Shown: piece after piece, positions 1 through 64,000 of the stretch
Layout: every line of letters starts with the position of its first letter
Numbering within the stretch: position 1 is the stretch's first letter
From: Hymenobacter swuensis DY53
Lineage (GTDB): Bacteria > Bacteroidota > Bacteroidia > Cytophagales > Hymenobacteraceae
Reading direction: 5' to 3'
Assembly: GCF_000576555.1 (NCBI RefSeq)
Contig: NZ_CP007145.1
Coordinates: 186,001-250,000, forward strand
DNA: 64,000 nt
Program-made: the position numbers and the translations under genes
Notes under the pieces: model-generated
Seen by the model: only the letters and a program-made list of their open reading frames with translations
The model's database searches: none
Told to the model about the DNA's origin: nothing

Positions 1-666
1 GAAATCCTCGTAGCTGTAGCTGGGGTGAAACTGTACCAGCTCTATGCGAGCCGCGTCGGTAGCACCCAGCGCCAGCCAGGCCAGTCGCCGCGCCAGAAAC
101 GTTTTGCCGGTGCCAGGCGGCCCCTGCAGAATCAGGTTGCGGCGGCGGCGCAGGGCCGCCTGAGCCGCCTGCAGCTCCGCTTCGGGTATAAACAGCTCAG
201 CTAGTGCCATTTCCCGGGTGTAAGTCGTGACAGTGGCGTGCTCGTACGCTGGTTGCGGCTCGTGCACCTCCGTGGCTTCCGGAGCTTTCCTTTCTTTGGT
301 CGGGCGCACCACTTCCCGGGTCGCGCCGGTGTACAGTTCCTGCATCCGCTCCTGGGCCGCTACGTCGCCATCTAGCAGGGGCGAGTTCTCCAGCGTAGGG
401 CGCTTCGTAGCAATGGTGAAGCTGAGGTTTTCCAGAATGCGGTTGGTAGGTGCGCCGGCCGGTAAGGGCCACCGCGCCTCCGGTTGCCCCAACGCCAGCC
501 GATACGCCAACTGGGCCACGGCGCGTGGGGCATACCGCTTGCTGCGGTACACCAAATCGTACACCGTGCTCAGGGGCATGCGCGGACCCTCCCGGTCCAT
601 GTGGCGGAGGGCCTGCAATACCTGTTCGCGGGTGAGGTGAGTAGGGTCGAAGGGAGAAGTGGGCAT
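1..666 (-). CDS. McrB-like AAA+ ATPase, 5' part only
   Basis: Partial gene; 222 residues are visible from an ATG at 666 and the frame runs off the left edge. Residues about 175-222 carry a Walker A loop GPPGTGKT followed by the segment VQFHPSYSYEDF, which is characteristic of McrB-type AAA+ nucleoside triphosphatases, the motor subunit of McrBC-like modification-dependent restriction systems. The first 150 residues show no domain I can name. Any McrC-like nuclease partner would lie downstream, beyond position 1, so a restriction role is inferred and not shown. No competing long frame on either strand shows recognisable motifs. Confidence 0.72.
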   Translation of the reverse strand, partial: MPTSPFDPTHLTREQVLQALRHMDREGPRMPLSTVYDLVYRSKRYAPRAVAQLAYRLALGQPEARWPLPAGAPTNRILENLSFTIATKRPTLENSPLLDGDVAAQERMQELYTGATREVVRPTKERKAPEATEVHEPQPAYEHATVTTYTREMALAELFIPEAELQAAQAALRRRRNLILQGPPGTGKTFLARRLAWLALGATDAARIELVQFHPSYSYEDF

Positions 667-724
667 CCGGTTCTAAAGTACGGGCAAAACAGTATTGAAA
701 CCGCCTGAGCGGGTGGCCCGGATA

Positions 725-757
725 CAAAAAGCCCGGTCAACAGGGAGCTGACCGGGC
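725..757 (-). terminator. Rho-independent terminator
   Basis: Perfect 9-bp stem GCCCGGTCA (731-739) / TGACCGGGC (749-757). Read on the minus strand it is followed by a T run (complement of 726-730). It ends the small peptide gene at 774-896. Confidence 0.75.
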
Positions 758-773
758 TTCGTGGCTGGTAGAA

Positions 774-896
774 TTAGCCTTTCTGGGTGGTTTTCTTCTT
801 GCCGTCCGGCTTGTCTTTCACGGTTTCTTCGTTCTTCTTTTCGTCCCGCTTGGTTTCGGGGTCCGTATGCTTGGGCGTGGTGGTCGGCTGAGCCAT
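774..896 (-). CDS. 40-aa lysine/glutamate-rich peptide, unknown
   Basis: A short frame of 40 residues starting ATG at 896 and ending TAA at 774. It is extremely hydrophilic: about half of the residues are Lys, Glu, Asp or Arg, with no Cys, no signal peptide and no membrane segment, so it is probably disordered and cytoplasmic. It is followed 17 nt later by a clear rho-independent terminator, the best evidence that it is a real transcription unit. It lies between the sigma-54 regulator gene and the McrB-like gene, all on the minus strand. No family recognised; similar highly charged micro-proteins are common unannotated ORFs in Cytophagales. Confidence 0.5.
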   Translation of the reverse strand: MAQPTTTPKHTDPETKRDEKKNEETVKDKPDGKKKTTQKG

Positions 897-982
897 AATT
901 TCTAGGTAAGGATGGATGGTGCCCAGGTGTACGCGCCGCAGGGAAGCAGGGTTGGTCAGATGCTGCCTGCGCCACCCGGTGC

Positions 983-3085
<2,103 letters not shown>

Positions 3086-3110
3086 GGCGGCGGCAGGTGA
3101 TCTGCGGTAA

Positions 3111-3172
3111 CTATTCCTTAAATATCAGGAATATAAATCAGCATTTCCTGATATTTGAGGATTTAAGGATAG
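3111..3172. promoter_or_regulatory. Nested palindrome, candidate enhancer (UAS) for the sigma-54 regulator
   Basis: Perfect 12-bp inverted repeat AAATATCAGGAA (3120-3131) / TTCCTGATATTT (3145-3156) separated by 13 bp. It is nested inside a looser outer repeat, CTATTCCTTAAAT against the complement of ATTTAAGGATAG (3161-3172). It lies 115-150 bp upstream of the -24 element at 3272 and just upstream of the regulator gene, the usual place for an enhancer bound by a Fis-type HTH dimer. Autoregulation is also possible. Confidence 0.6.
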
Positions 3173-3269
3173 TATATATAAATTCATATAATTGACCCAG
3201 GAAAAATATTTTCTTCATTTCCAGTTAATAAGGAGTGTTTTTTTCTATCATTAAAATGATTTTAACGTG

Positions 3270-3286
3270 TTGGCACGAGGTTAGGT
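3270..3286 (+). promoter_or_regulatory. Candidate sigma-54 (-24/-12) promoter of the efflux genes
   Basis: The -24 half TTGGCACG is a perfect match to the sigma-54 consensus. The -12 half has GG at 3284-3285, exactly 10 nt after the -24 GG, where the consensus has GC, so it is degenerate. Predicted transcription start is about 3297, 20 nt before the TolC start codon. The position between an enhancer-like palindrome and a gene divergent from a sigma-54 activator strengthens the call. Confidence 0.5.
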
Positions 3287-3317
3287 AAAAGGCGGACATC
3301 CATAAGCTGTTCCAGAT

Positions 3318-4652
3318 ATGCTTTTCCGACTCCAACACACTGCACCGCTACTCACAACCCTCGGGTTGCTGGTAGGTAGTGCAGCTCATGCGCAGGTGCC
3401 TATTGCCGCCGCTACTGCCGGCGACTCCCTGTCGCTGGAAACCACTGTCCGCTCGGTGCTGGATGCCAACCCTGCCATCAATGCTTTGCAGGAAGAGGTG
3501 AATCAGGCGCAGAGTCGTCTCGATGAAACCCGCACCTACCTGAAGCCGACGGTGGACGGTACGGCCAGCTACACCCGCATCGACCCGGTGGTGAAAATTC
3601 CGCTGGGCGACGCCACGTTTCAGCTGGCGCCGGCCAATAACTACGATACCCACGTAACGGCCCGCTACACGGTACTGGACTTCGGGCGAGCCAATGCGGC
3701 CATCAACGCGGCCAAGCTGCGGGCCCTAACCGCTACCGACCAGATCAATGTAACCCGCCGCGACCTGGCGTACGCCGCCGCTCAGAGCTACTACAGCATT
3801 CTGTTTGCCCGCGAAGCCATCCGGGTGCAGGATGCGCAGATTGCCTCGTTGCGCCAGCATGAGCGGGAAATGGCGAAGCGGGTAGAAGGTGGTGTAAGCA
3901 CCAACTTTGACGTGACGACGACACAGGTGCGCATTGCCCAAGCCCAGGACCGCAAAATCGACCTTCAGAGCCAGCTGCGTAACCAGGAGATTCAGCTGGC
4001 CCGGCTGCTGCACCGTCCCGAGTCGGCAGTGGTTCCGGTGCGCGGGCGCTTCGAGTACAACCCGCAGACCGTGAATGTGCAGGACGCGCTGGCGAAAGGC
4101 GCTGAGAACCGGCCCGAGGTGAAGCTGGCCAAGGATGCGGAAGAGGCCGCCGCCGCGCAGCTGCGCATCACCGAAACCAGCAACAAACCCACGCTGAGCG
4201 TGCTGGCGCAGGCGGGCGGCAAGAACGGCTACATCGTGCCGAATCTGGAGCGGTTCCGCTTCAACACGGTAGCCGGCGCCCAACTCAACATCCCGATTTA
4301 CGATGGGGACAAGAACAAGTATCAGCGCGCTACGGCCCAGTCGGCTATCAAAGGAGCCCAGGCCCGCACTCAGGACACGCAGGAGCAGATCCGGGCTGAT
4401 GTATTGCAGGCCGTGAATACCATGCAGACCAGTACCGCGCGCTACGATAATTCCCAGGTGCAGATTGGGCAGGCCGCCGACGCGCTGACCCGCGCCAAAG
4501 CCCGCTACCGCTACGGGGTGGGCAACAACCTGGATGTGCTCGATGCCGAAACCCAGCTGGCCCAGTCGCGCCTCTCGCGCCTGCAGTCCATTTACAATTA
4601 CACGCTCGGCCAATACCAGCTGCGCCGCGCCACCGGCGAGCAGATTTGGTAG
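3318..4652 (+). CDS. TolC-family outer-membrane efflux protein
   Basis: 444-aa protein with an N-terminal signal peptide (cleavage likely after AHA, near residue 25). Two homologous halves are rich in long amphipathic helices with heptad-like Ala/Gln/Asn patterns and are typical of the TolC trimeric channel-tunnel. It should form the outer-membrane duct for the EmrA/EmrB-type pump encoded downstream. Length is in the usual range. It is the first gene after the sigma-54-like promoter and is followed by a 99-bp space with an inverted repeat and then the universal stress protein. Confidence 0.92.
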   Translation: MLFRLQHTAPLLTTLGLLVGSAAHAQVPIAAATAGDSLSLETTVRSVLDANPAINALQEEVNQAQSRLDETRTYLKPTVDGTASYTRIDPVVKIPLGDATFQLAPANNYDTHVTARYTVLDFGRANAAINAAKLRALTATDQINVTRRDLAYAAAQSYYSILFAREAIRVQDAQIASLRQHEREMAKRVEGGVSTNFDVTTTQVRIAQAQDRKIDLQSQLRNQEIQLARLLHRPESAVVPVRGRFEYNPQTVNVQDALAKGAENRPEVKLAKDAEEAAAAQLRITETSNKPTLSVLAQAGGKNGYIVPNLERFRFNTVAGAQLNIPIYDGDKNKYQRATAQSAIKGAQARTQDTQEQIRADVLQAVNTMQTSTARYDNSQVQIGQAADALTRAKARYRYGVGNNLDVLDAETQLAQSRLSRLQSIYNYTLGQYQLRRATGEQIW

Positions 4653-4653
4653 C

Positions 4654-4742
4654 GGTGAAATGGTGAAAGGTGAAGTTGTAAAGTAGTAGTTCTGCTTTCG
4701 CTCCTGACATCTTCTCACAACTTCACCTTTCACAATTTCACC
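4654..4742. repeat. REP-like inverted repeat (GTGAAATGGTGA family), copy 1
   Basis: Arms 4654-4680 and 4716-4742 are near-perfect reverse complements (one mismatch in the first 25 bases) and share the core GGTGAAAkGGTGAAAGGTGA. They could form a long hairpin between tolC and the usp gene. The same core recurs at 8482-8648 and around 9742. Confidence 0.7.
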
Positions 4743-4751
4743 TTTCCCACC

Positions 4752-5177
4752 ATGACCATCCTGTGTCCGATTGATTTTTCTGCCGCGACGGAGGCCCTGG
4801 TCACGTATTCGGCGGCGCTGGCGGCGGGCACGGGGGCGGAGCTGCGGCTGCTGCATGTGCTGGAACCCGGTCCGGCGGCCAACACGGCCCCGGTGAATGA
4901 TGTAGAGCTGGCCCGGCGGCTGGCCCGACATCATGAAGCGGCCCAGCAGGCCGGCGCGCGGGTAACCACGGTGGTTATTCAGGGCAATGCGGCGCAGGAA
5001 ATAGTGGCCGAAGCCCGCCGCTACCCTGCCGACATCATTGTTATTGGCGCGCACGGCCAGACGGGCCTCACGCGCTTCCTGATGGGCAGCACCGCCGAAA
5101 CCGTGGTACGCATCGCCTCGTGCGTGACGCTGCTGGTGAAGCCCGGTTCTCCCAACGCCTACCGCCAATCGGCGTAA
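4752..5177 (+). CDS. Universal stress protein, single UspA domain
   Basis: 141-aa cytoplasmic UspA-fold protein. The start is the ATG right after the hairpin region. The N-terminal strand ILCPIDFS and the ATP-binding signature G-x2-G-x9-G-S (GAHGQTGLTRFLMGS, about residues 97-111) indicate a nucleotide-binding member. In this family single-domain proteins act as stress-tolerance or signalling dimers. Its place between the outer-membrane channel and the membrane-fusion gene suggests co-expression of the pump with a stress response. The downstream emrA-like gene starts 77 nt later. Confidence 0.9.
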   Translation: MTILCPIDFSAATEALVTYSAALAAGTGAELRLLHVLEPGPAANTAPVNDVELARRLARHHEAAQQAGARVTTVVIQGNAAQEIVAEARRYPADIIVIGAHGQTGLTRFLMGSTAETVVRIASCVTLLVKPGSPNAYRQSA

Positions 5178-5254
5178 ATCCTTCTGATTACGTGGTTGTT
5201 AACTGCCAGCCGCGTCCTTCCCTTCTTTTGAAACCCGAACAACCAAGTACCCAT

Positions 5255-6361
5255 ATGGCAACTCCCGTTCAACACGATTCGGCCGTAGCGCCTACCCAGT
5301 CTGCCGCCTACGAGCCGGTAGTGGACGAGCAACCCGAGGGCCGCTCCAAGCGCCCGATTATCTTCATTATTCTGGCGCTGGTGCTACTGGTAGGCGGCTA
5401 TTTCGGTTGGCAGCGGTACCAGTTCGGGCAAACCCATGAGGAAACCGACGACGCCCAGGTGGAAGGCGATGTGTACCCGATTCTGCCCCGCGTATCGGGT
5501 CCCGTGCTGGAAGTAAAGGTGGAGGATAACCAGCCCATCAAGAAAGGCGACCTGCTGGTAACCGTAGATCCCGCCGACTATCAGCAGCGGGTAAACGCTG
5601 CTGAGGCCGCCCTGGCTGCGGCTCAGGCCAATGTAATAGCCGCCCGCGCCGGCGTAGGTACTGCCACGGCCAACGTTAGCACTGCGCAAACCACCATTGG
5701 CGTAAGTGAAGCGAACCGCTCCCGCCTGGAGAAGGACCTGAAGCGCAGCGAATTTCTGCGTAAAGAGGACATCATTCCGCAGAGCGAGTATGATGCCGTG
5801 CAGGCCAACCTGAAATCAACCAGTGCCCAGCGTGCCACAGCCCAGCAGCAGGTGCGGGTAGCCCAGCAGCAGGTTGCGGCCGCGCGTCAGCAGGTTGCCG
5901 TAGCAGAGGCCGTAGTAAAACAGCGCCAAGCCGACCTCGATAACGCCAAGCTCCAACTGAGCTACACCACTATTGTGGCCCCCGGTAACGGCATCGTGAG
6001 CAAGAAGAACGTGCAGCCCGGTCAGGTAGTAGGTCCCAACCAGCAGCTGATGGGCATTGTAGCCTCGGAGCGTACCTGGGTAGTAGCGAACTTCAAGGAA
6101 ACCCAGCTGGAAAACATGCGCGTGGGCCAGCCGGTAACGGTGGAAGTGGATGCTTACCCGAACGAGGAGTTCGAGGGGAAAATCGAGTCACTCTCGGCCG
6201 CTACTGGTGCCCGCTTCGCCCTGCTGCCCCCCGATAACGCCTCCGGCAACTTCGTGAAAGTAACCCAGCGCGTCCCCGTCAAAATCACCCTCACCAAAAC
6301 TGACCCCGAGCACCCCTTGCGCGCCGGCATGAGCGTGGTAGCGACGGTTAAGGTGAAATAG
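5255..6361 (+). CDS. HlyD/EmrA-type membrane fusion protein
   Basis: Periplasmic adaptor of 368 residues from the ATG at 5255. An in-frame upstream extension overlaps usp and has no signal features, so this start is preferred. One transmembrane segment lies at about 34-50, followed by the split biotinyl-lipoyl domain (VYPILPRVSGPVLEV and AGxGIVSKKNVQPGQVV-like halves) around a long alpha-hairpin rich in Ala/Gln. It links a DHA2-type MFS pump in the inner membrane to TolC. The EmrB-like partner follows on the same strand, but only after an antisense gene at 6454-6831. Confidence 0.92.
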   Translation: MATPVQHDSAVAPTQSAAYEPVVDEQPEGRSKRPIIFIILALVLLVGGYFGWQRYQFGQTHEETDDAQVEGDVYPILPRVSGPVLEVKVEDNQPIKKGDLLVTVDPADYQQRVNAAEAALAAAQANVIAARAGVGTATANVSTAQTTIGVSEANRSRLEKDLKRSEFLRKEDIIPQSEYDAVQANLKSTSAQRATAQQQVRVAQQQVAAARQQVAVAEAVVKQRQADLDNAKLQLSYTTIVAPGNGIVSKKNVQPGQVVGPNQQLMGIVASERTWVVANFKETQLENMRVGQPVTVEVDAYPNEEFEGKIESLSAATGARFALLPPDNASGNFVKVTQRVPVKITLTKTDPEHPLRAGMSVVATVKVK

Positions 6362-6453
6362 GGTAGGCGGGTGAGAGGGTAGGAGGGCAGGAGTTTTTCT
6401 GCATCAAACGTTCTTACCCTTCTTACTTACCGATTCTTTCTTACCGATTCTTT

Positions 6454-6831
6454 TCAGTTTCTCCTGGGCGGTCTTTTCTGCTTTCCCGAGGATGGACGTA
6501 ATGGCTCTCTGGCTTCAGTCAGAAGATCATCCAGCTTACCAAAGGGTAAGTGGCCGCCTTCGTTCAATAGCTCTAGCCATAATACGGCTTTATCAGCTTC
6601 TTCTAAGGCAATGTGCAGCTTGGCGTTGAATTCCCGTTCGGAGCGCGCCCGGCAAGCTGCCCGGTAATTGGCGGCTACGGAAGTACCGGCCCGCAAAATC
6701 TGCATGCCGGCAACGTGGCAAGACGGCTCCGTTGGCAACTGGTCTGCCAGCTTCATAATGCGCAACGCAAACGTCTTGGTGCGCTGCCGAAACTCCTCGG
6801 CGAAATCAAAATTTGATACACTGTTCGGCAT
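6454..6831 (-). CDS. Four-helix bundle protein (23S rRNA intervening-sequence type)
   Basis: 125-aa protein. Its conserved pattern (F-x-x-RTKTFALRIMKLADQL, the NYRAACRARSxxEFxxKLxIALEEADKAxxWLELL block at about 53-90) is typical of the S23/TIGR02436 four-helix bundle family. Members occur in rRNA intervening sequences, beside retroelements, or alone with unknown function. Here it is antisense to the efflux genes and separates emrA- and emrB-like partners that normally abut. Flanking sequences at 6361-6383 and 6875-6898 are imperfect inverted copies of each other. No reverse transcriptase or rRNA is nearby. Function unknown. Confidence 0.85.
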   Translation of the reverse strand: MPNSVSNFDFAEEFRQRTKTFALRIMKLADQLPTEPSCHVAGMQILRAGTSVAANYRAACRARSEREFNAKLHIALEEADKAVLWLELLNEGGHLPFGKLDDLLTEAREPLRPSSGKQKRPPRRN

Positions 6832-6908
6832 AGTGGATAGAAGCTGATTTCTTCCAAAGAAAATAACTCCTATCCGCTTACCCTCACACCCTCATCCCCT
6901 ATATCAGC

Positions 6909-8480
6909 GTGGAAACCGGATTTACCAAGTGGATCATCGTCATTACGGTGGTGATGTGCTGCTTGCTGGAGCTCATTGATACCAGCATCGTAAACGTGGC
7001 CCTGACCCAGATGATGGGCAACCTCTCGGCCACGCAGCAGGAAGTCAGCTGGGTAGTGGCCTCCTACGGCATTGCCAACGTCATTGTCATTCCGATGACG
7101 GGCTTTCTGGCCGAGCAGTTCGGCCGCCGTAACTATTACCTGTTCTCCGTAATTCTGTTCACGCTGGCGTCCATGCTGTGCGGGCAGAGCACCAACATTT
7201 GGGAACTGGTGGCGTTTCGCTTCATTCAGGGCATTGGGGGCGGGGCCCTGATGGCTACTTCCCAGGCCATTCTCATTGATACCTTCCCCCCCAAGCAGCT
7301 GCCCCTGGGGCAGGCTCTGTTCGGGATGGGCGTGATTATCGGTCCCACCATCGGCCCCACGCTGGGCGGCTGGATTGTGACCAACTACGAGTGGCCCTGG
7401 ATTTTCTACGTGAACATTCCGGTAGGCATTATGGCCAGCATCTTTACCGTGCTGTTCATCCGCGACCCGGAGCGCATCAAGAACGCCATTCCGCGCCCTT
7501 TGCGGGAAATTGACTGGCTGGGAATTTTCCTGCTGATTCTGGGCGTGGGCTCCTTACAGCTGGTGCTGGAGCAGGGCGAAACCGAGGACTGGTTCGAGAG
7601 CCTGTACATCAACTTCTTTACGTTGATGTCGGTAATCGGCGTGGTGGGCTTCATCTGGCGCGAGCTGACGGCCAAGCAACCCATCGTGGATCTGCGGGTA
7701 CTCACGCGCAGCCGCAACCTGGCCATTGGGGCGTTCCTGTCGTTTATTCTCGGCTTTGGGCTGTTTGCCTCGGTGTTCGTCTTCCCAATTTTCTGCCAGC
7801 GCATCCTGGGCTTCACGGCTGAGCAGACCGGCTACATTCTGCTGCCGGGGGCACTGCTGTCGGGCTTTATGATGCCGGTGGTGGGCAAGATGATTCAGGG
7901 CGGCGTGCCGCAGAAGTACATTCTGCCGGTGGGTTTCATCACTTTCTTTTTGTTCTCCTATTGGATGAGCACCCAGATTTCGCCCACGGCCGGCGAGAGT
8001 GACTTCTTCTGGCCGCTGCTGCTGCGCGGATTTGGTTTGGCCCTGCTGTTCCTGCCCATTACCACCATGTCGCTCAGCGGCATCAGTGGCAAGGATGCGG
8101 GTCAGGCCGCCGGCCTCACCGGCATGATCCGCCAGCTCGGCGGCTCGTTCGGGGTGGCGCTGGTGGGCACTTACCTGGAGCGCTCCATTGCCCAGAACCG
8201 GGTAGGCGTGGCCTCCAACGTGTCGCTCTACGACCCCGAAACCCAGCAGCGCCTCCAGGGCCTCACAGCCAGCTTCATGAGCAAAGGCGCCAGCTTCCTC
8301 GATGCCCAGCAGCAGGCCTACGCCGCCCTCAGCGGCATGATTATGAAGCAGACTTCCATCATCACCTACGGCCAGACCTTCCTGATGATTGGCGCCTTCT
8401 TCCTGCTCTGTCTGCCCCTGATGCTGCTCATCCAGCGCGCCAAACCCGGCGAAAAAGTGGATTTGAACGCCGCGCACTAG
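6909..8480 (+). CDS. EmrB/QacA-type DHA2 multidrug MFS transporter
   Basis: 523-aa inner-membrane drug:proton antiporter with about 14 hydrophobic segments. Family motifs include LDTSIVNVAL-like helix 1 (here LIDTSIVNVALTQM), the G-x-L-A-x-x-F-G-R-R loop (GFLAEQFGRRNYY) and the GPTIGPTLGGWI motif of the DHA2 antiporters. The start is GTG at 6909; no in-frame ATG lies near enough. It works with the HlyD-type adaptor and TolC to export hydrophobic compounds across both membranes. It is followed directly by an inverted repeat and a strong terminator. Confidence 0.93.
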   Translation: METGFTKWIIVITVVMCCLLELIDTSIVNVALTQMMGNLSATQQEVSWVVASYGIANVIVIPMTGFLAEQFGRRNYYLFSVILFTLASMLCGQSTNIWELVAFRFIQGIGGGALMATSQAILIDTFPPKQLPLGQALFGMGVIIGPTIGPTLGGWIVTNYEWPWIFYVNIPVGIMASIFTVLFIRDPERIKNAIPRPLREIDWLGIFLLILGVGSLQLVLEQGETEDWFESLYINFFTLMSVIGVVGFIWRELTAKQPIVDLRVLTRSRNLAIGAFLSFILGFGLFASVFVFPIFCQRILGFTAEQTGYILLPGALLSGFMMPVVGKMIQGGVPQKYILPVGFITFFLFSYWMSTQISPTAGESDFFWPLLLRGFGLALLFLPITTMSLSGISGKDAGQAAGLTGMIRQLGGSFGVALVGTYLERSIAQNRVGVASNVSLYDPETQQRLQGLTASFMSKGASFLDAQQQAYAALSGMIMKQTSIITYGQTFLMIGAFFLLCLPLMLLIQRAKPGEKVDLNAAH

Positions 8481-8481
8481 C

Positions 8482-8648
8482 GGTGAAATGGTGAGTTTGA
8501 TGTTCAGAATGCACTGGTTTGCGCAGAAAAAACACCGAACTCCTTATTGTATGAAAACGAAAACGGCCCCGACAACCAAAGTTGTCGGGGCCGTTTTACG
8601 TGGGAGCTAGGTGTTAGAACATCAAACTCACTATCTCACCATTTCACC
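8482..8648. repeat. REP-like inverted repeat (GTGAAATGGTGA family), copy 2
   Basis: Left arm 8482-8505 and right arm 8617-8648 are reverse complements over their whole length except that the right arm has an extra 8 nt (AGATAGTG as read on the minus strand). The arms flank the terminator hairpin at 8560-8597, giving a nested structure between convergent genes. Confidence 0.72.
8560..8597. terminator. Bidirectional rho-independent terminator
   Basis: Perfect 17-bp stem AAAACGGCCCCGACAAC (8560-8576) with its complement at 8581-8597 and a 4-nt loop. It lies between the convergent emrB-like gene and the lipoprotein gene, so it can stop both. Confidence 0.9.
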
Positions 8649-8650
8649 AC

Positions 8651-9688
8651 CTACTGATACTGAATGTACAGCGGCTTGGGAGTTAGCTCAGCCAGCACCT
8701 CTTTAGGCGTCATGATGTGGTGGGGCTTGGGGCGGGCGTCGTACTCGTAGAACAGCTTGAAGCCGGTATACTGCACGGGCTCGGCCTGGATGTAGGCTTT
8801 GTAGGAGTCCTTTTTCAGGGTCGGTTCGCCGTGGCCGTCCATGTGCATCACAATCTGCACGCGCGGGTCCAGCTTGATGTTTTTGTAGTTGCTGATCATC
8901 TTCCGGGTGAAGCGGTGCACGGTCAGCACTTTGGGCGGGAGCTTGTTTTCGCTCACGATGCGGGCCAGGAAGTTCACCGTGAAGTTCACGTCCTTGGCAT
9001 CCAGCGTCCCGATTTTCTGGTTGGGGCGCACGCCGGGCATGGTGGAGAGCGAAAACTCGGGGTCGATGCCCAGGTGTACGATGGGGTCTTTCAGATACTG
9101 CTCCAGCTTGGGCAGCTCGGCCTGCAGGGTGCTGTGGCCCGGCTGCACATCCAGGAACAGAATGCAGTTGTGCTCCTTGGCCCAGCTGAGTACTTCCTCG
9201 ATGGTGGCTTTGGAGTTCATCAGGCGCCATTTGCCGTCCTTGCCGGGCGTGCCCTGGGCCGTAATGGTCACGTTGTGCAAAGCGGCCTGCACCGGAATGC
9301 TGGGGTCGGCGGCCTGCCATTCCTTCAGCACGCCTTCAAACTTGCGGAACATCTGCTCCTTCGGCTCCCGGCCCAGAATACCCATGCCCTTCGAACGGAT
9401 GTTGCCATAAAACGCCACAATGCGGTGACCCGGCAGGATAGCGCCCGGCAGCTGGCCGTTCTTCTTGGCAATGGAATCGGCCTTGAGTGAGTCGCGGCGC
9501 ATGGCTTCCATTTTCAGCTTCACCGTGTCGATAACCGCAGGTTTGGTAGTATCGGCTACGGTGGCGGGATTCTCAGTATCAGTGCCGGAGCGGGAGCCGC
9601 AGCCGGGCAAGGTGGTGAGAGTGAAGGCGAGGCCCAGGGAAGCCAGCGCGGGGGCCGTCAGGCGGGTGAAGGTCCGGAAATAAGACAC
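8651..9688 (-). CDS. Lipoprotein of unknown function, paralogue A
   Basis: 345-aa exported lipoprotein: hydrophobic signal with lipobox TLPGC (Cys at about residue 30), then a low-complexity Asp/Thr linker, then a conserved domain at about 75-345. Recurrent motifs are RIVAFYGN, MGILG, FLDVQPG, HLGIDPEFS, LPPKV, VHRF, VQIVMHMDG and a C-terminal LYIQYQ. Regularly spaced strands ending in acidic residues suggest a TIM-barrel hydrolase-like fold, with Asp/Glu of FLDVQ, IDPEF and HMDG as candidate catalytic residues. That is inference; I cannot assign a substrate. The next gene upstream encodes a paralogue. Confidence 0.85.
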   Translation of the reverse strand: MSYFRTFTRLTAPALASLGLAFTLTTLPGCGSRSGTDTENPATVADTTKPAVIDTVKLKMEAMRRDSLKADSIAKKNGQLPGAILPGHRIVAFYGNIRSKGMGILGREPKEQMFRKFEGVLKEWQAADPSIPVQAALHNVTITAQGTPGKDGKWRLMNSKATIEEVLSWAKEHNCILFLDVQPGHSTLQAELPKLEQYLKDPIVHLGIDPEFSLSTMPGVRPNQKIGTLDAKDVNFTVNFLARIVSENKLPPKVLTVHRFTRKMISNYKNIKLDPRVQIVMHMDGHGEPTLKKDSYKAYIQAEPVQYTGFKLFYEYDARPKPHHIMTPKEVLAELTPKPLYIQYQ

Positions 9689-9875
9689 TGAAAGGAAAGG
9701 GATTGAAGTCGGAAACGCAGCGAAGGTACGGGTTTCTCAAAGGTGAAATGGCGAATTCGTGAAATTGTGCCGGGGCAGGTAGTAAGGTAGTCGGGCTGAT
9801 GCTGCCGGCCAGACCAGAAGCTGCGCATCAACAGCCGACGGGCTACTTCACGCTGCACAATTACACACTTGCTTT

Positions 9876-10865
9876 TTACTGATACTGAATGTAGAGCGGC
9901 TCGGGGGAGAGGGCAGCTACTTCGCGGGGTGTCATGAGGCGGGAGCCGGGGCGCTGGTCGTTGCGGTAGAACAGCTTGAAGCCAGTGTACTGCACGGGCT
10001 CCTTCCGGATGAACTTGCGGTAGGAGCTGCGCTTGATGCCGGGCGTGCCCCAGCCATCCATGTGCATCACAATCTGCACGCGCGGGTCGAGCTGGATGTT
10101 CTGGTAGTTGGTGACCATATCCTGGCGGAAGCGGTGTACCACCATCACCTTAGGCGGTAGCCGGTTGTCGCGCACGAGGCGGGCCAGAAACTGGCGGGCG
10201 TAGTTGATGTCGGCCGCGTCGAACTCGCCCACCTCCGTGCCCGGCCGCCGCCCCGATTTCATGGAAAACTCCGGGTCGATGCCCAGGTGTACGAAGGGCA
10301 AGCGCAGGTATTTGGCCAGCGGCGGCAGCTCGTGCTGCAAATCACTCAGACCCACCTGCACATCCAGGAATACCAGGGCATTATGCTCCCGACCCCACGC
10401 AATAACGCGGCGAATGGTGCTGTCGGGCAAAGGCAGGCGGTACTTGCCATCGGCCCCGGAGTCGCGCTGGGCAATAATGGCTGTCATGTGCAGGGCCGGG
10501 CGTACGGGCAGGCTGTCGGCGCGCTGCCAAGCGGCAGTTTCCAGGCGCAGGCGGCGCAGCATCTCGTCCTTGGGGTACTGGCCCAGAATGCCCATGCGCT
10601 TATGCAGCGGATTGCCATAAAACGCCACGATGCGGCTGCCTGGTAGCACGGCGCCCGCCAGCTGCCCCCCGGTGCGGGCCACCGAATCGACCAGCAAAGA
10701 ATCCTGCAGCAGGAGCTGCTGGCGGCGGCGGGCCAGCTCGGCGGGCGTAGGGCCGGAGTCGGCCGAGGGTTGCCGGGAACCGGAGTCGCAGCCGCTCAGC
10801 AGCCCTAGTACAATCAACAACCAACCAAACCACGCAACGGGAGTAACTCCCTTTTTCTTCCGCAT
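9876..10865 (-). CDS. Lipoprotein of unknown function, paralogue B
   Basis: 329 residues from the ATG at 10865, which gives a normal lipoprotein signal (MRKKK, hydrophobic core, lipobox LLSGC). A longer frame to 10916 would bury it. It shares with its downstream neighbour every block: GAVLPGSRIVAFYGN, MGILGQYPK, FLDVQ, HLGIDPEFS, LPPKV, VHRF, DPRVQIVMHMDG, EPVQYTGFKLFY and the terminal LYIQYQ. The pair is clearly a tandem duplication that has since diverged (roughly half the residues differ). Same-strand spacing of 187 bp without a clear terminator suggests co-transcription. Cell-envelope location; function unknown. Confidence 0.85.
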   Translation of the reverse strand: MRKKKGVTPVAWFGWLLIVLGLLSGCDSGSRQPSADSGPTPAELARRRQQLLLQDSLLVDSVARTGGQLAGAVLPGSRIVAFYGNPLHKRMGILGQYPKDEMLRRLRLETAAWQRADSLPVRPALHMTAIIAQRDSGADGKYRLPLPDSTIRRVIAWGREHNALVFLDVQVGLSDLQHELPPLAKYLRLPFVHLGIDPEFSMKSGRRPGTEVGEFDAADINYARQFLARLVRDNRLPPKVMVVHRFRQDMVTNYQNIQLDPRVQIVMHMDGWGTPGIKRSSYRKFIRKEPVQYTGFKLFYRNDQRPGSRLMTPREVAALSPEPLYIQYQ

Positions 10866-10965
10866 CACAGCATAAATCAAGCAGCGGCTCCCACGGAACT
10901 CCACTGTACCCAACATCCTGAGCAGCCCTGCACTACCGGGCGCTCAGGGCTAATATACGGTCCAA

Positions 10966-11006
10966 GGCCAAAAACCGCTGCCCACTCAACAGTGAACAGC
11001 GGTTTT
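10966..11006 (-). terminator. Rho-independent terminator after the M56 gene
   Basis: Stem AAAACCGCTG (10971-10980) / CAGCGGTTTT (10997-11006). On the minus strand it is followed by TTTTT-like sequence, 22 nt past the stop of the BlaR1-like gene. Confidence 0.7.
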
Positions 11007-11027
11007 GCTAATTAATAGTCCACAGGG

Positions 11028-12398
11028 TTACTTGATGGCAAACGAAATGGGAATAGTATAGCGGGTTTCTATCGGCTGGCCGTTGCGCTGGCAGGGCGTC
11101 CAGCGGCCCGGCAGGCTATTGACGGCTGATAAGGCCTCTTTTTTCAGCGCCGCTACGGCGGTGGCGGGGCCTTTGGGAGCCTTCACTACGGCGGCGTCCC
11201 GGATCAGGCCCTGCTCACTTACAATGAACTGCACAAACACGCTTCCGCCCACTTTCGCATTCTTGGCTACGGCCGGGTATTTTACTAGTTTAAAAATATC
11301 CGCCATCAACTGGGCCTGTCCACCCGGATAGCCCGGGCCCTGCTCCTCCGTCGGAAGGGCAGGCGGTGGTGGTGGGGGCGCGGGCTGGTCTTCGCGCAGG
11401 GCGGGTGGCGGCGGCGGGGCGGGTTGGGCGTGCGTGAGCAGAATCGGTGGCGGCGGTGGCGGCAGCTCGACGGCTTTTTCGCAGGCCAGCAGCCCCAGCA
11501 AAGCCAGGCTCAGAGGGAGGGCCAGTCGCTGTTTCCAGCGCCGGACCGGGGAATGGGAGGTAAGCATACGGATACGGGTAAGGGTGAAGGATTGGGTAAA
11601 CGAATGAGTAAGCGGTAAATCGGAGTGGAGCTGGCGCAGGGCGGCGCGGGCCAGCAGGGCCGCGTAGGTTTCGGCGGTGCCAGGCGTCGGACGGGTGGTG
11701 GGGTCGGGCCGGATGGCGGCTTCATCGGCCAGAAACTCGTGGGTCAGCTCCAGGGCCGGCGGAAACAGGTGCACGAACGGGCAGGGCCACAGCAGCACCC
11801 GTGCCACTTCCAGCGCCAGCCGCCCGGCGGTGTGGCCCTGCTGGGCGTGGGCCACCTCGTGACGGAGTACCTGGGCCGCTTCGTTCTCACTGAGCGCGGC
11901 GGTATCGTCCCAGAATACCCAGCGGCCAAACGAGCCAGTGGGCCGCCACCCGCCCGTGAGTACCAACGTGTAGCCCGGCCGGGGGTGACGGGGCCAGCGG
12001 CGTGTCGTCAGCCAGAGGTGAAGCACCTGTCCGGCAAGTCGGCTCAGCCCCAGCGCCACGCCTAGCCCGTAGAGCAGCGGCAGCCACGCTACCGATCCGG
12101 TTGCTGCCCCGCTACCCGTCGCCGAAACTGTAACAGCGGGTAGCACGCGGGCATACAGCAGCTGCGCCACGCCCGGAGCCGCCTGCCAGGTAGGCAGCCA
12201 GGGCGTAAGCAATGCCAGCAGCGGCGGGAGTAACAAAGCAGCCCAAGGCGCGAGCAACAGAAACCGGCGGTTGTAGCTGAAGCACCGCTCCTGGCGTAGC
12301 AGCTGGCGGTAAAACAGCCATGCCAGGCCCAGCAGCAGAGTGCTCTGACCCAGCCAGCTAAGCAGGGTGCTTGTCGGGAGCAGCATCGGCGTCGGCAT
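11028..12398 (-). CDS. BlaR1-like M56 metallopeptidase with C-terminal TonB domain
   Basis: 456-aa inner-membrane sensor protease. Several N-terminal transmembrane helices surround a gluzincin site HEVAH with a downstream E-F-L-A-D-E-A-A glutamate, the arrangement of BlaR1/MecR1 M56 peptidases. After the last helix (about residue 305) comes a Pro-rich periplasmic linker (repeats of APPPPP) and a TonB C-terminal domain (about 365-456). This is the common Bacteroidota form, which couples antirepressor proteolysis to a TonB-like module. The gene overlaps the BlaI-like repressor upstream by about 40 nt, so the two are translationally coupled. An internal Met at residue 5 is an alternative start. 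Confidence 0.9.
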   Translation of the reverse strand: MPTPMLLPTSTLLSWLGQSTLLLGLAWLFYRQLLRQERCFSYNRRFLLLAPWAALLLPPLLALLTPWLPTWQAAPGVAQLLYARVLPAVTVSATGSGAATGSVAWLPLLYGLGVALGLSRLAGQVLHLWLTTRRWPRHPRPGYTLVLTGGWRPTGSFGRWVFWDDTAALSENEAAQVLRHEVAHAQQGHTAGRLALEVARVLLWPCPFVHLFPPALELTHEFLADEAAIRPDPTTRPTPGTAETYAALLARAALRQLHSDLPLTHSFTQSFTLTRIRMLTSHSPVRRWKQRLALPLSLALLGLLACEKAVELPPPPPPILLTHAQPAPPPPPALREDQPAPPPPPPALPTEEQGPGYPGGQAQLMADIFKLVKYPAVAKNAKVGGSVFVQFIVSEQGLIRDAAVVKAPKGPATAVAALKKEALSAVNSLPGRWTPCQRNGQPIETRYTIPISFAIK

Positions 12399-12774
12399 CG
12401 GAAGGGGGGAGTTGCGCGTGATGCAGGAGCTCTTCCAGCTGTTGGGGGTTCAGGTCCTCTTGCTTGGCGAAGAAGGACACCAGCCGCGAAAAGGAGCCCC
12501 CGAAGTAGCCGCCCAGCAGCTTGCCCAGTGAGAAGCGTCGGTAGGCATCCTGGGCTACAAGGGCGTGGTAACGGTGCGTGCGTCCGAAGGCCTCGTGCCC
12601 CACAAAGCCCTTCTGCTCCAGAATACGGATGATGGTGGACACGGTGGTGGTGGCCGGCGCGGGGGGCGGCAGCTCCGGCACCACATCCTTCACGAAGGAG
12701 GGGCCGCGCTGCCAGAGCACCTGCATCACCTGCTCCTCGGCGCGGGTGAGTTCGGGGAAAGTAGGTTCGGGCAT
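12358..12774 (-). CDS. BlaI/MecI-family transcriptional repressor
   Basis: 138-aa winged-helix repressor. The N-terminal pattern LTRAEEQVMQVLW followed by the recognition helix region TTVSTIIRILEQKGFV and wing (FGRTHRYHALV) is diagnostic of BlaI/MecI/CopY. The C-terminal half would form the dimer and carry the site cut by the M56 partner, whose gene overlaps its 3' end. A palindrome at 12816-12831 upstream of the start is the likely operator. The inducing signal is unknown; no beta-lactamase gene is adjacent. Confidence 0.93.
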   Translation of the reverse strand: MPEPTFPELTRAEEQVMQVLWQRGPSFVKDVVPELPPPAPATTTVSTIIRILEQKGFVGHEAFGRTHRYHALVAQDAYRRFSLGKLLGGYFGGSFSRLVSFFAKQEDLNPQQLEELLHHAQLPPSDADADAAPDKHPA

Positions 12775-12815
12775 AAGTAGTGGATGGTGAATGAGTTGAA
12801 GGTATAACTATTTGT

Positions 12816-12831
12816 TTAGTTTAACAACTAA
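12816..12831. promoter_or_regulatory. Candidate BlaI operator
   Basis: Perfect palindrome TTAGTT-TAAC-AACTAA in the AT-rich space 42-57 bp upstream of the repressor start. The dyad suits a BlaI dimer, although it lacks the TACA/TGTA core of staphylococcal sites. Confidence 0.45.
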
Positions 12832-12957
12832 TTTCTTGGCTGAAACAAAATATATTTTAGTCATCGGGGTAAACCACTCTGGCGGAAGCCGGTGGGAACG
12901 GCGCGCGGGTCGGAGCTGTTCTATGGGCAGCTTCTTCACCAACTCCTGTTTCTCTTC

Positions 12958-14169
12958 GTGACGATATCCTTTCTTCGCCGCCTGCCGGCCGTGGGCGCGC
13001 TCTGGCTGAGCACGGTGCTGCTGGCCCCCGGCTGCAACAGCAATACCCCCGAGCCCGCCGCCCCCGAAACCCCGGCTGCCACGCCGCCCGCTACCACGCT
13101 AACCGGCAGCACCCTGCTGGGCGAGTACACGCCGGCCCAGCTGGCCGCCCGCGTGCCGGATATTCCGCTGGTGGGCTCCCTGGCCCGCTACTCGGTGCGG
13201 GTATACCGCCTCACGTACACCACCCGCAACCCCGATGGACAGCTGGTAACGGCTTCGGGCGCGCTGCTGGTGCCGGTGGCCCCGGCGGCACTGCCGGTCA
13301 TCAGCTACCAGCATGGCACCATCCGGCCCGATGATGAGAATCGGGCGCCTTCCTACTACAGTCAGAGCAGTGAGTTGTGGTCAGCCGTATCAGTGCTGGC
13401 GGCTACGGGCTATGTGGTATCGGCCCCCGATTACATTGGTTATGGGGCCTCAAAAGCCCTGCCGCACCCCTATGAGCACGCCGCTTCTCTGGCCTCGGCC
13501 TCGGCCGATATGCTACGGGCGGCCCGGGAGTTCTGTAAAAAGGAAAGCGTCAGCGTCAACCAGAAAAACTTTCTGCTGGGCTACTCCGAGGGTGGCTACG
13601 CCACCATGGCGTTACATAAGTATCTGGAGGAGAAATACGCTTCTGAGCTGCCGGTAACGGCCAGTGCGCCAGGGGCCGGGGCCTACCACAAATCGGAGTT
13701 TGCGAAGTATATCATGCGCTCCACCCAGCCGCTGAATTTTCTGAGTACTTACGTGTGGGTGCTCGATACCTACAACCGGGTATACCAGCTGAACCGGCCG
13801 TATTCGTTTTACTATCAGGAGCCGTACGCCACGCAACTGCAGACCAATGCCTTTGGAGAAGTGCCGGCCCAGGCCAGCCAGTTGTTCACGGCCGGTTTCC
13901 GGCAACAGGTGCTGAATGATACGGACGTAGCCCTGACGGCTTCCTTGCGCGACAATGATATCTACGACTGGAAACCCAAGGCTCCGGTAGCCTTGTTCCA
14001 CGGCACTGCCGATGATTACGTGCCGTACTTCAACTCCCAGGATGCCTACGCGGCCATGCGGGCCCGGGGGGCTACGCAGGTAGAGCTGCGCCCGATTCAG
14101 GGTGGTAACCACTTCTCATCGGTTACCAGCTATACGCTGCAGGCCTTTGCATTCATCTCGCAGTTTTAA
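12958..14169 (+). CDS. Secreted alpha/beta-hydrolase (lipase-like) lipoprotein
   Basis: 403 residues from GTG 12958, chosen because it gives a clean lipoprotein signal (RR, hydrophobic core, lipobox LAPGC). An upstream GTG at 12892 is in frame and less likely. The alpha/beta-hydrolase triad is visible: nucleophile GYSEGG, an Asp in HGTADDYVP, and a His in QGGNHFSS. An early QHGT segment fits the oxyanion region. The sequence resembles the secretory-lipase/prolyl-oligopeptidase-like esterases. The mature protein starts with a Pro/Ala-rich linker. It is followed by a strong terminator. Substrate cannot be told from sequence. Confidence 0.85.
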   Translation: MTISFLRRLPAVGALWLSTVLLAPGCNSNTPEPAAPETPAATPPATTLTGSTLLGEYTPAQLAARVPDIPLVGSLARYSVRVYRLTYTTRNPDGQLVTASGALLVPVAPAALPVISYQHGTIRPDDENRAPSYYSQSSELWSAVSVLAATGYVVSAPDYIGYGASKALPHPYEHAASLASASADMLRAAREFCKKESVSVNQKNFLLGYSEGGYATMALHKYLEEKYASELPVTASAPGAGAYHKSEFAKYIMRSTQPLNFLSTYVWVLDTYNRVYQLNRPYSFYYQEPYATQLQTNAFGEVPAQASQLFTAGFRQQVLNDTDVALTASLRDNDIYDWKPKAPVALFHGTADDYVPYFNSQDAYAAMRARGATQVELRPIQGGNHFSSVTSYTLQAFAFISQF

Positions 14170-14184
14170 GGGAGAGTTGCGTGC

Positions 14185-14241
14185 AAAGAAGCTCCAACCG
14201 ACCCCTACTAAATTCAGTAGGGGCCGGTTGGAGCTTCTTTT
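14185..14241. terminator. Bidirectional terminator hairpin
   Basis: Arms AAAGAAGCTCCAACCG (14185-14200) and CGGTTGGAGCTTCTTT (14225-14240) plus an inner stem ACCCCTACT/AGTAGGGG. It lies between the convergent hydrolase gene and the small membrane protein gene and ends in T-rich sequence on both strands. Confidence 0.88.
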
Positions 14242-14246
14242 GGTGG

Positions 14247-14624
14247 CTATAGTAGGCTTTGCGGGGCTGCTTTCGGGGCAAAAGCCTGCCGGAGCCATGT
14301 TCCGCTCAGGCAGGCCAGACCACCCACTAACCCTGCCAACAGGCCACTTACCAGCACCAGCAGGGGCGCGCTGCCGCCCAGCGGCAACAGCGTTGCTACG
14401 CGGGTGGCCAGCAAGCCGGCTCCGTGCGAGGTAAGCCAGGTAGCGGGTAGCCACCAGCTAAGTCCGGCTCCTAGCAGCCCCGCCACAAAAGCCCGGCCAC
14501 CGGAAGGGTTGCGCCAGGCAGCCAACAGCAGACACGCCGGCACCAGCATCCACCACGGGAGAAAAAGCTGAACCAGTGCACAGGCAAGCAGCACCAGCAG
14601 GAAGAATAAGCCAAAGGATTTCAT
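14247..14624 (-). CDS. Small hydrophobic membrane protein
   Basis: 125-aa protein with about four hydrophobic segments (residues 4-22, 25-38, 45-65, 78-108) separated by short loops. It has no Cys-rich or catalytic motif. It ends 5 nt from a terminator and starts 14 nt after the stop of the upstream TonB-repeat gene, so it is probably co-transcribed with it. No family recognised; an inner-membrane accessory or chaperone role would be a guess. Confidence 0.7.
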   Translation of the reverse strand: MKSFGLFFLLVLLACALVQLFLPWWMLVPACLLLAAWRNPSGGRAFVAGLLGAGLSWWLPATWLTSHGAGLLATRVATLLPLGGSAPLLVLVSGLLAGLVGGLACLSGTWLRQAFAPKAAPQSLL

Positions 14625-14638
14625 ACAAATGAGGCGGA

Positions 14639-16231
14639 TCAGTCTTCGATGGCTCCGGCGTTTTTGCGCGGCAGCTCGGGGGCGGGCATCGGAATAATAA
14701 CACTCTGGCGCACGGCAATTGGCTGCCCGGTAACGTCACGGGCCGGAGCCCAGACCGGCATGGTGCGCACCAGCCGCAGGGCCTCTTCGTCGCAGCTGCG
14801 GCAAAGCGGGCGCACTACCTCGCCGGACCCAATCCGGCCATCGGCCTGCACTACGAAGCGTACTTCCACGGCTCCCCGCAGGTTTTCTTTGGTCAGTACT
14901 TTCGGCTCCTTCAGCTTCTCAGTAAAGTACTGGCGCAGAGCTACGCCGCCGCCGGGAAAAGTGGCCTGCGTGGCTGCCTCACGGGGTTCGAAAACGTGGG
15001 TCGGGCTGTAGAGCTGGAGCGCCTGGGTCAGCTGCACGCGCACCGTTCTGCCGTTTTGCCGGCCGGGCTCCAGGCGCGGCAGTTTGGCTACGGCGGCCAG
15101 GGCGGCCGCGTCGCAGGCAGGGCACAGGGAGCGGAGGATTTTGGCGTCTTCGGCTTGGCCATCCAGTCCCACCACGAAGCTCACGTACACCCGGCCCTCA
15201 GTGGTGCCCTGCAGGATTTCCTTGGGCAGTACCACGGCTGCCTGCAAAGCGGAGGCAATGGTGGCTTCGGTGGTGCCGGCCAGCCGAGGCATCTGCTCCA
15301 CGTAGGTGTACACTTTTTCCTCGGGTTTGGGCAGGGTGGGAGCGGGCGGAATGGTTACGCCGGGCGCACCCGGGGTGGTTTGCAGACTGAAGGTAACCGG
15401 TACTGTGTACGATACTGACACGGTGCGGCCATTCTGCTTGCCCGGCTCAAAGGGCGGCAGCACCCGAATTACCCGCAGCACTTCTTCGTCGCAGCCGGCT
15501 CCCAGGCCTTTTATGATTTCCGGGTTGATAGCTTTACCGCCGGGCTCCACCGTGAATTTCACGAATACTTTGCCCTCCACCTGTTTCTGCGCGGCCTCGG
15601 CGGGGTAGCGCAGACTGGCCTGAATGTAGTTGATGAGGCCTGACTGTCCGCCGGGGAAGACTGGCATCTGCTCCACGTAGGTGTATATCTTGTTCTCCAC
15701 CACTTCTTCCATCACACGCCCACTGCCCTCCAGACCCGATAAATCGGTTTCACCCCGGACGGTAACGGTTTTCTGGATGGGAGGCTCGAATGGGATAGAA
15801 ATAGGGTACTGCACCGCCACGGCCTTGTCCTGGTAGCGGGCGGGGCGCCAGCGGGGCATGGCCTGCACCAGACGCAGGGCCTCGGCGTTACTGGCGGCAC
15901 TGAGGCCCCGGGCCACAAAGGCATCGGTGAGGCGGCCATCCGGCTGCACGATGAAGCTGACCGTTACCACACCCCGCTCCGTGCCGGCCTTCACGGCGGC
16001 GGGCCGGCGCAGCTGGGTCTGTAGGTATTGCCGCAGTGCGTATTCACCTTCCGCGTATTCCGGCCTCGTCTGCACTTCATACAGACTGTAGATGCGGGGC
16101 GGAGTAGTACTAGCGGCCGGAACAGGCTTTTTAACGGACTTCTGGGCTTGCGCATCAGGCACTATGGCTCCGGCCAGACAAGCCGCTACTAGCACACGAG
16201 GCCACGCGGAGTGGGTAAACGATAAAGACAT
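14639..16231 (-). CDS. Periplasmic protein with four TonB C-terminal-type repeats
   Basis: 530-aa exported protein: signal peptide with AxA cleavage (AQA, about residue 29), no transmembrane anchor after it. Four similar modules follow, at about 55-150, 185-285, 310-405 and 425-515. Each has an L-x-x-Y segment, V-x-V-x-F-x-V-x-x-D-G-x (for example VSFIVQPDGRL, VRFVVQADGRI) and an A-x-R-x-V-x-x-M/L-P-x-W/F-x-P-A/G block, the hallmark of TonB C-terminal domains. Cys pairs C-x-x-C occur in three modules (for example CPAC and CRSC). Without a membrane anchor it cannot transduce energy as TonB does, so binding of TonB boxes or peptidoglycan is the likely use. Confidence 0.85.
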   Translation of the reverse strand: MSLSFTHSAWPRVLVAACLAGAIVPDAQAQKSVKKPVPAASTTPPRIYSLYEVQTRPEYAEGEYALRQYLQTQLRRPAAVKAGTERGVVTVSFIVQPDGRLTDAFVARGLSAASNAEALRLVQAMPRWRPARYQDKAVAVQYPISIPFEPPIQKTVTVRGETDLSGLEGSGRVMEEVVENKIYTYVEQMPVFPGGQSGLINYIQASLRYPAEAAQKQVEGKVFVKFTVEPGGKAINPEIIKGLGAGCDEEVLRVIRVLPPFEPGKQNGRTVSVSYTVPVTFSLQTTPGAPGVTIPPAPTLPKPEEKVYTYVEQMPRLAGTTEATIASALQAAVVLPKEILQGTTEGRVYVSFVVGLDGQAEDAKILRSLCPACDAAALAAVAKLPRLEPGRQNGRTVRVQLTQALQLYSPTHVFEPREAATQATFPGGGVALRQYFTEKLKEPKVLTKENLRGAVEVRFVVQADGRIGSGEVVRPLCRSCDEEALRLVRTMPVWAPARDVTGQPIAVRQSVIIPMPAPELPRKNAGAIED

Positions 16232-16306
16232 TACAGAGAGGAGATAGAGCGTAAAAAGTGTGCTGCCAGCCCAGCAAGTTACGTACGGAACCGGTACTGC
16301 CGAAAC

Positions 16307-18802
16307 CTACTGCTCCAGCCGCCACGCGGCTTGCAGGCGGGGGTGGTTTTCGTCGGCGGCGCGCAGAAATACCAGCTCGTCCAGCTTGCCCACGCGCCAG
16401 CTTTCCAGCATATCATCATAGTACGCCGAGGCTGGGTTGCCGCTCTGCCCGCCGGGGAAAATGCCGTAGGCCTTCACCTGCGGCCCCAGCGCCACCACCA
16501 TCCGCCAGGAGGGGCCGTTGCGCGAGGTAGTGGCATTGACGGTGCCGCGGCTGCCGGCGCACACGATATCCTGGTGCCCGAAGCCCGGCAGCTGGGCCAA
16601 GTGGTTGATGTCGGTGCTTTTCTGGTTGGCCCAGCCCCACTTCGGCCCCTGCGGTCCGAATTTGCGGGTCAGCGAATCCACGGCGAAGTGCAGGGACTCC
16701 GTCAGCAGGTCGTGCACATTTTCCTTCTGCGGCGTACACCGGTCGTCAATCCAAAGGCTGCCACCCTGGAAGCAGGTAGCCGGATTACCCGATTGGGTAA
16801 GTAACAACCGATTTGTGCGGTCCTGCGAGGGGGCGCGCATTTCCAGCCCGGTAGCCGGTTTACCGAAATCATCGTCCCAGAGGCGTTTCACCAGCTCTTG
16901 GTACCATAGCTCAAAAATGGTGGCGGCTACGGCGTCGGTAGTATAGTGGTAGTCCCACTTTGCCAACGCCCGCACTGCCGCATATTCCGGCGAATTCGGA
17001 GCGGGCGGCGCATAGCAGTTATCGATCATCTTGCTGCCATTTATCGTGGCCAGCATCCACGGCAGCATGGTTTGGGCGTTGATGCCGAGGTTGTCGTTCT
17101 GGAGCAGGCGCAGGGTGTCGGCGGTGGCGCGGCGCATCTTGGCTAGCTGCTGGTTGATGCGGTGGCCCCGGTCCCAGGGCGCGTAGTCCCAACCAATATA
17201 ATAGGGGTAGTCGGGCCCGGCGGAGTGCTGGTTGGCCGACGATACGAAGCCCCGGGCCGGGTTCTGCACCCGCGGCGTCTGCGTCATCGGAATCCAGCCT
17301 TGCCAGTCGGTGCGGGCATCGGTGCCATCCAGAATAAACTTGCCCTGCTCGGGCCACTTCAGCGGGTAATGGCCGTTGGGCCGGATGGCAATGTCATTCT
17401 GGTTGCTGGCGAAGATGAAATTCTGAGCCGGGGAGGCATAGGTGCGCAGGGCCCGGTCGTAATCCTGGTAGTTGCGGGCGTGGTTGAGCTTCACGAAGGC
17501 CAGTACCTCGTCGGCCCCCTCGTGGGCCGTCCAGCGCATGGCGTGTTGGGTGGGCGTCTGCGGGTTGAAGGGCTTCTCGTCGTGGTCGTATACCACGGGG
17601 CCGTGGTGGGTGTAGAGCACTGTGTCGAGGCGGTCGGGGAGGCCGCGCACCACAATGCGCTCCACCACACGGCGCACCGGTTTCCAGCGGCCGTCGTGCC
17701 AGTACTCGCGTTTCGTGTTGTCCCGCAATTTGAGTTGGTACCAGTCCAGCACGTCGCCGCCCACGTTGGTCACGCCCCAGGCCACCTGCTCGTTGAAGCC
17801 GATAATCACGGCCGGCGCACCCGGAATCGTCACGCCGTACACGTTCTGGCCGGGCGCGTGCAGCTGCACCTGATACCAGATGCTGGGCAGGTTCAGTTGC
17901 AAATGCGGGTCGTTGGCCAGCAGTGGCAGGCCCGAGGCCGAGCGGCTGCCCGCCACGGCAAAATTGTTGGAGCCCAGCTCGGCATCCGGCTCCCGCTCGG
18001 GCACCTTATCCGACAAGGCTGCCGTGAACGAAGGCGGCGAGGCCGGCACCGGCAGCGGCTTGAAATCCAGCGGCGTGCCTACTGGCACAATGGGGTCTTC
18101 GCGAAACGGGTAATCCGGGAACAGGTCCTGGGTCACCTTGGGGCCGTACTTGCTCAGGATGTTGCTCAGGCGCAGGTCGTCGGAGCGGCCGCTCAGGTCC
18201 CAGGCCATCAGCTTCAGCAGCAGGGCGCACTTGAGCGGCTGCCAGGGCTCGGGCACGTAATCGAGGAACTTGTATTCAAACGGGTACTCTTTTGGCGAGA
18301 GGCTGCTGATATAGGCATTCACCCCCGCCGAGTACGACTCCAGCACCAGCCGCGTCGTGTCGTTTTTCAGCATGGCCCGCAATGAGTTTTCGGCCCCGTA
18401 GGGCAGGCCCATGCGCCGCTGAAACCGGTCGTACTCCAAGGTTTTTGGTCCTACAACCTCTGAAATGCGGCCGGCGGCCACGCGGGTCATAAACTCCATC
18501 TGCCAGAGCCGGTCCCGGGCCGTGAGGTAGCCCTGGGTGTAGTATAAGTCGTGGTCGTTCTGGGCAAAAATGTGGGGCACCCGCCGGTCGTCGAACCGTA
18601 CGCGCACGGGCTGGTGCAGGCCGGCGAGGTGCAGGGTTTGCTGCGGCGGGAAGTCAGCCGGGGTTTCGGCATTCTGCCAGAAGCCCCGGTACGGGCTCAG
18701 CAGGCGCGCCACGGGCGGCACGTCGCCCTGCTTGGTGTTCAGGACCCAGGTAAGGGTAAGCGTAACGAGGAGCACCAGAGTGCCCGGAAGAAATCGAAGC
18801 AT
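16307..18802 (-). CDS. Penicillin acylase-family Ntn hydrolase
   Basis: 831-aa precursor of an N-terminal-nucleophile amidase (PF01804 family). The N-terminal hydrophobic segment (about 5-22) directs export. The A chain carries VRFDDRRVPHIFAQNDHDLYY-type sequence. Self-cleavage is expected before Ser278 in LGSNNFAV, freeing the B chain with catalytic Ser278. Downstream NDPHL (calcium/active-site region) and an Asn in GVTIPGAP-x-VIIGFN fit the family. Substrates range from beta-lactams to acyl-homoserine lactones; which applies here cannot be said. It stands alone on the minus strand, 67 bp from the outer-membrane gene downstream of its start. Confidence 0.93.
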   Translation of the reverse strand: MLRFLPGTLVLLVTLTLTWVLNTKQGDVPPVARLLSPYRGFWQNAETPADFPPQQTLHLAGLHQPVRVRFDDRRVPHIFAQNDHDLYYTQGYLTARDRLWQMEFMTRVAAGRISEVVGPKTLEYDRFQRRMGLPYGAENSLRAMLKNDTTRLVLESYSAGVNAYISSLSPKEYPFEYKFLDYVPEPWQPLKCALLLKLMAWDLSGRSDDLRLSNILSKYGPKVTQDLFPDYPFREDPIVPVGTPLDFKPLPVPASPPSFTAALSDKVPEREPDAELGSNNFAVAGSRSASGLPLLANDPHLQLNLPSIWYQVQLHAPGQNVYGVTIPGAPAVIIGFNEQVAWGVTNVGGDVLDWYQLKLRDNTKREYWHDGRWKPVRRVVERIVVRGLPDRLDTVLYTHHGPVVYDHDEKPFNPQTPTQHAMRWTAHEGADEVLAFVKLNHARNYQDYDRALRTYASPAQNFIFASNQNDIAIRPNGHYPLKWPEQGKFILDGTDARTDWQGWIPMTQTPRVQNPARGFVSSANQHSAGPDYPYYIGWDYAPWDRGHRINQQLAKMRRATADTLRLLQNDNLGINAQTMLPWMLATINGSKMIDNCYAPPAPNSPEYAAVRALAKWDYHYTTDAVAATIFELWYQELVKRLWDDDFGKPATGLEMRAPSQDRTNRLLLTQSGNPATCFQGGSLWIDDRCTPQKENVHDLLTESLHFAVDSLTRKFGPQGPKWGWANQKSTDINHLAQLPGFGHQDIVCAGSRGTVNATTSRNGPSWRMVVALGPQVKAYGIFPGGQSGNPASAYYDDMLESWRVGKLDELVFLRAADENHPRLQAAWRLEQ

Positions 18803-18869
18803 TTGCCAACCAGTTTCGCGGGAGCGGAAGGTAGCAAATGCTTCGGTTTCTGGTGCCGCCGCCGCGTAA

Positions 18870-19463
18870 CTACTGGCCTAGGTAGGCCCGTAGGCCAATG
18901 CTTAATCCTAGTGCCCCATTGCCGTTGTCAAAACCGCCTCTGTTGTAGCTCAGAACTCCTTCCAAGCCAACGTTAGGCGTCAGGAAATACGAGTAGCCAG
19001 CTCCAACACCAGCCAGATAGCCGAAATCTGTTCCGCTATACTTCTCTGTCCGGTTATTAACAATTGGGTCGTACACAGAGCGGCGTCCCCAATAGGCATC
19101 GGCCAGTACGCCTGCCTGCGCCTCTGCAAATAAACGGTGGCGGCTCTCGGAAGGAATGTAGTACCGAAGCCAAGGCGCCAGCCCCAATACTACATTGTGG
19201 CCACGGCTGTCTTCCCTCTTATAGCTTCGATAGTAATACGAAAGTGGTACAGCCACGCCAAACGCCCAGTTGTCGGCAAAAAACTTGCCGACAGAAGGAG
19301 ATACCGACAAATTCAGATCTGAACCGTAGGAACCAGAATCGTAATACGAGTCACTGCTGGCAATGCCCAGAGTACGGGTGCCTTTGGTGGTCTGACTTTG
19401 GCCGAGAGCTGCGGTAAGAGGCAGCAATAATGCGGCGGTAATAAAGTAAAAGGGTTTGCACAT
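18870..19463 (-). CDS. Small outer-membrane beta-barrel protein
   Basis: 197-aa protein with a signal peptide (cleaved after about ALG-Q, residue 22), then alternating hydrophobic/polar strands ending in aromatic residues, and a C-terminal strand finishing in L-R-A-Y-L-G-Q. This is the form of eight-strand OmpX/OmpW-like barrels of the outer membrane beta-barrel superfamily. Sequence is Tyr/Ser/Gly rich. No enzymatic motif. It is isolated between the penicillin acylase and rlpA, both on the same strand. Confidence 0.8.
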   Translation of the reverse strand: MCKPFYFITAALLLPLTAALGQSQTTKGTRTLGIASSDSYYDSGSYGSDLNLSVSPSVGKFFADNWAFGVAVPLSYYYRSYKREDSRGHNVVLGLAPWLRYYIPSESRHRLFAEAQAGVLADAYWGRRSVYDPIVNNRTEKYSGTDFGYLAGVGAGYSYFLTPNVGLEGVLSYNRGGFDNGNGALGLSIGLRAYLGQ

Positions 19464-19579
19464 ACTGTAAGGAATGAGAGGATGAAATTATAAGTGGCTA
19501 AAGAAGCCTAAGGCATAGCAGCGTATCAATACGAATCTATACCCACCAATCAGTCAGGTGGCAAATAGTGTGCCGGGAC

Positions 19580-19621
19580 AATATAAAAAGGAGCACTTCC
19601 CGTTGCCGGCAAGTGCTCCTT
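19580..19621 (-). terminator. Rho-independent terminator after rlpA
   Basis: Stem AAGGAGCACTT (19588-19598) / AAGTGCTCCTT (19611-19621), followed on the minus strand by TTTTATAT. Confidence 0.8.
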
Positions 19622-19662
19622 ACAAATTCGTGTAACCTAGAAAATCTGTTTGAATCCGTGAT

Positions 19663-20478
19663 TTACAGATTCTCACCCTGCCGGACTAGTCCGGCCACGC
19701 CTACGCGGGCCAGCCGGAGCCGTACTTCATCGGCCTCAGCTTGGGTGGCGAAGCGGCCTACTACTACGCGGTTCAGGGCTTTGCCCTCGGCAGTAGTGGT
19801 GGCCACGGTGGTTACCAGCAGCTTCGGCTCCACACTCTGGATTTTGTCCATCACGGCACGGGCGTTGCGCGGGTCGCCAAAGGTACCGGCCTGAATTACA
19901 AAGGTGGCGGTGGGTTCGGCCAGCAGGGCTACATCAGCCGCTTCCGTCTGGCCGGGGCGAATATCGGTGTGAATTTCGGCGGTAATGGTAGAGTCGGCGG
20001 CTAGGGCAGCCAGTTCTTCCGGGGCATCGGTTGGGCCCAGGGGAGTAGTAGCGGGTACAACTTCAGCCACTACCGATACGGCACCGTGCGTGACGATGCC
20101 CAGCGGGCGGGCCGCTACTTCGGCCAGATCCAGAATGCGCTGGTGGCGGAACGGGCCCCGATCGGTTACGCGTACTATTACTGCTTTGCCGGTTTCGGGG
20201 TTGGAAACCCGCAGGCGGGTGCCGAAGGGCAAGGTTTTGTGGGCGCAGGTGTATTTGTTGCGGTCAAACCGCTCACCGCTGCTGGTGCGCATTCCTTGGT
20301 GTTCACGACCGTACCAGGAGGCGCGGCCCCGCATTACGGTTGTTTTTTTAGCGGCGGCCGGGGCTTTTTCATCATCACATGCCTGCCGGGTGCGCGCCGA
20401 GGCCATGAAGGCCGTCAGCAACACGAGGAGCAGGCCCATCATCAAGCCCGAGAGATGTAGTCGTAGAGTCAACTTCAT
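19663..20478 (-). CDS. rlpA: RlpA-family septal lytic transglycosylase with SPOR domain
   Basis: 271-aa exported protein. After a signal peptide (about 1-29) comes the double-psi beta-barrel RlpA domain (about 48-140) with the conserved GRASWYGxxxxGxxTSSGERFD, YTCAHKTLPFGT, VTDRGPF and RILDLA blocks; the Asp of TDRGPF is the expected catalytic acid. A SPOR domain at about 195-268 (FVIQAGTF ... VVVGRFATQAEADEVR) would target denuded peptidoglycan at the septum. In this family the enzyme cleaves naked glycan strands late in cell separation. Confidence 0.93.
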   Translation of the reverse strand: MKLTLRLHLSGLMMGLLLVLLTAFMASARTRQACDDEKAPAAAKKTTVMRGRASWYGREHQGMRTSSGERFDRNKYTCAHKTLPFGTRLRVSNPETGKAVIVRVTDRGPFRHQRILDLAEVAARPLGIVTHGAVSVVAEVVPATTPLGPTDAPEELAALAADSTITAEIHTDIRPGQTEAADVALLAEPTATFVIQAGTFGDPRNARAVMDKIQSVEPKLLVTTVATTTAEGKALNRVVVGRFATQAEADEVRLRLARVGVAGLVRQGENL

Positions 20479-20874
20479 GTAGTCCCTTGGTTGGTGAATG
20501 CGACAAATCTAGAAGCCTCCACCAAACCACTGCCTAATCAGGTTGCGTATACCACGGGTAACACAGCTAAGAATTGATCTTTTTAAAGAAATATTGTATT
20601 TAAGCTATTGGGTGAGCACGGCCCAAATAGTTGATTGTGTTTCGTTGAGACGGTTTTTGCACTCTTTTTAGACATTAGGCAACTGGCTGCTGAAATGCGA
20701 CTATCCGTCGCTTAAAAAATTTTGGCTTTTTACGGGCTGCCTATGCAAAAGGCAGGTTGCAAAAGTCCCGGAAATGTGCTAAGAGTAAGAGGGAGTTCTA
20801 TAACCTGGTTTCCTTACCGGCGGTGGTGATGAGAGGGCAGTCCAACGTAACGTGCTCATTACCCGATGACTTCT
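20479..20874. other. Intergenic region without recognised gene
   Basis: 396 bp between the rlpA start and the LytTR regulator stop. Moderately AT-rich near rlpA (probable rlpA promoter). I see no ORF with a recognisable product, no RNA gene and no clear terminator for the LytTR gene here. Confidence 0.5.
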
Positions 20875-21636
20875 CTATAATACCCCGCTGTCGGTCATCT
20901 TTTTGATCATCTCCCGGTAGCTGATTCCAATAGGTATTTCCGTGTTATTAGCCATTTCAATGACGTTGCCATTGATGGCTTTGATGGCCGACTTCTGCAC
21001 AATATAGGAACGGTTGACCCGCAGGAAATCGGTTTCATGTAGCATTTCCTCCATTTTGGTCATCGTCATGTGGGTGGTGATGACTTTGCCCGTGGTGTGG
21101 ATTTTTAGGTAGTCTTTCATGCCTTCAATGAAAAACACTTCGGCCAATGCTACTTTCAGAAACCGCTTGTTCTCCTTAATCAATAGCATGCGCCGTTTGT
21201 CCGTCAGCTCGGGCTCGTTGGCTGGGGGTAACTCAGGCCGGGAAGGTGCTGCGGGCACCGGCGTTTTAAGGCGCACCTTCTCCCGCACCTTATTTACCGC
21301 CTTCACAAACCGGTCAAAAGTGATAGGTTTCAGGATGAAGTCTACCACATCGTATTCAAACCCCTGGATAGCGTATTCTGAGTAGGCGGTTGTCAGGATA
21401 ACGGCAGGCTTGAACTCATTGAAGGTTTTGAGGAACTCAATGCCGTTCATTTCGGGCATGTTCACATCCAGAAAAATGAGGTCGGGCCGGAGCTCTTCCA
21501 CTTTCCCTAGGGCTTCAATGGCGTTATCAAACACGGCCACTACTTCCAGAAACCCCAGCCGCCCCGCATACTTCAGAATCAGGTCCTGGGCCAGGGGCTC
21601 ATCGTCAATGATGACACACGCTAACGGGTTACTCAT
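20875..21636 (-). CDS. LytTR-family response regulator
   Basis: 253-aa two-component regulator. The receiver domain (about 5-125) has acidic pair DDE, phospho-acceptor in LIFLDVNMPEMNG (Asp about 56), Thr in TTAY and Lys in LKPITF. The C-terminal LytTR DNA-binding domain (about 150-250) shows LIKENKRFLKVALAEV, FIEGMKDYLKIHT and FLRVNRSYIV. It abuts the kinase gene with no gap, so the two are co-expressed. It lies at the distal end of the lanthipeptide operon and is a good candidate for its control. Confidence 0.93.
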   Translation of the reverse strand: MSNPLACVIIDDEPLAQDLILKYAGRLGFLEVVAVFDNAIEALGKVEELRPDLIFLDVNMPEMNGIEFLKTFNEFKPAVILTTAYSEYAIQGFEYDVVDFILKPITFDRFVKAVNKVREKVRLKTPVPAAPSRPELPPANEPELTDKRRMLLIKENKRFLKVALAEVFFIEGMKDYLKIHTTGKVITTHMTMTKMEEMLHETDFLRVNRSYIVQKSAIKAINGNVIEMANNTEIPIGISYREMIKKMTDSGVL

Positions 21637-22749
21637 CTACCAGATTTTTAACAGAACAGCATATTGGGTTTCGCTTTGCTTTATCTCCAGCGAATGTAGG
21701 GCCGGATAGATAATATTGAGGCGGCGGCGGGTGTTGCGAATGCCAATTCCTTCCCGCACTTCCTCCCCCGACTGCGGCGGCTTGGAGTTGACCACGGAAA
21801 AGCAGAAGGCGCCGGTTTCGTCGCGGTAGGCCTTAATCCGGATCCAGGCCTTTTTAATGAGCTTATCCACGCCGTGCTTGATGGCATTCTCGATGAAGTT
21901 GATAAGCAGCAGCGGCGGAATGCTCTGGTGGCCTATCTGATGGGAAATATCCATTTCTATTTCCAGGCGCCGACTGTGGCGGATAGTTTGAATTTCGATG
22001 TAGTTCTTGATGAAAGCCAGCTCTTTATCTACCTCTACCTCCGTGGTGTTGGAGTCATAAAGGGCGTAGCGCATCATATTCGAGAGGGAGAAGACGATGG
22101 AAGCCGCCGTGCGGTCCTTATCCTCAATGAGTGAATATACACTATTCAAGGTATTAAACAGGAAATGCGGGTTGATCTGGGAGCGAAGAAAGTTGAGCTC
22201 CAGTTTCAGATTGTCCTTTTCCAGCGCAATACTCTTGATGCGGGACTGGAAAGCGGCCCGGAAGGCCTTGATAATAAGCGGGACGAAAATGGCCAGCACC
22301 AACTGCTCGAAATGAAAGTAGAGCACTTCCGGGTCGCGCAGGAACGTCCAGGCACCTTGCTTGGAGAGGCTGCGCACCAGGTTTTTGAAATACAGCGGCA
22401 TGGTGGGCACCGTTGTATTGATGTAGTTATAGGTGTAATAGGCCAGCAGACTGTAGCAGATAAGGGCAATGGTGAGCACACCCAGCACCAGCCCCCAGAT
22501 CTGGGGAGTGGGCAGCTTGAGGGCGATGCAGTAGGAAATCAGGTAGAAGGAAATGAGCACTACCACGTTCTTGTCCAGTGCGATAATCATCGTCACGAAC
22601 GGGTGGCCTTCGCCGCTGAGCCAGCGGCCCTGGAAGGCAAACCAGTTGTAAGCCACCACCCAGAACAGGACGTGCAGCAGAATAGTGATATTCTTGTTGC
22701 TGTTGGTACCGGATAAAATGGCGGTAAGTCCTTTTGATTGGTCCAGCAT
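21637..22749 (-). CDS. LytS/YehU-type sensor histidine kinase
   Basis: 370-aa membrane kinase. Four hydrophobic segments in the first 180 residues are followed by the His_kinase motif LRSQINPHFLFNTLNSVY (phospho-acceptor His in NPHFLFN, about residue 195). An abbreviated HATPase domain has PLLLINFIENAIKHGV (N box) and GIGIRNTRRRL. It signals to the LytTR regulator encoded immediately downstream. It starts about 150 bp after the exporter gene, with a hairpin between, so it may have its own promoter while remaining part of the same locus. Confidence 0.93.
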   Translation of the reverse strand: MLDQSKGLTAILSGTNSNKNITILLHVLFWVVAYNWFAFQGRWLSGEGHPFVTMIIALDKNVVVLISFYLISYCIALKLPTPQIWGLVLGVLTIALICYSLLAYYTYNYINTTVPTMPLYFKNLVRSLSKQGAWTFLRDPEVLYFHFEQLVLAIFVPLIIKAFRAAFQSRIKSIALEKDNLKLELNFLRSQINPHFLFNTLNSVYSLIEDKDRTAASIVFSLSNMMRYALYDSNTTEVEVDKELAFIKNYIEIQTIRHSRRLEIEMDISHQIGHQSIPPLLLINFIENAIKHGVDKLIKKAWIRIKAYRDETGAFCFSVVNSKPPQSGEEVREGIGIRNTRRRLNIIYPALHSLEIKQSETQYAVLLKIW

Positions 22750-22779
22750 AAAATAAGGAGGGAGAGAACAAACACAAGG

Positions 22780-22803
22780 AGGTGTGCGGATTACCGCACA
22801 CCT
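22780..22803 (-). terminator. Hairpin between exporter and kinase genes
   Basis: Perfect 10-bp stem AGGTGTGCGG (22780-22789) / CCGCACACCT (22794-22803), 4-nt loop. The following minus-strand sequence is only moderately T-rich (CCTTGTGTTTGTT), so this could be a weak terminator or attenuator lowering kinase expression. Confidence 0.55.
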
Positions 22804-22896
22804 CAGGTTTTACATCTGGGCAGAAATGTAGGGAATTTGTACAGCCAAGCCGAGTAGGCCGGCGGCCTGACGTCCGGTTTTTTGCGCGAACCGGGG

Positions 22897-25083
22897 CTAG
22901 TTGCCCAACTCCAGCTGGTTGTGCACCAACTGATAGTAGTGCCCCCGCAGGCCGACCAACTCCTCGTGGGTGCCGATTTCCTGCACTTTGCCTTTGTTGA
23001 GCACCACAATCTGGTCGGCATTCTTCACGGTGCTTAGCCGGTGAGCGACTACCACTACCGTCCGGCCCGCGAAAAACCGGTCCAGGTTCTCCATAATGAT
23101 CTTCTCGTTATTGGCATCCAGGGCGTTGGTGGCCTCATCGAAAAACAGGAAACTGGGGTCTTTGTAAATGGCCCGGGCAATGAAAATCCGCTGCTTCTGG
23201 CCTTGGCTCAGGCCGTTGCCCTCGGCCCCGATTTTGGTGTTGAGGCCCAGCGGGGAGTCCTTGATGAACTGCTCAATATTGGCGGCCCGGATGGCGTGCA
23301 GCAGCTTAGGCAGGTCCTTCTTCTCGTCGCTCACCATGATGTTGTTGGCAATGGTATCGGAGAAGATGAAGCCTTCCTGCATCACTACGCCGCACTCCTT
23401 GCGGATGGCCGTATGGGAAATGGAGTTGTAATCGGTGTCCTCCATGCTGATACTGCCGGTTTCGGGCTGGTAAATCTTCAGCAACAACTTCAGAATGGTG
23501 GTTTTGCCGCTGCCACTGTCGCCCACAATGGCCGTTACCTTGCCCGGCGGAATGTACAGGTCGATGCCGCGCAGCACGGGGTGGTTACCCGCCCCGGGAT
23601 AGGTGAAGTTGACGTCGCGCAGATGAATGGACTTTTCGTCGGGTAGGTTGGTAATCAGAAATTTATCTTCGGGTTCCTCGTCGGGTACCCGGTGGATGTC
23701 GTTGAGCCGGTCCACGCTGATTTTGGCATCTTGGGCCGTTTGCATGAACTGGATGAGCTGTTCCACCGGCAGGTTCAGCTGGCCCACAATGAACTGAATA
23801 GCCAGCATTTCGCCCAGCGTAAGCGTACCGTTCAGAACGGCCTGCGCCGCGTAAAAAATGATGAGGATATTCTTCGTCTGGTTGATGAAGAATGCGCCTA
23901 GCTGCTGATATTGGCTTAGCGCCAGCGTCTGGGTGTTGTAATTGAACAGCTTGGCCTGAATTCGCTCCCATTCCCAGAGCTTGTAGCTGCCGCAGTCATT
24001 GAGCTTGATTTCGTGGACGCCGCCGATGAGCTGCATGATGTTGTTCTGGCTGGTGCTGGAAATAGCAAAACGCTTGTAATCTAGCTTCTTGCGGTAGCGC
24101 AGAAAGATGGTCACCCAGGCCATGTACAGCAGGCTGCCCCCCATGAAAATCAGGAAGATGGAATTGTTGAATGACAGTAGCACGCTCCCGAATACCAGCA
24201 GGCTGATGATGGAAAACAGCGTGTTCAGCAGCGTGCCCGTCAGAAACAGCTCGATGCGGCGTTGGTCGTTGATGCGCTGTATGATGTCGCCGGTGATGCG
24301 CGAATCAAAGAACGAAAGCGGCAGGCGCAGCAGCTTCATCAGGAAATCGGAGAGGATGGCAATGCTAATGCGGCTGCTGATGTGCAGCAGAATCCAGCCC
24401 CGAATAAATTCCACCGAGGTTTGCCCGATGGACAAGAGCAACTGCCCAGCCAGCACGATGTAAATGAACTGTACGTCGCGGGTGTTGAGACCGATATCCA
24501 CGATGGCCTGGGTCAGGAATGGGAGCAGGCTTTGTAGGAACGCACCCGCCAGCAGCCCCACCAACAGCTGCAGAAACAGGTGCTTATGGCTGGTCAGGTA
24601 AGCCAGAATTTTGGCCACGCCAATGGAGCTGTCAATTTCCTCCTCCACCGAGTAGAAGGATGGAGTAGGCTCCACAAACAGCACAATCCCTTCTTCCTTC
24701 ACCCCTTCCCCAATCTGCCACTTCTCCAGAAACTCCGTTTTCCTGTACGAAAGCAGGGATTTGCCGGGGTCGGCCACAAACACCCGGTCTTTCTTTACCT
24801 TGTAAATGACCACAAAATGGTTCTGGTCCCAGTGGGCAATGCAGGGCAAGTTGGCCTCCGTGAGCAGGTCTTTATAGTGCACTTTAGCGCCCACGGCCCG
24901 GAAGCCAATCTGCTCGGCGGCCTTGCTGATGCCGAGCAGGGACACCCCGTTGCGGCTGTGGCGGGTTTTCTGGCGCAGCGTTTCAAGGCTGAAGTTTTTG
25001 CCATAAAACCGGGCTATCATCCGCAGGCAGGTAGGCCCGCAATCCATGGATTCGAGCTGCCGGTAATGAGGAAACGTTGTCAT
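22897..25083 (-). CDS. lanT: C39 peptidase-containing ABC exporter (LanT/bacteriocin type)
   Basis: 728-aa transporter that trims double-glycine leaders and exports the product. The N-terminal C39 peptidase has Cys15 (MDCGPTCL), His89 (NHFVVIY) and Asp105 (ADPG), all present. A six-helix ABC membrane domain (about 160-450) follows. The nucleotide-binding domain has Walker A GDSGSGKTT (about 520), signature LSQGQKQR, Walker B FLFFDEAT and the H-loop VVVAHRLST. The precursor peptides at 31479, 31802, 32028 and 32509 all carry GG sites that suit it. It is the fifth gene of the minus-strand RiPP operon and starts 73 nt after the oxidoreductase stop. Confidence 0.95.
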   Translation of the reverse strand: MTTFPHYRQLESMDCGPTCLRMIARFYGKNFSLETLRQKTRHSRNGVSLLGISKAAEQIGFRAVGAKVHYKDLLTEANLPCIAHWDQNHFVVIYKVKKDRVFVADPGKSLLSYRKTEFLEKWQIGEGVKEEGIVLFVEPTPSFYSVEEEIDSSIGVAKILAYLTSHKHLFLQLLVGLLAGAFLQSLLPFLTQAIVDIGLNTRDVQFIYIVLAGQLLLSIGQTSVEFIRGWILLHISSRISIAILSDFLMKLLRLPLSFFDSRITGDIIQRINDQRRIELFLTGTLLNTLFSIISLLVFGSVLLSFNNSIFLIFMGGSLLYMAWVTIFLRYRKKLDYKRFAISSTSQNNIMQLIGGVHEIKLNDCGSYKLWEWERIQAKLFNYNTQTLALSQYQQLGAFFINQTKNILIIFYAAQAVLNGTLTLGEMLAIQFIVGQLNLPVEQLIQFMQTAQDAKISVDRLNDIHRVPDEEPEDKFLITNLPDEKSIHLRDVNFTYPGAGNHPVLRGIDLYIPPGKVTAIVGDSGSGKTTILKLLLKIYQPETGSISMEDTDYNSISHTAIRKECGVVMQEGFIFSDTIANNIMVSDEKKDLPKLLHAIRAANIEQFIKDSPLGLNTKIGAEGNGLSQGQKQRIFIARAIYKDPSFLFFDEATNALDANNEKIIMENLDRFFAGRTVVVVAHRLSTVKNADQIVVLNKGKVQEIGTHEELVGLRGHYYQLVHNQLELGN

Positions 25084-25156
25084 ATAGCCAAGAAAGGATA
25101 GAAAGGAACGGGCCTACTGCTAGGTCCCGGAGCAGGGCAGGAGCGGGAAATCGGGG

Positions 25157-26104
25157 CTAAACGGCGGCGGCTTTTTTCGCTTTGACCGGCGGAGCTTTCA
25201 GGCTGAAGGCTTCGCTCCAAAGCTCCAGGGCCACGGCGCGGTCCTTGGGTTTCATGGCCACGTTCATCAGGATAATTTCATCGAAGCCATAGTCCTGCTG
25301 GTATTGCAGAGCCGTGTCATAAAATTGGTTGGCGGTGCCTACAATGTTGTAGTCGTAGCCTTCCTCGGTGGCAAACACGGCGGCTTTGGCTTTGGCCGTG
25401 GTGTGGTGCACCGCCCCGGCCAGCACCAGATTCGTTTGCGGGTAGTGGCCGTGTAGGGCGAAGAAAGACTCTTTAAACGCCAGCAACTCCTCCTTGTGAA
25501 ACTCCCGGTCGGCTCCCTTGTGGAAGATGGAGCGCGAGAGGTTCATCCTATTATCAATGGCGCGCTGCAGGCCCCGGCCCATATTGGTCGTCAGCGACCA
25601 GACTTCGGGGATAGTGCCCTTAAACGGGGGAATGACGGTGCCCAATTGTAGGAGCTCTTCCTCGTTGCGCAGGCAGAACAGTAGCTTTTCGAGGTGGCGG
25701 GCAAACGACTCAGGCATGTTCAAACCCGCAATGCCGGTGGCCAGCTCCGCCACCGTGGGCATCACGCCGCCATTGGCCAGGCCCAGATCAATACGGCCGG
25801 GAAACAGATTGTTGAGCATCTTGTAGTCGCCGGCTACGTGGTAGGGCTGGTGGATACCCAGCAGAATTCCGGCTACTCCAATCTTGATGCGACTGGTCAT
25901 GCCGGCCAGTAAGGGGAGCAGAATGGTGGGGTTGCTCCAGGACTGCTTCTTGGAAGAAATGTGGTGCTCACTGATCCAGAGCCGGGAAAAACCCAGTAAA
26001 TCGGCTCGGCTGGCGTAATCCAGCAGGTCCGTTACGCGCAGCAGGCTGTTCATCTCCGTATGACGAATGCCAAAATCCAATAAACCAATGGAGAGCTTTT
26101 TCAT
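25157..26104 (-). CDS. Luciferase-like (LLM, MsnO8-type) flavin oxidoreductase in the RiPP operon
   Basis: 315-aa TIM-barrel flavoenzyme of the luciferase-like monooxygenase superfamily. Conserved elements are LGFSRLWISEHH (substrate/flavin pocket His), SRIKIGVAGILL, FPGRIDLGLANGG and the C-terminal FDEIILM. It is 24 nt downstream of the canonical lanC gene and upstream of the exporter gene, clearly inside the operon. Some LLM-type enzymes (LanJC class, for example in lexapeptide biosynthesis) reduce dehydroalanine to D-alanine with F420H2. A similar tailoring step is a reasonable hypothesis here, but FMN use or an oxidative step is equally open. The Lys/Ala-rich tail is unusual. Confidence 0.85.
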   Translation of the reverse strand: MKKLSIGLLDFGIRHTEMNSLLRVTDLLDYASRADLLGFSRLWISEHHISSKKQSWSNPTILLPLLAGMTSRIKIGVAGILLGIHQPYHVAGDYKMLNNLFPGRIDLGLANGGVMPTVAELATGIAGLNMPESFARHLEKLLFCLRNEEELLQLGTVIPPFKGTIPEVWSLTTNMGRGLQRAIDNRMNLSRSIFHKGADREFHKEELLAFKESFFALHGHYPQTNLVLAGAVHHTTAKAKAAVFATEEGYDYNIVGTANQFYDTALQYQQDYGFDEIILMNVAMKPKDRAVALELWSEAFSLKAPPVKAKKAAAV

Positions 26105-26128
26105 GATGGCGGGAGGAGGGTGGAAGGA

Positions 26129-27349
26129 CTAGAAGAGAAAAAGCTGCTCCCAGGACGTTGGGGTATCCAGCATTTCCGTGACGAGAATCAGCAGCATTCC
26201 CGGAATGCCCATCAGCAGCCCCGGGGCGTGCTTGTTGGTGAGGGCCTGTCGGTATTCTTCGTCGAGGTAAGTGGTAGTGCGGTGCAGCCAGTACTTTTTG
26301 GCCTCGGAGTAGCAGGCCAGGGGCATTTCGCGCAGCAGGGCGTTGTAGCACATAACTAGGCTAGCTGAGCCGTGACAGATATGCGCATTCTCGATACCGG
26401 AGGCCTCCAGCGTGCGGCGGGTGCAGGTGTACGCGCCTACCTCATCGGCAAGGGCCACTAGGTGAGGCAGCTGTAGGATGCGGGCGGCGCGGTAAAGCAC
26501 CAGCACCACGTTCAAATCACCGTAACACCAGCCCATGCGGTTGTTGTACTTCACGCGGTTCAGCGGGTCGCTCGGTGCTATATCGTCATCGAAGCGGGCC
26601 GGGAAGAAGGAGTGGTAGCCGTTTTCCGGCTCGGGAGGCAGCTGCAGGCTTAGCAGGTACCGAAGCATGCCGGTGGCTACCGGCCGGATTTCCGCCTGCA
26701 GGGTGCCGGCCTCGTATAGTTTCAGCAGCACCAGCAGCAGCCCGCATTGCCCGTGGGCTAGGCCCAGGTTCATATCGGTGCTGTTGTTCATGCGGTTGAT
26801 GTGGGAGTTGTAGAACCGTACGCCGCGCGCATCTTCCACCTTGTGCGCCAGCAAGTCCTGAAGCAGGATGCGCAGGTAGCCGGCGGCGGCCGGGTTGTGG
26901 CCTAGGCGGGTGCTGAGGTAGTTGAGGGCCCCCACGGAGCCGTACAGAAAATCGATGTTGCGGTCCTGCAGGTTAGCCTGCGTATTCCGAAATACCACTT
27001 CATCCAGCTGCCGCAGCGTGTCAGTTCCCAGGTCGATGTCGGTTATGCCATCAGTGCTCAGCACCTGCAGCAGGTAACACAGGCATGGAATCACGCCGGG
27101 TACACTAATCAGGGCCGAGCCGGCCGGGTTCCGGAGTTTGTCCAGCACTTCATCCAGGCAGGTCATGGCGTGGTCCCAGTGGCCTTCCTCGCCCGTCAGC
27201 TTATAGGTGTAGGCATACAGCAGCACATGGCCCAGCTTGCCCGAAAACAGGGAAATATCCGTGGCCGGCAGCTGCGGGAGCAGGTTCAGCCCTTCCGTCA
27301 GGTAGGCCGACAGGTTTTTTTCAGCGGTAAATGAAGCAGTAGCCGGCAT
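26129..27349 (-). CDS. lanC: Canonical LanC lanthionine cyclase
   Basis: 406-aa double alpha-barrel cyclase that adds Cys thiols to dehydro-residues on the precursor peptide. All zinc ligands are visible: Cys275 (GWCYGD), Cys325 and His326 (ICHGSA). The general-acid His lies in GLAHGQCG, Arg271 sits four residues before Cys275, and the Asp of DFLYGSVG is present. The start at 27349 leaves a single base after the stop of the upstream lanC-like gene. An ATG at 27361 is in frame and would overlap by 11 nt. Its presence with LanB defines a class I lanthipeptide pathway. Confidence 0.93.
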   Translation of the reverse strand: MPATASFTAEKNLSAYLTEGLNLLPQLPATDISLFSGKLGHVLLYAYTYKLTGEEGHWDHAMTCLDEVLDKLRNPAGSALISVPGVIPCLCYLLQVLSTDGITDIDLGTDTLRQLDEVVFRNTQANLQDRNIDFLYGSVGALNYLSTRLGHNPAAAGYLRILLQDLLAHKVEDARGVRFYNSHINRMNNSTDMNLGLAHGQCGLLLVLLKLYEAGTLQAEIRPVATGMLRYLLSLQLPPEPENGYHSFFPARFDDDIAPSDPLNRVKYNNRMGWCYGDLNVVLVLYRAARILQLPHLVALADEVGAYTCTRRTLEASGIENAHICHGSASLVMCYNALLREMPLACYSEAKKYWLHRTTTYLDEEYRQALTNKHAPGLLMGIPGMLLILVTEMLDTPTSWEQLFLF

Positions 27350-27350
27350 G

Positions 27351-28562
27351 TCAGTAACCAATCAGGGATAGAAGAACAGAAGAGTCGGTTTCGTACTCAA
27401 GCAGGGCCAGGCCATAGCCGGGCACGCCCTCGAACAGGGAGTAGTGGGCACTGGCCGTTTGCTGATTATAGTGGCCTTTGTAGCCGGCCACGCAGCCGGG
27501 CTGCTGGCTCAGGTGGTGCGCCTGCTGGTGCCAGTAGGCGGCAGCCTCCTGGAAAGCCGGGCGCTGCATCGTCTGGTACAGGTACTTGAAAAACAGGCTG
27601 TTTCCGCTGGCGCCATAAATCAGGGAGGCATCGGGGACGCGGCACTCCGGGGCACCCCGGCGGTAGGCTGCCGACGTAAGCACCGCCAGCGCGGCCGTGT
27701 GCAAGGTTTCCTCCGCGAGGGCCTGGCTTGTTTGCAGCAGGGCAAAGCCGATGCCCAGGTCGCCGTAACAGAGGTTGAGGGTATTGGAGGGTCCCGGCTG
27801 CCCCACCACGTCCGGAAACAGGTTCAGGCCGTTGGTGGTCTGGTGGGCCAGCAGGTAGCGGCTGGCTCCCCGCATGGCGGCCTGTAGCTCCGACTGCCGG
27901 TACGTGCCACCGGTTTGCAGCACCTTGGCCAGGAACAGCAGCACCGCAGCTATACCATGGCTCCAGCCGGTGTATACCTGGTTTTTGTCAAACAGATAAG
28001 AGCGCCAGAAACCGCCCTGCGCTTCTTCTTCATAGGTGCGCAACAGCGTGTCCAGCACCTGTCGCACGGCCTGCTCGGCTCCGGCCGTGCGCCGGCCCAG
28101 CAGATACGTGGCCGCCGGCAGGTAGCCCACAAACGGATCAAACAGCTCCTGTTTAGTAAGCAAGGAAATGCCCGGCAGCAGCAGGTGGTCTATTTTTTCC
28201 AGAACCAGTTCAAACGATTCATCCAGATAATGCTGCTCGCGCAGGTAGCGGATAACGGTGCCGGCTTCTGCCAGCTCCCGGTAATACAGCGTGGAAGTAG
28301 CCGGGTAGCTGGGCAGCAGTTTAATGGCCGTCAGCAGGATTTCGGCCGCGCCGGCCGCGTGCGTTTCACTCTCGGTGAGCGTGGCGTAGGTGTGCAGGAA
28401 CAGAAACGCCCCCAGTCGCCCCCCCGACAGTCCCGGACTGGCCGGCAATTCCGCGCGGTTGGCCAGCAGAAAGTCGGCAATGGCGCGGAGCTTCTCCCGC
28501 AACGGCTCCGCTTCCACTTCGGCCAGCAGGTGGGCGCTACTTGATGCGGCTCTCTTCATCAC
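27351..28562 (-). CDS. LanC-like protein lacking zinc ligands (probable pseudo-cyclase)
   Basis: 403-aa protein with the LanC fold signature: helical repeats and glycine turns WSHGIA, LNLCYGDLGIG and a C-terminal GVPGYG. Cys265 matches the first zinc ligand, but the CHG motif is replaced by Ile315-Tyr316-Gly, removing two of three zinc ligands. The Arg four residues before the first ligand is Thr261. The His of SHG and an Asp in LFDPFVG remain. It therefore should not bind zinc as NisC does. It is translationally coupled to both neighbours, overlapping the receptor gene by 26 nt and ending 1 nt before lanC. A scaffold, partner or regulatory subunit of the true cyclase is the likely role. Confidence 0.88.
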   Translation of the reverse strand: MMKRAASSSAHLLAEVEAEPLREKLRAIADFLLANRAELPASPGLSGGRLGAFLFLHTYATLTESETHAAGAAEILLTAIKLLPSYPATSTLYYRELAEAGTVIRYLREQHYLDESFELVLEKIDHLLLPGISLLTKQELFDPFVGYLPAATYLLGRRTAGAEQAVRQVLDTLLRTYEEEAQGGFWRSYLFDKNQVYTGWSHGIAAVLLFLAKVLQTGGTYRQSELQAAMRGASRYLLAHQTTNGLNLFPDVVGQPGPSNTLNLCYGDLGIGFALLQTSQALAEETLHTAALAVLTSAAYRRGAPECRVPDASLIYGASGNSLFFKYLYQTMQRPAFQEAAAYWHQQAHHLSQQPGCVAGYKGHYNQQTASAHYSLFEGVPGYGLALLEYETDSSVLLSLIGY

Positions 28563-30975
28563 CGGAGGCGTTGCGGCTCTTGGAAGAAGCCTTGATCTTC
28601 TGGTTGCCGAAGCTGTAAGTAAGCGTCGCCTGCAGGAAGTTGGAATCCCAGCGGTACAGGGAGCGGGTGCGCAGGTTGCTGAAGCGCGTATCGGTGAGGG
28701 CCCGGGACGTTTTCAGCACGTCGTTGTACACTACCCGCAAAGCGAGCCGGTCGGCCAGAAATTTCTTCTGGAGCCCGAGGTTCACCGAGTATTGCCCCCG
28801 GTTGCGGCTCACACCATACGGGGCCGGACTCTGGAAGTAGCCCGAGACGCTGGCATTCCAGCCACCCTTGATTTTGAAGTCGTTGGTCATGCCATACACC
28901 CCCGAAAAGCCGCGAATGGTCTGAGGGGCGTTTTCCGTGGACTGCAGGGAGTAAATGCTGTAATAGCCGTTGAAAAAATTGGAAATATTCCACCACGCAA
29001 ACGGCGCGTAGGGGGCCGTTATCGTGAGGCCGTATTGGCTCTGACTATTCAGGTTTTCGGCTCTCGACTGGGTGACCAGCGAATTAGGCGTTTCGCGCTG
29101 CGTAACCCAGGAAATCAAATTATTCGTCCGGGAATAACCGGCTGCAATTACGTAAGTGCCATTAACGGTATAGGTAAGGTCTATGTTATTGGCATATTCA
29201 GGTCGTAAAAACGGGTTGCCCTGTGAGTAAGAATAAATATCCTGAAAATAAATAAATGGATTTAGGTCCTGGTAACTGGGGCGTTGTAATCTGCGGGAAT
29301 AATTGAGACTTAGAAAATCATCTTTGCCAACGGCTTGATTTAATAAAATAGAAGGGAAGAAATTGGTATAGTTTCGCTTGTTGAGAATGTTGCTGGTAAC
29401 CAAATGCCCTTCTGACTGTGTATTTTCCAGTCGGCCCCCAATCCGGTAATCCAGTTTATTGATTTTGCCGCTATAGCTTAGGTATGCAGCCATAATATTC
29501 TCTTTATAGGAAAAATAGTTAGTGCGTTGCGGATCATTTACCCAGTCAATTTCCCGATCCAGCTTTTCGTAGCGGGCGTCGTTATCCGTTTCTACCCGGC
29601 TGAACTTGAGGCCGGCTTCGAGCTTGTGCGTACCAATGGTCTGTTCGTAATCGGTTTGGGCCGCCAGAATCTGAATGGCGGTTGGCAGCACGTTCCGCAG
29701 GCTGATGCCCGGGGCCAGATTTTTCCCCTCGGGCGTAGTGAAGGAGTTGACAATGAGGTTCGTCTGCCGGCTGTCGTAGTTGGAGTAATCCAGATCAGCG
29801 GAAATAGTGCGCACCGAGTCGATGGTGTGGCGCAGGCCCAGGTTGCTGGAGTACTGGGTGGTGCCATATTTCGTATCGGTGAGGCTGAGCAGTGTAGAGT
29901 CCGGGGTGGCGGCGTAGCGCAGCAGCTGGGTAGCGGCCGTGGCATTGCGCGTCTTGTCGGAAGTAAAGCCCCGCAGGTAGAGGTTGACGCTGGTGCGGGG
30001 ACTCAGGGTCCAGTCGAGGCCGGCGCGGTAGTTATGCGCCAGGGAGCGGGAAGGATTTACCAGGTCGGTTTTGTGGGTGGTCAGGACCTGGCCGGTGGCT
30101 TCATCCAGGTAATCGAGGCGGTTCTGCTCGGTAGTAGTTACCTGCCGGGCCGACAAGGTATAGCCCGCCGACAAGGCCATGGCGCCCCGCCGGTGGTTAA
30201 GGCTGAGGCCCAGATTCTGCCGGCTGTTTTTGGTGAAGGCCCCGCCGGCCGTTACGGTAGCTTTGGTGCCGTCCTGCAGGCCTTTTTTGGTAACAATATT
30301 GATGACGCCGCCGGGTCCTTCGGCGTCGTAGCGGGCTCCGGGGCTGGTTATCAGCTCTATCTGCTGCACCTCATTGCTTTGCAGGCCCTTCAGAAATACG
30401 GCCAGGTCAGCCTCCGACATGTAGGTTTTCTTGCCATCCAGAATCACCGTGGCGCCCTTGCCATTCAGGGTGATGGACTCGCTCTTGGGGTTGACGTAAA
30501 TGCCCGGCGACTTCTCCAGAACCTCCAGCGCGGTGTAGCCGGAGGCCAGCACCGTATTGGAGATGTTCACAATCATGCGGTCCGGCTTCTGGATGATGGT
30601 GGGCCGGGTGGCCGTAATGGTCACCTCTTTCAGGGCCGTGGCATGGTTGGCGGCCAGCCGAACAGTAAGGCGGGCTACCGGTTCACCGGCGGTTACCTGC
30701 ACCGGCCGGCTGTCGGAGCTAAAGCCGATAAAGGAGGTTTTGAGCAGGTAGCTGCCAGCTGCCACGCCCGGCAGGCTAAAGGCGCCGGTAGCATCAGTAG
30801 TAGTGGCCGTAACGTGGGTGGAATCCTGGGCTTTGAGCAGGACCACGGTGGCAAACTCCACCGGCGCCGGCCCTTCGCCCAGCACCTGCCCGGTAATAGT
30901 GACACCCTGAGCCCACGCTGGCGCGGTGCTCAGCAGCCAGAAGAAAAGTGCGAGTAGAATCCTGCCGTGTCGCAT
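28537..30975 (-). CDS. TonB-dependent-type outer-membrane receptor of the RiPP operon
   Basis: 812-aa outer-membrane protein: signal peptide (AWAQ, about residue 22), a carboxypeptidase-regulatory-like beta-sandwich (about 25-110, ITGQVLGEGPAPVEFATVVL), a plug domain (about 120-230, with GGVINIVTKKG) and a large C-terminal barrel of the OMP_b-brl_3 type. It is the first gene of the minus-strand operon and overlaps the lanC-like gene by 26 nt, so its product level is tied to the biosynthetic enzymes. Possible roles are release or re-import of the lanthipeptide, or self-immunity. It is not a SusC protein; no SusD partner is present. Confidence 0.9.
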   Translation of the reverse strand: MRHGRILLALFFWLLSTAPAWAQGVTITGQVLGEGPAPVEFATVVLLKAQDSTHVTATTTDATGAFSLPGVAAGSYLLKTSFIGFSSDSRPVQVTAGEPVARLTVRLAANHATALKEVTITATRPTIIQKPDRMIVNISNTVLASGYTALEVLEKSPGIYVNPKSESITLNGKGATVILDGKKTYMSEADLAVFLKGLQSNEVQQIELITSPGARYDAEGPGGVINIVTKKGLQDGTKATVTAGGAFTKNSRQNLGLSLNHRRGAMALSAGYTLSARQVTTTEQNRLDYLDEATGQVLTTHKTDLVNPSRSLAHNYRAGLDWTLSPRTSVNLYLRGFTSDKTRNATAATQLLRYAATPDSTLLSLTDTKYGTTQYSSNLGLRHTIDSVRTISADLDYSNYDSRQTNLIVNSFTTPEGKNLAPGISLRNVLPTAIQILAAQTDYEQTIGTHKLEAGLKFSRVETDNDARYEKLDREIDWVNDPQRTNYFSYKENIMAAYLSYSGKINKLDYRIGGRLENTQSEGHLVTSNILNKRNYTNFFPSILLNQAVGKDDFLSLNYSRRLQRPSYQDLNPFIYFQDIYSYSQGNPFLRPEYANNIDLTYTVNGTYVIAAGYSRTNNLISWVTQRETPNSLVTQSRAENLNSQSQYGLTITAPYAPFAWWNISNFFNGYYSIYSLQSTENAPQTIRGFSGVYGMTNDFKIKGGWNASVSGYFQSPAPYGVSRNRGQYSVNLGLQKKFLADRLALRVVYNDVLKTSRALTDTRFSNLRTRSLYRWDSNFLQATLTYSFGNQKIKASSKSRNASGDEESRIK

Positions 30976-31478
30976 AGCTTCGTCGAGTTTGAATTTCTTC
31001 GAAGTAACCCGGCGCCAGGCAGGCTAGGAAACTTTTTCGACTAAGTAGAAGCTGCCATAGACGTATTGAAAAGGCCCTTTACCCTATCAAAGGCAGGCCT
31101 TAGTAGCTGATAGCGGATTTGACGGCGTTTTCAGGGTTTGCTTTTGCCACCCATGTATGGCTACTGCTTGCAGGACCTCCTGAAGCAATGGCTGCGTGTT
31201 AAATGAGATTGATTTTCAGGGGTTTATTTCTGTCTCGAGGTAGAGAGGTAAGGCGCCGTTTGCATGCTCAAACGCCTGTTTTAGCCGTTTATGGAAAGTA
31301 GGAAACACGTTTTTACGGGACCACATCTTTCGATATCCGCCAGGAAATTGCCACTTGGTCGAAATACAGCGCTTAGTTTATCCTTCATATGCTGCGGTTG
31401 GTCTAGTTTATTTTTTTAGGGAGCAGCAGTGCTATTCATTTGTTTTATCAGCGGTGTACTTCTCTAACCAGAAAGCGT
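30976..31478. other. Divergent regulatory space between receptor operon and precursor genes
   Basis: 503 bp, AT-richer than the genes, between the receptor start (minus) and the first peptide gene (plus). It must hold promoters for both arms of the RiPP locus. I found no convincing gene, repeat or perfect TAnnTTTG element; the stretch 31405-31450 is very T-rich and the most promoter-like. Confidence 0.5.
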
Positions 31479-31670
31479 ATGAAAGTCTTGCAGAATTTTA
31501 TAAAGTCATTCAGTAAAAAAGCCTCCGCTTATATTCCGGGGGAGAGTTTTTTATCCGTGAATGAAATGGATTTGGTTTTCGGTGGTAAGCCCGAAGAAAT
31601 TGCATCTGATGATGCCTATTGGTGGATAGACGAGCAGGATTTATCAGATATTGATACACTGATTAAGTAG
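31479..31670 (+). CDS. Cysteine-free double-glycine peptide
   Basis: 63-aa peptide from ATG 31479; the longer frame from 31440 adds 13 basic residues. The leader ends LSVNEMDLVFGG, a textbook double-glycine C39-peptidase site with the usual L-S-x-x-E-M/L pattern. The predicted 27-residue product begins KPEEIAS, contains a Tyr-Trp-Trp cluster and many Asp/Glu, and has no Cys, so it cannot form lanthionine rings by itself. It is the first gene of the plus-strand arm. It may be an unmodified bacteriocin, a signalling peptide for the two-component system, or a helper peptide. I do not recognise the mature sequence. Confidence 0.7.
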   Translation: MKVLQNFIKSFSKKASAYIPGESFLSVNEMDLVFGGKPEEIASDDAYWWIDEQDLSDIDTLIK

Positions 31671-31801
31671 TTTTTTTATGGTATTGCTGGTAAGGCGGCG
31701 CAATACTATTTTATATGCCTTTTCTACTTCTCTGAACCATACGTGAGGAAGCCGGCCCTCACTGGTTGCATAGTTCCTTTCATTCATCCCCCAAAAAAAT
31801 T

Positions 31802-31993
31802 ATGAAGAAGAAATCCATCTCCCTGGACAAGTCCCTTTCCCTGGACAAGGAAACCGTAGCCAAGCTCAATGAAGACCAGCTGGGCGACGTAGTTGGTGGC
31901 GGTACCACCAACACCTGCAACGGCACCCCGCCTGCCCAGGAACTCGAAGCCATTCCCACCATCAATTCCTGCCAGGCTTGCTCCTGCAACTAA
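31802..31993 (+). CDS. Class I lanthipeptide precursor 1
   Basis: 63-aa precursor from ATG 31802. The leader has the Bacteroidota class I pattern LDKETVAKLNEDQL...VVGG, a GG processing site for the C39 exporter. The core after GG has about 30 residues, with one Cys in TNTCN and three in SCQACSC, plus several Thr/Ser that LanB could dehydrate. Its leader is identical in protein sequence to precursor 2, which starts 34 nt after its stop. Ring pattern cannot be predicted with certainty. Confidence 0.88.
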   Translation: MKKKSISLDKSLSLDKETVAKLNEDQLGDVVGGGTTNTCNGTPPAQELEAIPTINSCQACSCN

Positions 31994-32027
31994 ACAGCCC
32001 CTTTCCACTTCCAAAATACCAGAACCC

Positions 32028-32222
32028 ATGAAGAAGAAATCCATCTCCCTGGACAAGTCCCTTTCCCTGGACAAGGAAACCGTAGCCAAGCTCAATGAAG
32101 ATCAGCTGGGCGACGTAGTTGGTGGCGGTACCACTAACACCTGCAACAACGTGCCGGCCCAGGAACTCGAAGCCATTCCCACGATTGGCTCCTGCCAGGC
32201 TTGCTCCTGCAACGGAGGTTAA
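32028..32222 (+). CDS. Class I lanthipeptide precursor 2
   Basis: 64-aa near-duplicate of precursor 1. The leader is identical in protein sequence and differs at DNA level by silent changes only. The core differs by small changes (NGTPP becomes NNVP, INSC becomes IGSC) and a two-Gly C-terminal extension, while all four Cys are kept. The true start is ATG 32028; a longer open frame upstream only reads across precursor 1 in another frame. A terminator hairpin follows 9 nt after the stop. Confidence 0.88.
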   Translation: MKKKSISLDKSLSLDKETVAKLNEDQLGDVVGGGTTNTCNNVPAQELEAIPTIGSCQACSCNGG

Positions 32223-32231
32223 GTGATAGGC

Positions 32232-32280
32232 AAGTGCTACGGGAGGGCAACAGCTTTTCCGTAGCACTTGTATTACACAC
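32232..32280 (+). terminator. Terminator after the precursor pair
   Basis: 12-bp stem CAAGTGCTACGG (32232-32243) / CCGTAGCACTTG (32260-32271), then TATTACA. It may let the short precursor mRNA accumulate over the lanB message. Confidence 0.7.
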
Positions 32281-32508
32281 GCTGTAGCGTAGCGTGCCCG
32301 TTGCGCTAGTTAGTGGCGGTGCTGTAATGAGTTCAGGAATAAACCGTTGGGCCAGGCTGTTCACAAACTGCTCGGCCGGGCGGTTTTCCTGTTGAAAAGC
32401 ACCCTGCTACACCAGTGGCGTAGGCCCTACTCAGAGGTTAAACTCATTCAGGAAGTGCAAGGGCAAGGTCCTTGTCCCGGCGTCAGCTTCCTGCTAACGT
32501 AATCCGCA
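32281..32508. other. Spacer before precursor 3
   Basis: No gene supported. On the minus strand at about 32290-32395 a short open stretch reads QQENRPAEQFVNSLAQRF and onward, with protein-like composition but a stop just upstream and no start. It might be a decayed gene end; it is not called as a gene. Confidence 0.3.
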
Positions 32509-32718
32509 ATGAGAAAGAAGTATGTTCAGCTGAACGCCGCTTTGGCGCTGGATAAGGAAACCATTACCCGCCTCAATGAGGAGCAGTTGCAGGATCTGGT
32601 GGGCGGGCAGGTTACGGAAGGCGTTATCACCCAGTCATCGTGCGGGGCCTTCAGTTGCAACCCCGTGGACTGCTACGGTGGCCCCCGAGGAACAGAAGCT
32701 CCCAACCAACCCGGGTAG
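32509..32718 (+). CDS. Class I lanthipeptide precursor 3 (divergent core)
   Basis: 69-aa precursor with the same leader architecture as precursors 1 and 2 (ALDKETITRLNEEQLQDLVGG) but a wholly different core. The core has Cys in SSCGAFSC and DCYGG and a Cys-free tail rich in Pro/Gly (PRGTEAPNQPG). The three Cys with nearby Ser/Thr suggest up to three rings. It has its own strong terminator downstream, so it is a separate transcription unit. The same LanB/LanC/LanT set presumably processes it, meaning one enzyme set with several products. Confidence 0.88.
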   Translation: MRKKYVQLNAALALDKETITRLNEEQLQDLVGGQVTEGVITQSSCGAFSCNPVDCYGGPRGTEAPNQPG

Positions 32719-32739
32719 CCCAACGCCACGAGCAGAAAG

Positions 32740-32787
32740 AAGCGCAGCAGGCCTAGCACTATGCACTGCCTGCTGCGCTTTTTTTCC
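32740..32787 (+). terminator. Rho-independent terminator after precursor 3
   Basis: 12-bp stem AGCGCAGCAGGC (32741-32752) / GCCTGCTGCGCT (32768-32779), followed by a run of T to 32785. Confidence 0.9.
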
Positions 32788-32973
32788 TTGTGGCTTACCC
32801 GGTTTAGCCGCTGTGCTGCTGCTGATCAACAGGATAGATATAAGCAGATATAAGTAGTAGCTTAAACGCCGAATAATGCGCTAGTCTATTCTGCTGCCCG
32901 TATTTCGCCGCCGTGCGGGCCATGTGTATCCTTAACGGGCGGCAAATTTCATTCACTTATTACGTGTTGTTCC

Positions 32974-35900
32974 ATGGCTGCCACGCCCCCCCTGAAGCTG
33001 GAATCGGAGAAATATTACCTGCTGAGGAAGCCCCTGTTACCACTCCAGACGGTACTTGACCTGAACGAACAAACCCGGCAGGAGCCCGCGCAGCTGGGGC
33101 CGGCGCTGTTGCACCTGTTCCGCGACGAGCAGTTGCAGGAGGCCATCTACACGGCTTCGCCGGAACTGTACGCGGAGCTGCACAAGGTGCTGGCAAAAGG
33201 CCTGGACCCCACCGGCAAGGACGACCGGCTGGTGGCCACGCTCTACAAGTACCTGATTCGGATGAGCATGCGCTGCACGCCCTATGGGCTGTTTGCGGGC
33301 TGCGCGAGCGGCGCGCTGGCGGAAACTACCACGTTTAATTTCACCGGGGTACCACCCCTAAAACAGTCCCGGCTGGATATGAACTACGTGAATGAGCTGG
33401 TGCAGCACCTGCTCAGCACCACGGAAGTGAAATACCAGCTGCGCTACTTTCCTAACAACAGCCTGTACGCCATTGCCGACAGCTACCGGTACGTAGAGTA
33501 CAAGGTTAAGAATAAGCGCCGCCACTACTCCATCACCTCGGTTCGAAAATCGAGCTACCTGGAGGTACTGTTGCAGGCAGCTGGTCCGGGTATCCACTTT
33601 GCCCGGCTGGTGGAACTGATACAAGCTGCGGAACCGGAAGCCACGCCAGCGGAGGCCCAGGCCTATATTGAGGAGCTGATTGATTCCCAGTTGCTGATCA
33701 ATGAGCTGGAGCCCACCATTACGGGCGCGGTATTTTTTGAAGGACTGCCACAGAAGCTAGCCGGTAAAGTAGCGGCTCCGGTGGTAGCGCAGGTAGCGGA
33801 AATACAGCAATTGCTGGAAGCGGGCGGAGTACGCAACTTTCAGCGGGTGCACCAGCTGATCAACACGTCCTTCGGGCAGTCCAGCTCCAAGGACCTGATT
33901 CAGACCGACCTCTTTTTCAGGCCGGAGAGTAACACGCTCAAAACAGAAGTAATAGAAACCGTGACCAGCCAGCTCAGTGAGCTATTCGCGCTGGCCAATA
34001 AAACCAACCTGCCAGACCTGGAACGCTTCAAGAAGGACTTTGTAGAGCGTTTCGAGGACCGGGAAGTGCCCCTGCTGCTAGCCCTGGACAGCGAAACCGG
34101 CGTGGGCTACGGCCGCGCCGAGGCGGGTCGCAGTGACCACCTGCCGCTGCTGGATGGCATCACGCCGCGTACTAACACTGCTCCCAAAAGCGCCGAGTGG
34201 AAAAAGTACACGCAGTTGGTGCACCGCCTGTTCCGGCAGGCGGCGGCCACCGGCGCGCAGGCCGTGGAGCTGACTCCCGCTGACCTGGCCGGCCTGGAGG
34301 CGAAACCCGACCTGGGCCGCAACACACCCGCCAGCCTCTACGCGTTCGGCTCCCTGTTGGCCAGCTCTCCGGCCGCCCTGGATGCGGGCGACTTCCGGTT
34401 TGCCCTGGGCGTGTGCTCGGCCCCATCGGCCGCGAACCTGCTGGGCCGCTTCTGCTACGGCGATACCGCGCTGCTGGATAACGTGAAAGCCAGCCTGCAA
34501 CGCGCCGAGCCTGACACGGAAGAAGCCGTGTACGCGGAAGTAGTTCACCTGCCCGAGGCGCGCATTGGTAACATTCTGATGCGGCCTCATTTGCGGACGT
34601 ATGAAATTCCGTTTTTGGGGCTGTCGGCCGCGCCGGCCGAGCACCAGATTACGGTGCAGGACCTGCGGGTATCGGTGCGGCAGGGGCAGCTGGTACTCCG
34701 TTCGGCCCGCCTGAACAAACGCGTTATTCCCCGGCTGTCCTCAGCGCACAACTACACCACGGGGCTGCCCATTTACCGCTTCCTGTGCGATTTACAGAAG
34801 CATGACATCTACTTCGGCGTGAGCTGGTACTGGGATAACCTCAGTTCGGAACCGTTTCTGCCCCGGGTGCAGTACCGGAACATCATCCTGACCAAAGCCA
34901 CCTGGCACCTCACACTGGCTGATCTGCAGCCGGGCGAGGGCCGCCGGAAACCCCTGACGGAAGCTGTGTTGCACCAGCACCTGCTGGACCGCAAACTGCC
35001 CCGGTTCTTCTGCCTGACCGACCATGACAACGAGCTGCTGATTGACGGCCACCACGCGGCGGCCCGGCAGCTGGTAGTGCAGCAGCTGGAAAAGAAAGGC
35101 CGCGTGACCCTCACCGAGTTTCTGGCTACGCCGGATAACTGTCCGCTGCAGGGCCCTGGCAATACCCACTACACAAACGAACTGCTGTTGCCACTCTACA
35201 ATGGGGCGTATGTGCCGCCGGGTACCCCGGCGCGCGCCTTACCGCTGCCCGATGTGACGCGCAGCTTTGCCCCGGGCAGCGAGTGGTTGTATCTGAAACT
35301 CTACGCCGGTACCAAAACCATGGACCGAGTACTGACCGAAAAAATCAGGCCGCTGGTGGCGCAGCTGCTGGTGGAAGGCATCATTGACAAGTGGTTTTTC
35401 ATTCGCTATAACGACCCTCACCACCACCTGCGGGTGCGCTTTCATGTGCCGGTGGGGCAGGAAAGCCGGTTTGCGCAGGTAGTGCAGGCGGTGCAGCAGA
35501 CCTTGGCGCCGGAGCTGGCGGAAGGGCTGGTGCATAAGCTTCAGCTCGATACCTACGTGCGGGAACTGGAGCGCTACGGGGCTGCCAACATGGAAAACTC
35601 AGAGTCACTTTTCTATCATGACAGCCAGGCTATAGCCAACGTACTCAGCCTGCTGGAAGGCGATGAAGGCGAAACCTACCGCTGGCTGCTGGCCCTGCGG
35701 GGCCTGGATGAGTTGCTGACGGATTTCGGGCTGGAGCTGCCGGCCAAGAAGCAGGTGTTGCAGCAACTGTCGGAGGCCTTCTTCCAAGAGTTCAACGGCG
35801 ACAAATCTTTGCAGGTGCAGCTCAACGAAAAGTACCGGCAGGAGTCGCGCCGGATCCGGAGCTTCCTGAACCCGGCCGAAGATGAGCACAATGGCATTGA

Positions 35901-36174
35901 GGAAGCCACGCAGGAGTTTCTGGTTCGGCGTCGGGAGTCGCGGGAAACGGTAGCGGCTATTCAAGGCCTGTATCCGCAGCCCCTGCCAGCTTCTGCGGCT
36001 GGTTTCAGCCTGCTGGCCAGCTACGTGCACATGTACGTCAACCGCTTTGTGCTGTCAAAGTCCCGCCTACATGAGCTGACGCTCTACGGGCTTCTGCACA
36101 AGCACTACACGGCTCAGGCTGCTATGGAAAAGAACACGCACTCCGCCCCCAAACCCGTGAGCTATGCCCTCTGA
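32974..36174 (+). CDS. lanB: Full-length class I lanthipeptide dehydratase (LanB)
   Basis: 1066-aa tRNA-glutamate-dependent dehydratase. The large N-terminal glutamylation domain (Lant_dehydr_N, about 1-740) shows SMRCTPYGLFAGCA (core tRNA/peptide-binding region) and LRTYEIPFLG. The C-terminal elimination domain (SpaB_C, about 765-1045) shows WLYLKLYAG, KWFFIRYNDPHHHLRVRFH and YVRELERYGAANM. LanB glutamylates Ser/Thr and eliminates glutamate to give Dha/Dhb. In several Bacteroidota clusters these domains are split into two proteins; here they are fused as in NisB. It overlaps the HlyD-type gene by 11 nt. Confidence 0.95.
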   Translation: MAATPPLKLESEKYYLLRKPLLPLQTVLDLNEQTRQEPAQLGPALLHLFRDEQLQEAIYTASPELYAELHKVLAKGLDPTGKDDRLVATLYKYLIRMSMRCTPYGLFAGCASGALAETTTFNFTGVPPLKQSRLDMNYVNELVQHLLSTTEVKYQLRYFPNNSLYAIADSYRYVEYKVKNKRRHYSITSVRKSSYLEVLLQAAGPGIHFARLVELIQAAEPEATPAEAQAYIEELIDSQLLINELEPTITGAVFFEGLPQKLAGKVAAPVVAQVAEIQQLLEAGGVRNFQRVHQLINTSFGQSSSKDLIQTDLFFRPESNTLKTEVIETVTSQLSELFALANKTNLPDLERFKKDFVERFEDREVPLLLALDSETGVGYGRAEAGRSDHLPLLDGITPRTNTAPKSAEWKKYTQLVHRLFRQAAATGAQAVELTPADLAGLEAKPDLGRNTPASLYAFGSLLASSPAALDAGDFRFALGVCSAPSAANLLGRFCYGDTALLDNVKASLQRAEPDTEEAVYAEVVHLPEARIGNILMRPHLRTYEIPFLGLSAAPAEHQITVQDLRVSVRQGQLVLRSARLNKRVIPRLSSAHNYTTGLPIYRFLCDLQKHDIYFGVSWYWDNLSSEPFLPRVQYRNIILTKATWHLTLADLQPGEGRRKPLTEAVLHQHLLDRKLPRFFCLTDHDNELLIDGHHAAARQLVVQQLEKKGRVTLTEFLATPDNCPLQGPGNTHYTNELLLPLYNGAYVPPGTPARALPLPDVTRSFAPGSEWLYLKLYAGTKTMDRVLTEKIRPLVAQLLVEGIIDKWFFIRYNDPHHHLRVRFHVPVGQESRFAQVVQAVQQTLAPELAEGLVHKLQLDTYVRELERYGAANMENSESLFYHDSQAIANVLSLLEGDEGETYRWLLALRGLDELLTDFGLELPAKKQVLQQLSEAFFQEFNGDKSLQVQLNEKYRQESRRIRSFLNPAEDEHNGIEEATQEFLVRRRESRETVAAIQGLYPQPLPASAAGFSLLASYVHMYVNRFVLSKSRLHELTLYGLLHKHYTAQAAMEKNTHSAPKPVSYAL

Positions 36175-37093
36175 AAACTACTACCACAGTGAGGTAAAGG
36201 AAATTATGCTCACCAAGCCCAGCTGGATATTGAAGTGGGGCAACGTCATTATTTTGGCGTTATTACTGCTGGTATTTGCGTTTGCGGCCTTCTTCACCTA
36301 CCCCGAGTCGCTGACTACCCCCATCACCCTCACGGCAGTACGGCCGGTGGAAGTGCTGAAGCCCCGGCCCGTGAACTGGGGCATTCAGGCCGTACTGGTG
36401 AAGGAGGGGGCCACGGTTACGCCCGGCACCCCGCTGGTTGCCTGGTACGATGCCGGACAGGCCGACTACCGGGAGGTGCTTCGGCTGGAAAAGCTATTGC
36501 GCGATTATGCTGCCCGGCCGCCGTTACCCGCTGGCACCACCCCAAGCCAAGGACTACTGCGCCGTTTTTTCAGAGTTGATACCCTGAAGCTGGGCACCCT
36601 GCGCGGCACGTACCGGATGCTCAACCAGCAGTTGCTGAAGCAGCACGATATTCCCGCCAGCCACATCACGCAGGGCCTGCGCCAGGTGGCCGCTTGGAAA
36701 GCAGAATGTATATCGTTGGCGCGCAGCACAGGACAGGCCCGCATCAACTACAGCCTGCCCCAAACAGCCACGCCGGTAGCGGCTACCCAACCCATCCTGT
36801 ACGTGCAGCCCCCGGCCGCCGAGTACGTGGCGCATGGCTACATCACTGATGCGCAGTATCCCACCGTAACTGCTGGCCAGAAGGTGTTTGTGACGGTGGC
36901 CGAGCTGGGTGGGACCCGCATTGCGGGGCGGGTGTTGGGCGTGGCTCCACTGGCCGAGAACAGCCGCCATAAAGTGTTTATTTGTCTGCTGCCCACTGAG
37001 AGGACGGTGCTGAACGCCACGTTTTCCGGCACGGCCCGCATTGTGCTGCATAACCGGCCGCTGCTGGAAAAATTTCTGTCCATCAAGAGCTGA
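36164..37093 (+). CDS. HlyD-type adaptor for the RiPP exporter
   Basis: 309-aa membrane-fusion protein: one transmembrane helix (about 28-47) followed by a beta-rich domain with the lipoyl half PVNWGIQAVLVKEGATVTPGTPL, a short helical hairpin (about 105-180) and a C-terminal barrel with an AGQKVFVTV strand. The start codon lies within the end of lanB (11-nt overlap), so they are translationally coupled. It should bridge the C39 ABC exporter to an outer-membrane duct. The hairpin is short compared with EmrA-type adaptors. No TolC gene lies in this locus; the one at 3318 or the TonB-type receptor could serve. Confidence 0.85.
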   Translation: MPSENYYHSEVKEIMLTKPSWILKWGNVIILALLLLVFAFAAFFTYPESLTTPITLTAVRPVEVLKPRPVNWGIQAVLVKEGATVTPGTPLVAWYDAGQADYREVLRLEKLLRDYAARPPLPAGTTPSQGLLRRFFRVDTLKLGTLRGTYRMLNQQLLKQHDIPASHITQGLRQVAAWKAECISLARSTGQARINYSLPQTATPVAATQPILYVQPPAAEYVAHGYITDAQYPTVTAGQKVFVTVAELGGTRIAGRVLGVAPLAENSRHKVFICLLPTERTVLNATFSGTARIVLHNRPLLEKFLSIKS

Positions 37094-37101
37094 CCTCCCT
37101 A

Positions 37102-37167
37102 CCCAAAAAACCGGCGGCCCGGCACCCACGCTTTGGAAGGTGGGTGCCGGGCCGCCGGTTTTTTGGG
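37102..37167. terminator. Very long perfect terminator hairpin
   Basis: 28-bp perfect stem, arms 37102-37129 and 37140-37167, 10-nt loop, with A and T runs inside the arms so it works in both directions. It separates the lanB-hlyD unit from the convergent response-regulator gene. Confidence 0.93.
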
Positions 37168-37183
37168 TGGCACAAGCTGCGGA

Positions 37184-37561
37184 TTACTGCTCAAGCAACG
37201 CCAGAGCCTGCGTGACTACCTGCTCGAACATCGGATACGTGAACGGCTTGGTCAGCACTTTTGAATAGCGTATTCCCAGGCTCTGAACAAAGGATTCGGG
37301 GTACGCTGTGGTGATGATGATGCTCTGAAATTGATCCGCGTTTATGCGCACTCCGTCGCCAATGCGGTAGGAGTCATTGGGCTTATCCAGTAAATCCAGG
37401 AAGACCAGATCTACCGGGGGAGTCTGTTGCTCATCTACCGTATCGGATAAAGATTCGATGCACCATGTCAGGCGCAGTTGGCTGTAGCGTTGCACATACT
37501 TGGTAATAAGTGCGCGGGCTAATTCTTCGTCTTCTACTATTCCACAAGTGAAAATACGCAT
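37184..37561 (-). CDS. Single-domain response regulator
   Basis: 125-aa stand-alone receiver (CheY-like) protein. It has an acidic pocket in GIVEDEEL, phospho-acceptor Asp in LVFLDLLD (about 54), Thr in IITTAY and Lys in LTKPFTY. There is no output domain. It sits convergent to the lanB-hlyD unit and directly downstream (same strand) of the 47-aa peptide gene, so it belongs to the RiPP locus by position. It may compete with the LytTR regulator for phosphate from the LytS-type kinase, or act by protein binding. Confidence 0.88.
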   Translation of the reverse strand: MRIFTCGIVEDEELARALITKYVQRYSQLRLTWCIESLSDTVDEQQTPPVDLVFLDLLDKPNDSYRIGDGVRINADQFQSIIITTAYPESFVQSLGIRYSKVLTKPFTYPMFEQVVTQALALLEQ

Positions 37562-37612
37562 AAGTAAGGGGCAATTAGGTGCTGCTGTAGGGGGAGGCGG
37601 CGAAACTTATAG

Positions 37613-37665
37613 AGCGCAAAAAAAGGCTGTTTGGAGTTGCTTCCGGAGCAACCCCAAACAGCCTT
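37613..37665 (-). terminator. Terminator of the 47-aa peptide gene
   Basis: Stem AAGGCTGTTTGG (37623-37634) / CCAAACAGCCTT (37654-37665) with an inner GTTGC/GCAAC pairing. On the minus strand it is followed by a run of T then GCGC. It starts 38 nt after the stop of the peptide at 37703-37846. Confidence 0.85.
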
Positions 37666-37702
37666 GACGAGCAATTCTGAAAAGAATAGTTCGGGGAAGC
37701 AA

Positions 37703-37846
37703 CTATACCGCGCGGCTGGTGCAGAGCGGAGTGGAAGTCAGGATGTCTTCGGTAACGAACAGCAGGCTGGCGCCGGCGGTAGAAAGATTCGTAACGGTTT
37801 CTTTTTTGATGTGGAGTTTCTGGGTAGGAGCAGTAAGCGTTTTCAT
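37703..37846 (-). CDS. 47-aa peptide, candidate lanthipeptide precursor with nisin-like ring A
   Basis: A short gene from ATG 37846 to TAG 37703. Residues 10-22 (KLHIKKETVTNLS) match the leader pattern of Bacteroidota class I precursors, such as LDKETVAKLN in precursors 1 and 2. There is no GG site. The C-terminus ILTSTPLCTSRAV contains S-x-x-x-C next to Thr residues, closely resembling the ring-A region of nisin (ITSISLCT). With one Cys it could form a single lanthionine ring. A rho-independent terminator follows, supporting a real gene. Its location, 140 nt upstream of the single-domain regulator, ties it to the locus. A role as product or signal is inferred. Confidence 0.7.
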   Translation of the reverse strand: MKTLTAPTQKLHIKKETVTNLSTAGASLLFVTEDILTSTPLCTSRAV

Positions 37847-38140
37847 TAGGCAGTAGTTTATGTGAGATGGATGATCAAATGAAGTAAAAGAGCGCTTTGG
37901 TTACCCTATAAATTCGACAAACAGAGAAAACCCTTCGACCATCTGCAAAAGATGGACATATGTACTGAATTTCCCCGGTGGCCAGTAACTATAGCGGCTG
38001 TATAACCGGTGTATACAGCTTGTGGGAGCCTGGCAGAAAGGCCGCCAGGAAAGTAGCCGGAATACGGGCAGAATGCCGGTGTGCTACGCCTGCAGCTTCC
38101 TGCTACCAACGCGGCCCTGGCTTTTGCCGTACCTTCGGAT
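37847..38140. other. Intergenic space, promoter region
   Basis: 294 bp between the 47-aa peptide start and the DUF72 gene. AT-rich next to the peptide start. No further gene or repeat supported. Confidence 0.4.
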
Positions 38141-39055
38141 ATGGATTTTGGCCGCCTTTCCGACCTGCGCTACGTTAATTTTCGCCTGCCCGCCGACCAC
38201 CCCGAAACGGCGGCCGTACTAGCCCGCGCCCTGCCCACGCAACCCGCGCCACCGGCCGTGTACGTGGGTTGCCCCATCTGGACCAACAAGGCCTGGGTAG
38301 GCAGCTATTTTCCGCTCGGTGTCCGGGAAACGGAGTATCTGCACCATTACGGCCGGCAGTTCAACAGCATCGAGCTGAACACGACGCATTACCGCATTCC
38401 GGATGCGCCCACTGTGCGCAAGTGGCGCGAAGCAGTGCCGGTTACGTTCCGTTTCTGCCCCAAAATCCCGCAGGTTATCAGCCACGACCGGGCCCTGTAC
38501 AACGCCGATGACCTGACGACCAGCTTCTGCCGTGCCATCGAGGGACTGGGGCCGACGCTGGGGCACGCGTTTCTGCAGCTGCCGCCCACCTTCGGGCCGG
38601 AGCACTTACCTCGCCTGGAACGGTACCTGCTCGATTTTCCGGCCTACGTGCCGCTGGCCGTGGAACTGCGCCATCCGGCCTGGTTTTCCGACGCGGGGCT
38701 GCTGTCCTCGGTGACGGCTATGCTGGAGGCACTGAATAAGCCGCTGGTGCTGAGTGACGTGGCCGGCCGCCGCGACGTGCTGCACATGCGCCTGACTACC
38801 CCCGTGACCTTCATCCGCATCAATGGCCACGGCTTGGTAGATTCCGACTTCCGGCGTGCCGACGATTGGGCCGCCTGCATAGCCGGGTGGCTGGAGGCGG
38901 GTCTGCACACGGCGTACGTGTTCATCCACCAGAAAGACATCATGCATTCGCCCATCTGGGCAGAGCATTTTCTGCGCCGGCTGCACGAGCTGACGGGTAT
39001 GGCGGTGGTACCGCCCCGCGTTATTCCGCAACCGGTGCAGGGTAGACTGTTTTAA
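38141..39055 (+). CDS. DUF72 (YecE-like) protein
   Basis: 304 residues from ATG 38141; an in-frame upstream Met at 38081 adds 20 residues without family similarity. The family blocks are clear: YVGCPIWTNKAWVGSYFP, HYGRQFNSIELNTTHYRIP, TFRFCPKIPQVISHDR, FLQLPPTFGPE and VELRHPAWF. DUF72 proteins form a TIM-barrel of unknown reaction, found across bacteria. The gene stands alone after the RiPP locus. Its N-terminal 35 residues before the barrel are somewhat longer than usual. Confidence 0.9.
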   Translation: MDFGRLSDLRYVNFRLPADHPETAAVLARALPTQPAPPAVYVGCPIWTNKAWVGSYFPLGVRETEYLHHYGRQFNSIELNTTHYRIPDAPTVRKWREAVPVTFRFCPKIPQVISHDRALYNADDLTTSFCRAIEGLGPTLGHAFLQLPPTFGPEHLPRLERYLLDFPAYVPLAVELRHPAWFSDAGLLSSVTAMLEALNKPLVLSDVAGRRDVLHMRLTTPVTFIRINGHGLVDSDFRRADDWAACIAGWLEAGLHTAYVFIHQKDIMHSPIWAEHFLRRLHELTGMAVVPPRVIPQPVQGRLF

Positions 39056-39142
39056 CGCACCTAAGCAGGTAGTCTCAGGTAGTCTGCTACTGCCGCGCAG
39101 TTTATGCGGTGGGGGGAGCTACCTGCTTGAGTGAAAGACTTG

Positions 39143-39815
39143 TTAGCGGGTAAGACGGCTGCCGAGGCTGAATTTAATCCCAATTTCTGGCGCCAAGCCG
39201 AAACGGGCAGGCTGTTTGCCGGTGCCATAATAGGTGTAGTACTTGTACCCAGGCTCCCGACCAATACCAACCCCAACATATGCTTCAAACCAGCCATACT
39301 TGCCAATGCGGCGCTGTATGCCCCACAATAAGGTAAGGGTGGAATGCTGATAGGGCCGGTAGTCGTTGTGGCTGAAGGCGGAAGTAGACTGCAGCGCCAG
39401 ATAGTTGCCCACGAACGGCCCGGTAGCCCGGCCTTTCTGTCGGCGCTATATCTTGGTTGTAATAATATTTCACGCCCACATCAAAACCATAATCCCCGAT
39501 AATGGATTCCCGGCTGTCGTTGAAGTAGCGTTGCCGTCTTCCCACTCTAAAACCACTGAACCCATTGGCGTACAGGGAAAAGGTCGGTGTGAGGTGATGC
39601 TCAACCCCCAGTGCCAACGGAAGCGCAAGGCCATAGTAGCCGCTGGAAAGCCCCCGGGTGAAACCCGTGCCGAGTTTGAGCAACGTGCCCGCCCTAGGCC
39701 GGGCCGCAGGCGTGGCCACTGAGTCGGGAGTGGTTTGGGCTATTGTGAACTGGGGGGCCAGTAAGGCGGCAAGAAACGACAGGCCAACTGGAGCCGCTAA
39801 AGACAGAATGCGCAT
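39143..39815 (-). pseudogene. Outer-membrane protein gene broken by a frameshift
   Basis: From ATG 39815 the frame encodes a signal peptide (FTIAQ, about residue 27) and barrel-like strands up to NQDIAPTE. It then switches to a frame without barrel character and ends at 39285. A second frame, overlapping from about 39437 and ending at TAA 39143, continues the barrel (GPFVGNYLALQS ... GIKFSLGSRL). One extra base (or two missing) near 39437 joins them to a protein of about 224 residues. Either a true pseudogene or a sequencing error. It resembles small porin-like outer-membrane proteins. Confidence 0.75.
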
Positions 39816-39976
39816 AGAAATAAGAAAAGAGGTAGAAATTCAGGTTCAGGATATTGAACCAGGAAGGAAGGTTGCGTACCGGAGCACGAAAAGCAGAAAA
39901 AAAACGAGTCGGCCCAACCGGAGGCAGGCAAATCCAGTACCTTGCCAACGCCCCTGACGGCGCGTTTTCTGCCCTT

Positions 39977-42079
39977 ATGAAAGTGAATTTTTCCTCCCTG
40001 CTCTTCTCCCTGTTACTGGGAGCCGGCAGCCTCCTGCCTCTCCGGGCACAGGTGCTACCCACGGCTGCCGAAACCCGCTGTCTGCTGCTTCCGCTCGACC
40101 CCGCCGCCCGGCTGGACCAGGCCTCCCGAATTGTGGAAGGTGAAGTGCTGGATGCCAGTAGCTTCCGGGGAACCAATGGTCGCATCTTCACTCGTCACCG
40201 CCTGCGGGTGTTCAAGCAGCTAAAAGGCCCGGCCACTACTGAGTTGATGGTACTGACGGAAGGCGGTACGCTGGGGCTGGAACGACAGGAGTTGACCAAT
40301 ACACTCCGTCTGGCACCCGGTGAGCAGGGCCTCTTCTTTCTGGAGCCAGTCCGGTTTGCCGGCGTGGCGGCTGGTGCCGGGTGGCAGGCATATGGTAGTG
40401 AGCAGGGCTTTATCCGGTATGAACTGAACACTGCCACAGCCATTGAGCCGTTCCGGCAGTATCCGCAGCTGGACGCGGCATTTTATCAGACCGTTGGCGG
40501 GGCAACTCCGCGCCTGATGCAGGTAAATCCGGCGCTGGATGCGGCCCTGCTGCGCCGGGCGCAGCCACCGATGGCTGCTAAGGGCCAGGCCCCCGTCATT
40601 ACTACCCTAACTCCGGCCAGCCTCACGGCCGGTACCAATGCCATCCTGACTATTACCGGCTCGGGCTTTGGGGCCAGCCGGGGCACGGGCAGCGTGGAGT
40701 TTCGCAATGCCGATGATGGCGGCGCCTCGTACACCAAAGTCAACGACGACGACTACATCAGCTGGACGGATACGCGCATTCAGGTGCGGGTACCCTCGCT
40801 GAGTGCCAGCCGCAACCCCGCCGGTACCGGTACCGTGCGCGTTACCACGGCGGAGCAGGTGCCAGCGGTGAGCCCCGGAATAGTGACTATCGTGTTTGCC
40901 GCTGCCAATGTGCTGGATACCAATACCGGGCAGCGAACCGTGCCCGGGCACCGCAATTTTGATGGAGCCGGTGGGGTTACGTTCCGGTTTGATGCGAGCT
41001 TTGCCAGTAATGTGGCCGCCTCGGCAGCGTGGCAGCGGGCCCTGGCTACCTGGCGCTGCCAGACCGGCATCAACTGGAGCGTAGGCACTACCCGCACCAA
41101 AACCGGCGTGGCCGACGACGGGGAAAACTCCGTGGGGTTCGATAGTGGTCCGGAGCTGCCGACGGGCGTTTTAGGCCGTACCACCAGCTACTACCGGGGC
41201 TGCTATCTGGCCAATGGCATAGTGGTGTTCTACGTGCAGGAAATTGATACCCAGTTCGATGATGCTACTAACTGGCAGTTTGGGCCGGCCAGCCCTACGG
41301 CGGTGCAGCTTGATTTTGAGACGGTAGCGGTTCATGAGCTGGGCCACGCGCAGCAACTCTCGCACCTGATTCTGCCCACGGCCGTGATGCACTACGCCAT
41401 TGCCAGGGGGCAGCGCAGCCGCACCCTGGCCGCCGGCAGTGATATTGCCGGGGGCCGCTACGTGTTGCGCACCCGTAGCTTTCAGCCCGCCGCCTGCGGC
41501 CCGGCCCCGATGCTGCCTGCCCCGCTTACCGGGCAGCTGGCCACCTACGCGGCCGGAAGCGGTACCACCGTTCAATGGACCACCCGCGACGAATGCTACC
41601 TGAACAGTTTTGTGGTGGAGCGGGCCCCGGCCGATACTACGGCAGGCTGGCAGCCGGTAGCTACCGTGGCGGCCGGCGCAACGTCCGGGCAGTATCGTTT
41701 CGTGGATGCTCAGCCGCTGCCAGGCCTCAGTTACTACCGCCTCCGCCTGCGCCGTCCCGATAATTCCCTGGATACGGCCATGCCCATCGGGGTGACCGAT
41801 GATGCCTCGGCCCTGAACTCTTTACAGGTGTTTCCGAACCCTTTCCAGACCGGCGAACCGCTGAATCTGCAGTACGTGGGCGGTTCTGCGACCGGTAGTC
41901 TGGTGGTGCGCTTCTATGATGCCGTGGGCCGCTACCTGGGCGGCTCCCGCCTCGATTACCTGCCGGGCCTGAACCAGTTCCAGGTAACGCCCCCAGTCCT
42001 ACGCGCCGGCTACTACCTCATTCGCTGGAATGACACCAACGGCCGCAACGGCACAGTGCCGCTGGCGGTGAGTGAGTGA
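39977..42079 (+). CDS. Secreted matrixin-like metalloprotease, type IX cargo
   Basis: 700 residues from ATG 39977, which gives a signal peptide (LRAQ, about 24); an in-frame upstream start reads into the neighbouring gene. An N-terminal domain is followed by an IPT/TIG domain (about 205-300, PVITTLTPASLTAGT). The catalytic domain has a metzincin-type helix HELGHAQQLSH at 453-463 and a Met-turn-like AVMHYAI. The usual Gly of HExxHxxGxxH is Gln. Then come a fibronectin-like segment and a C-terminal type IX secretion sorting domain (LQVFPNPF onward, last 80 residues). Likely secreted or surface-bound. Confidence 0.85.
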   Translation: MKVNFSSLLFSLLLGAGSLLPLRAQVLPTAAETRCLLLPLDPAARLDQASRIVEGEVLDASSFRGTNGRIFTRHRLRVFKQLKGPATTELMVLTEGGTLGLERQELTNTLRLAPGEQGLFFLEPVRFAGVAAGAGWQAYGSEQGFIRYELNTATAIEPFRQYPQLDAAFYQTVGGATPRLMQVNPALDAALLRRAQPPMAAKGQAPVITTLTPASLTAGTNAILTITGSGFGASRGTGSVEFRNADDGGASYTKVNDDDYISWTDTRIQVRVPSLSASRNPAGTGTVRVTTAEQVPAVSPGIVTIVFAAANVLDTNTGQRTVPGHRNFDGAGGVTFRFDASFASNVAASAAWQRALATWRCQTGINWSVGTTRTKTGVADDGENSVGFDSGPELPTGVLGRTTSYYRGCYLANGIVVFYVQEIDTQFDDATNWQFGPASPTAVQLDFETVAVHELGHAQQLSHLILPTAVMHYAIARGQRSRTLAAGSDIAGGRYVLRTRSFQPAACGPAPMLPAPLTGQLATYAAGSGTTVQWTTRDECYLNSFVVERAPADTTAGWQPVATVAAGATSGQYRFVDAQPLPGLSYYRLRLRRPDNSLDTAMPIGVTDDASALNSLQVFPNPFQTGEPLNLQYVGGSATGSLVVRFYDAVGRYLGGSRLDYLPGLNQFQVTPPVLRAGYYLIRWNDTNGRNGTVPLAVSE

Positions 42080-42161
42080 GTGAGTGAGATGTCATTGCTA
42101 GGGCGAAGCACCCGAAGGACAGCACAGCTAATCCGTCCTTTCCAATTCTCAAAGCCCTGAA

Positions 42162-42209
42162 AAGCAGAAAGCCCCTGACGTCCGTGTTGGCGTTGGGGGC
42201 TTTCTGCTT
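42162..42209. terminator. Bidirectional terminator
   Basis: 14-bp stem AAGCAGAAAGCCCC (42162-42175) / GGGGCTTTCTGCTT (42196-42209) between the convergent protease and ketoacyl synthase genes. Confidence 0.82.
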
Positions 42210-42290
42210 ATCTACTATTTACGCCTCGAAAAGAAAGGATTAGTGTGCTGTCTCGAGTGCCTCGTGCTGCTCGTTCGCCATAACAACCAC

Positions 42291-43283
42291 TCACCGCGTC
42301 AGGAGCATGGCCCCGTAGGAGTAGCCGCCCCCGAATACGGTGACGATAATGTGGTTGCCGGGCTGCAGCAGCGGCCATGTATCGGCCAGGGCAATGGCGG
42401 CGCCGGCGCAACCGGTGTTACCCAGTTCCTCGATGTTGGAAACGGCGCGCTCCTCGGGCAGGCCCAGCTGCTGCAGCACGTTTTTGGTGATGCGCAGATT
42501 GGCTTGGTGCGGAATCAGATACGTCACGTCGGCCACGCTCAGGTTGTTCTGCTCCAGAATCTGCTGAGTGACGCGCGTCATGTAGGTGCAGGCGTGGATG
42601 AACACGTCTTTGCCGAAGGGCATTACAATGCCGCGCTCCACGGGTTTCAACGTTACGGCCTGGTCGGCCTTGCCGATATTGCCGGCCCCGCCCGTCCGGA
42701 TTGCCTGAACGTGCAGGTCGGCAGGCGCCAGGCGCTCCTTGGACAGCAGCAGCACCGCCGCGCCGTCGCCCCACAGGTGCCCGGCCACCGTGTCGAAGTC
42801 GTTGTTGTAGGCCGTGTTATGTTCGCTCACAACCACCAGCGCCCGTTGGGCTTTGCCCATGGCAAAGTAGCCCTCCACAATTTCCACCGCGTTCAGCAGC
42901 GAAGAGCAGGCCGAGGAAATGCTCACCACCGGAATGTCCGACACGTTCAGCTCGCGCTGCACGGCGTGCGCCACGGTGTAAATGGTATCGTGTGGGGTGT
43001 AGGTGCCACCCACAATCAGGTCGATATCGGCCGCCGGAAAAGCCGGAGCCTGTGCCAGCGCACGGCGGGTGGCTTCTAGGGCCATCGTGTTCGTATTCTC
43101 GTCAGGAGCCGCCTTGCGGCGGGCCCGGATGCCGGTACGCTCCGTTATCCACTCGTTCGAAAGGCCGTTAAGGCGAGTGAAATGTTCGTTGGTAATGATT
43201 TCGGCGGGCAGGTAAGCCGCCACCTGATGAATGTACACGGAGCGAAAAGGAGAATAAGGCGCGAAGCGGAAGTGAGGCCGCAA
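42291..43283 (-). CDS. 3-oxoacyl-ACP synthase III (FabH-like)
   Basis: 330-aa thiolase-fold condensing enzyme. Catalytic residues are present: Cys in SISSACSS (about 117), His in LIPHQANLRI (about 255) and Asn in LGNTGCAGAA (about 285). The family's usual second signature NTSAAS is NTGCAG here. N-terminal WITERTGIRAR is diagnostic. FabH enzymes start fatty acid synthesis from an acyl-CoA and malonyl-ACP; the divergent NTGCAG loop and the solitary location suggest a secondary paralogue rather than the housekeeping copy. A GTG at 43238 (VYIHQVAAYLP) is an alternative start that fits family length. Confidence 0.92.
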   Translation of the reverse strand: MRPHFRFAPYSPFRSVYIHQVAAYLPAEIITNEHFTRLNGLSNEWITERTGIRARRKAAPDENTNTMALEATRRALAQAPAFPAADIDLIVGGTYTPHDTIYTVAHAVQRELNVSDIPVVSISSACSSLLNAVEIVEGYFAMGKAQRALVVVSEHNTAYNNDFDTVAGHLWGDGAAVLLLSKERLAPADLHVQAIRTGGAGNIGKADQAVTLKPVERGIVMPFGKDVFIHACTYMTRVTQQILEQNNLSVADVTYLIPHQANLRITKNVLQQLGLPEERAVSNIEELGNTGCAGAAIALADTWPLLQPGNHIIVTVFGGGYSYGAMLLTR

Positions 43284-43398
43284 GGTACGGCGTTCGAAAC
43301 AAGTTGCCGGCTATTCCGGCCGGGGCCCGTACTTTGCACCGGTGCCGTTCGTTGAACACGGACCTCAGGGCTGGGTTCAACGGCCTACTTACAACATT

Positions 43399-43980
43399 AT
43401 GATGTTCCTTAATTCGCTTCGTGCGGGGTGGCTCCTGGCGGCCCTGCTGGGGGCCGGAGCCGTGCTGGCTCCGGCCGTACATGCCCAGAAATACCACACC
43501 GCCGCCGGCCTGCGGCTCGGCAAAAACAACTACGGCCTTACGGTACAACAGAAAATCTTTGAGAAAACGACCCTCGAAGGCCTCGGTTTGGTAGGATCCC
43601 GCGAAGTAAGCGCCACGCTGCTGGCCGAGCGGCACTTTGGCATCCTGGGCCCCAGCCTCAATTACTACTTCGGGGCGGGCGGCCACCTGGGCCGCAACAA
43701 GGACACGGGCGGCTTCGGGGGCTTCGATGCGCTGGCAGGAGTGGAGTACAAGGTGGCCTTTGTTCCCATCGTACTCAGCCTCGACTTCAAGCCCACCGTG
43801 GAAATCAACTCCGACGACTGGGCCCGCTTCCCTACGGCCGTCTCTATCCGCTACGTTATCATAAAAGACAAATCGAGCATTTTCGATGGCGTATTCGGCG
43901 GCGACAAAAAGAAGAAGTCGAAATCAAAGTCGAAGTCCAAAGCGAAAAGCGGCAGCGGGCGTGGCCTGTTCGATTTCTAA
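43399..43980 (+). CDS. Exported beta-rich protein with Lys-Ser tail
   Basis: 193 residues from ATG 43399 (a second ATG follows immediately). Signal peptide cleaved near VHAQ (about 30). The middle resembles a small outer-membrane barrel: alternating strands such as HTAAGLRLG, LNYYFGAGGHLG and TAVSIRYVI. It ends with an unusual basic tail, KKKKSKSKSKSKAKSGSG then RGLFDF, from about residue 170. The barrel resembles OmpX-like proteins of Bacteroidota; the tail may face the periplasm and bind peptidoglycan or LPS. No family assigned. Confidence 0.78.
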   Translation: MMFLNSLRAGWLLAALLGAGAVLAPAVHAQKYHTAAGLRLGKNNYGLTVQQKIFEKTTLEGLGLVGSREVSATLLAERHFGILGPSLNYYFGAGGHLGRNKDTGGFGGFDALAGVEYKVAFVPIVLSLDFKPTVEINSDDWARFPTAVSIRYVIIKDKSSIFDGVFGGDKKKKSKSKSKSKAKSGSGRGLFDF

Positions 43981-44296
43981 CTTCAGCGGCTGATTGCAGG
44001 GCTAAAGCCGCCACTATGTAACTCCTGAGAACCTCCGGTAAGTAGCTCGCCAGCTACCGACCGGAGGTTCTCGGCGTTTAGAGTGGAGGTGACAGGGGTT
44101 TTTGTGTATGCAAGTTGCTGAACGATAAGTGTTTTTGAAATTAATGAGGTCTTGAGGGCTTGCAAATGAATAGGAATAGTGAAATTCATCTTGTTTAATT
44201 AATGCAATTAAAAATGAATAACTTTCAATTATAGAAATTTCATCTATCTTTAGTAGTAAGAATAGTATTGTCTTTATTACAAAAATTCCCCTAAAG
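43981..44296. other. Intergenic region with hairpin and AT-rich promoter zone
   Basis: 316 bp. A 13-bp hairpin GAGAACCTCCGGT (44027-44039) / ACCGGAGGTTCTC (44060-44072) likely ends the upstream gene although it lacks a T run. The following 200 bp are strongly AT-rich and must contain the promoter of the PA14 protein gene. Confidence 0.55.
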
Positions 44297-47188
44297 ATGA
44301 AAAAACATTCTGCTTCCGCGAAGTGGCCTCGGCTAGTGTGGCTTCTGGTAGTGGTCTGTTGGCCAACCCTGGTTTCTGTGCAGGCGCAGCCTACGGGATG
44401 CACTGGCACCAGTCCCGGTGGGCAGCCGGCTGATAATGGACTGTATGCTGAGTATTTCAGTGGCTATTTCGCCGATGATCCAGCTTTTTTCACTGATAAC
44501 AGTCATCCGGCCAGCCTCATCCGTACGGATGCGCAGGTGAACTTCGCCGCCAACAACAGCTTCGGCGACCTGCTGCCCATAGCGGGCGGCGCTGCCCAAG
44601 ATCCGGACCGGTTTAGCCTGCGTTTGCGCGGCAGCCTCACTATCACTACCGCCGGAGACTATACCTTTTACCTGACCTCCGATGATGCCGCGTACCTCTG
44701 GCTGGATGATAATGCCCTGGCATTGCCTGCGGCTCTTTCTACTGCCCTCATCGACAATGGCGGCGGCCATTCCAGCCTTACTCGCTCAGCTACGGTAACG
44801 CTGCCGGCCGGCCGCCACAACGTGCTGATTCTGTACGGGGAGGACTGCTGCGACAATGTACTGGTGTGGGAGTATGAAGGCCCCGGCATTTCCCGGCAGG
44901 TAGTGCCCGCCTCGGTACTGTGCACCTCGGTGGTGCCGCTGCCGCTGGCCCCGCAGGCCATTACCTACACCCCGGCTACTAGGGCCCTGCCTACCGGTGC
45001 CTCGCGCAACTCCGGCGTGCCGGTGGTGCAGGATGGGGGCGCGGCCGTTACGGAGTTTGCCGTGACCAACGCGGGTGCGCTGCCGGCGGGTATTACTATC
45101 AACGCCACTACGGGAGTACTGACGGCGGCGGCTTCCGTGGCCCAGGGGACATATGATGTGGATGTGGCCATCAGCAACGCCAACGGTACCAGTTCTTTTC
45201 GGAACGCCTTCCGGTTTCTGGTCACGGCTCCGCTGCCCGGCGGCTGTGGTGGCCCCGACCCCGCCGGCGAGCCAGCCTCAGCGGGCCTGTACGCCGAATA
45301 TTTCAGCGGCTATTTTGCCGATGATCCGGGATTCTTCACCACCCTCACGCCGGGCTTGGTCCGCACCGATCCTCAGGTGAATTTCGCCGCCAGTTACAGC
45401 TTCGGAAACCTGCTGCCCGTAGCCACCGGCACCACCCAGGACCCCGATGAGTTCAGCCTGCGCCTGCGCGGCAGCCTGTACCTGGCCACTACGGGTTCTT
45501 ATACCTTCTACCTGACGGCCGATGACGCCGCCTACCTCTGGCTGGATAACAATGCGCTGGCACTGCCAGCCGTGCGCCCCGATGCGCTTATCGATAATGG
45601 GGGCTACCATCCGGCCACTACCGTAGCGGTTACGGTAACGCTGGGCGCGGGCCTGCATAACGTGCTGCTGCTATACGGTGATAATGGCTTGGGTAACAGC
45701 CTAGTGCTGGAGTACGAAAGCACCGGCCTGGGCATCAGCCGGCAGGTGGTGCCCGGTACGCTGTTCTGCACTTCGGTACAGCCTCTGCTGCCGCCCCCGG
45801 CCGCCCTGGGCTACTCGCCCAAAAGTCTGCGGCTGGTAGTCGGTGCTTCGGCTACCTCTGCCGCTCCCACGGTTACGAGTGCCTCGGCCGTAGTGGAATA
45901 CGCCATTACTAACACGGCTGACTTGCCGACGGGCATTACCATCAATGCCGCCACCGGTCAGGTGACGGCCAATGCCACAGTGCCCGAAGACAGCTACCAG
46001 CTAGATATAGCTGCGCGTAATGCCGGGGGCAGTGCCGTCTTCGCCCGCTCGTTGTCGGTGCAGGTGGTGCCGCCCGCGCCGGTCGGGTGCTCCGGGCTTG
46101 ATGCGGGCGGCCGGCCGGCTTCGTCAGGATTATACGCCGAGTTTTTTCCGGGTTACTTCAACGATGATCCGGCCTTTTTTAACACCACTACCCCCGCCCA
46201 GGGGCGCAATGTGGAGGTGCTCGATTTCAGCAGCCCCGAAAGCTGGGGCGACCTGACCGGAGCGGCCGGCGGCACCCCCGAAGACCCGGATAGCTTCAGT
46301 GCCCGCTTCAAAGGCCGCATCCGGATAGCGGTAGCCGGTACCTATACCTTCTACCTGACCGCCGATGATGGGGCCTTTCTATGGCTGGATAACGCCGCCT
46401 TGGCCTCAACCCCGGCCATTGCTCAGGCACTCATTCAGAACGGCGGCCAGCACTCTGAAACCACTGAGCAGGCCAGCATCTATCTCAGCGCCGGCCTGCA
46501 CGATATTCTGGTGCTATACGGCGAAAATGCAGCTTTCAACAGCCTGAAGCTGGAATACGCCAGTACCGAGGCCGGCGTGGCCCGGCAGCTCACTCCCACA
46601 GCCGGTTTGTGCTCCTCCAGCTCCAATGCGCCACTGCCCGTAACGCTGGTCCGGTTTGGGGCCCAGCCCCAGGATGTTGATGTGGCCCTCAGCTGGGAAA
46701 CGGCTCAGGAGCTGAACAGTGCGTCGTTTGAGGTAGAACGCTCCGCCAACGGACAAGTATTTGAGGTACTTGGCCAGGTAGCCGCGGCCGGCACCACTAC
46801 CCAGCGTCAACGCTACACGTTTACTGACCGCGCCCCGTTGTCGGGCATCAGTTACTACCGGCTGCGTCAGCTCGATCTGGATGGCACGGCCCACCTTTCC
46901 GGCGTGGTGGTGGTGCAGTGGGGCGGGGCCGTGGTGACGCAGCTGCGGCTGTTCCCGAACCCCAGTCCCAACGGTGAGGTGACAGTGGAGCTGACCCAGC
47001 CTACCCCCGAAGCCACCACCGTGGAAGTCTTGGATCTGCGCGGGGCAGTGGTCCACCGCCAACTAGTGCCGGCCGCCACCCACCCCCAGGAAGTGCCCCT
47101 GAAGCTGCGCAAATTGCCCGTGGGCATCTACCTCCTGCGCCTGATAACTCCCACGGGCATTACCACCCGCCGGCTGATGCTGCAATAA
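44297..47188 (+). CDS. Triple-PA14 surface protein, type IX secretion cargo
   Basis: 963-aa secreted protein. After the signal peptide (VQAQ, about 31) come three repeats each opening GLYAEYFSGYF or GLYAEFFPGYF, then FSLRLRGSL, YTFYLTxDDxAYLWLD and LHNVLxLYG. These are PA14 carbohydrate-binding domains at about 48-205, 330-490 and 610-770. Two Ig-like putative-binding domains (about 215-310 and 500-600) with LPTGITINAATG motifs separate them. A C-terminal type IX sorting domain (LRLFPNPSPNGEV to the end) directs secretion. It probably binds glycans at the cell surface; no catalytic domain is visible. Confidence 0.9.
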   Translation: MKKHSASAKWPRLVWLLVVVCWPTLVSVQAQPTGCTGTSPGGQPADNGLYAEYFSGYFADDPAFFTDNSHPASLIRTDAQVNFAANNSFGDLLPIAGGAAQDPDRFSLRLRGSLTITTAGDYTFYLTSDDAAYLWLDDNALALPAALSTALIDNGGGHSSLTRSATVTLPAGRHNVLILYGEDCCDNVLVWEYEGPGISRQVVPASVLCTSVVPLPLAPQAITYTPATRALPTGASRNSGVPVVQDGGAAVTEFAVTNAGALPAGITINATTGVLTAAASVAQGTYDVDVAISNANGTSSFRNAFRFLVTAPLPGGCGGPDPAGEPASAGLYAEYFSGYFADDPGFFTTLTPGLVRTDPQVNFAASYSFGNLLPVATGTTQDPDEFSLRLRGSLYLATTGSYTFYLTADDAAYLWLDNNALALPAVRPDALIDNGGYHPATTVAVTVTLGAGLHNVLLLYGDNGLGNSLVLEYESTGLGISRQVVPGTLFCTSVQPLLPPPAALGYSPKSLRLVVGASATSAAPTVTSASAVVEYAITNTADLPTGITINAATGQVTANATVPEDSYQLDIAARNAGGSAVFARSLSVQVVPPAPVGCSGLDAGGRPASSGLYAEFFPGYFNDDPAFFNTTTPAQGRNVEVLDFSSPESWGDLTGAAGGTPEDPDSFSARFKGRIRIAVAGTYTFYLTADDGAFLWLDNAALASTPAIAQALIQNGGQHSETTEQASIYLSAGLHDILVLYGENAAFNSLKLEYASTEAGVARQLTPTAGLCSSSSNAPLPVTLVRFGAQPQDVDVALSWETAQELNSASFEVERSANGQVFEVLGQVAAAGTTTQRQRYTFTDRAPLSGISYYRLRQLDLDGTAHLSGVVVVQWGGAVVTQLRLFPNPSPNGEVTVELTQPTPEATTVEVLDLRGAVVHRQLVPAATHPQEVPLKLRKLPVGIYLLRLITPTGITTRRLMLQ

Positions 47189-47206
47189 CCGGGCAGGCTT
47201 CTGATA

Positions 47207-47247
47207 CGCAAAAGGCTCCAACGACGTGCCGTTGGAGCCTTTTTGCG
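47207..47247. terminator. Bidirectional terminator
   Basis: Long stem CGCAAAAGGCTCCAACG (47207-47223) with its near-complement at 47230-47247, loop of 6 nt, between convergent genes. Confidence 0.9.
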
Positions 47248-47271
47248 TCAGGATCTGGCTGATGGATTTGC

Positions 47272-47979
47272 TTATTCGCGGTGGACGCGGCCGCTGCCTA
47301 CCACCGAGCTTTTTACCTGCGGATTGCCCGTCACATACACCTCGCCCGAGCCCACAATACTGGCCTCCAGCAGTTGCGTGGCCTGCACCCGACAGTCGCC
47401 GGAGCCGCTGATGCTCACGCTGCAGGTTTTGCTTTGCAGCTTAGCCGCCTGCACGCCGCCCGAGCCGCTCACGCTGATGGCCTGTTCCGGGGCTACCCCC
47501 GCCGCCTGAATGGTGCCCGAGCCCGAGAGAGAGGAGCTGATTTTATCGGCCGTAACGCTGGTGAGCTGAATCCCGCCCGAACCGCTGACAGCCAGATCCA
47601 GATTAGCCGCTTTAATGTCGTCGGCCGCCTTGATGGTACCGGAGCCGCCTACCGACAGGCCCTTGATGACGGGCATGGTCACGTACACCGTGACGTTGCC
47701 TTTCATGTTATACCAGCTCATGCCGCTTTGCTTTTTGGTATTGATGCGCAGCTTGTTGTTGGTGACGATGGTTTCGAGGTGGGCCAAGTCCTCGGCGTCG
47801 CCCTGTACTTCTACTTTCTGCGGGCTGCCCTGGCGCAGCACCACCTTCATCGAACCGCCCAGGCCTACCGAGGTAAAAGCGCCTACAGAGCGGGTTTCGC
47901 GAGTATCAGCCATACGGAAAGCAGATAACAGCACAATGGCCATGAGCAGGCCCGGCAGCAGGAAACGAAAGGCTTTCAT
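47272..47979 (-). CDS. Head-GIN (DUF2807) domain protein
   Basis: 235-aa exported protein with a hydrophobic N-terminus (about 5-22). The rest is a right-handed beta-helix of the putative auto-transporter adhesin head-GIN type. It begins VGLGGSMKVVLRQGSPQKVEVQGD and is followed by many short repeats containing G-S-G-x-I-x or S-G-S-G (for example VGGSGTIKAADD, VSGSGGIQLTS, LSGSGTIQAAG). Such proteins are widespread in Bacteroidota, often near stress-response genes, with no proven role. Confidence 0.92.
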   Translation of the reverse strand: MKAFRFLLPGLLMAIVLLSAFRMADTRETRSVGAFTSVGLGGSMKVVLRQGSPQKVEVQGDAEDLAHLETIVTNNKLRINTKKQSGMSWYNMKGNVTVYVTMPVIKGLSVGGSGTIKAADDIKAANLDLAVSGSGGIQLTSVTADKISSSLSGSGTIQAAGVAPEQAISVSGSGGVQAAKLQSKTCSVSISGSGDCRVQATQLLEASIVGSGEVYVTGNPQVKSSVVGSGRVHRE

Positions 47980-48162
47980 AACAAAACAGCGTTGAAGTTG
48001 GACGTATGAGAGGATAGATGTGCCGGCTCATGCAACAGTTGCCTGTTGAAAAAAAAGAATTCCAACAAAGCTATACCTCAACACACAGGAAGCTACAGCG
48101 GTGTTGAGGTGGGTAAATTCGGTAGCTTTGGCGGGCTCAACTCATCGGCCGCTTCTGTACTT

Positions 48163-48633
48163 ATGCACCCGCACCAGGAATTACTGCACCGCTTCTACCA
48201 AGCCTTCCAGCGCCGCGACCACGCCGGCATGGCCGCGTGCTACCACCCCGAAGCTACTTTCGAGGACGCGGCCTTTCAGCTGAAAGGAGCCGAAATCGGG
48301 CAGATGTGGCGCATGCTCTGCGAGCGGGGCCGCGACCTGCGCTTGGCCTACAACGACGTAGCTGCCGACGAGCACGCCGGCCGCGCCACCTGGGATGCCC
48401 GCTACACCTTCTCGCAAACCCGCCGCAAGGTGCACAACCACATTCAGGCCCACTTCACCTTCCAGGACGGCCTCATCCGCACCCACCGCGACGAGTTCAG
48501 CTTCTGGCGCTGGTCGCGGCAGGCGCTGGGGCCGGTGGGCTGGCTGCTGGGCTGGTCGAAGTTTCTGCAGAACAAGGTGCGCGCCACCGCCCGGCAAGGC
48601 TTGGAGCAGTTCATGGCTCGCCCGAAACAGTAA
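48163..48633 (+). CDS. SnoaL-like / NTF2-fold protein
   Basis: 156 residues from ATG 48163. A longer frame from 48046 adds 39 residues of no family character. The start region LLHRFYQAFQRRDHAGMAACYHPEATFEDAAF is the classic SnoaL/NTF2-like opening, and the HIQAHFTFQDGLIRTHRDEFSFWRWSRQALG block is typical of this Bacteroidota subgroup. The cone-shaped fold binds small molecules and can be an isomerase or a carrier; nothing here fixes the substrate. Confidence 0.9.
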   Translation: MHPHQELLHRFYQAFQRRDHAGMAACYHPEATFEDAAFQLKGAEIGQMWRMLCERGRDLRLAYNDVAADEHAGRATWDARYTFSQTRRKVHNHIQAHFTFQDGLIRTHRDEFSFWRWSRQALGPVGWLLGWSKFLQNKVRATARQGLEQFMARPKQ

Positions 48634-48661
48634 GTATGCAGCGGTGCTCGCATGAAAAGAA

Positions 48662-48824
48662 CGTCATTCCGAGCGAAGGCGGAGCCGCAGTCGAGGAATC
48701 TCGCGTGCTGACGCTGCAGGGGTAATCATTATGTAGAAGCGGATCTTTCGGCTGGAATCGTTGAGCCACTGAGTTAGCTTGACAACATCAGCACGCGAGA
48801 TGCTTCGGCAAGCTCAGCATGACG
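48662..48824. repeat. REP/BIME-like imperfect inverted repeat
   Basis: Left arm 48662-48713 opens CGTCATTCCGAGC and ends CTCGCGTGCTGACG. Right arm 48786-48824, reverse-complemented, opens CGTCATGCTGAGC and ends ATCTCGCGTGCTGATG. The arms match at both ends and diverge in the middle, as in mobile REP-type palindromes. No coding content. Confidence 0.7.
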
Positions 48825-48845
48825 CTCAGCATGCTGATAAGCAAG

Positions 48846-48878
48846 AAAGGCTTTCTGCACTGCGCAGAAAGCCTTTTT
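48846..48878. terminator. Rho-independent terminator
   Basis: 13-bp stem AAAGGCTTTCTGC (48846-48858) / GCAGAAAGCCTTT (48864-48876), loop ACTGC, then T run on the plus strand. It lies just beyond the M13 peptidase stop. Confidence 0.85.
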
Positions 48879-48899
48879 CTTCGTTTTTGAAAAGTCAGC

Positions 48900-50957
48900 C
48901 TACCAGATTTTCACCCGGGCTGAATCAGGCAGGTAGAGTTTCTGGCCGGGCTTCACGTTGAAGGCTTCGTAGAACTCGGGCACGTCGGCGAAGGGGCCGT
49001 TGATGCGGAACTGGGCCGGCGAATGTACATCGGTGAGGATGGCCTGGGCCAGCCGCTCATCGCGCTGGTGGGTTTGCCAGCCCAGCGCGTAGCCCAGGAA
49101 GTAGCGTTGGGTAGGCGTGAGGCCGCCAATCTTCTCGCCCTTCTTGTACTGCTCGGTTTTCTTAAAAGCATCCAGGGCAATGACGATGCCGCCCAGGTCG
49201 GCAATGTTTTCGCCGGCCGTGGCCTTGCCGTTGATGTGCAGCGAATCGAGGATGGTGTAGCCATTGAACTGCCGCACGATGCCGTTGACGCGCTGCTGGA
49301 AGGCGGCCCGGTCCTTCTTGCTCCACCAGTTGCGCAGGTTGCCCTTCTCATCAAACTGGCTGCCTTCATCATCGAAGCCGTGGGTTAGCTCGTGGCCGAT
49401 GGTGCTGGCCCCGGCGTAGCCATAGATAACGGCATCGTCGGCATTGGCGTCAATCAGGCCGGGAATGGCGAAAATGGCGGCCGGCAGCACAATTTCGTTG
49501 TTGCTGGGGTTGTAATAGGCGTTGTAGGTCTGGGGCGTCATTCCCCACTCGGTGCGGTCGACGGGTTTGCCTAGTTTGTTGAGGTTGTAGCGGTAGGCCC
49601 ACTCGTTGGCGCGCATCACGTTGGCGGCGTAGGAGCTGCGGTCTACTTTCAGGGAGGAGTAGTCCTTCCACTTATCGGGGTAGCCTACTTTGCGGGTGAT
49701 TTTGGTGAGCTTCACCAGCGCCTTTTGCTTGGTGGAGTCGCTCATCCAGTCCAGCTTCTGGATATGCTCGCGGAAGGAGGCCACCACATTTTCGGTGAGG
49801 TCCTCGTAGCGCTTCTTGGTGGCGGGGGTGAAGTATTCCTGCACGAACAGCTGGCCCAGGGCCTCGCCCATGGCATTTTCCTCGGCATCGAGTACGCGTT
49901 TCCAGCGGGGGCGCTGCTGCTTGGCGCCCTGCAGCACGGTGCCGTAGAAGCGGAAGTTCTCGTTGTCGAAGTCCTGGCTGAGCGTGCCGGCAAAGGCGTG
50001 CACCAGCTGCCACTGCAGGTAGGCTTGCCAGTCGGCCAGGGGCGCGGTGGTGAGCAGGCGGCCGGCTTCGCGGTAGAACTCGGGCTGGCCTACAATCACC
50101 GTATCTACCTTGGCAAGCTGCATCTGCGCCAGCCAGGGCTTCCAGCTGAGGCCGGGCGTGAGCTTATCCAGGCCCGAAACGGCCATCTTGTTGTAGTTGG
50201 CGTACGGGTCGCGCAGGGCTTCGAGCTTGCGCGAGGAGGCCGCCAGCCGGGTTTCCAGCTGCACCACGCGCTGGGCGCTGGCCTGGGCCGTGGCCGCATC
50301 CTGGCCCAGCAGCCCGAACATGGTGGTGAGGTGCTTGTCGTACTCCTGCCGGATGTTCTTGGTGCGGGCGTCCTTGTTGAAGTAGTAGTCGCGGTTGGGT
50401 AAGCCCAGGCCCGACTGCCACAGCTGCAGGGCCATTTTGTCGCTGTTTTTGGCGTCCTGGCCCACGTAGTAGCCAATGAGAGCATTCACGCCCAGCGGCT
50501 GCAGGCGGGCAATGGCGGCCTGCACATCGGCCACCGACTGGATGGCGGCAATGCGGTCCAGCTCCTGTTTCAGCGGGGCCACGCCCTGCTTATTGATGGT
50601 GGTGCTGTCCATGCCCGTGGCCCAGAAGTCGCCGATTTTCTGCTGCACCGAGCCAGCAGCGGCGCTGGTTTTGGCGGCGTCCTCGTTGAGCTTGCGCAGG
50701 CGGGCGTACACCTCGTTCTGCACCTCCTTGCCGATGCCCCAGTTGCTTTCCGACGCCGGAATAGGATGCTGCTTGAACCAGGCCCCGTTGGCGTAGTTGT
50801 AAAAATCGTCGCCGGGGCGCACGGTGGTATCCAGGTTGGCCTGGATGAGGTCGGGGCCAGCGGCCCGGGACTTGCCGCCGGGCTGGCAGGCCGTGAATAC
50901 AAGGCCCAGCAGCGGGGCCGCCAGCAGCCAGGGCCGCAGGAGAGGAGAGGAAATCAT
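48900..50957 (-). CDS. M13-family (neprilysin-like) metallopeptidase lipoprotein
   Basis: 685 residues from ATG 50957, giving a lipoprotein signal (lipobox VFTAC, Cys about 20). A longer frame to 51080 overlaps the divergent neighbour. The gluzincin zinc site HELTH lies at 522-526, followed by GFDDEGSQFDEKG and third ligand Glu in GENIADLGG. NAYYNPSNNEIVLPAAI upstream is the M13 substrate-binding segment, and the C-terminal VKPGQKLYL ... VKIW matches the family end. It cleaves oligopeptides in the periplasm or at the surface. Length is normal. Confidence 0.95.
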   Translation of the reverse strand: MISSPLLRPWLLAAPLLGLVFTACQPGGKSRAAGPDLIQANLDTTVRPGDDFYNYANGAWFKQHPIPASESNWGIGKEVQNEVYARLRKLNEDAAKTSAAAGSVQQKIGDFWATGMDSTTINKQGVAPLKQELDRIAAIQSVADVQAAIARLQPLGVNALIGYYVGQDAKNSDKMALQLWQSGLGLPNRDYYFNKDARTKNIRQEYDKHLTTMFGLLGQDAATAQASAQRVVQLETRLAASSRKLEALRDPYANYNKMAVSGLDKLTPGLSWKPWLAQMQLAKVDTVIVGQPEFYREAGRLLTTAPLADWQAYLQWQLVHAFAGTLSQDFDNENFRFYGTVLQGAKQQRPRWKRVLDAEENAMGEALGQLFVQEYFTPATKKRYEDLTENVVASFREHIQKLDWMSDSTKQKALVKLTKITRKVGYPDKWKDYSSLKVDRSSYAANVMRANEWAYRYNLNKLGKPVDRTEWGMTPQTYNAYYNPSNNEIVLPAAIFAIPGLIDANADDAVIYGYAGASTIGHELTHGFDDEGSQFDEKGNLRNWWSKKDRAAFQQRVNGIVRQFNGYTILDSLHINGKATAGENIADLGGIVIALDAFKKTEQYKKGEKIGGLTPTQRYFLGYALGWQTHQRDERLAQAILTDVHSPAQFRINGPFADVPEFYEAFNVKPGQKLYLPDSARVKIW

Positions 50958-51051
50958 AGAAAACAACAGGTAAGGGAGGACGAATGTAGCGCGAATGGGT
51001 TGTTTCGCGTAGCGGCAAGGACGCCGCCGTCTTCCCTGTCGTTGCCTGCCC

Positions 51052-51486
51052 ATGAAACTCCCGCATCTGCTGCTGCTCAACTTTGCACTAGCTACTTACC
51101 TTACCGGCCTTATCTGGACGGTGCAGCTAGTGCATTATCCCGGCTTTGCCTACGTGGCGCCCGAGAAATTCGGGGCCTTCCACCAGCATCACACCCGTAC
51201 CATGAGCTGGGTGGTGCTGGCCCCGATGGTGCTGGAACTGGGCCTGGCCGGCTGGCTGGCCGGGGCCGCCCCGGAGCTGGGCTCAGCCCGTTGGTGGCAG
51301 CTGGCGCTGGTGGTGCTGATCTGGGCCAGCACGTTCTTCATCTCCGTGCCTTTTCACAACCGCCTCGGCGCCGAAGGTTACGACTACGTGGCCATCGACG
51401 GGCTGGTGCGCACTAACTGGCTCCGCACCGTCGCCTGGACCATGCGGAGCAGCCTGCTGGGCTGGCTGCTGTGGAAGATTTTGTAG
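51052..51486 (+). CDS. Four-helix integral membrane protein, unknown
   Basis: 144-aa protein with about four hydrophobic helices (residues 5-28, 52-72, 82-103, 122-142). Conserved-looking polar positions cluster in the first half: QLVHYPGFAYVAPEKFGAFHQHHTRTMSW, with several His that could bind metal or haem. Widespread in Bacteroidota as a hypothetical membrane protein; I know no function. It is divergent from the M13 gene, sharing a 94-bp promoter space, and is followed by an inverted-repeat element. Confidence 0.82.
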   Translation: MKLPHLLLLNFALATYLTGLIWTVQLVHYPGFAYVAPEKFGAFHQHHTRTMSWVVLAPMVLELGLAGWLAGAAPELGSARWWQLALVVLIWASTFFISVPFHNRLGAEGYDYVAIDGLVRTNWLRTVAWTMRSSLLGWLLWKIL

Positions 51487-51495
51487 CATTGCCGC

Positions 51496-51600
51496 GGCGC
51501 GGGCGTCCCAGGGCTAAAGACCCGGGCTAGTCAGTGAAACAGCCAACGAAGCATAGCGCCGCTCCGTAGCCCAGGGCTTTAGCCCTGGAGCACCCGCGCC
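51496..51600. repeat. REP-like long inverted repeat
   Basis: Arms from 51496 (GGCGCGGGCGTCCCAGGGC...) and to 51600 (...CCCTGGAGCACCCGCGCC) are reverse complements over about 34 bp with few mismatches. They surround about 40 bp of unique sequence. A second hairpin with arms GCGCGAAGC / GCTTCGCGC follows at about 51632-51653. Typical non-coding palindromic element. Confidence 0.75.
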
Positions 51601-51666
51601 GCCCGAACGACAACTACCGTATACCGAGGCGCGAAGCAAAGGCTTCGCGCTACAATCTGTCCCACA

Positions 51667-52074
51667 ATGCTTCCCGCCGCTACCGACTTCCTGCCCGAAC
51701 TTCAATTCCAGACCAGCCGCAGCAGCGGGCCGGGCGGCCAGAACGTGAACAAGGTGGAAAGCCGCGTGGAGCTGCGCTTCCGGCTGCTGGAGTCGCAACT
51801 GCTCACCGATGAGCAGAAACAGACGCTGCAAATCAAACTAGCTTCCAAACTCACTGCCGAAAGCGAATTATTGGTGGTAGCCCAGGAAGACCGGAGCCAG
51901 CTGCGCAACAAGGAAACCGCCCTGCGCAAATTCCACGAGCTGCTCAGCAAAGCCCTCTTCAAACCCAAGGCCCGCCGCCTCACCAAGCCCGGCAAAGGTG
52001 CCGTGCGCCAGCGCCTGGAATCCAAAAAAAAGCACGGCGACAAAAAAGCCAACCGCGGCCGGGTAGATTTTTAG
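51667..52074 (+). CDS. arfB: ArfB/YaeJ alternative ribosome-rescue peptidyl-tRNA hydrolase
   Basis: 135-aa release-factor-like hydrolase. The catalytic GGQ is in SSGPGGQNVNKVESRVELRF (about residues 18-37), as in RF1/RF2 domain 3, with no codon-recognition domain. The basic C-terminal tail (KKKHGDKKANRGRVDF and preceding Lys/Arg stretch) is the feature that inserts into the empty mRNA channel of stalled ribosomes. Length and layout match ArfB. It frees ribosomes stalled on truncated mRNA. An imperfect hairpin (52093-52131) follows. Confidence 0.94.
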   Translation: MLPAATDFLPELQFQTSRSSGPGGQNVNKVESRVELRFRLLESQLLTDEQKQTLQIKLASKLTAESELLVVAQEDRSQLRNKETALRKFHELLSKALFKPKARRLTKPGKGAVRQRLESKKKHGDKKANRGRVDF

Positions 52075-52135
52075 TGCTTAGTTGATAGTGACTAGTGCTT
52101 AGGCTGTTATCGTCTCGTAGCTTAAGCACTAATAC

Positions 52136-52870
52136 CTAATTCAGATCCAAGCCGAACAGAACGCCGAACCAGGGGCGGTGCTGGTAAATCCAGTGGCGGC
52201 CATCGGGGCCCAGCAGGTGGTCGGCGCCCACGGCCAGGCCCAGGTTGAAAATGTGCGCGTCGTAGATGGCGGCGGCCCCAGCGTGTAGCACGAAGCCTTC
52301 GTAGTCGGTGGTGGCGTGCTGGCGGGTGAAATCGGAGGTGATGGCCGAGGAGCCCAGCCCGGTGAACAGCCCGTAGCCGAGGCCCGTGGTGCGTACCAGC
52401 GGCCGGCGCTGCCCGCCCACCTGGCGGTGACTGGTGAGGTGGTAAAAATCGAGGCGACGGCCTAAGTACAGGGCGGCGTTGAAGTTGGTGTTGAGCTGGA
52501 CCGGCACCCCCGCCCGGGGCGGGCGTATTTTAAACGGAATCGTAAATACGTCGAGGTCGAAGCGGCGGGCAGCCAGGATTACGTGGCGGCCCGGCTGCAG
52601 CCGGTAGTACGGCGGTAGCTCCCGGGTTTGGGCCTTGCGGCTGAGGCTGTCCGGGAGCAGGTACAGCGTGTCGGCGCTCTGGCGGGCGTACACCGGCTGG
52701 CCCAGCGGCAGCCGGGCGTGCAGCGCCGCGTCGTTGGTCTGGATGGCGCGGTAGCGGCCCTCGGGCAGGGTATCGAGCTGGCCCACAGCCGCGCAGCCGG
52801 AAAGCAAGGCTGCCGGCAGCAGCGACGGACACAACCTTCGGTAGCAAGCAGATACTGGACGAAGCTTCAT
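52136..52870 (-). CDS. Outer-membrane-associated lipoprotein, unknown
   Basis: 244-aa protein with a basic N-terminus and lipobox LLSGC (Cys about 26). The mature part is beta-rich, with blocks LPEGRYR, LYLLPDSL, GRHVILAARRFDLDVFTIPFKIRPP and C-terminal HRPWFGVLFGLDLN. The latter half (from about 120) looks like an outer-membrane barrel with TRTTGLGYGLFTGLGS-type strands. Not a family I can name. It sits 27 bp downstream of corA on the same strand, so it may be co-transcribed. Confidence 0.75.
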   Translation of the reverse strand: MKLRPVSACYRRLCPSLLPAALLSGCAAVGQLDTLPEGRYRAIQTNDAALHARLPLGQPVYARQSADTLYLLPDSLSRKAQTRELPPYYRLQPGRHVILAARRFDLDVFTIPFKIRPPRAGVPVQLNTNFNAALYLGRRLDFYHLTSHRQVGGQRRPLVRTTGLGYGLFTGLGSSAITSDFTRQHATTDYEGFVLHAGAAAIYDAHIFNLGLAVGADHLLGPDGRHWIYQHRPWFGVLFGLDLN

Positions 52871-52897
52871 CGTGAACAGACTAATCGGTGCGCCGCT

Positions 52898-53815
52898 CTA
52901 AATCCAGCCCTTGCGCCGGAACCACACGTAAATCCCCACCGAAATGACCACCATCGACACGATGGAAACCGGGTAGCCGAATTTCCAGGTCAGCTCAGGC
53001 ATGTAGTTGAAGTTCATGCCGTAGATGCCGGCAATGAAGGTGAGCGGCAGAAAAAACGCCGAAAATACCGTCAGTACCCGCATGGCCTCATTGGTCCGTT
53101 GCGACGACAACGACAGGTACAGGTTCATCAGGTTGGTGGCGGCCCCGTCGAGCTGCTGGTAGAGAGTTTCTACTTTCACCTGCAAATCCTGAGTGTCCTG
53201 GAGTAGCGTAACGTGGGCCGTGGCGCTGGCCGTCTGGCGGCGCAGCATCAGCAGAATGTCGCGGGTGAGCAGCAGCAGCTGTTTGGCAGCTGATGCCTTG
53301 CGCTTCAGAAAATACAGGCCCTGCAAGGCGTTGGGCACTTCCCGCTTCAGAAAGATTTCCGCCTCGTAGTCGTCCAGCTCCTTGGTGAGCGTGAGGGCCG
53401 GTTGCACGTAGCTGTCGAGGGCATAGCGCACCAGATGAATGGCTACCTCGGCGGGCGTGGCGCACTCCTGGCCGGGGGCGCGGGCCACGTTTTTCAGCTC
53501 GCTCACCACCGGATGCGGCCGGCGATGTACAGTAATGAGAAAGTCGGCGGTATAGAACACGGCAATCTTAGTACTCAACTCCTGAATAGTGTCGGCCTGG
53601 GTGCTCTCGGGCATGCTGAACACGCGCAGAATCACGAAGCTCAGGCCGCCGGTAGCCTCAAACTTGGGCAGGTGCGTGGGCTCCAGACAGTCACGCACTA
53701 GGGCATCGGGCAGACTGTACTGCGCGGCCACGGCCTGCAACTCGGCGGCGCTGGGGTTGGTGATGTCGAGCCAAGTAAAAGGAGCCTCCTGCTGGGTCAG
53801 TAATTGTTCGGTCAT
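52898..53815 (-). CDS. corA: CorA-family magnesium transporter
   Basis: 305-aa inner-membrane Mg2+/Co2+ channel. A long N-terminal cytoplasmic alpha/beta domain is followed by a stalk helix and two C-terminal transmembrane segments (about 245-265 and 280-300), with the signature GMN in IYGMNFNYMPE between them. The last residues (WFRRKGWI) are the usual basic anchor. It lies directly downstream of mgtE, a second, unrelated magnesium channel. A long hairpin ends 5 nt before its start codon and may influence its translation. Confidence 0.95.
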   Translation of the reverse strand: MTEQLLTQQEAPFTWLDITNPSAAELQAVAAQYSLPDALVRDCLEPTHLPKFEATGGLSFVILRVFSMPESTQADTIQELSTKIAVFYTADFLITVHRRPHPVVSELKNVARAPGQECATPAEVAIHLVRYALDSYVQPALTLTKELDDYEAEIFLKREVPNALQGLYFLKRKASAAKQLLLLTRDILLMLRRQTASATAHVTLLQDTQDLQVKVETLYQQLDGAATNLMNLYLSLSSQRTNEAMRVLTVFSAFFLPLTFIAGIYGMNFNYMPELTWKFGYPVSIVSMVVISVGIYVWFRRKGWI

Positions 53816-53820
53816 TGCGT

Positions 53821-53880
53821 TTGGCCGTTAGCTGGTAGGTGAGGGCTGTTCTTCTACGTTCAGGAGCAGCTAACGGCCAA
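53821..53880 (-). promoter_or_regulatory. Hairpin abutting the corA start codon
   Basis: Perfect 13-bp stem TTGGCCGTTAGCT (53821-53833) / AGCTAACGGCCAA (53868-53880). On the minus strand its 3' arm ends 5 nt before the corA ATG, covering the place where a ribosome would bind. It may be a translational control hairpin, or a chance REP-like element. Confidence 0.5.
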
Positions 53881-53893
53881 GAGCTAAAACACC

Positions 53894-55279
<1,386 letters not shown>

Positions 55280-55553
55280 GAACTGCAGGAAGGGGTGTTT
55301 TTCGCTAGGCAAACGGGACTTGGTGAAACGGCGGGAACCGGCGCGCAAAAGTAGGGCTTTCGGGCCCGGTTTCCGTGCCTCTGCGGTAACTTTCTGGTGG
55401 GTTCAGCCTCATGTACGCTGAACTCAACGGTAGGGGCGGGGCAGGCGGAGAAAAACGTAATTGTCCACCCCAGTATGGCCGTGTTCCTGCGCCGGGAGCG
55501 TTGCGGGTGCGCGGCCACCGCGTACATTTGGCCCTATACCTGCTCTCCTGCTT

Positions 55554-56375
55554 ATGCTCCAGCCGCCCGTTGCTCCGCCCCTCGGCACGCTCGTCGCCCT
55601 CGGCGGCGGCGACGATGATGCCATGCTGGCCCTGCTCTGCGACATGCTTCCCACGCCTGGTACGCCCGTGGAGATAATTACGGTGGCCTCCCGCGACGAT
55701 ACCCGTTCGGCCCGGGCCTACGAGCGCGCCCTGCGCGAGCTGGGCTGTACTGCCGCCCGGCACCTGCGCATCAGTGAGCACCACCCCGCCGATGCCCCCG
55801 ATACCCTGCGCCGCCTGCGCCGCGCCGGCCTCGTGTTCTTTTCCGGCGGCGACCAGGAGCGCATCACCGATTTTTTGCAGGGCACGGAATTTCTACGCGT
55901 GCTGCACGAGCGGTACCAGCAGGAGGAAGACTTTATTATTGCCGGTACCAGTGCCGGGGCGGCCGTCATGCCCGAGTATATGGTGGTGGAAGGCTACGGC
56001 TGGCGGGCCTTGCGCAAGGGTGGCATGCTCACTAGCACCGGCCTGGGCTTGCTGCCCCAGTTGCTCATTGACCAGCACTTTGTGGAGCGGGGCCGCTTCG
56101 GGCGGCTGGCTCACGCGTTGCTGGCGCACCCTATGTGCCTGGGCGTGGGGCTGGCCGAAGAAACCGGCCTCATCATCCGGCAGGGGCGCTACGCCGAGGT
56201 ATTCGGCGACGGAGTAGTGATGGTGGTGGATGGCCGCCACCTGCACGGTAGCAACCTGGGCCGCATCGGAAGGGGCGAGCCGGTAAGCGGGCAGGATTTC
56301 CGGGTGCATCTACTGGTGGCCGGCCAGCTGCTGGACCTACATTCCCGCGAAGCAGGCCCCAGGGTGGAGATGTAG
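55554..56375 (+). CDS. Cyanophycinase-like S51 serine peptidase
   Basis: 273 residues from ATG 55554; the in-frame start at 55461 lies in a GC-rich stretch with no family match. The S51 nucleophile elbow is in IIAGTSAGAAVMPEYMVV (Ser about 128). LVFFSGGDQERI provides the glycine-rich oxyanion region, and LLPQLLIDQHFVERGRFGRL with GLAEETGLII carries the His/Glu region, as in cyanophycinases. These enzymes cleave Asp-Arg cyanophycin dipeptide units. No cyanophycin synthetase is in this window, so scavenging is likely, or a related beta-aspartyl substrate. Confidence 0.9.
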   Translation: MLQPPVAPPLGTLVALGGGDDDAMLALLCDMLPTPGTPVEIITVASRDDTRSARAYERALRELGCTAARHLRISEHHPADAPDTLRRLRRAGLVFFSGGDQERITDFLQGTEFLRVLHERYQQEEDFIIAGTSAGAAVMPEYMVVEGYGWRALRKGGMLTSTGLGLLPQLLIDQHFVERGRFGRLAHALLAHPMCLGVGLAEETGLIIRQGRYAEVFGDGVVMVVDGRHLHGSNLGRIGRGEPVSGQDFRVHLLVAGQLLDLHSREAGPRVEM

Positions 56376-56541
56376 CGAAGAGGCCGGAATAGGTCCGGCC
56401 GGATTTTGGTTCCCTGAGGAAGTACTCACAAACTCCCAAAGTCACCCATAGAAACTTGTTCGGCGTGCCGACTAAATCATTGTCTTTTTCCCTACATTTA
56501 GGGCCTAAACCCCCAAAATTCTCACTCATCTTTTCTCCGGT

Positions 56542-57789
56542 ATGAATCTAAAATCTCTACTCCTCGCGGGAGGTGCGCTGCTCTCAGGCTCGGCGGCCTG
56601 GGCGGGTGGCTACCAGGTAACGCTGGCCGGGATAAAAAACAACGGCATGGGCGGCGTGGGCGTAGGCCTCTCGCTGGACCAGGCAGCCATGTTCTATAAC
56701 CCCGGCGCGCTGGCCATGGTAAAGGAGCGCGGCGTGCAGATTGGGGCCAACCTGACGCTGGCGCGTAACGCTTTTGTAGCGGAAGGCGGCAACCAGCAGC
56801 GGCAGCTGCGGAACACGGTAACCACCCCGTTCAGCCTGTACGCCGGTTTCGGTCCTTCGGAAGGTAAATTCCGGGCGGGCATTGCCGTGTACACGCCGTT
56901 TGGCAGCAAACTGCAATATGCCGACGGCTGGGAAGGCCGTACTTCCCTCACCGATATTGACCTGAAATCCATCTTTGTACAGCCCACCGTAAGCTACGCT
57001 ATTACCGATCAGCTGAGCGTAGGTGCTGGCCTAGTGGTGCTGGCATACGGCGCGGTGAACCTGCAGCGCGACGTGCCGTTGCCCGATTCGTACGGCCACA
57101 TTGAGTTAGATGGGAAGGCCGAAACGAAGATGGGCTTTAACGCCGGTATCTTCTTCAAGCCGTCTGATAAGCTGTCGGTTGGCATCAACTACCGCTCGAA
57201 GATTGATGCGCAGGTAAAAGATGGCGACGTGACGTTCTCCGGTATTCCGGCTTCGTTCAGCTCCCGCTTCCAGGCGACCAGGTTCAGTGCTACGCTGCCG
57301 CTGGTGGCTACTACCAGCATCGGTATCGGTATCATGCCCAACGAGAAGCTGACTATCGGTCTGGATGCCAATCTGGCCCAGTGGAGCAAGTACCGCGTGC
57401 TGCGCTTTGACTTCGATCAGCAGATCAACGGCTCTACTTCCAGCGAGTCGAAGCGGTTTTACCAGGATGCTCTCACGTTCCGTCTGGGTGGTCAGTACAA
57501 GCTCACCGAGGGCCTGACGGTGCGCGCCGGTGGCGTGTATGACGAAACGCCCGTGAAAGACGGCTACGTAACGCCCGAAACGCCGGACAATGACCGCCTC
57601 AGCGGTACGCTGGGCGCTTCGTACGCCTTTGGTAAGTTCAGCGTGGATCTGTCGGGTCAGTTCGTGAGCATCAAAAAGCGCACGGAAACCCAGGCCGACC
57701 TGCTCAACAACGGCACTACGGACCGCATTGCCGGTACCTACAAAACCAACATCGTGATTCCGGGCATCGGCCTGAACTACGCTTTCTAA
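56542..57789 (+). CDS. OmpP1/FadL/TodX-type outer-membrane transporter
   Basis: 415-aa beta-barrel with signal peptide (AWAG, about 21) and the FadL opening GYQVTLAGIKNNGMGGVGVGLSLDQAAMFYNPGALAMV, in which the conserved N-P-A/G-x-L motif is visible. The rest shows periodic barrel strands to the C-terminal NYAF. FadL proteins let hydrophobic molecules such as fatty acids through the outer membrane by lateral diffusion. The downstream SGNH lipoprotein starts 21 bp later, a pairing common in Bacteroidota. Confidence 0.93.
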   Translation: MNLKSLLLAGGALLSGSAAWAGGYQVTLAGIKNNGMGGVGVGLSLDQAAMFYNPGALAMVKERGVQIGANLTLARNAFVAEGGNQQRQLRNTVTTPFSLYAGFGPSEGKFRAGIAVYTPFGSKLQYADGWEGRTSLTDIDLKSIFVQPTVSYAITDQLSVGAGLVVLAYGAVNLQRDVPLPDSYGHIELDGKAETKMGFNAGIFFKPSDKLSVGINYRSKIDAQVKDGDVTFSGIPASFSSRFQATRFSATLPLVATTSIGIGIMPNEKLTIGLDANLAQWSKYRVLRFDFDQQINGSTSSESKRFYQDALTFRLGGQYKLTEGLTVRAGGVYDETPVKDGYVTPETPDNDRLSGTLGASYAFGKFSVDLSGQFVSIKKRTETQADLLNNGTTDRIAGTYKTNIVIPGIGLNYAF

Positions 57790-57810
57790 CCGCGACTCGC
57801 TCTCTGACTC

Positions 57811-59238
57811 ATGAATACTTACCTGTTTCGCAAGGTTACGCCTCTGGTGGCGCTGCTGGGCCTGGGCCTCACGGCCTGCCAGCCCGATATAGAAGACGAC
57901 TTCCGGGCGGATAAAGGCTCCGCTGATTTCTCCCGTTACATTGCCGTTGGTAACTCCCTCACTGCCGGTTTCTCCGATGGTGGCCTGTATCTGGAGGGCC
58001 AGCAGAACTCGTACCCCAGCATTCTGGCACAGCAGTTCTCACTGGCCGGTGGCGGCGAGTTCAACCAGCCGCTGTTCACGGAAGCTCAGAGCAATGGCTC
58101 GGGTTACCTTCGTCTGACGGGCTTTACGGCCGCCGGGACGCCCACTACGGCCAACGTGACAACTAACCTAGCAGTGCGCAGCGCGACCCCGCTGCTGTAC
58201 ACCCGCTACGATGGCCGCGTAGATAACTTGGGTGTGCCCGGTATTCGCCTGAGCGATATCCAGACGCCAGGGTATGGCAGCACTCAGGGTAATCCTTACT
58301 TTGAGCGCATCACGTCTACCAGCACGCCCACGCAAAGCTATTTTCAGCGCGTGAAGGCGGAGGCAGCTACGGCTACGTTCTTCTCTAACTGGCTGGGCAA
58401 CAACGACGTGCTGGGCTATGCTACAGCTGGCGGAGCTGCTAACATCATCACGAACGTGGATACCTTCCGCCTCAAAAATAACCGTATCATTAACGTGCTG
58501 ACAGCTAGCGGGGCGAAAGGAGTAGTGGCAACTATTCCGGATGTGACCAACGTGCCGTTCTTCACTACGGTAGGGCCTACATTCCGTGCTACACTCGCGG
58601 CCGCTAGCGTACCCGGTATCGTGGTGCAAACAGGTTCGGCCTTCGGCGGACCTACTTCTACTAACCGTAAGCAGGTAGCCACTACCGATATTCGTGATGC
58701 CAGTGGTAGCGGCCGCCAGCTGTTCACCCTGCTTTCCTCGCCCTTCCTGGGGTTGCTGAATCAGCGTACCGGCCGCGCCTGGCGCTACGTGTACGCCCAG
58801 AGCGGCCAGCCAGCAGCCGGTTTCTCCCTCTTCCTGACGGCCTACGGTATTGATACCACGGCCACCTTCGGTACTAGCGCTGGCAACCCCATCCCCAGCC
58901 TATTTGTGCTAGATGATGTGGAGCAGGGCTTGGTACGTACGGCTACCACTAGCTTCAACTCCTCCATTGTGGCCAAGGCGAATGAAAAAGGTTTGGCTGT
59001 TTTCGATGCCAATGCTTTCTTCTCACGCGTTGCTACTTCTGGTATTGTGACCAATGGCGTAAACAATACGGCGGCTTTCATTGCCGGTAACCTGTTCTCG
59101 CTGGACGGCGTGCATCCTACCCCCCGCGGCTACGCCGTAGTGGCTAACGAGATGATCCGGGCTATCAATGCGAAGTATAGTGCCAAGGTGCCTACCGTGA
59201 ATGCCAACGATTACCGCGGCGTACGTTTCCCGCAGTAA
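57811..59238 (+). CDS. SGNH-family lipoprotein hydrolase paired with FadL-type protein
   Basis: 475-aa exported lipoprotein (lipobox GLTAC, Cys about 23). SGNH blocks are visible: block I with GNSLTAGFSDGG (Ser about 48, GDSL variant), block III LGNNDVLGYA with Asn, and block V DGVHPTPRGYAVVANE with catalytic Asp/His near residue 432. These hydrolyse esters, and the tandem arrangement with the FadL-type transporter points to release of a lipid moiety for uptake. Probably co-transcribed with the upstream gene; a strong terminator follows. Confidence 0.9.
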   Translation: MNTYLFRKVTPLVALLGLGLTACQPDIEDDFRADKGSADFSRYIAVGNSLTAGFSDGGLYLEGQQNSYPSILAQQFSLAGGGEFNQPLFTEAQSNGSGYLRLTGFTAAGTPTTANVTTNLAVRSATPLLYTRYDGRVDNLGVPGIRLSDIQTPGYGSTQGNPYFERITSTSTPTQSYFQRVKAEAATATFFSNWLGNNDVLGYATAGGAANIITNVDTFRLKNNRIINVLTASGAKGVVATIPDVTNVPFFTTVGPTFRATLAAASVPGIVVQTGSAFGGPTSTNRKQVATTDIRDASGSGRQLFTLLSSPFLGLLNQRTGRAWRYVYAQSGQPAAGFSLFLTAYGIDTTATFGTSAGNPIPSLFVLDDVEQGLVRTATTSFNSSIVAKANEKGLAVFDANAFFSRVATSGIVTNGVNNTAAFIAGNLFSLDGVHPTPRGYAVVANEMIRAINAKYSAKVPTVNANDYRGVRFPQ

Positions 59239-59258
59239 GTTTTCGATAGCACACCAGT

Positions 59259-59299
59259 AAAAAAAGCGCCTCTCCTGTTTTCAGGAGAGGCGCTTTTTT
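59259..59299. terminator. Bidirectional terminator
   Basis: 17-bp perfect stem AAAAAGCGCCTCTCCTG (59261-59277), loop TTTT, complement at 59282-59298. A/T runs on both strands; between convergent genes. Confidence 0.93.
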
Positions 59300-59319
59300 G
59301 TGGCAGTACGAAGTCCAGT

Positions 59320-60336
59320 TCAAGAAAGCTGCACCTGCTGCAACACTTCCGGCAACTGGGGCGCAGCCTCGCCGGCCAGGCGGGCGGCAATGAGTTGGGC
59401 GTGGTAGCGGCCGTTTTCGATAAACCAGCGGCTGGTGTTGAGGCCGCCACATACGGTGCCAGCAAGGTAGAGGCCGGGGCGGTTGGTTTCCAGCGTATCG
59501 GCGTTGTGGGTGGGCGTCTGGGCAGCGTCGGCTTCGCAGGTAATACCCAAGGTGGCTAGGAACGAGAAGTCGGGGTGGTAGCCGGTGAGGGCGTAGACGT
59601 GCTGGGCTGGCAACGTGCGCGGGCCGTCAGGCGTGTTCAGCTCTACGGTAGTGGCCGTGATGCTGGCCACGGTGCTGTTGAACAGGCAGCCGATGCGGCC
59701 TTCCTTGATGCGGTTCATTAGATCGGGGCGGATCCAGTACTTTACCGATTCGCTGATTTCGGGGCCGCGCACGACCAGCGTGGGGCGGGCACCGGCGCGC
59801 AGCAGTTGCAGCGCTGCCTTGGCCGAGGAGTTTTTGGCCCCGATAATCACCACGTCCTGGTCGGCGTGGGCGTAGGGCTCCTTATAATAGTGCGTGACGT
59901 GGGGTAAGTCTTCGCCGGGTACGCGCAGCAGGTTGGGCACGTCGTAGAAGCCAGTGGCTACTACCACAAAGCGCGCTCCGATGCGGCCTTTGCTGGTGAC
60001 TACTTCATAGCGGCTCTGTTCGCCTTCCAGCCCAATTACCCGCTCGTAGAGGCGCAGGGTGAGCTTTTCGGTGTGGGCCACGCGGCGGTAGTAGTCGAGA
60101 GCGTCTTCGCGCAAAGGCTTGTAGTGCAACGTCGTCATGGGGTGGCCCCCAATTTCGAGCAGCTCAGGCGTAGAGAAGAACTCCATGTTGGTGGGGTAGC
60201 CGATAATGGAATTCACCAGCGCACCCTTGTCCAGCACGCACACTGAGAGGCCGCGCCGCTGCACTTCCAGCCCGCAGGCCAGCCCTACAGGGCCGGCCCC
60301 AATCACCACTACATCAAAAGAAGAATCCGTTGTCAT
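59320..60336 (-). CDS. ypdA: YpdA-type putative bacillithiol disulfide reductase
   Basis: 338-aa flavoprotein of the pyridine nucleotide-disulfide oxidoreductase superfamily. The FAD-binding GAGPVGLACGLEVQRRG dinucleotide fold opens at about residue 13. YpdA-typical NSIIGYPTNMEFFSTPELLEIGG follows, with IGAKNSSAKAALQLLRAG as the NADPH site (about 165-185). It lacks the CxxC redox pair, as YpdA does. In Firmicutes YpdA reduces bacillithiol disulfide; some Bacteroidota also make bacillithiol. The C-terminal YLAGTVCGG anchors FAD. Confidence 0.92.
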   Translation of the reverse strand: MTTDSSFDVVVIGAGPVGLACGLEVQRRGLSVCVLDKGALVNSIIGYPTNMEFFSTPELLEIGGHPMTTLHYKPLREDALDYYRRVAHTEKLTLRLYERVIGLEGEQSRYEVVTSKGRIGARFVVVATGFYDVPNLLRVPGEDLPHVTHYYKEPYAHADQDVVIIGAKNSSAKAALQLLRAGARPTLVVRGPEISESVKYWIRPDLMNRIKEGRIGCLFNSTVASITATTVELNTPDGPRTLPAQHVYALTGYHPDFSFLATLGITCEADAAQTPTHNADTLETNRPGLYLAGTVCGGLNTSRWFIENGRYHAQLIAARLAGEAAPQLPEVLQQVQLS

Positions 60337-60388
60337 ATACTATACTACCAACTCAGCGGGCCGAGAGTTTGCGGCGACTCCGTTTCGG

Positions 60389-60826
60389 CTAAGAACGGCG
60401 GGCGCGCTTCTTGTGATTTAACGAATCAAGTGCGCCCGTACTCCACAGTACCCAGCCCATCAGTACGGGCTGGAAAAACAGCCGCCCGAACCGTTTGGCA
60501 TCGGTATTGAGGCCGAATGCGGAAATATGGTGGGTGTACTGGTGAATATTGCCGGGGAAAACGGCCGCGTAGAAAGCCGCCAGCCCGATGCCCATCCGCA
60601 CTCGGTTTTTGCCTTTCAGCAGTAGTAACGCCAGTCCCAGTCCAATTTCCACCACACCCGAAGCCAGTACGGTGGTATCCTTGCGCAGCGGCACGAAATC
60701 CGGCACCTGGGCCTGAAACTCGCGGCGCTGAAACGTGAGGTGTCCGGTGCCGGCGGCTACCATAAAAGTGCCCAACAGGCCGCGGGCTACGTTTTGCAGC
60801 GTGGTGGTATGAGGCTGATGAGGCAT
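60389..60826 (-). CDS. DoxX-like small membrane protein
   Basis: 145-aa protein with four hydrophobic helices and the DoxX-like opening ARGLLGTFMVAAGTGHLTFQR, then VEIGLGLALLL and IGLAAFYAAVFPGNIHQYTH, a conserved block of the DoxX family. It has basic ends (HKKRARRS). Role unknown in this lineage; related proteins belong to respiratory or thiosulfate-related complexes. It ends 52 bp upstream of the ypdA start on the same strand, so it may be co-expressed with ypdA. Confidence 0.85.
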   Translation of the reverse strand: MPHQPHTTTLQNVARGLLGTFMVAAGTGHLTFQRREFQAQVPDFVPLRKDTTVLASGVVEIGLGLALLLLKGKNRVRMGIGLAAFYAAVFPGNIHQYTHHISAFGLNTDAKRFGRLFFQPVLMGWVLWSTGALDSLNHKKRARRS

Positions 60827-60960
60827 GTGGATTCCGGTTGAGGTGAGCAGTATACGAAGACTATACGGCCGCTCAGCCGGTGCGGATACCTACGCTTATG
60901 CGCAGGCACACGCAATAGCATCCCGAGTCTGGTTGCGGCACCGAGAGCCTGCCAGTGGGG

Positions 60961-61443
60961 TTATTTCCAAGCGTGTAGCAGACGACGAATCAGAATGATT
61001 TCCCCAGTATGATAAGCTGTATGGTCGCCAATCAGCATAGCTTCGCGCAAAATCGTCTGGCCGTCGCCGTGCGGAATAGGAGCCAGCAAATCCGTGCCGG
61101 GGGCCTGCAGCAGATCAGTGAAACGCTGCCGGTCCGCCTGAATCTGCTGAAGCGTCTGCTGCCAGGTAGCCTCATCGGCGATAGCCGTTTTAGCGGGCCA
61201 GTAGCCGGTGGGCCAATCCGGGGAAGTGTGCTCGGCACCGAGAGAAAACTCCACAATATCCCATTGGGCAATGCGCACGTGCTCTGCCAGCTGCCAGATG
61301 GTATACGGTACTTCCGGCACCTGCTGGTTCCACTGCGCGGGCGTGAGGCCGGCACATGCTTCCTCGAAAGTAGCGTGAGCGTTGGCCTCCGTGAGAAGGC
61401 TGATAAGCTCCGTAACAATTCCTTGTCTGGTGGTCTGGTCCAT
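60961..61443 (-). CDS. DinB-family protein
   Basis: 160-aa four-helix protein of the DinB/YfiT fold. The motif HVRIAQWDIVEFSLG with the metal-ligand His pattern (H in WQLAEHVRIAQWD and the pair in IGDHTAYHTGEIILIRRLL) fits the DinB-2 superfamily. These are metal-dependent enzymes acting on thiol or glutathione-like conjugates in Firmicutes and Bacteroidota (for example bacillithiol transferases). The neighbouring YpdA gene makes a thiol-linked role attractive but not proven. Lies 77 bp from polA. Confidence 0.88.
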   Translation of the reverse strand: MDQTTRQGIVTELISLLTEANAHATFEEACAGLTPAQWNQQVPEVPYTIWQLAEHVRIAQWDIVEFSLGAEHTSPDWPTGYWPAKTAIADEATWQQTLQQIQADRQRFTDLLQAPGTDLLAPIPHGDGQTILREAMLIGDHTAYHTGEIILIRRLLHAWK

Positions 61444-61520
61444 TGGTTTAGTAGAGAATTTAGTGTGCCGCAGTATGCCGTAGTGTGGTAGCGCAAATTT
61501 TGCAGTTCGCGCTACTGTCT

Positions 61521-64000
61521 TTAATGCGCCTGCAACCAGTTCTGGCCGGTGCCAACTTCCACTTCCAGCGGCACGCCGTGGGGTAGGAGCAGGGCGGTGG
61601 CCATCAGCTCCTTGATTTTGGGTGTGATGTAAGCCACTTCCTCCTGCACGGCGTCAAACACCAGTTCGTCGTGCACCTGCAGGATCATCTTGGTTTTAAG
61701 CTTTTCCTGGCGCAGCCACTCGTGTATGTTGATCATGGCCTTCTTGATGATGTCGGCCGCGGTGCCTTGGATGGGGGCGTTGATGGCGTTGCGCTCGGTG
61801 TAGCCGCGCAGCGTGGCGTTGCGCGAGTTGATGTCGCGCAAGTAGCGGCGGCGACCCAGCAAGGTAGTGGCGTATTCCAGCTCGCGCGCCTTGTTGATGC
61901 TATCGTCCATGAACTGCTTCACTGACGAAAATTCCTCGAAATACGTGTCGATGATGTCGGTGGCTTCCTTGCGCGAAATGCCGATGCGCTGGGCCAGCCC
62001 GAAGGATGAAATGCCGTAGATGATGCCGAAATTGACGGTTTTGGCTTTGCGGCGCATCTCGCTGTCTACCTCACTGAGCGGCACCTTGAACACCTTGCTC
62101 GCCGTGCTGGTGTGAATATCGAGGCCCTGGCGAAAAGCTTCAATCATGGTCTTGTCGCCCGAAAAATCAGCCATGATGCGCAGCTCCACCTGCGAGTAGT
62201 CGGCGGCCAGCAGTACGTGGCCGGCGTCGCGGGGCACGAAGGCCTTGCGGATTTCGCGGCCCTTCTCGGTGCGAATGGGAATGTTCTGCAGGTTGGGGTT
62301 GGTGCTGCTGAGGCGGCCGGTGGCTGTTACTGCCTGGTTGAAGCTGGTGTGCACGCGGCCATCCAGCTCGCACACCAGCTGGGGCAGCGCCTCCACGTAG
62401 GTGCTGCGCAGCTTAGTGAGTTGGCGGTATTCCAGAATCAGGGCAGCAATGGGCGCGTCGGCGGCCAGCTGGCTCAGGATTTCCTCGCCGGTGGCATACT
62501 GGCCGGTTTTCGTCTTCTTGATTTTGCCCCGGCCCAGGTCCATCTTATCAAAGAGCACCTCACCCAGCTGTTTCGGTGAGCCAATATTGAATTCCTGACC
62601 AGCCTCCAAGAAAATCTGCTTCTCAATATCTACAATGTAGCCCTGCAGCTCAGCTGAATACTCGCCCATAGCCGAGGAGTCGATTTTCACGCCCTCGTAC
62701 TCGATATCGGCCAGTACCGGCACCAGCGGGTTTTCCACCTCGTTGAGCAAATCCAGCAGGCCCACTTCCTTCAGCATGGGCTCAAACACGTGCTTGAGCT
62801 GCAGGGTCACGTCGGCATCCTCGCAGGCGTAGTCCGACACCTCAGCCGGGGGCAGGTCGGCCATGGTTTTCTGGTTTTTGCCTTTGGGGCCGATCAACTC
62901 CGTGATGCTAACGGGCGTGTAGTGCAGGTAGGTCTCGGCCAGCACATCCATGTTGTGGCGCATGTCGGGCTCCAGCAGGTAGTGGGCCAGCATGGTATCG
63001 AACAGCGGCCCGCTCACCTGCACGTTATAGTGCTTGAGGATGGTGAGGTCGTACTTGATGTTCTGGCCGATTTTAAGGATGTGGGCGGCCTCGAAGAACG
63101 GGCAGAACTCATCGATGAGGGCATGGGCGGCGGCGTGGTCGTCATGCGGCACGGGCACGTAATAGGCCTCGCCGGACAGCCAGCAGAAGCTCAGGCCCAC
63201 CAGCCGCGCCGTCATGGTATCGAGGCCGGTGGTTTCGGTGTCGAAGCTTACTTCCGTTTGCAGCAGCAGGAATTCCAGCAACGACTTACGCAACTCGGGC
63301 GTGTCGATGAGGTGGTACTGGTGCGGTACGTCCTGCAGCGTCAGGCGCGGCCCGGCGGGCGCTCCAAACGAGTTGGTTTCGCCTTCCTCGGCGCCAATGG
63401 CCACGGCCGCATCGGAGCTGTTGCCAAACAAGCTGCCCTGGGCCTCGGCCACCTTCGGCCGTCGCGCCCCGCGTCCGGCGGGCGCGGCACTCACGCCTGC
63501 AGGGCTGCCGCCGCCCAGCACGCGGGCAGCCAGCTGGCGGAATTCCAGCTCTTCAAACAGCTGGCGCAGCGCCTCCGCGTCGGGCTGATCCAGCACCAGC
63601 TTATCGGCCTCAAACTCGATGGGCACATCCAGGTGGATGGTGGCCAGTTCCTTGCTCATGAGGCCCTGCTCGGCGAAGTTGCGCACGTTTTCCTGCTGCT
63701 TGCCCTTGAGCTGGTCCACGTTGGCAATCAGGTTTTCCACCGAGCCGTACTTCTGAATCAGCGCCTTGGCCGTCTTCTCACCGATGCCCGGAATGCCCGG
63801 AATGTTGTCGGAGGCGTCGCCCTGTAGGCCCAGAATGTCAATCACCTGCTCCGGCCGCTCAATTTCAAAGCGCTGCAGCACATGCGCCACATCCAGAATT
63901 TCGGCAGCGTTGCCCATAAAGGCCGGCCGGTAGATTTTGATGCAGTCGGTGACCAGCTGGCAGTAGTCCTTGTCGGGGGTCATCATGAATACCTCCCCGA
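61521..64000 (-). CDS. polA: DNA polymerase I, 5' end beyond the window
   Basis: 825 C-terminal residues are visible; the frame is open to the right edge, where GEVFMMTPDKDYCQLV is the middle of the 5'-3' exonuclease domain. Its helix-hairpin region follows (ASDNIPGIPGIGEKTAKALI). The 3'-5' exonuclease domain (about 230-400) keeps DEDDy residues: FDTET, NIKYDL and YACEDADVT. The polymerase domain shows motif A LAADYSQVELR, motif B KTVNFGIIYG and motif C VHDELVF. Proofreading is therefore likely active. Function is Okazaki-fragment processing and repair. Confidence 0.96.
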   Translation of the reverse strand, partial: GEVFMMTPDKDYCQLVTDCIKIYRPAFMGNAAEILDVAHVLQRFEIERPEQVIDILGLQGDASDNIPGIPGIGEKTAKALIQKYGSVENLIANVDQLKGKQQENVRNFAEQGLMSKELATIHLDVPIEFEADKLVLDQPDAEALRQLFEELEFRQLAARVLGGGSPAGVSAAPAGRGARRPKVAEAQGSLFGNSSDAAVAIGAEEGETNSFGAPAGPRLTLQDVPHQYHLIDTPELRKSLLEFLLLQTEVSFDTETTGLDTMTARLVGLSFCWLSGEAYYVPVPHDDHAAAHALIDEFCPFFEAAHILKIGQNIKYDLTILKHYNVQVSGPLFDTMLAHYLLEPDMRHNMDVLAETYLHYTPVSITELIGPKGKNQKTMADLPPAEVSDYACEDADVTLQLKHVFEPMLKEVGLLDLLNEVENPLVPVLADIEYEGVKIDSSAMGEYSAELQGYIVDIEKQIFLEAGQEFNIGSPKQLGEVLFDKMDLGRGKIKKTKTGQYATGEEILSQLAADAPIAALILEYRQLTKLRSTYVEALPQLVCELDGRVHTSFNQAVTATGRLSSTNPNLQNIPIRTEKGREIRKAFVPRDAGHVLLAADYSQVELRIMADFSGDKTMIEAFRQGLDIHTSTASKVFKVPLSEVDSEMRRKAKTVNFGIIYGISSFGLAQRIGISRKEATDIIDTYFEEFSSVKQFMDDSINKARELEYATTLLGRRRYLRDINSRNATLRGYTERNAINAPIQGTAADIIKKAMINIHEWLRQEKLKTKMILQVHDELVFDAVQEEVAYITPKIKELMATALLLPHGVPLEVEVGTGQNWLQAH

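Follow-up and report, generated by a model that had tools for sequence, protein, structure and literature searches.

According to our analysis, a segment at 20875–37846 of the studied 64,000-nucleotide stretch of Hymenobacter swuensis DNA (the window) very probably represents a class I lanthipeptide cluster with GG-type leaders and C39 export, belonging to a cluster family of Bacteroidota, whose product would be tailored by a flavin enzyme of the LLM family and in which a second LanC protein, LanC2, would act either without zinc or as a partner protein. This assignment is based on gene content, conservation across genomes, selection relative to the nearest relative, the missing zinc ligands of LanC2 and an F420 ligase that was not found. 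The main point of the locus is the association of the LLM enzyme with the zinc-less LanC; the association of class I genes with GG/C39 maturation is already known.

All genes named in the sequence-only reading were recovered, and in the profile search of the window every main gene passed the Pfam cut-off except the receiver-only protein (37184–37561, minus strand; PF00072, 24.7 bits against a cut-off of 30.2). The minus strand further carries a LytTR response regulator (20875–21636; PF00072 and PF04397), a LytS-type sensor histidine kinase (21637–22749; PF06580, with NPHFLFN at residue 193), a C39 peptidase–ABC exporter (22897–25083; PF03412, PF00664 and PF00005), the LLM enzyme (25157–26104; PF00296), LanC1 (26129–27361) and LanC2 (27351–28562), which match PF05147 with 128 and 89 bits, respectively, and a TonB-type outer-membrane receptor (28537–30975; PF14905 and CarboxypepD_reg). 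Four of the five precursor-type genes described below lie on the plus strand, as do LanB (32974–36174) and an HlyD-type adaptor (36164–37093; PF13437). Both LanB halves are contained in a single protein of 1066 residues (PF04738, 590 bits; PF14028, 237 bits), which could be aligned with NisB over residues 48–896; its Arg100/Thr102, Arg820/Arg822 and Glu864/Arg867 align to NisB residues that we take to be catalytic. The exporter combines ABC domains with an N-terminal C39 domain, in which Cys15, His89 and Asp105 form a candidate triad. The cluster contains a LanB, a LanC with zinc ligands and class I precursors, and the GG leader end together with the C39 protease places it in the Bacteroidetes GG/C39 subgroup.

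Up to five precursors had been suggested for the locus, and this number was upheld for three of them. The peptides A1 (31802–31993), A2 (32028–32222) and A3 (32509–32718), all on the plus strand and with GG leaders, scored 55.6, 55.6 and 42.7 bits against the class I leader profile NF038153 (cut-off 22). Their predicted cores comprise 30 residues with four Cys, 31 residues with four Cys and 36 residues with three Cys, respectively, and Ser/Thr exceed Cys by two to three. For complete dehydration and cleavage directly behind GG, the computed monoisotopic masses of these cores are 2911.215, 2944.236 and 3517.524. The acidic peptide at 31479–31670 (plus strand) has a GG leader and a Cys-free core; it had no family match in the profile search, and the only sequences that matched it were those of the nearest relative (L042, L107; 84% identity). 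A look-alike without a sequence match to it occurs in L061/L062. The short peptide at 37703–37846 (minus strand), of the PepB type, has no GG, may be a signal peptide and remained below the cut-offs of both NF038153 and NF038158. Peptides resembling it, picked out by eye, lie elsewhere in gaps flanked by a LytS kinase on one side and a receiver-only protein on the other. A search for a shared core motif gave C-x(2-4)-S-C in 17 of 41 GG cores of these loci and in 10 of 30 elsewhere, and the motif was discarded as not clearly specific.

The joining of class I chemistry to GG/C39 maturation, which the sequence-only reading had noted, is well supported by the gene content, but its novelty had to be rejected: class I LanAs of Bacteroidetes with an LxLxKx5L leader, many of them GG-ended and often clustered with a C39 protease, were published in 2020 (Walker 2020, PMC7268733). 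The present locus shares with those clusters the LanB/LanC chemistry, the NF038153 leader type, the GG end and the C39 protease; it differs in having both an LLM enzyme and a zinc-less LanC2, neither of which is mentioned for class I clusters of Bacteroidetes in the accessible part of that paper. PedA15.2 of Pedobacter lusitanus, known to us from a review (PMC12328550), is among the closest GG/C39 class I systems, and another review describes lanthipeptide clusters as plentiful in Chryseobacterium, Pedobacter and Flavobacterium (PMC8358304). The suggested comparison with pinensin of Chitinophaga pinensis holds for the class and the phylum but not for LanB, which is described as split in pinensin (PMC7268733) and is one full-length protein here; this comparison was made by description. 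In the open-access literature searched, no description of a LanC2-LanC1-LLM core with LanB was found. The suspected novelty of the LLM/zinc-less LanC combination therefore stands in this respect, but as a trait of a conserved cluster family and not as a single case.

The scan of genome contigs covered the best 80 matches, and its absences hold among these. The 60 stretches compared were taken around LanB or LLM places; those bearing an LLM had priority, and the others followed in order of decreasing LanB score. Because of this order of choice, the proportions of loci are not population estimates. At the level of the order, all 12 loci with an LLM at E<=1e-50, the window included, contain the tandem LanC2-LanC1-LLM and a LanB in the same stretch, and the same arrangement occurs in three named relatives (L104–L106). 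A closely similar cluster is present in L107, a record of Hymenobacter perfusus. The idea of a combination unique to the H. swuensis genome was rejected on account of this recurrence. An outer-membrane receptor was found within about 20 kb in only 8/12 loci, so that these data do not establish it as an indispensable component. Compared with the nearest relative, the ten genes for enzymes, transport proteins, the receptor and regulators had dN/dS values of 0.02–0.12, including 0.03 for LLM, 0.09 for LanC2, 0.12 for LanC1 and 0.06 for LanB. A1 gave 0.19, although it was compared with the same relative copy as A2, so that these may be paralogues, and the PepB-type peptide gave 0.69, a value based on nine changes. 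Because the arrangement recurs in other genomes and dN/dS is 0.02–0.12, the cluster is more than a chance assembly. A decayed and silent cluster would fit the patchy distribution (among genomes of the same genus, an LLM at E<=1e-50 occurred only in G000 and G267), but with open reading frames and the low dN/dS of the ten larger genes we regard it as very improbable.

From these data we infer each catalytic step as well as the route of transport, the regulation and the product. LanB would dehydrate Ser/Thr in the cores of A1–A3, and LanC1 would close thioether rings using zinc, while LanC2 may either close rings without zinc or assist LanC1. The LLM enzyme would use a flavin, probably FMN, for its modification of the peptide, either converting spare dehydro-residues to D-amino acids in the manner of LanJC or oxidizing the peptide, for example at a thioether. 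The C39 exporter would cleave after GG and export the product together with HlyD. Expression is presumably controlled by LytS/LytTR, and the outer-membrane receptor would most likely serve uptake, self-protection or sensing.

The nearest PDB entry to the LLM enzyme, both by sequence and by fold, is 4us5 (MsnO8), and of the NCBIfam models TIGR03558, which stands for the MsnO8 family, matches it best (116 bits against a cut-off of 167). Its nearest solved relatives are luciferase-like mono-oxygenases, and the F420-dependent 9g64, 9gm0 and 1rhc appear lower in the fold list. In the phylogenetic tree, the LanB-linked LLMs, together with one extra row, were separated by a branch with 100/100 support. 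L056 and L057, whose LLMs are shortened, and the duplicate L107 were not included in this tree, which also predates the addition of L210–L212; the long branches of L109 and L053–L055 meet in it, so that this join may be false. L109, on a contig of only 10.4 kb, is the exception to a strict link of LLM with LanB. The F420 ligase PF01996 was not found by profile search in any of the 15 genomes with an LLM (0/1 for the own genome and 0/14 for the others), and in the own genome CofH scored 19 bits (cut-off 374).

Two functions of the LLM enzyme appear to us realistic, each held with less than even confidence. It may be a LanJC-like reductase that converts dehydroalanine and dehydrobutyrine to D-amino acids, with FMN replacing F420. 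The name LanJC was proposed for LLMs that reduce dehydrated residues, with mass data for birimositide (PMC7268733), and, like the LLM of birimositide and LxmJ, the present enzyme is an LLM-family protein encoded in a lanthipeptide cluster; the Ser/Thr surplus of the predicted cores would provide substrates. Birimositide and lexapeptide belong to classes II and V, this cluster to class I. LxmJ is described as using F420H2 (PMC10373908, PMC8498797), whereas the F420 genes sought were not found in this genome. The mono-oxygenase relatives also argue against a reductase, as do the precursors of L049 and L051, in which Ser/Thr are not above Cys. Those same relatives, the TIGR03558 match and the position directly after LanC1 in the tandem speak for an FMNH2/O2 mono-oxygenase that would convert, for instance, a thioether to a sulfoxide. 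GarO of actagardine would be an example of such an oxidation; neither GarO nor a sulfoxide turned up in the papers searched for them. A flavin reductase was not identified within the cluster, and we consider the mono-oxygenase a reasonable candidate that falls somewhat short of being probable.

The alignment with NisC showed that LanC1 possesses all three zinc ligands (Cys279, Cys329 and His330, numbered from the listed start). In LanC2, the positions of NisC Cys330/His331 are occupied by Ile315/Tyr316, and Asp142, His202 and Cys265 are retained at the positions of Asp141, His212 and Cys284. LanC2 thus has Cys265, Ile315 and Tyr316 in place of the Cys284/Cys330/His331 set of zinc-dependent LanC proteins, which confirms the zinc-less LanC first noticed by the sequence-only reading; the structure model predicts a LanC fold. 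In a quick tree (like that of LanB, with SH-aLRT support only; L107, L056 and all frames no longer than 250 residues were omitted), LanC2 belongs to one 20-row group (SH-aLRT 99) whose members come from the order of the window and from Chitinophagaceae and Weeksellaceae. Within this group, Tyr/Phe stands at the His331 position in 20 rows, His212 is kept in 19, Cys284 in 16, Asp141 in 11 and Cys330 in one, and at least two of the three zinc ligands are gone in 19/20 rows; in L051 none of these sites remains. Five genomes with LanC2-LanB clusters (G152, G233, G100, G667 and G470; completeness 99–100) gave no zinc-type LanC in the PF05147 search, a search that can overlook divergent LanC, as it missed the second LanC-like frame of L058 in G152. 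In G667 and G470, the LanC1 orthologue also lacks the zinc set.

LanC2 may close the thioether rings of class I independently of metal, with an aromatic residue where His331 stands in NisC, and would then be the class I equivalent of the zinc-free cyclase domain of class III LanKC; we hold this only tentatively. The single lineage with its conserved Tyr/Phe and His212, the dN/dS of 0.09 and the five genomes that yielded only LanCs without the zinc set are consistent with it, and cyclization without zinc is on record for the class III ThurKC (PMC10604976). The cyclase domain of ThurKC has, like LanC2, a LanC fold minus the full zinc set; LanC2 differs as a stand-alone protein of a class I cluster that keeps the equivalents of Asp141, His212 and Cys284 and has Ile/Tyr at 330/331. 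Asp141 is present in barely more than half of the group, L051 retains none of the sites, a divergent zinc-type LanC may have been missed in the five genomes, and rings there may arise spontaneously or never. Furthermore, Bacteroidales LanC-like proteins, which come from the same phylum and similarly lack the zinc triad in RiPP-like clusters, were deemed unlikely lanthipeptide cyclases (PMC10352776); according to the accessible part of that description, their clusters contain radical SAM enzymes and no LanB, whereas LanC2 is accompanied by LanB and class I precursors. LanC2 could be inactive. As a pseudoenzyme, it would bind the leader or LanB/LanC1 and organize the modification complex without making rings, a role that we consider plausible though short of likely. 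The loss of zinc ligands in a protein predicted to keep the LanC fold, directly adjoining a three-ligand LanC in 12/12 loci, points to such a role. In G667 and G470, in contrast, a pure helper would leave no recognized cyclase, unless the LanC1 orthologue still cyclizes.

A broader scenario is speculative and, in our opinion, rather unlikely: an old class I LanC lineage of Bacteroidota would close thioether rings without zinc, usually beside a zinc LanC, and would have taken over entirely in G667/G470 and probably in G152/G233/G100, while a phylum-specific flavin-type LLM would tailor the same peptides in many clusters.

Overall, a conserved zinc-less lineage forms part of class I clusters, and in some of the genomes concerned the PF05147 search yielded no zinc-type LanC, whereas the zinc ligands have been described, in the accessible account, as strictly conserved across cyclase domains with the exception of class III LanKC (PMC10604976). 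The natural pairs of zinc and zinc-less LanC, compared on the same substrates, make the role of zinc in ring closure directly testable, and the LLM group suggests that lanthipeptides from Gram-negative bacteria undergo a tailoring step yet to be assigned.

According to our analysis, the locus at 20875–37846 of the window (C3:186001–250000 of the 5.25-Mb genome) is real and represents a known kind of class I lanthipeptide cluster. The gene set proposed by the sequence-only reading was found in the window with Pfam and NCBIfam profiles, but the number of precursors was only partly borne out: three peptides (A1–A3) score over the cut-off of NF038153, a model of class I leaders, the fourth, the short PepB (37703–37846), scores under the cut-offs, and the fifth combines a GG leader with an acidic core lacking Cys. 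Acidic, Cys-free peptides with GG leaders lie near precursors in the window (31479–31670) and in two fetched stretches (L061:6955–7167 and L062:12985–13197); no sequence match between the window peptide and those of L061 and L062 was found. By Pfam, both flanks are unrelated to the cluster: one encodes a DPBB/SPOR protein, a beta-barrel protein and a penicillin amidase, and the other one DUF72 and one matrixin-type protein. Outside the cluster, the penicillin amidase family protein (16307–18802) scored 729 bits, and the region 39854–42079 encodes a large protein that combines matrixin-type peptidase domains with TIG domains. Among the matches listed in the contig search, the closest named one was Hymenobacter perfusus LMG 26000 (LLM identity 97%), and its cluster has the same genes within the stretch compared.

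The window cluster is probably active. The dehydratase LanB (32974–36174) aligns over residues 15–943 with 9g04 and 48–896 with NisB, and within the aligned stretch it matches the NisB residues that we take to be catalytic. The cyclase LanC1 (26129–27361) aligns its Cys279, Cys329 and His330 with the NisC zinc ligands, and the C39 domain of the exporter has a candidate triad of Cys15, His89 and Asp105. Against the nearest relative, dN/dS was 0.02–0.12 for the ten genes that encode the enzymes, transport proteins, receptor and regulators, 0 to 0.30 for the three precursors and the acidic peptide (A1 perhaps being compared with a paralogue), and 0.69 for PepB, a value resting on only nine changes.

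The joining of class I chemistry with GG leaders and C39 export is not new: in Walker 2020 (PMC7268733), Bacteroidetes class I precursors are described as often having GG-ended leaders, with a C39 protease often within the cluster, and a 2025 review (PMC12328550) lists the Pedobacter lusitanus class I lanthipeptide PedA15.2 among the uses of the C39 protease LahT150. Walker 2020 (PMC7268733) also describes a split LanB in pinensin.

Of 390 genomes searched within the order, 80 contained LanB relatives. The luciferase-like enzyme (LLM, 25157–26104), searched for in 380 genomes, gave 16 places at E ≤ 1e-50, corresponding to 12 loci in 11 genomes (one of them, G096, with a listed contamination of 7%). 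All 12 loci had the gene order LanC without CHG, LanC with CHG and LLM, with LanB within the same ~20 kb; an OMP receptor was detected in eight of these ~20-kb stretches and two consecutive LLM copies in four loci. In L044–L047 the LLM pair follows LanC1 in tandem, and in the LLM tree the second copies group on a separate branch. In the LanB tree, the sequences from the 12 tandem loci fell within an 18-row group (support 98), together with six others, including those of L058, L061 and L062, which have LanC2 and LanB without LLM. Conversely, L053–L055 have LLM, a zinc-type LanC and LanB without LanC2. L056 and L057 have shortened LLMs, L057 being without LanB in its 20 kb, and are apparently decayed clusters; their LLM frames of 89 and 127 residues lie beside LanC frames. 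In the contig scan, LanB adjoined five of the best 80 LLM loci among the matches listed, and these were exactly the top five (H. perfusus, Longitalea luteola, a Cytophagales MAG, a Flavihumibacter MAG and Chryseobacterium candidae); of these five, that of Longitalea is without LanC2. In a sample of 395 genomes from across the phylum, four LLMs exceeded 260 bits, the next scoring 142, and the three from other genomes (L210, L211 and L212) were all LanB-linked, compared with none of nine lower-scoring controls. L210 is without LanC2, and L211 and L212 have two LanCs each, no longer adjoining.

LanC2 (27351–28562) has a predicted LanC fold, closest to MadC and NisC (model pLDDT 83). In the alignment it retains Asp142, His202 and Cys265 (NisC 141, 212 and 284) and has Ile315 and Tyr316 at the positions of the zinc ligands Cys330 and His331. 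The LanC tree places it in a group of 20 rows (SH-aLRT 99), all with Tyr or Phe at position 331; His212 is retained in 19, Cys284 in 16, Asp141 in 11 and Cys330 in one (L050), and L051 has lost all of these sites. According to PMC10604976, the zinc ligands are strictly conserved outside LanKC, and ThurKC is described as cyclising without them; in PMC10352776, Bacteroidales LanC-like proteins without the zinc triad occur in clusters without LanB and are judged probably not lanthipeptide enzymes.

At least one zinc ligand was missing in 34 of the 60 LanC rows of the tree set. G667 and G470, two genomes from a taxonomic order other than that of the window, each have only two LanC proteins in the genome-wide Pfam search: LanC2 and a LanC1 orthologue that retains Asp141 and His212 but has its zinc ligands replaced by Ser, Phe or Tyr, and Tyr. 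G152, G233 and G100 have LanC2–LanB clusters without LLM and one LanC each, without the zinc set, by the same search, which can miss divergent LanCs: a second LanC-like frame in L058 (G152), also without zinc ligands, was missed. This frame (L058:17223–18422) belongs to a separate zinc-less group of nine rows elsewhere in the tree (with L089, L094–L096 and L098–L101), found near LanB and LytS/LytTR and having the His212 equivalent in none of the nine.

In a tree of 96 LLMs, a 100/100 branch set the 23 LanB-linked LLMs, together with that of L109, apart from the rest; L109 is a 10.4-kb contig with C39-ABC and HlyD and without LanB. Because L109 groups there without LanB, the LanB-link label strictly needs two changes on the tree, although the long branch of L109 is possibly misplaced. 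The enzyme is unlikely to be an F420-dependent LanJC like LxmJ, since its predicted model (pLDDT 89) and profile searches give MsnO8 and further mono-oxygenases of the luciferase-like type as the closest matches, and F420-dependent enzymes rank below them in the fold comparison. Furthermore, F420 ligase was found neither in its own genome nor in 14 others (G034 among them having a shortened LLM only), the positive controls being three archaea and not an F420-making actinobacterium, and CofH scored 19 bits in its own genome, where the cut-off is 374. For a flavin-type LLM, FMN-dependent reduction and oxidation are about equally plausible.

Among the fetched loci, 18 had a receiver-only protein that follows a LytS kinase at a distance of ≤1.5 kb; LanB adjoined 16 of these proteins, and a LanC was in the fetched stretch in only two. 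On visual inspection, the gap held a short peptide with Ser/Thr and no GG in 15 of the 18 modules, with one additional such peptide each in L066 and L074. In a slightly wider labelled set, 16 of the 18 LanB rows with a LytS/receiver module fell in one 18-row group of the LanB tree. Modules of LytTR, LytS, short peptide, receiver-only protein and LanB were seen in L059, L064–L068, L070, L072, L073, L077, L080, L083 and L092, all without LanC in the fetched stretch; their short peptides may be LanB-modified signal peptides. At L059:2612–4555 and L080:2792–3559, beside a LanB module, are ~120-residue proteins with long GG-ended leaders, candidate nitrile-hydratase-leader precursors by their appearance. 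L104 has a complete kinase–peptide–receiver module ahead of its LanC2–LanC1–LLM tandem. PepB (37703–37846) and the protein at 37184–37561 look like this module type, but the window kinase lies at the opposite end of the cluster. One possible reading is a signal peptide that LanB modifies and LytS senses.

In conclusion, within the open-access literature searched, the new and testable part of the finding is a conserved variant of the class I cluster, in which a zinc-less LanC2 is combined with a LanB-linked flavin-type LLM.
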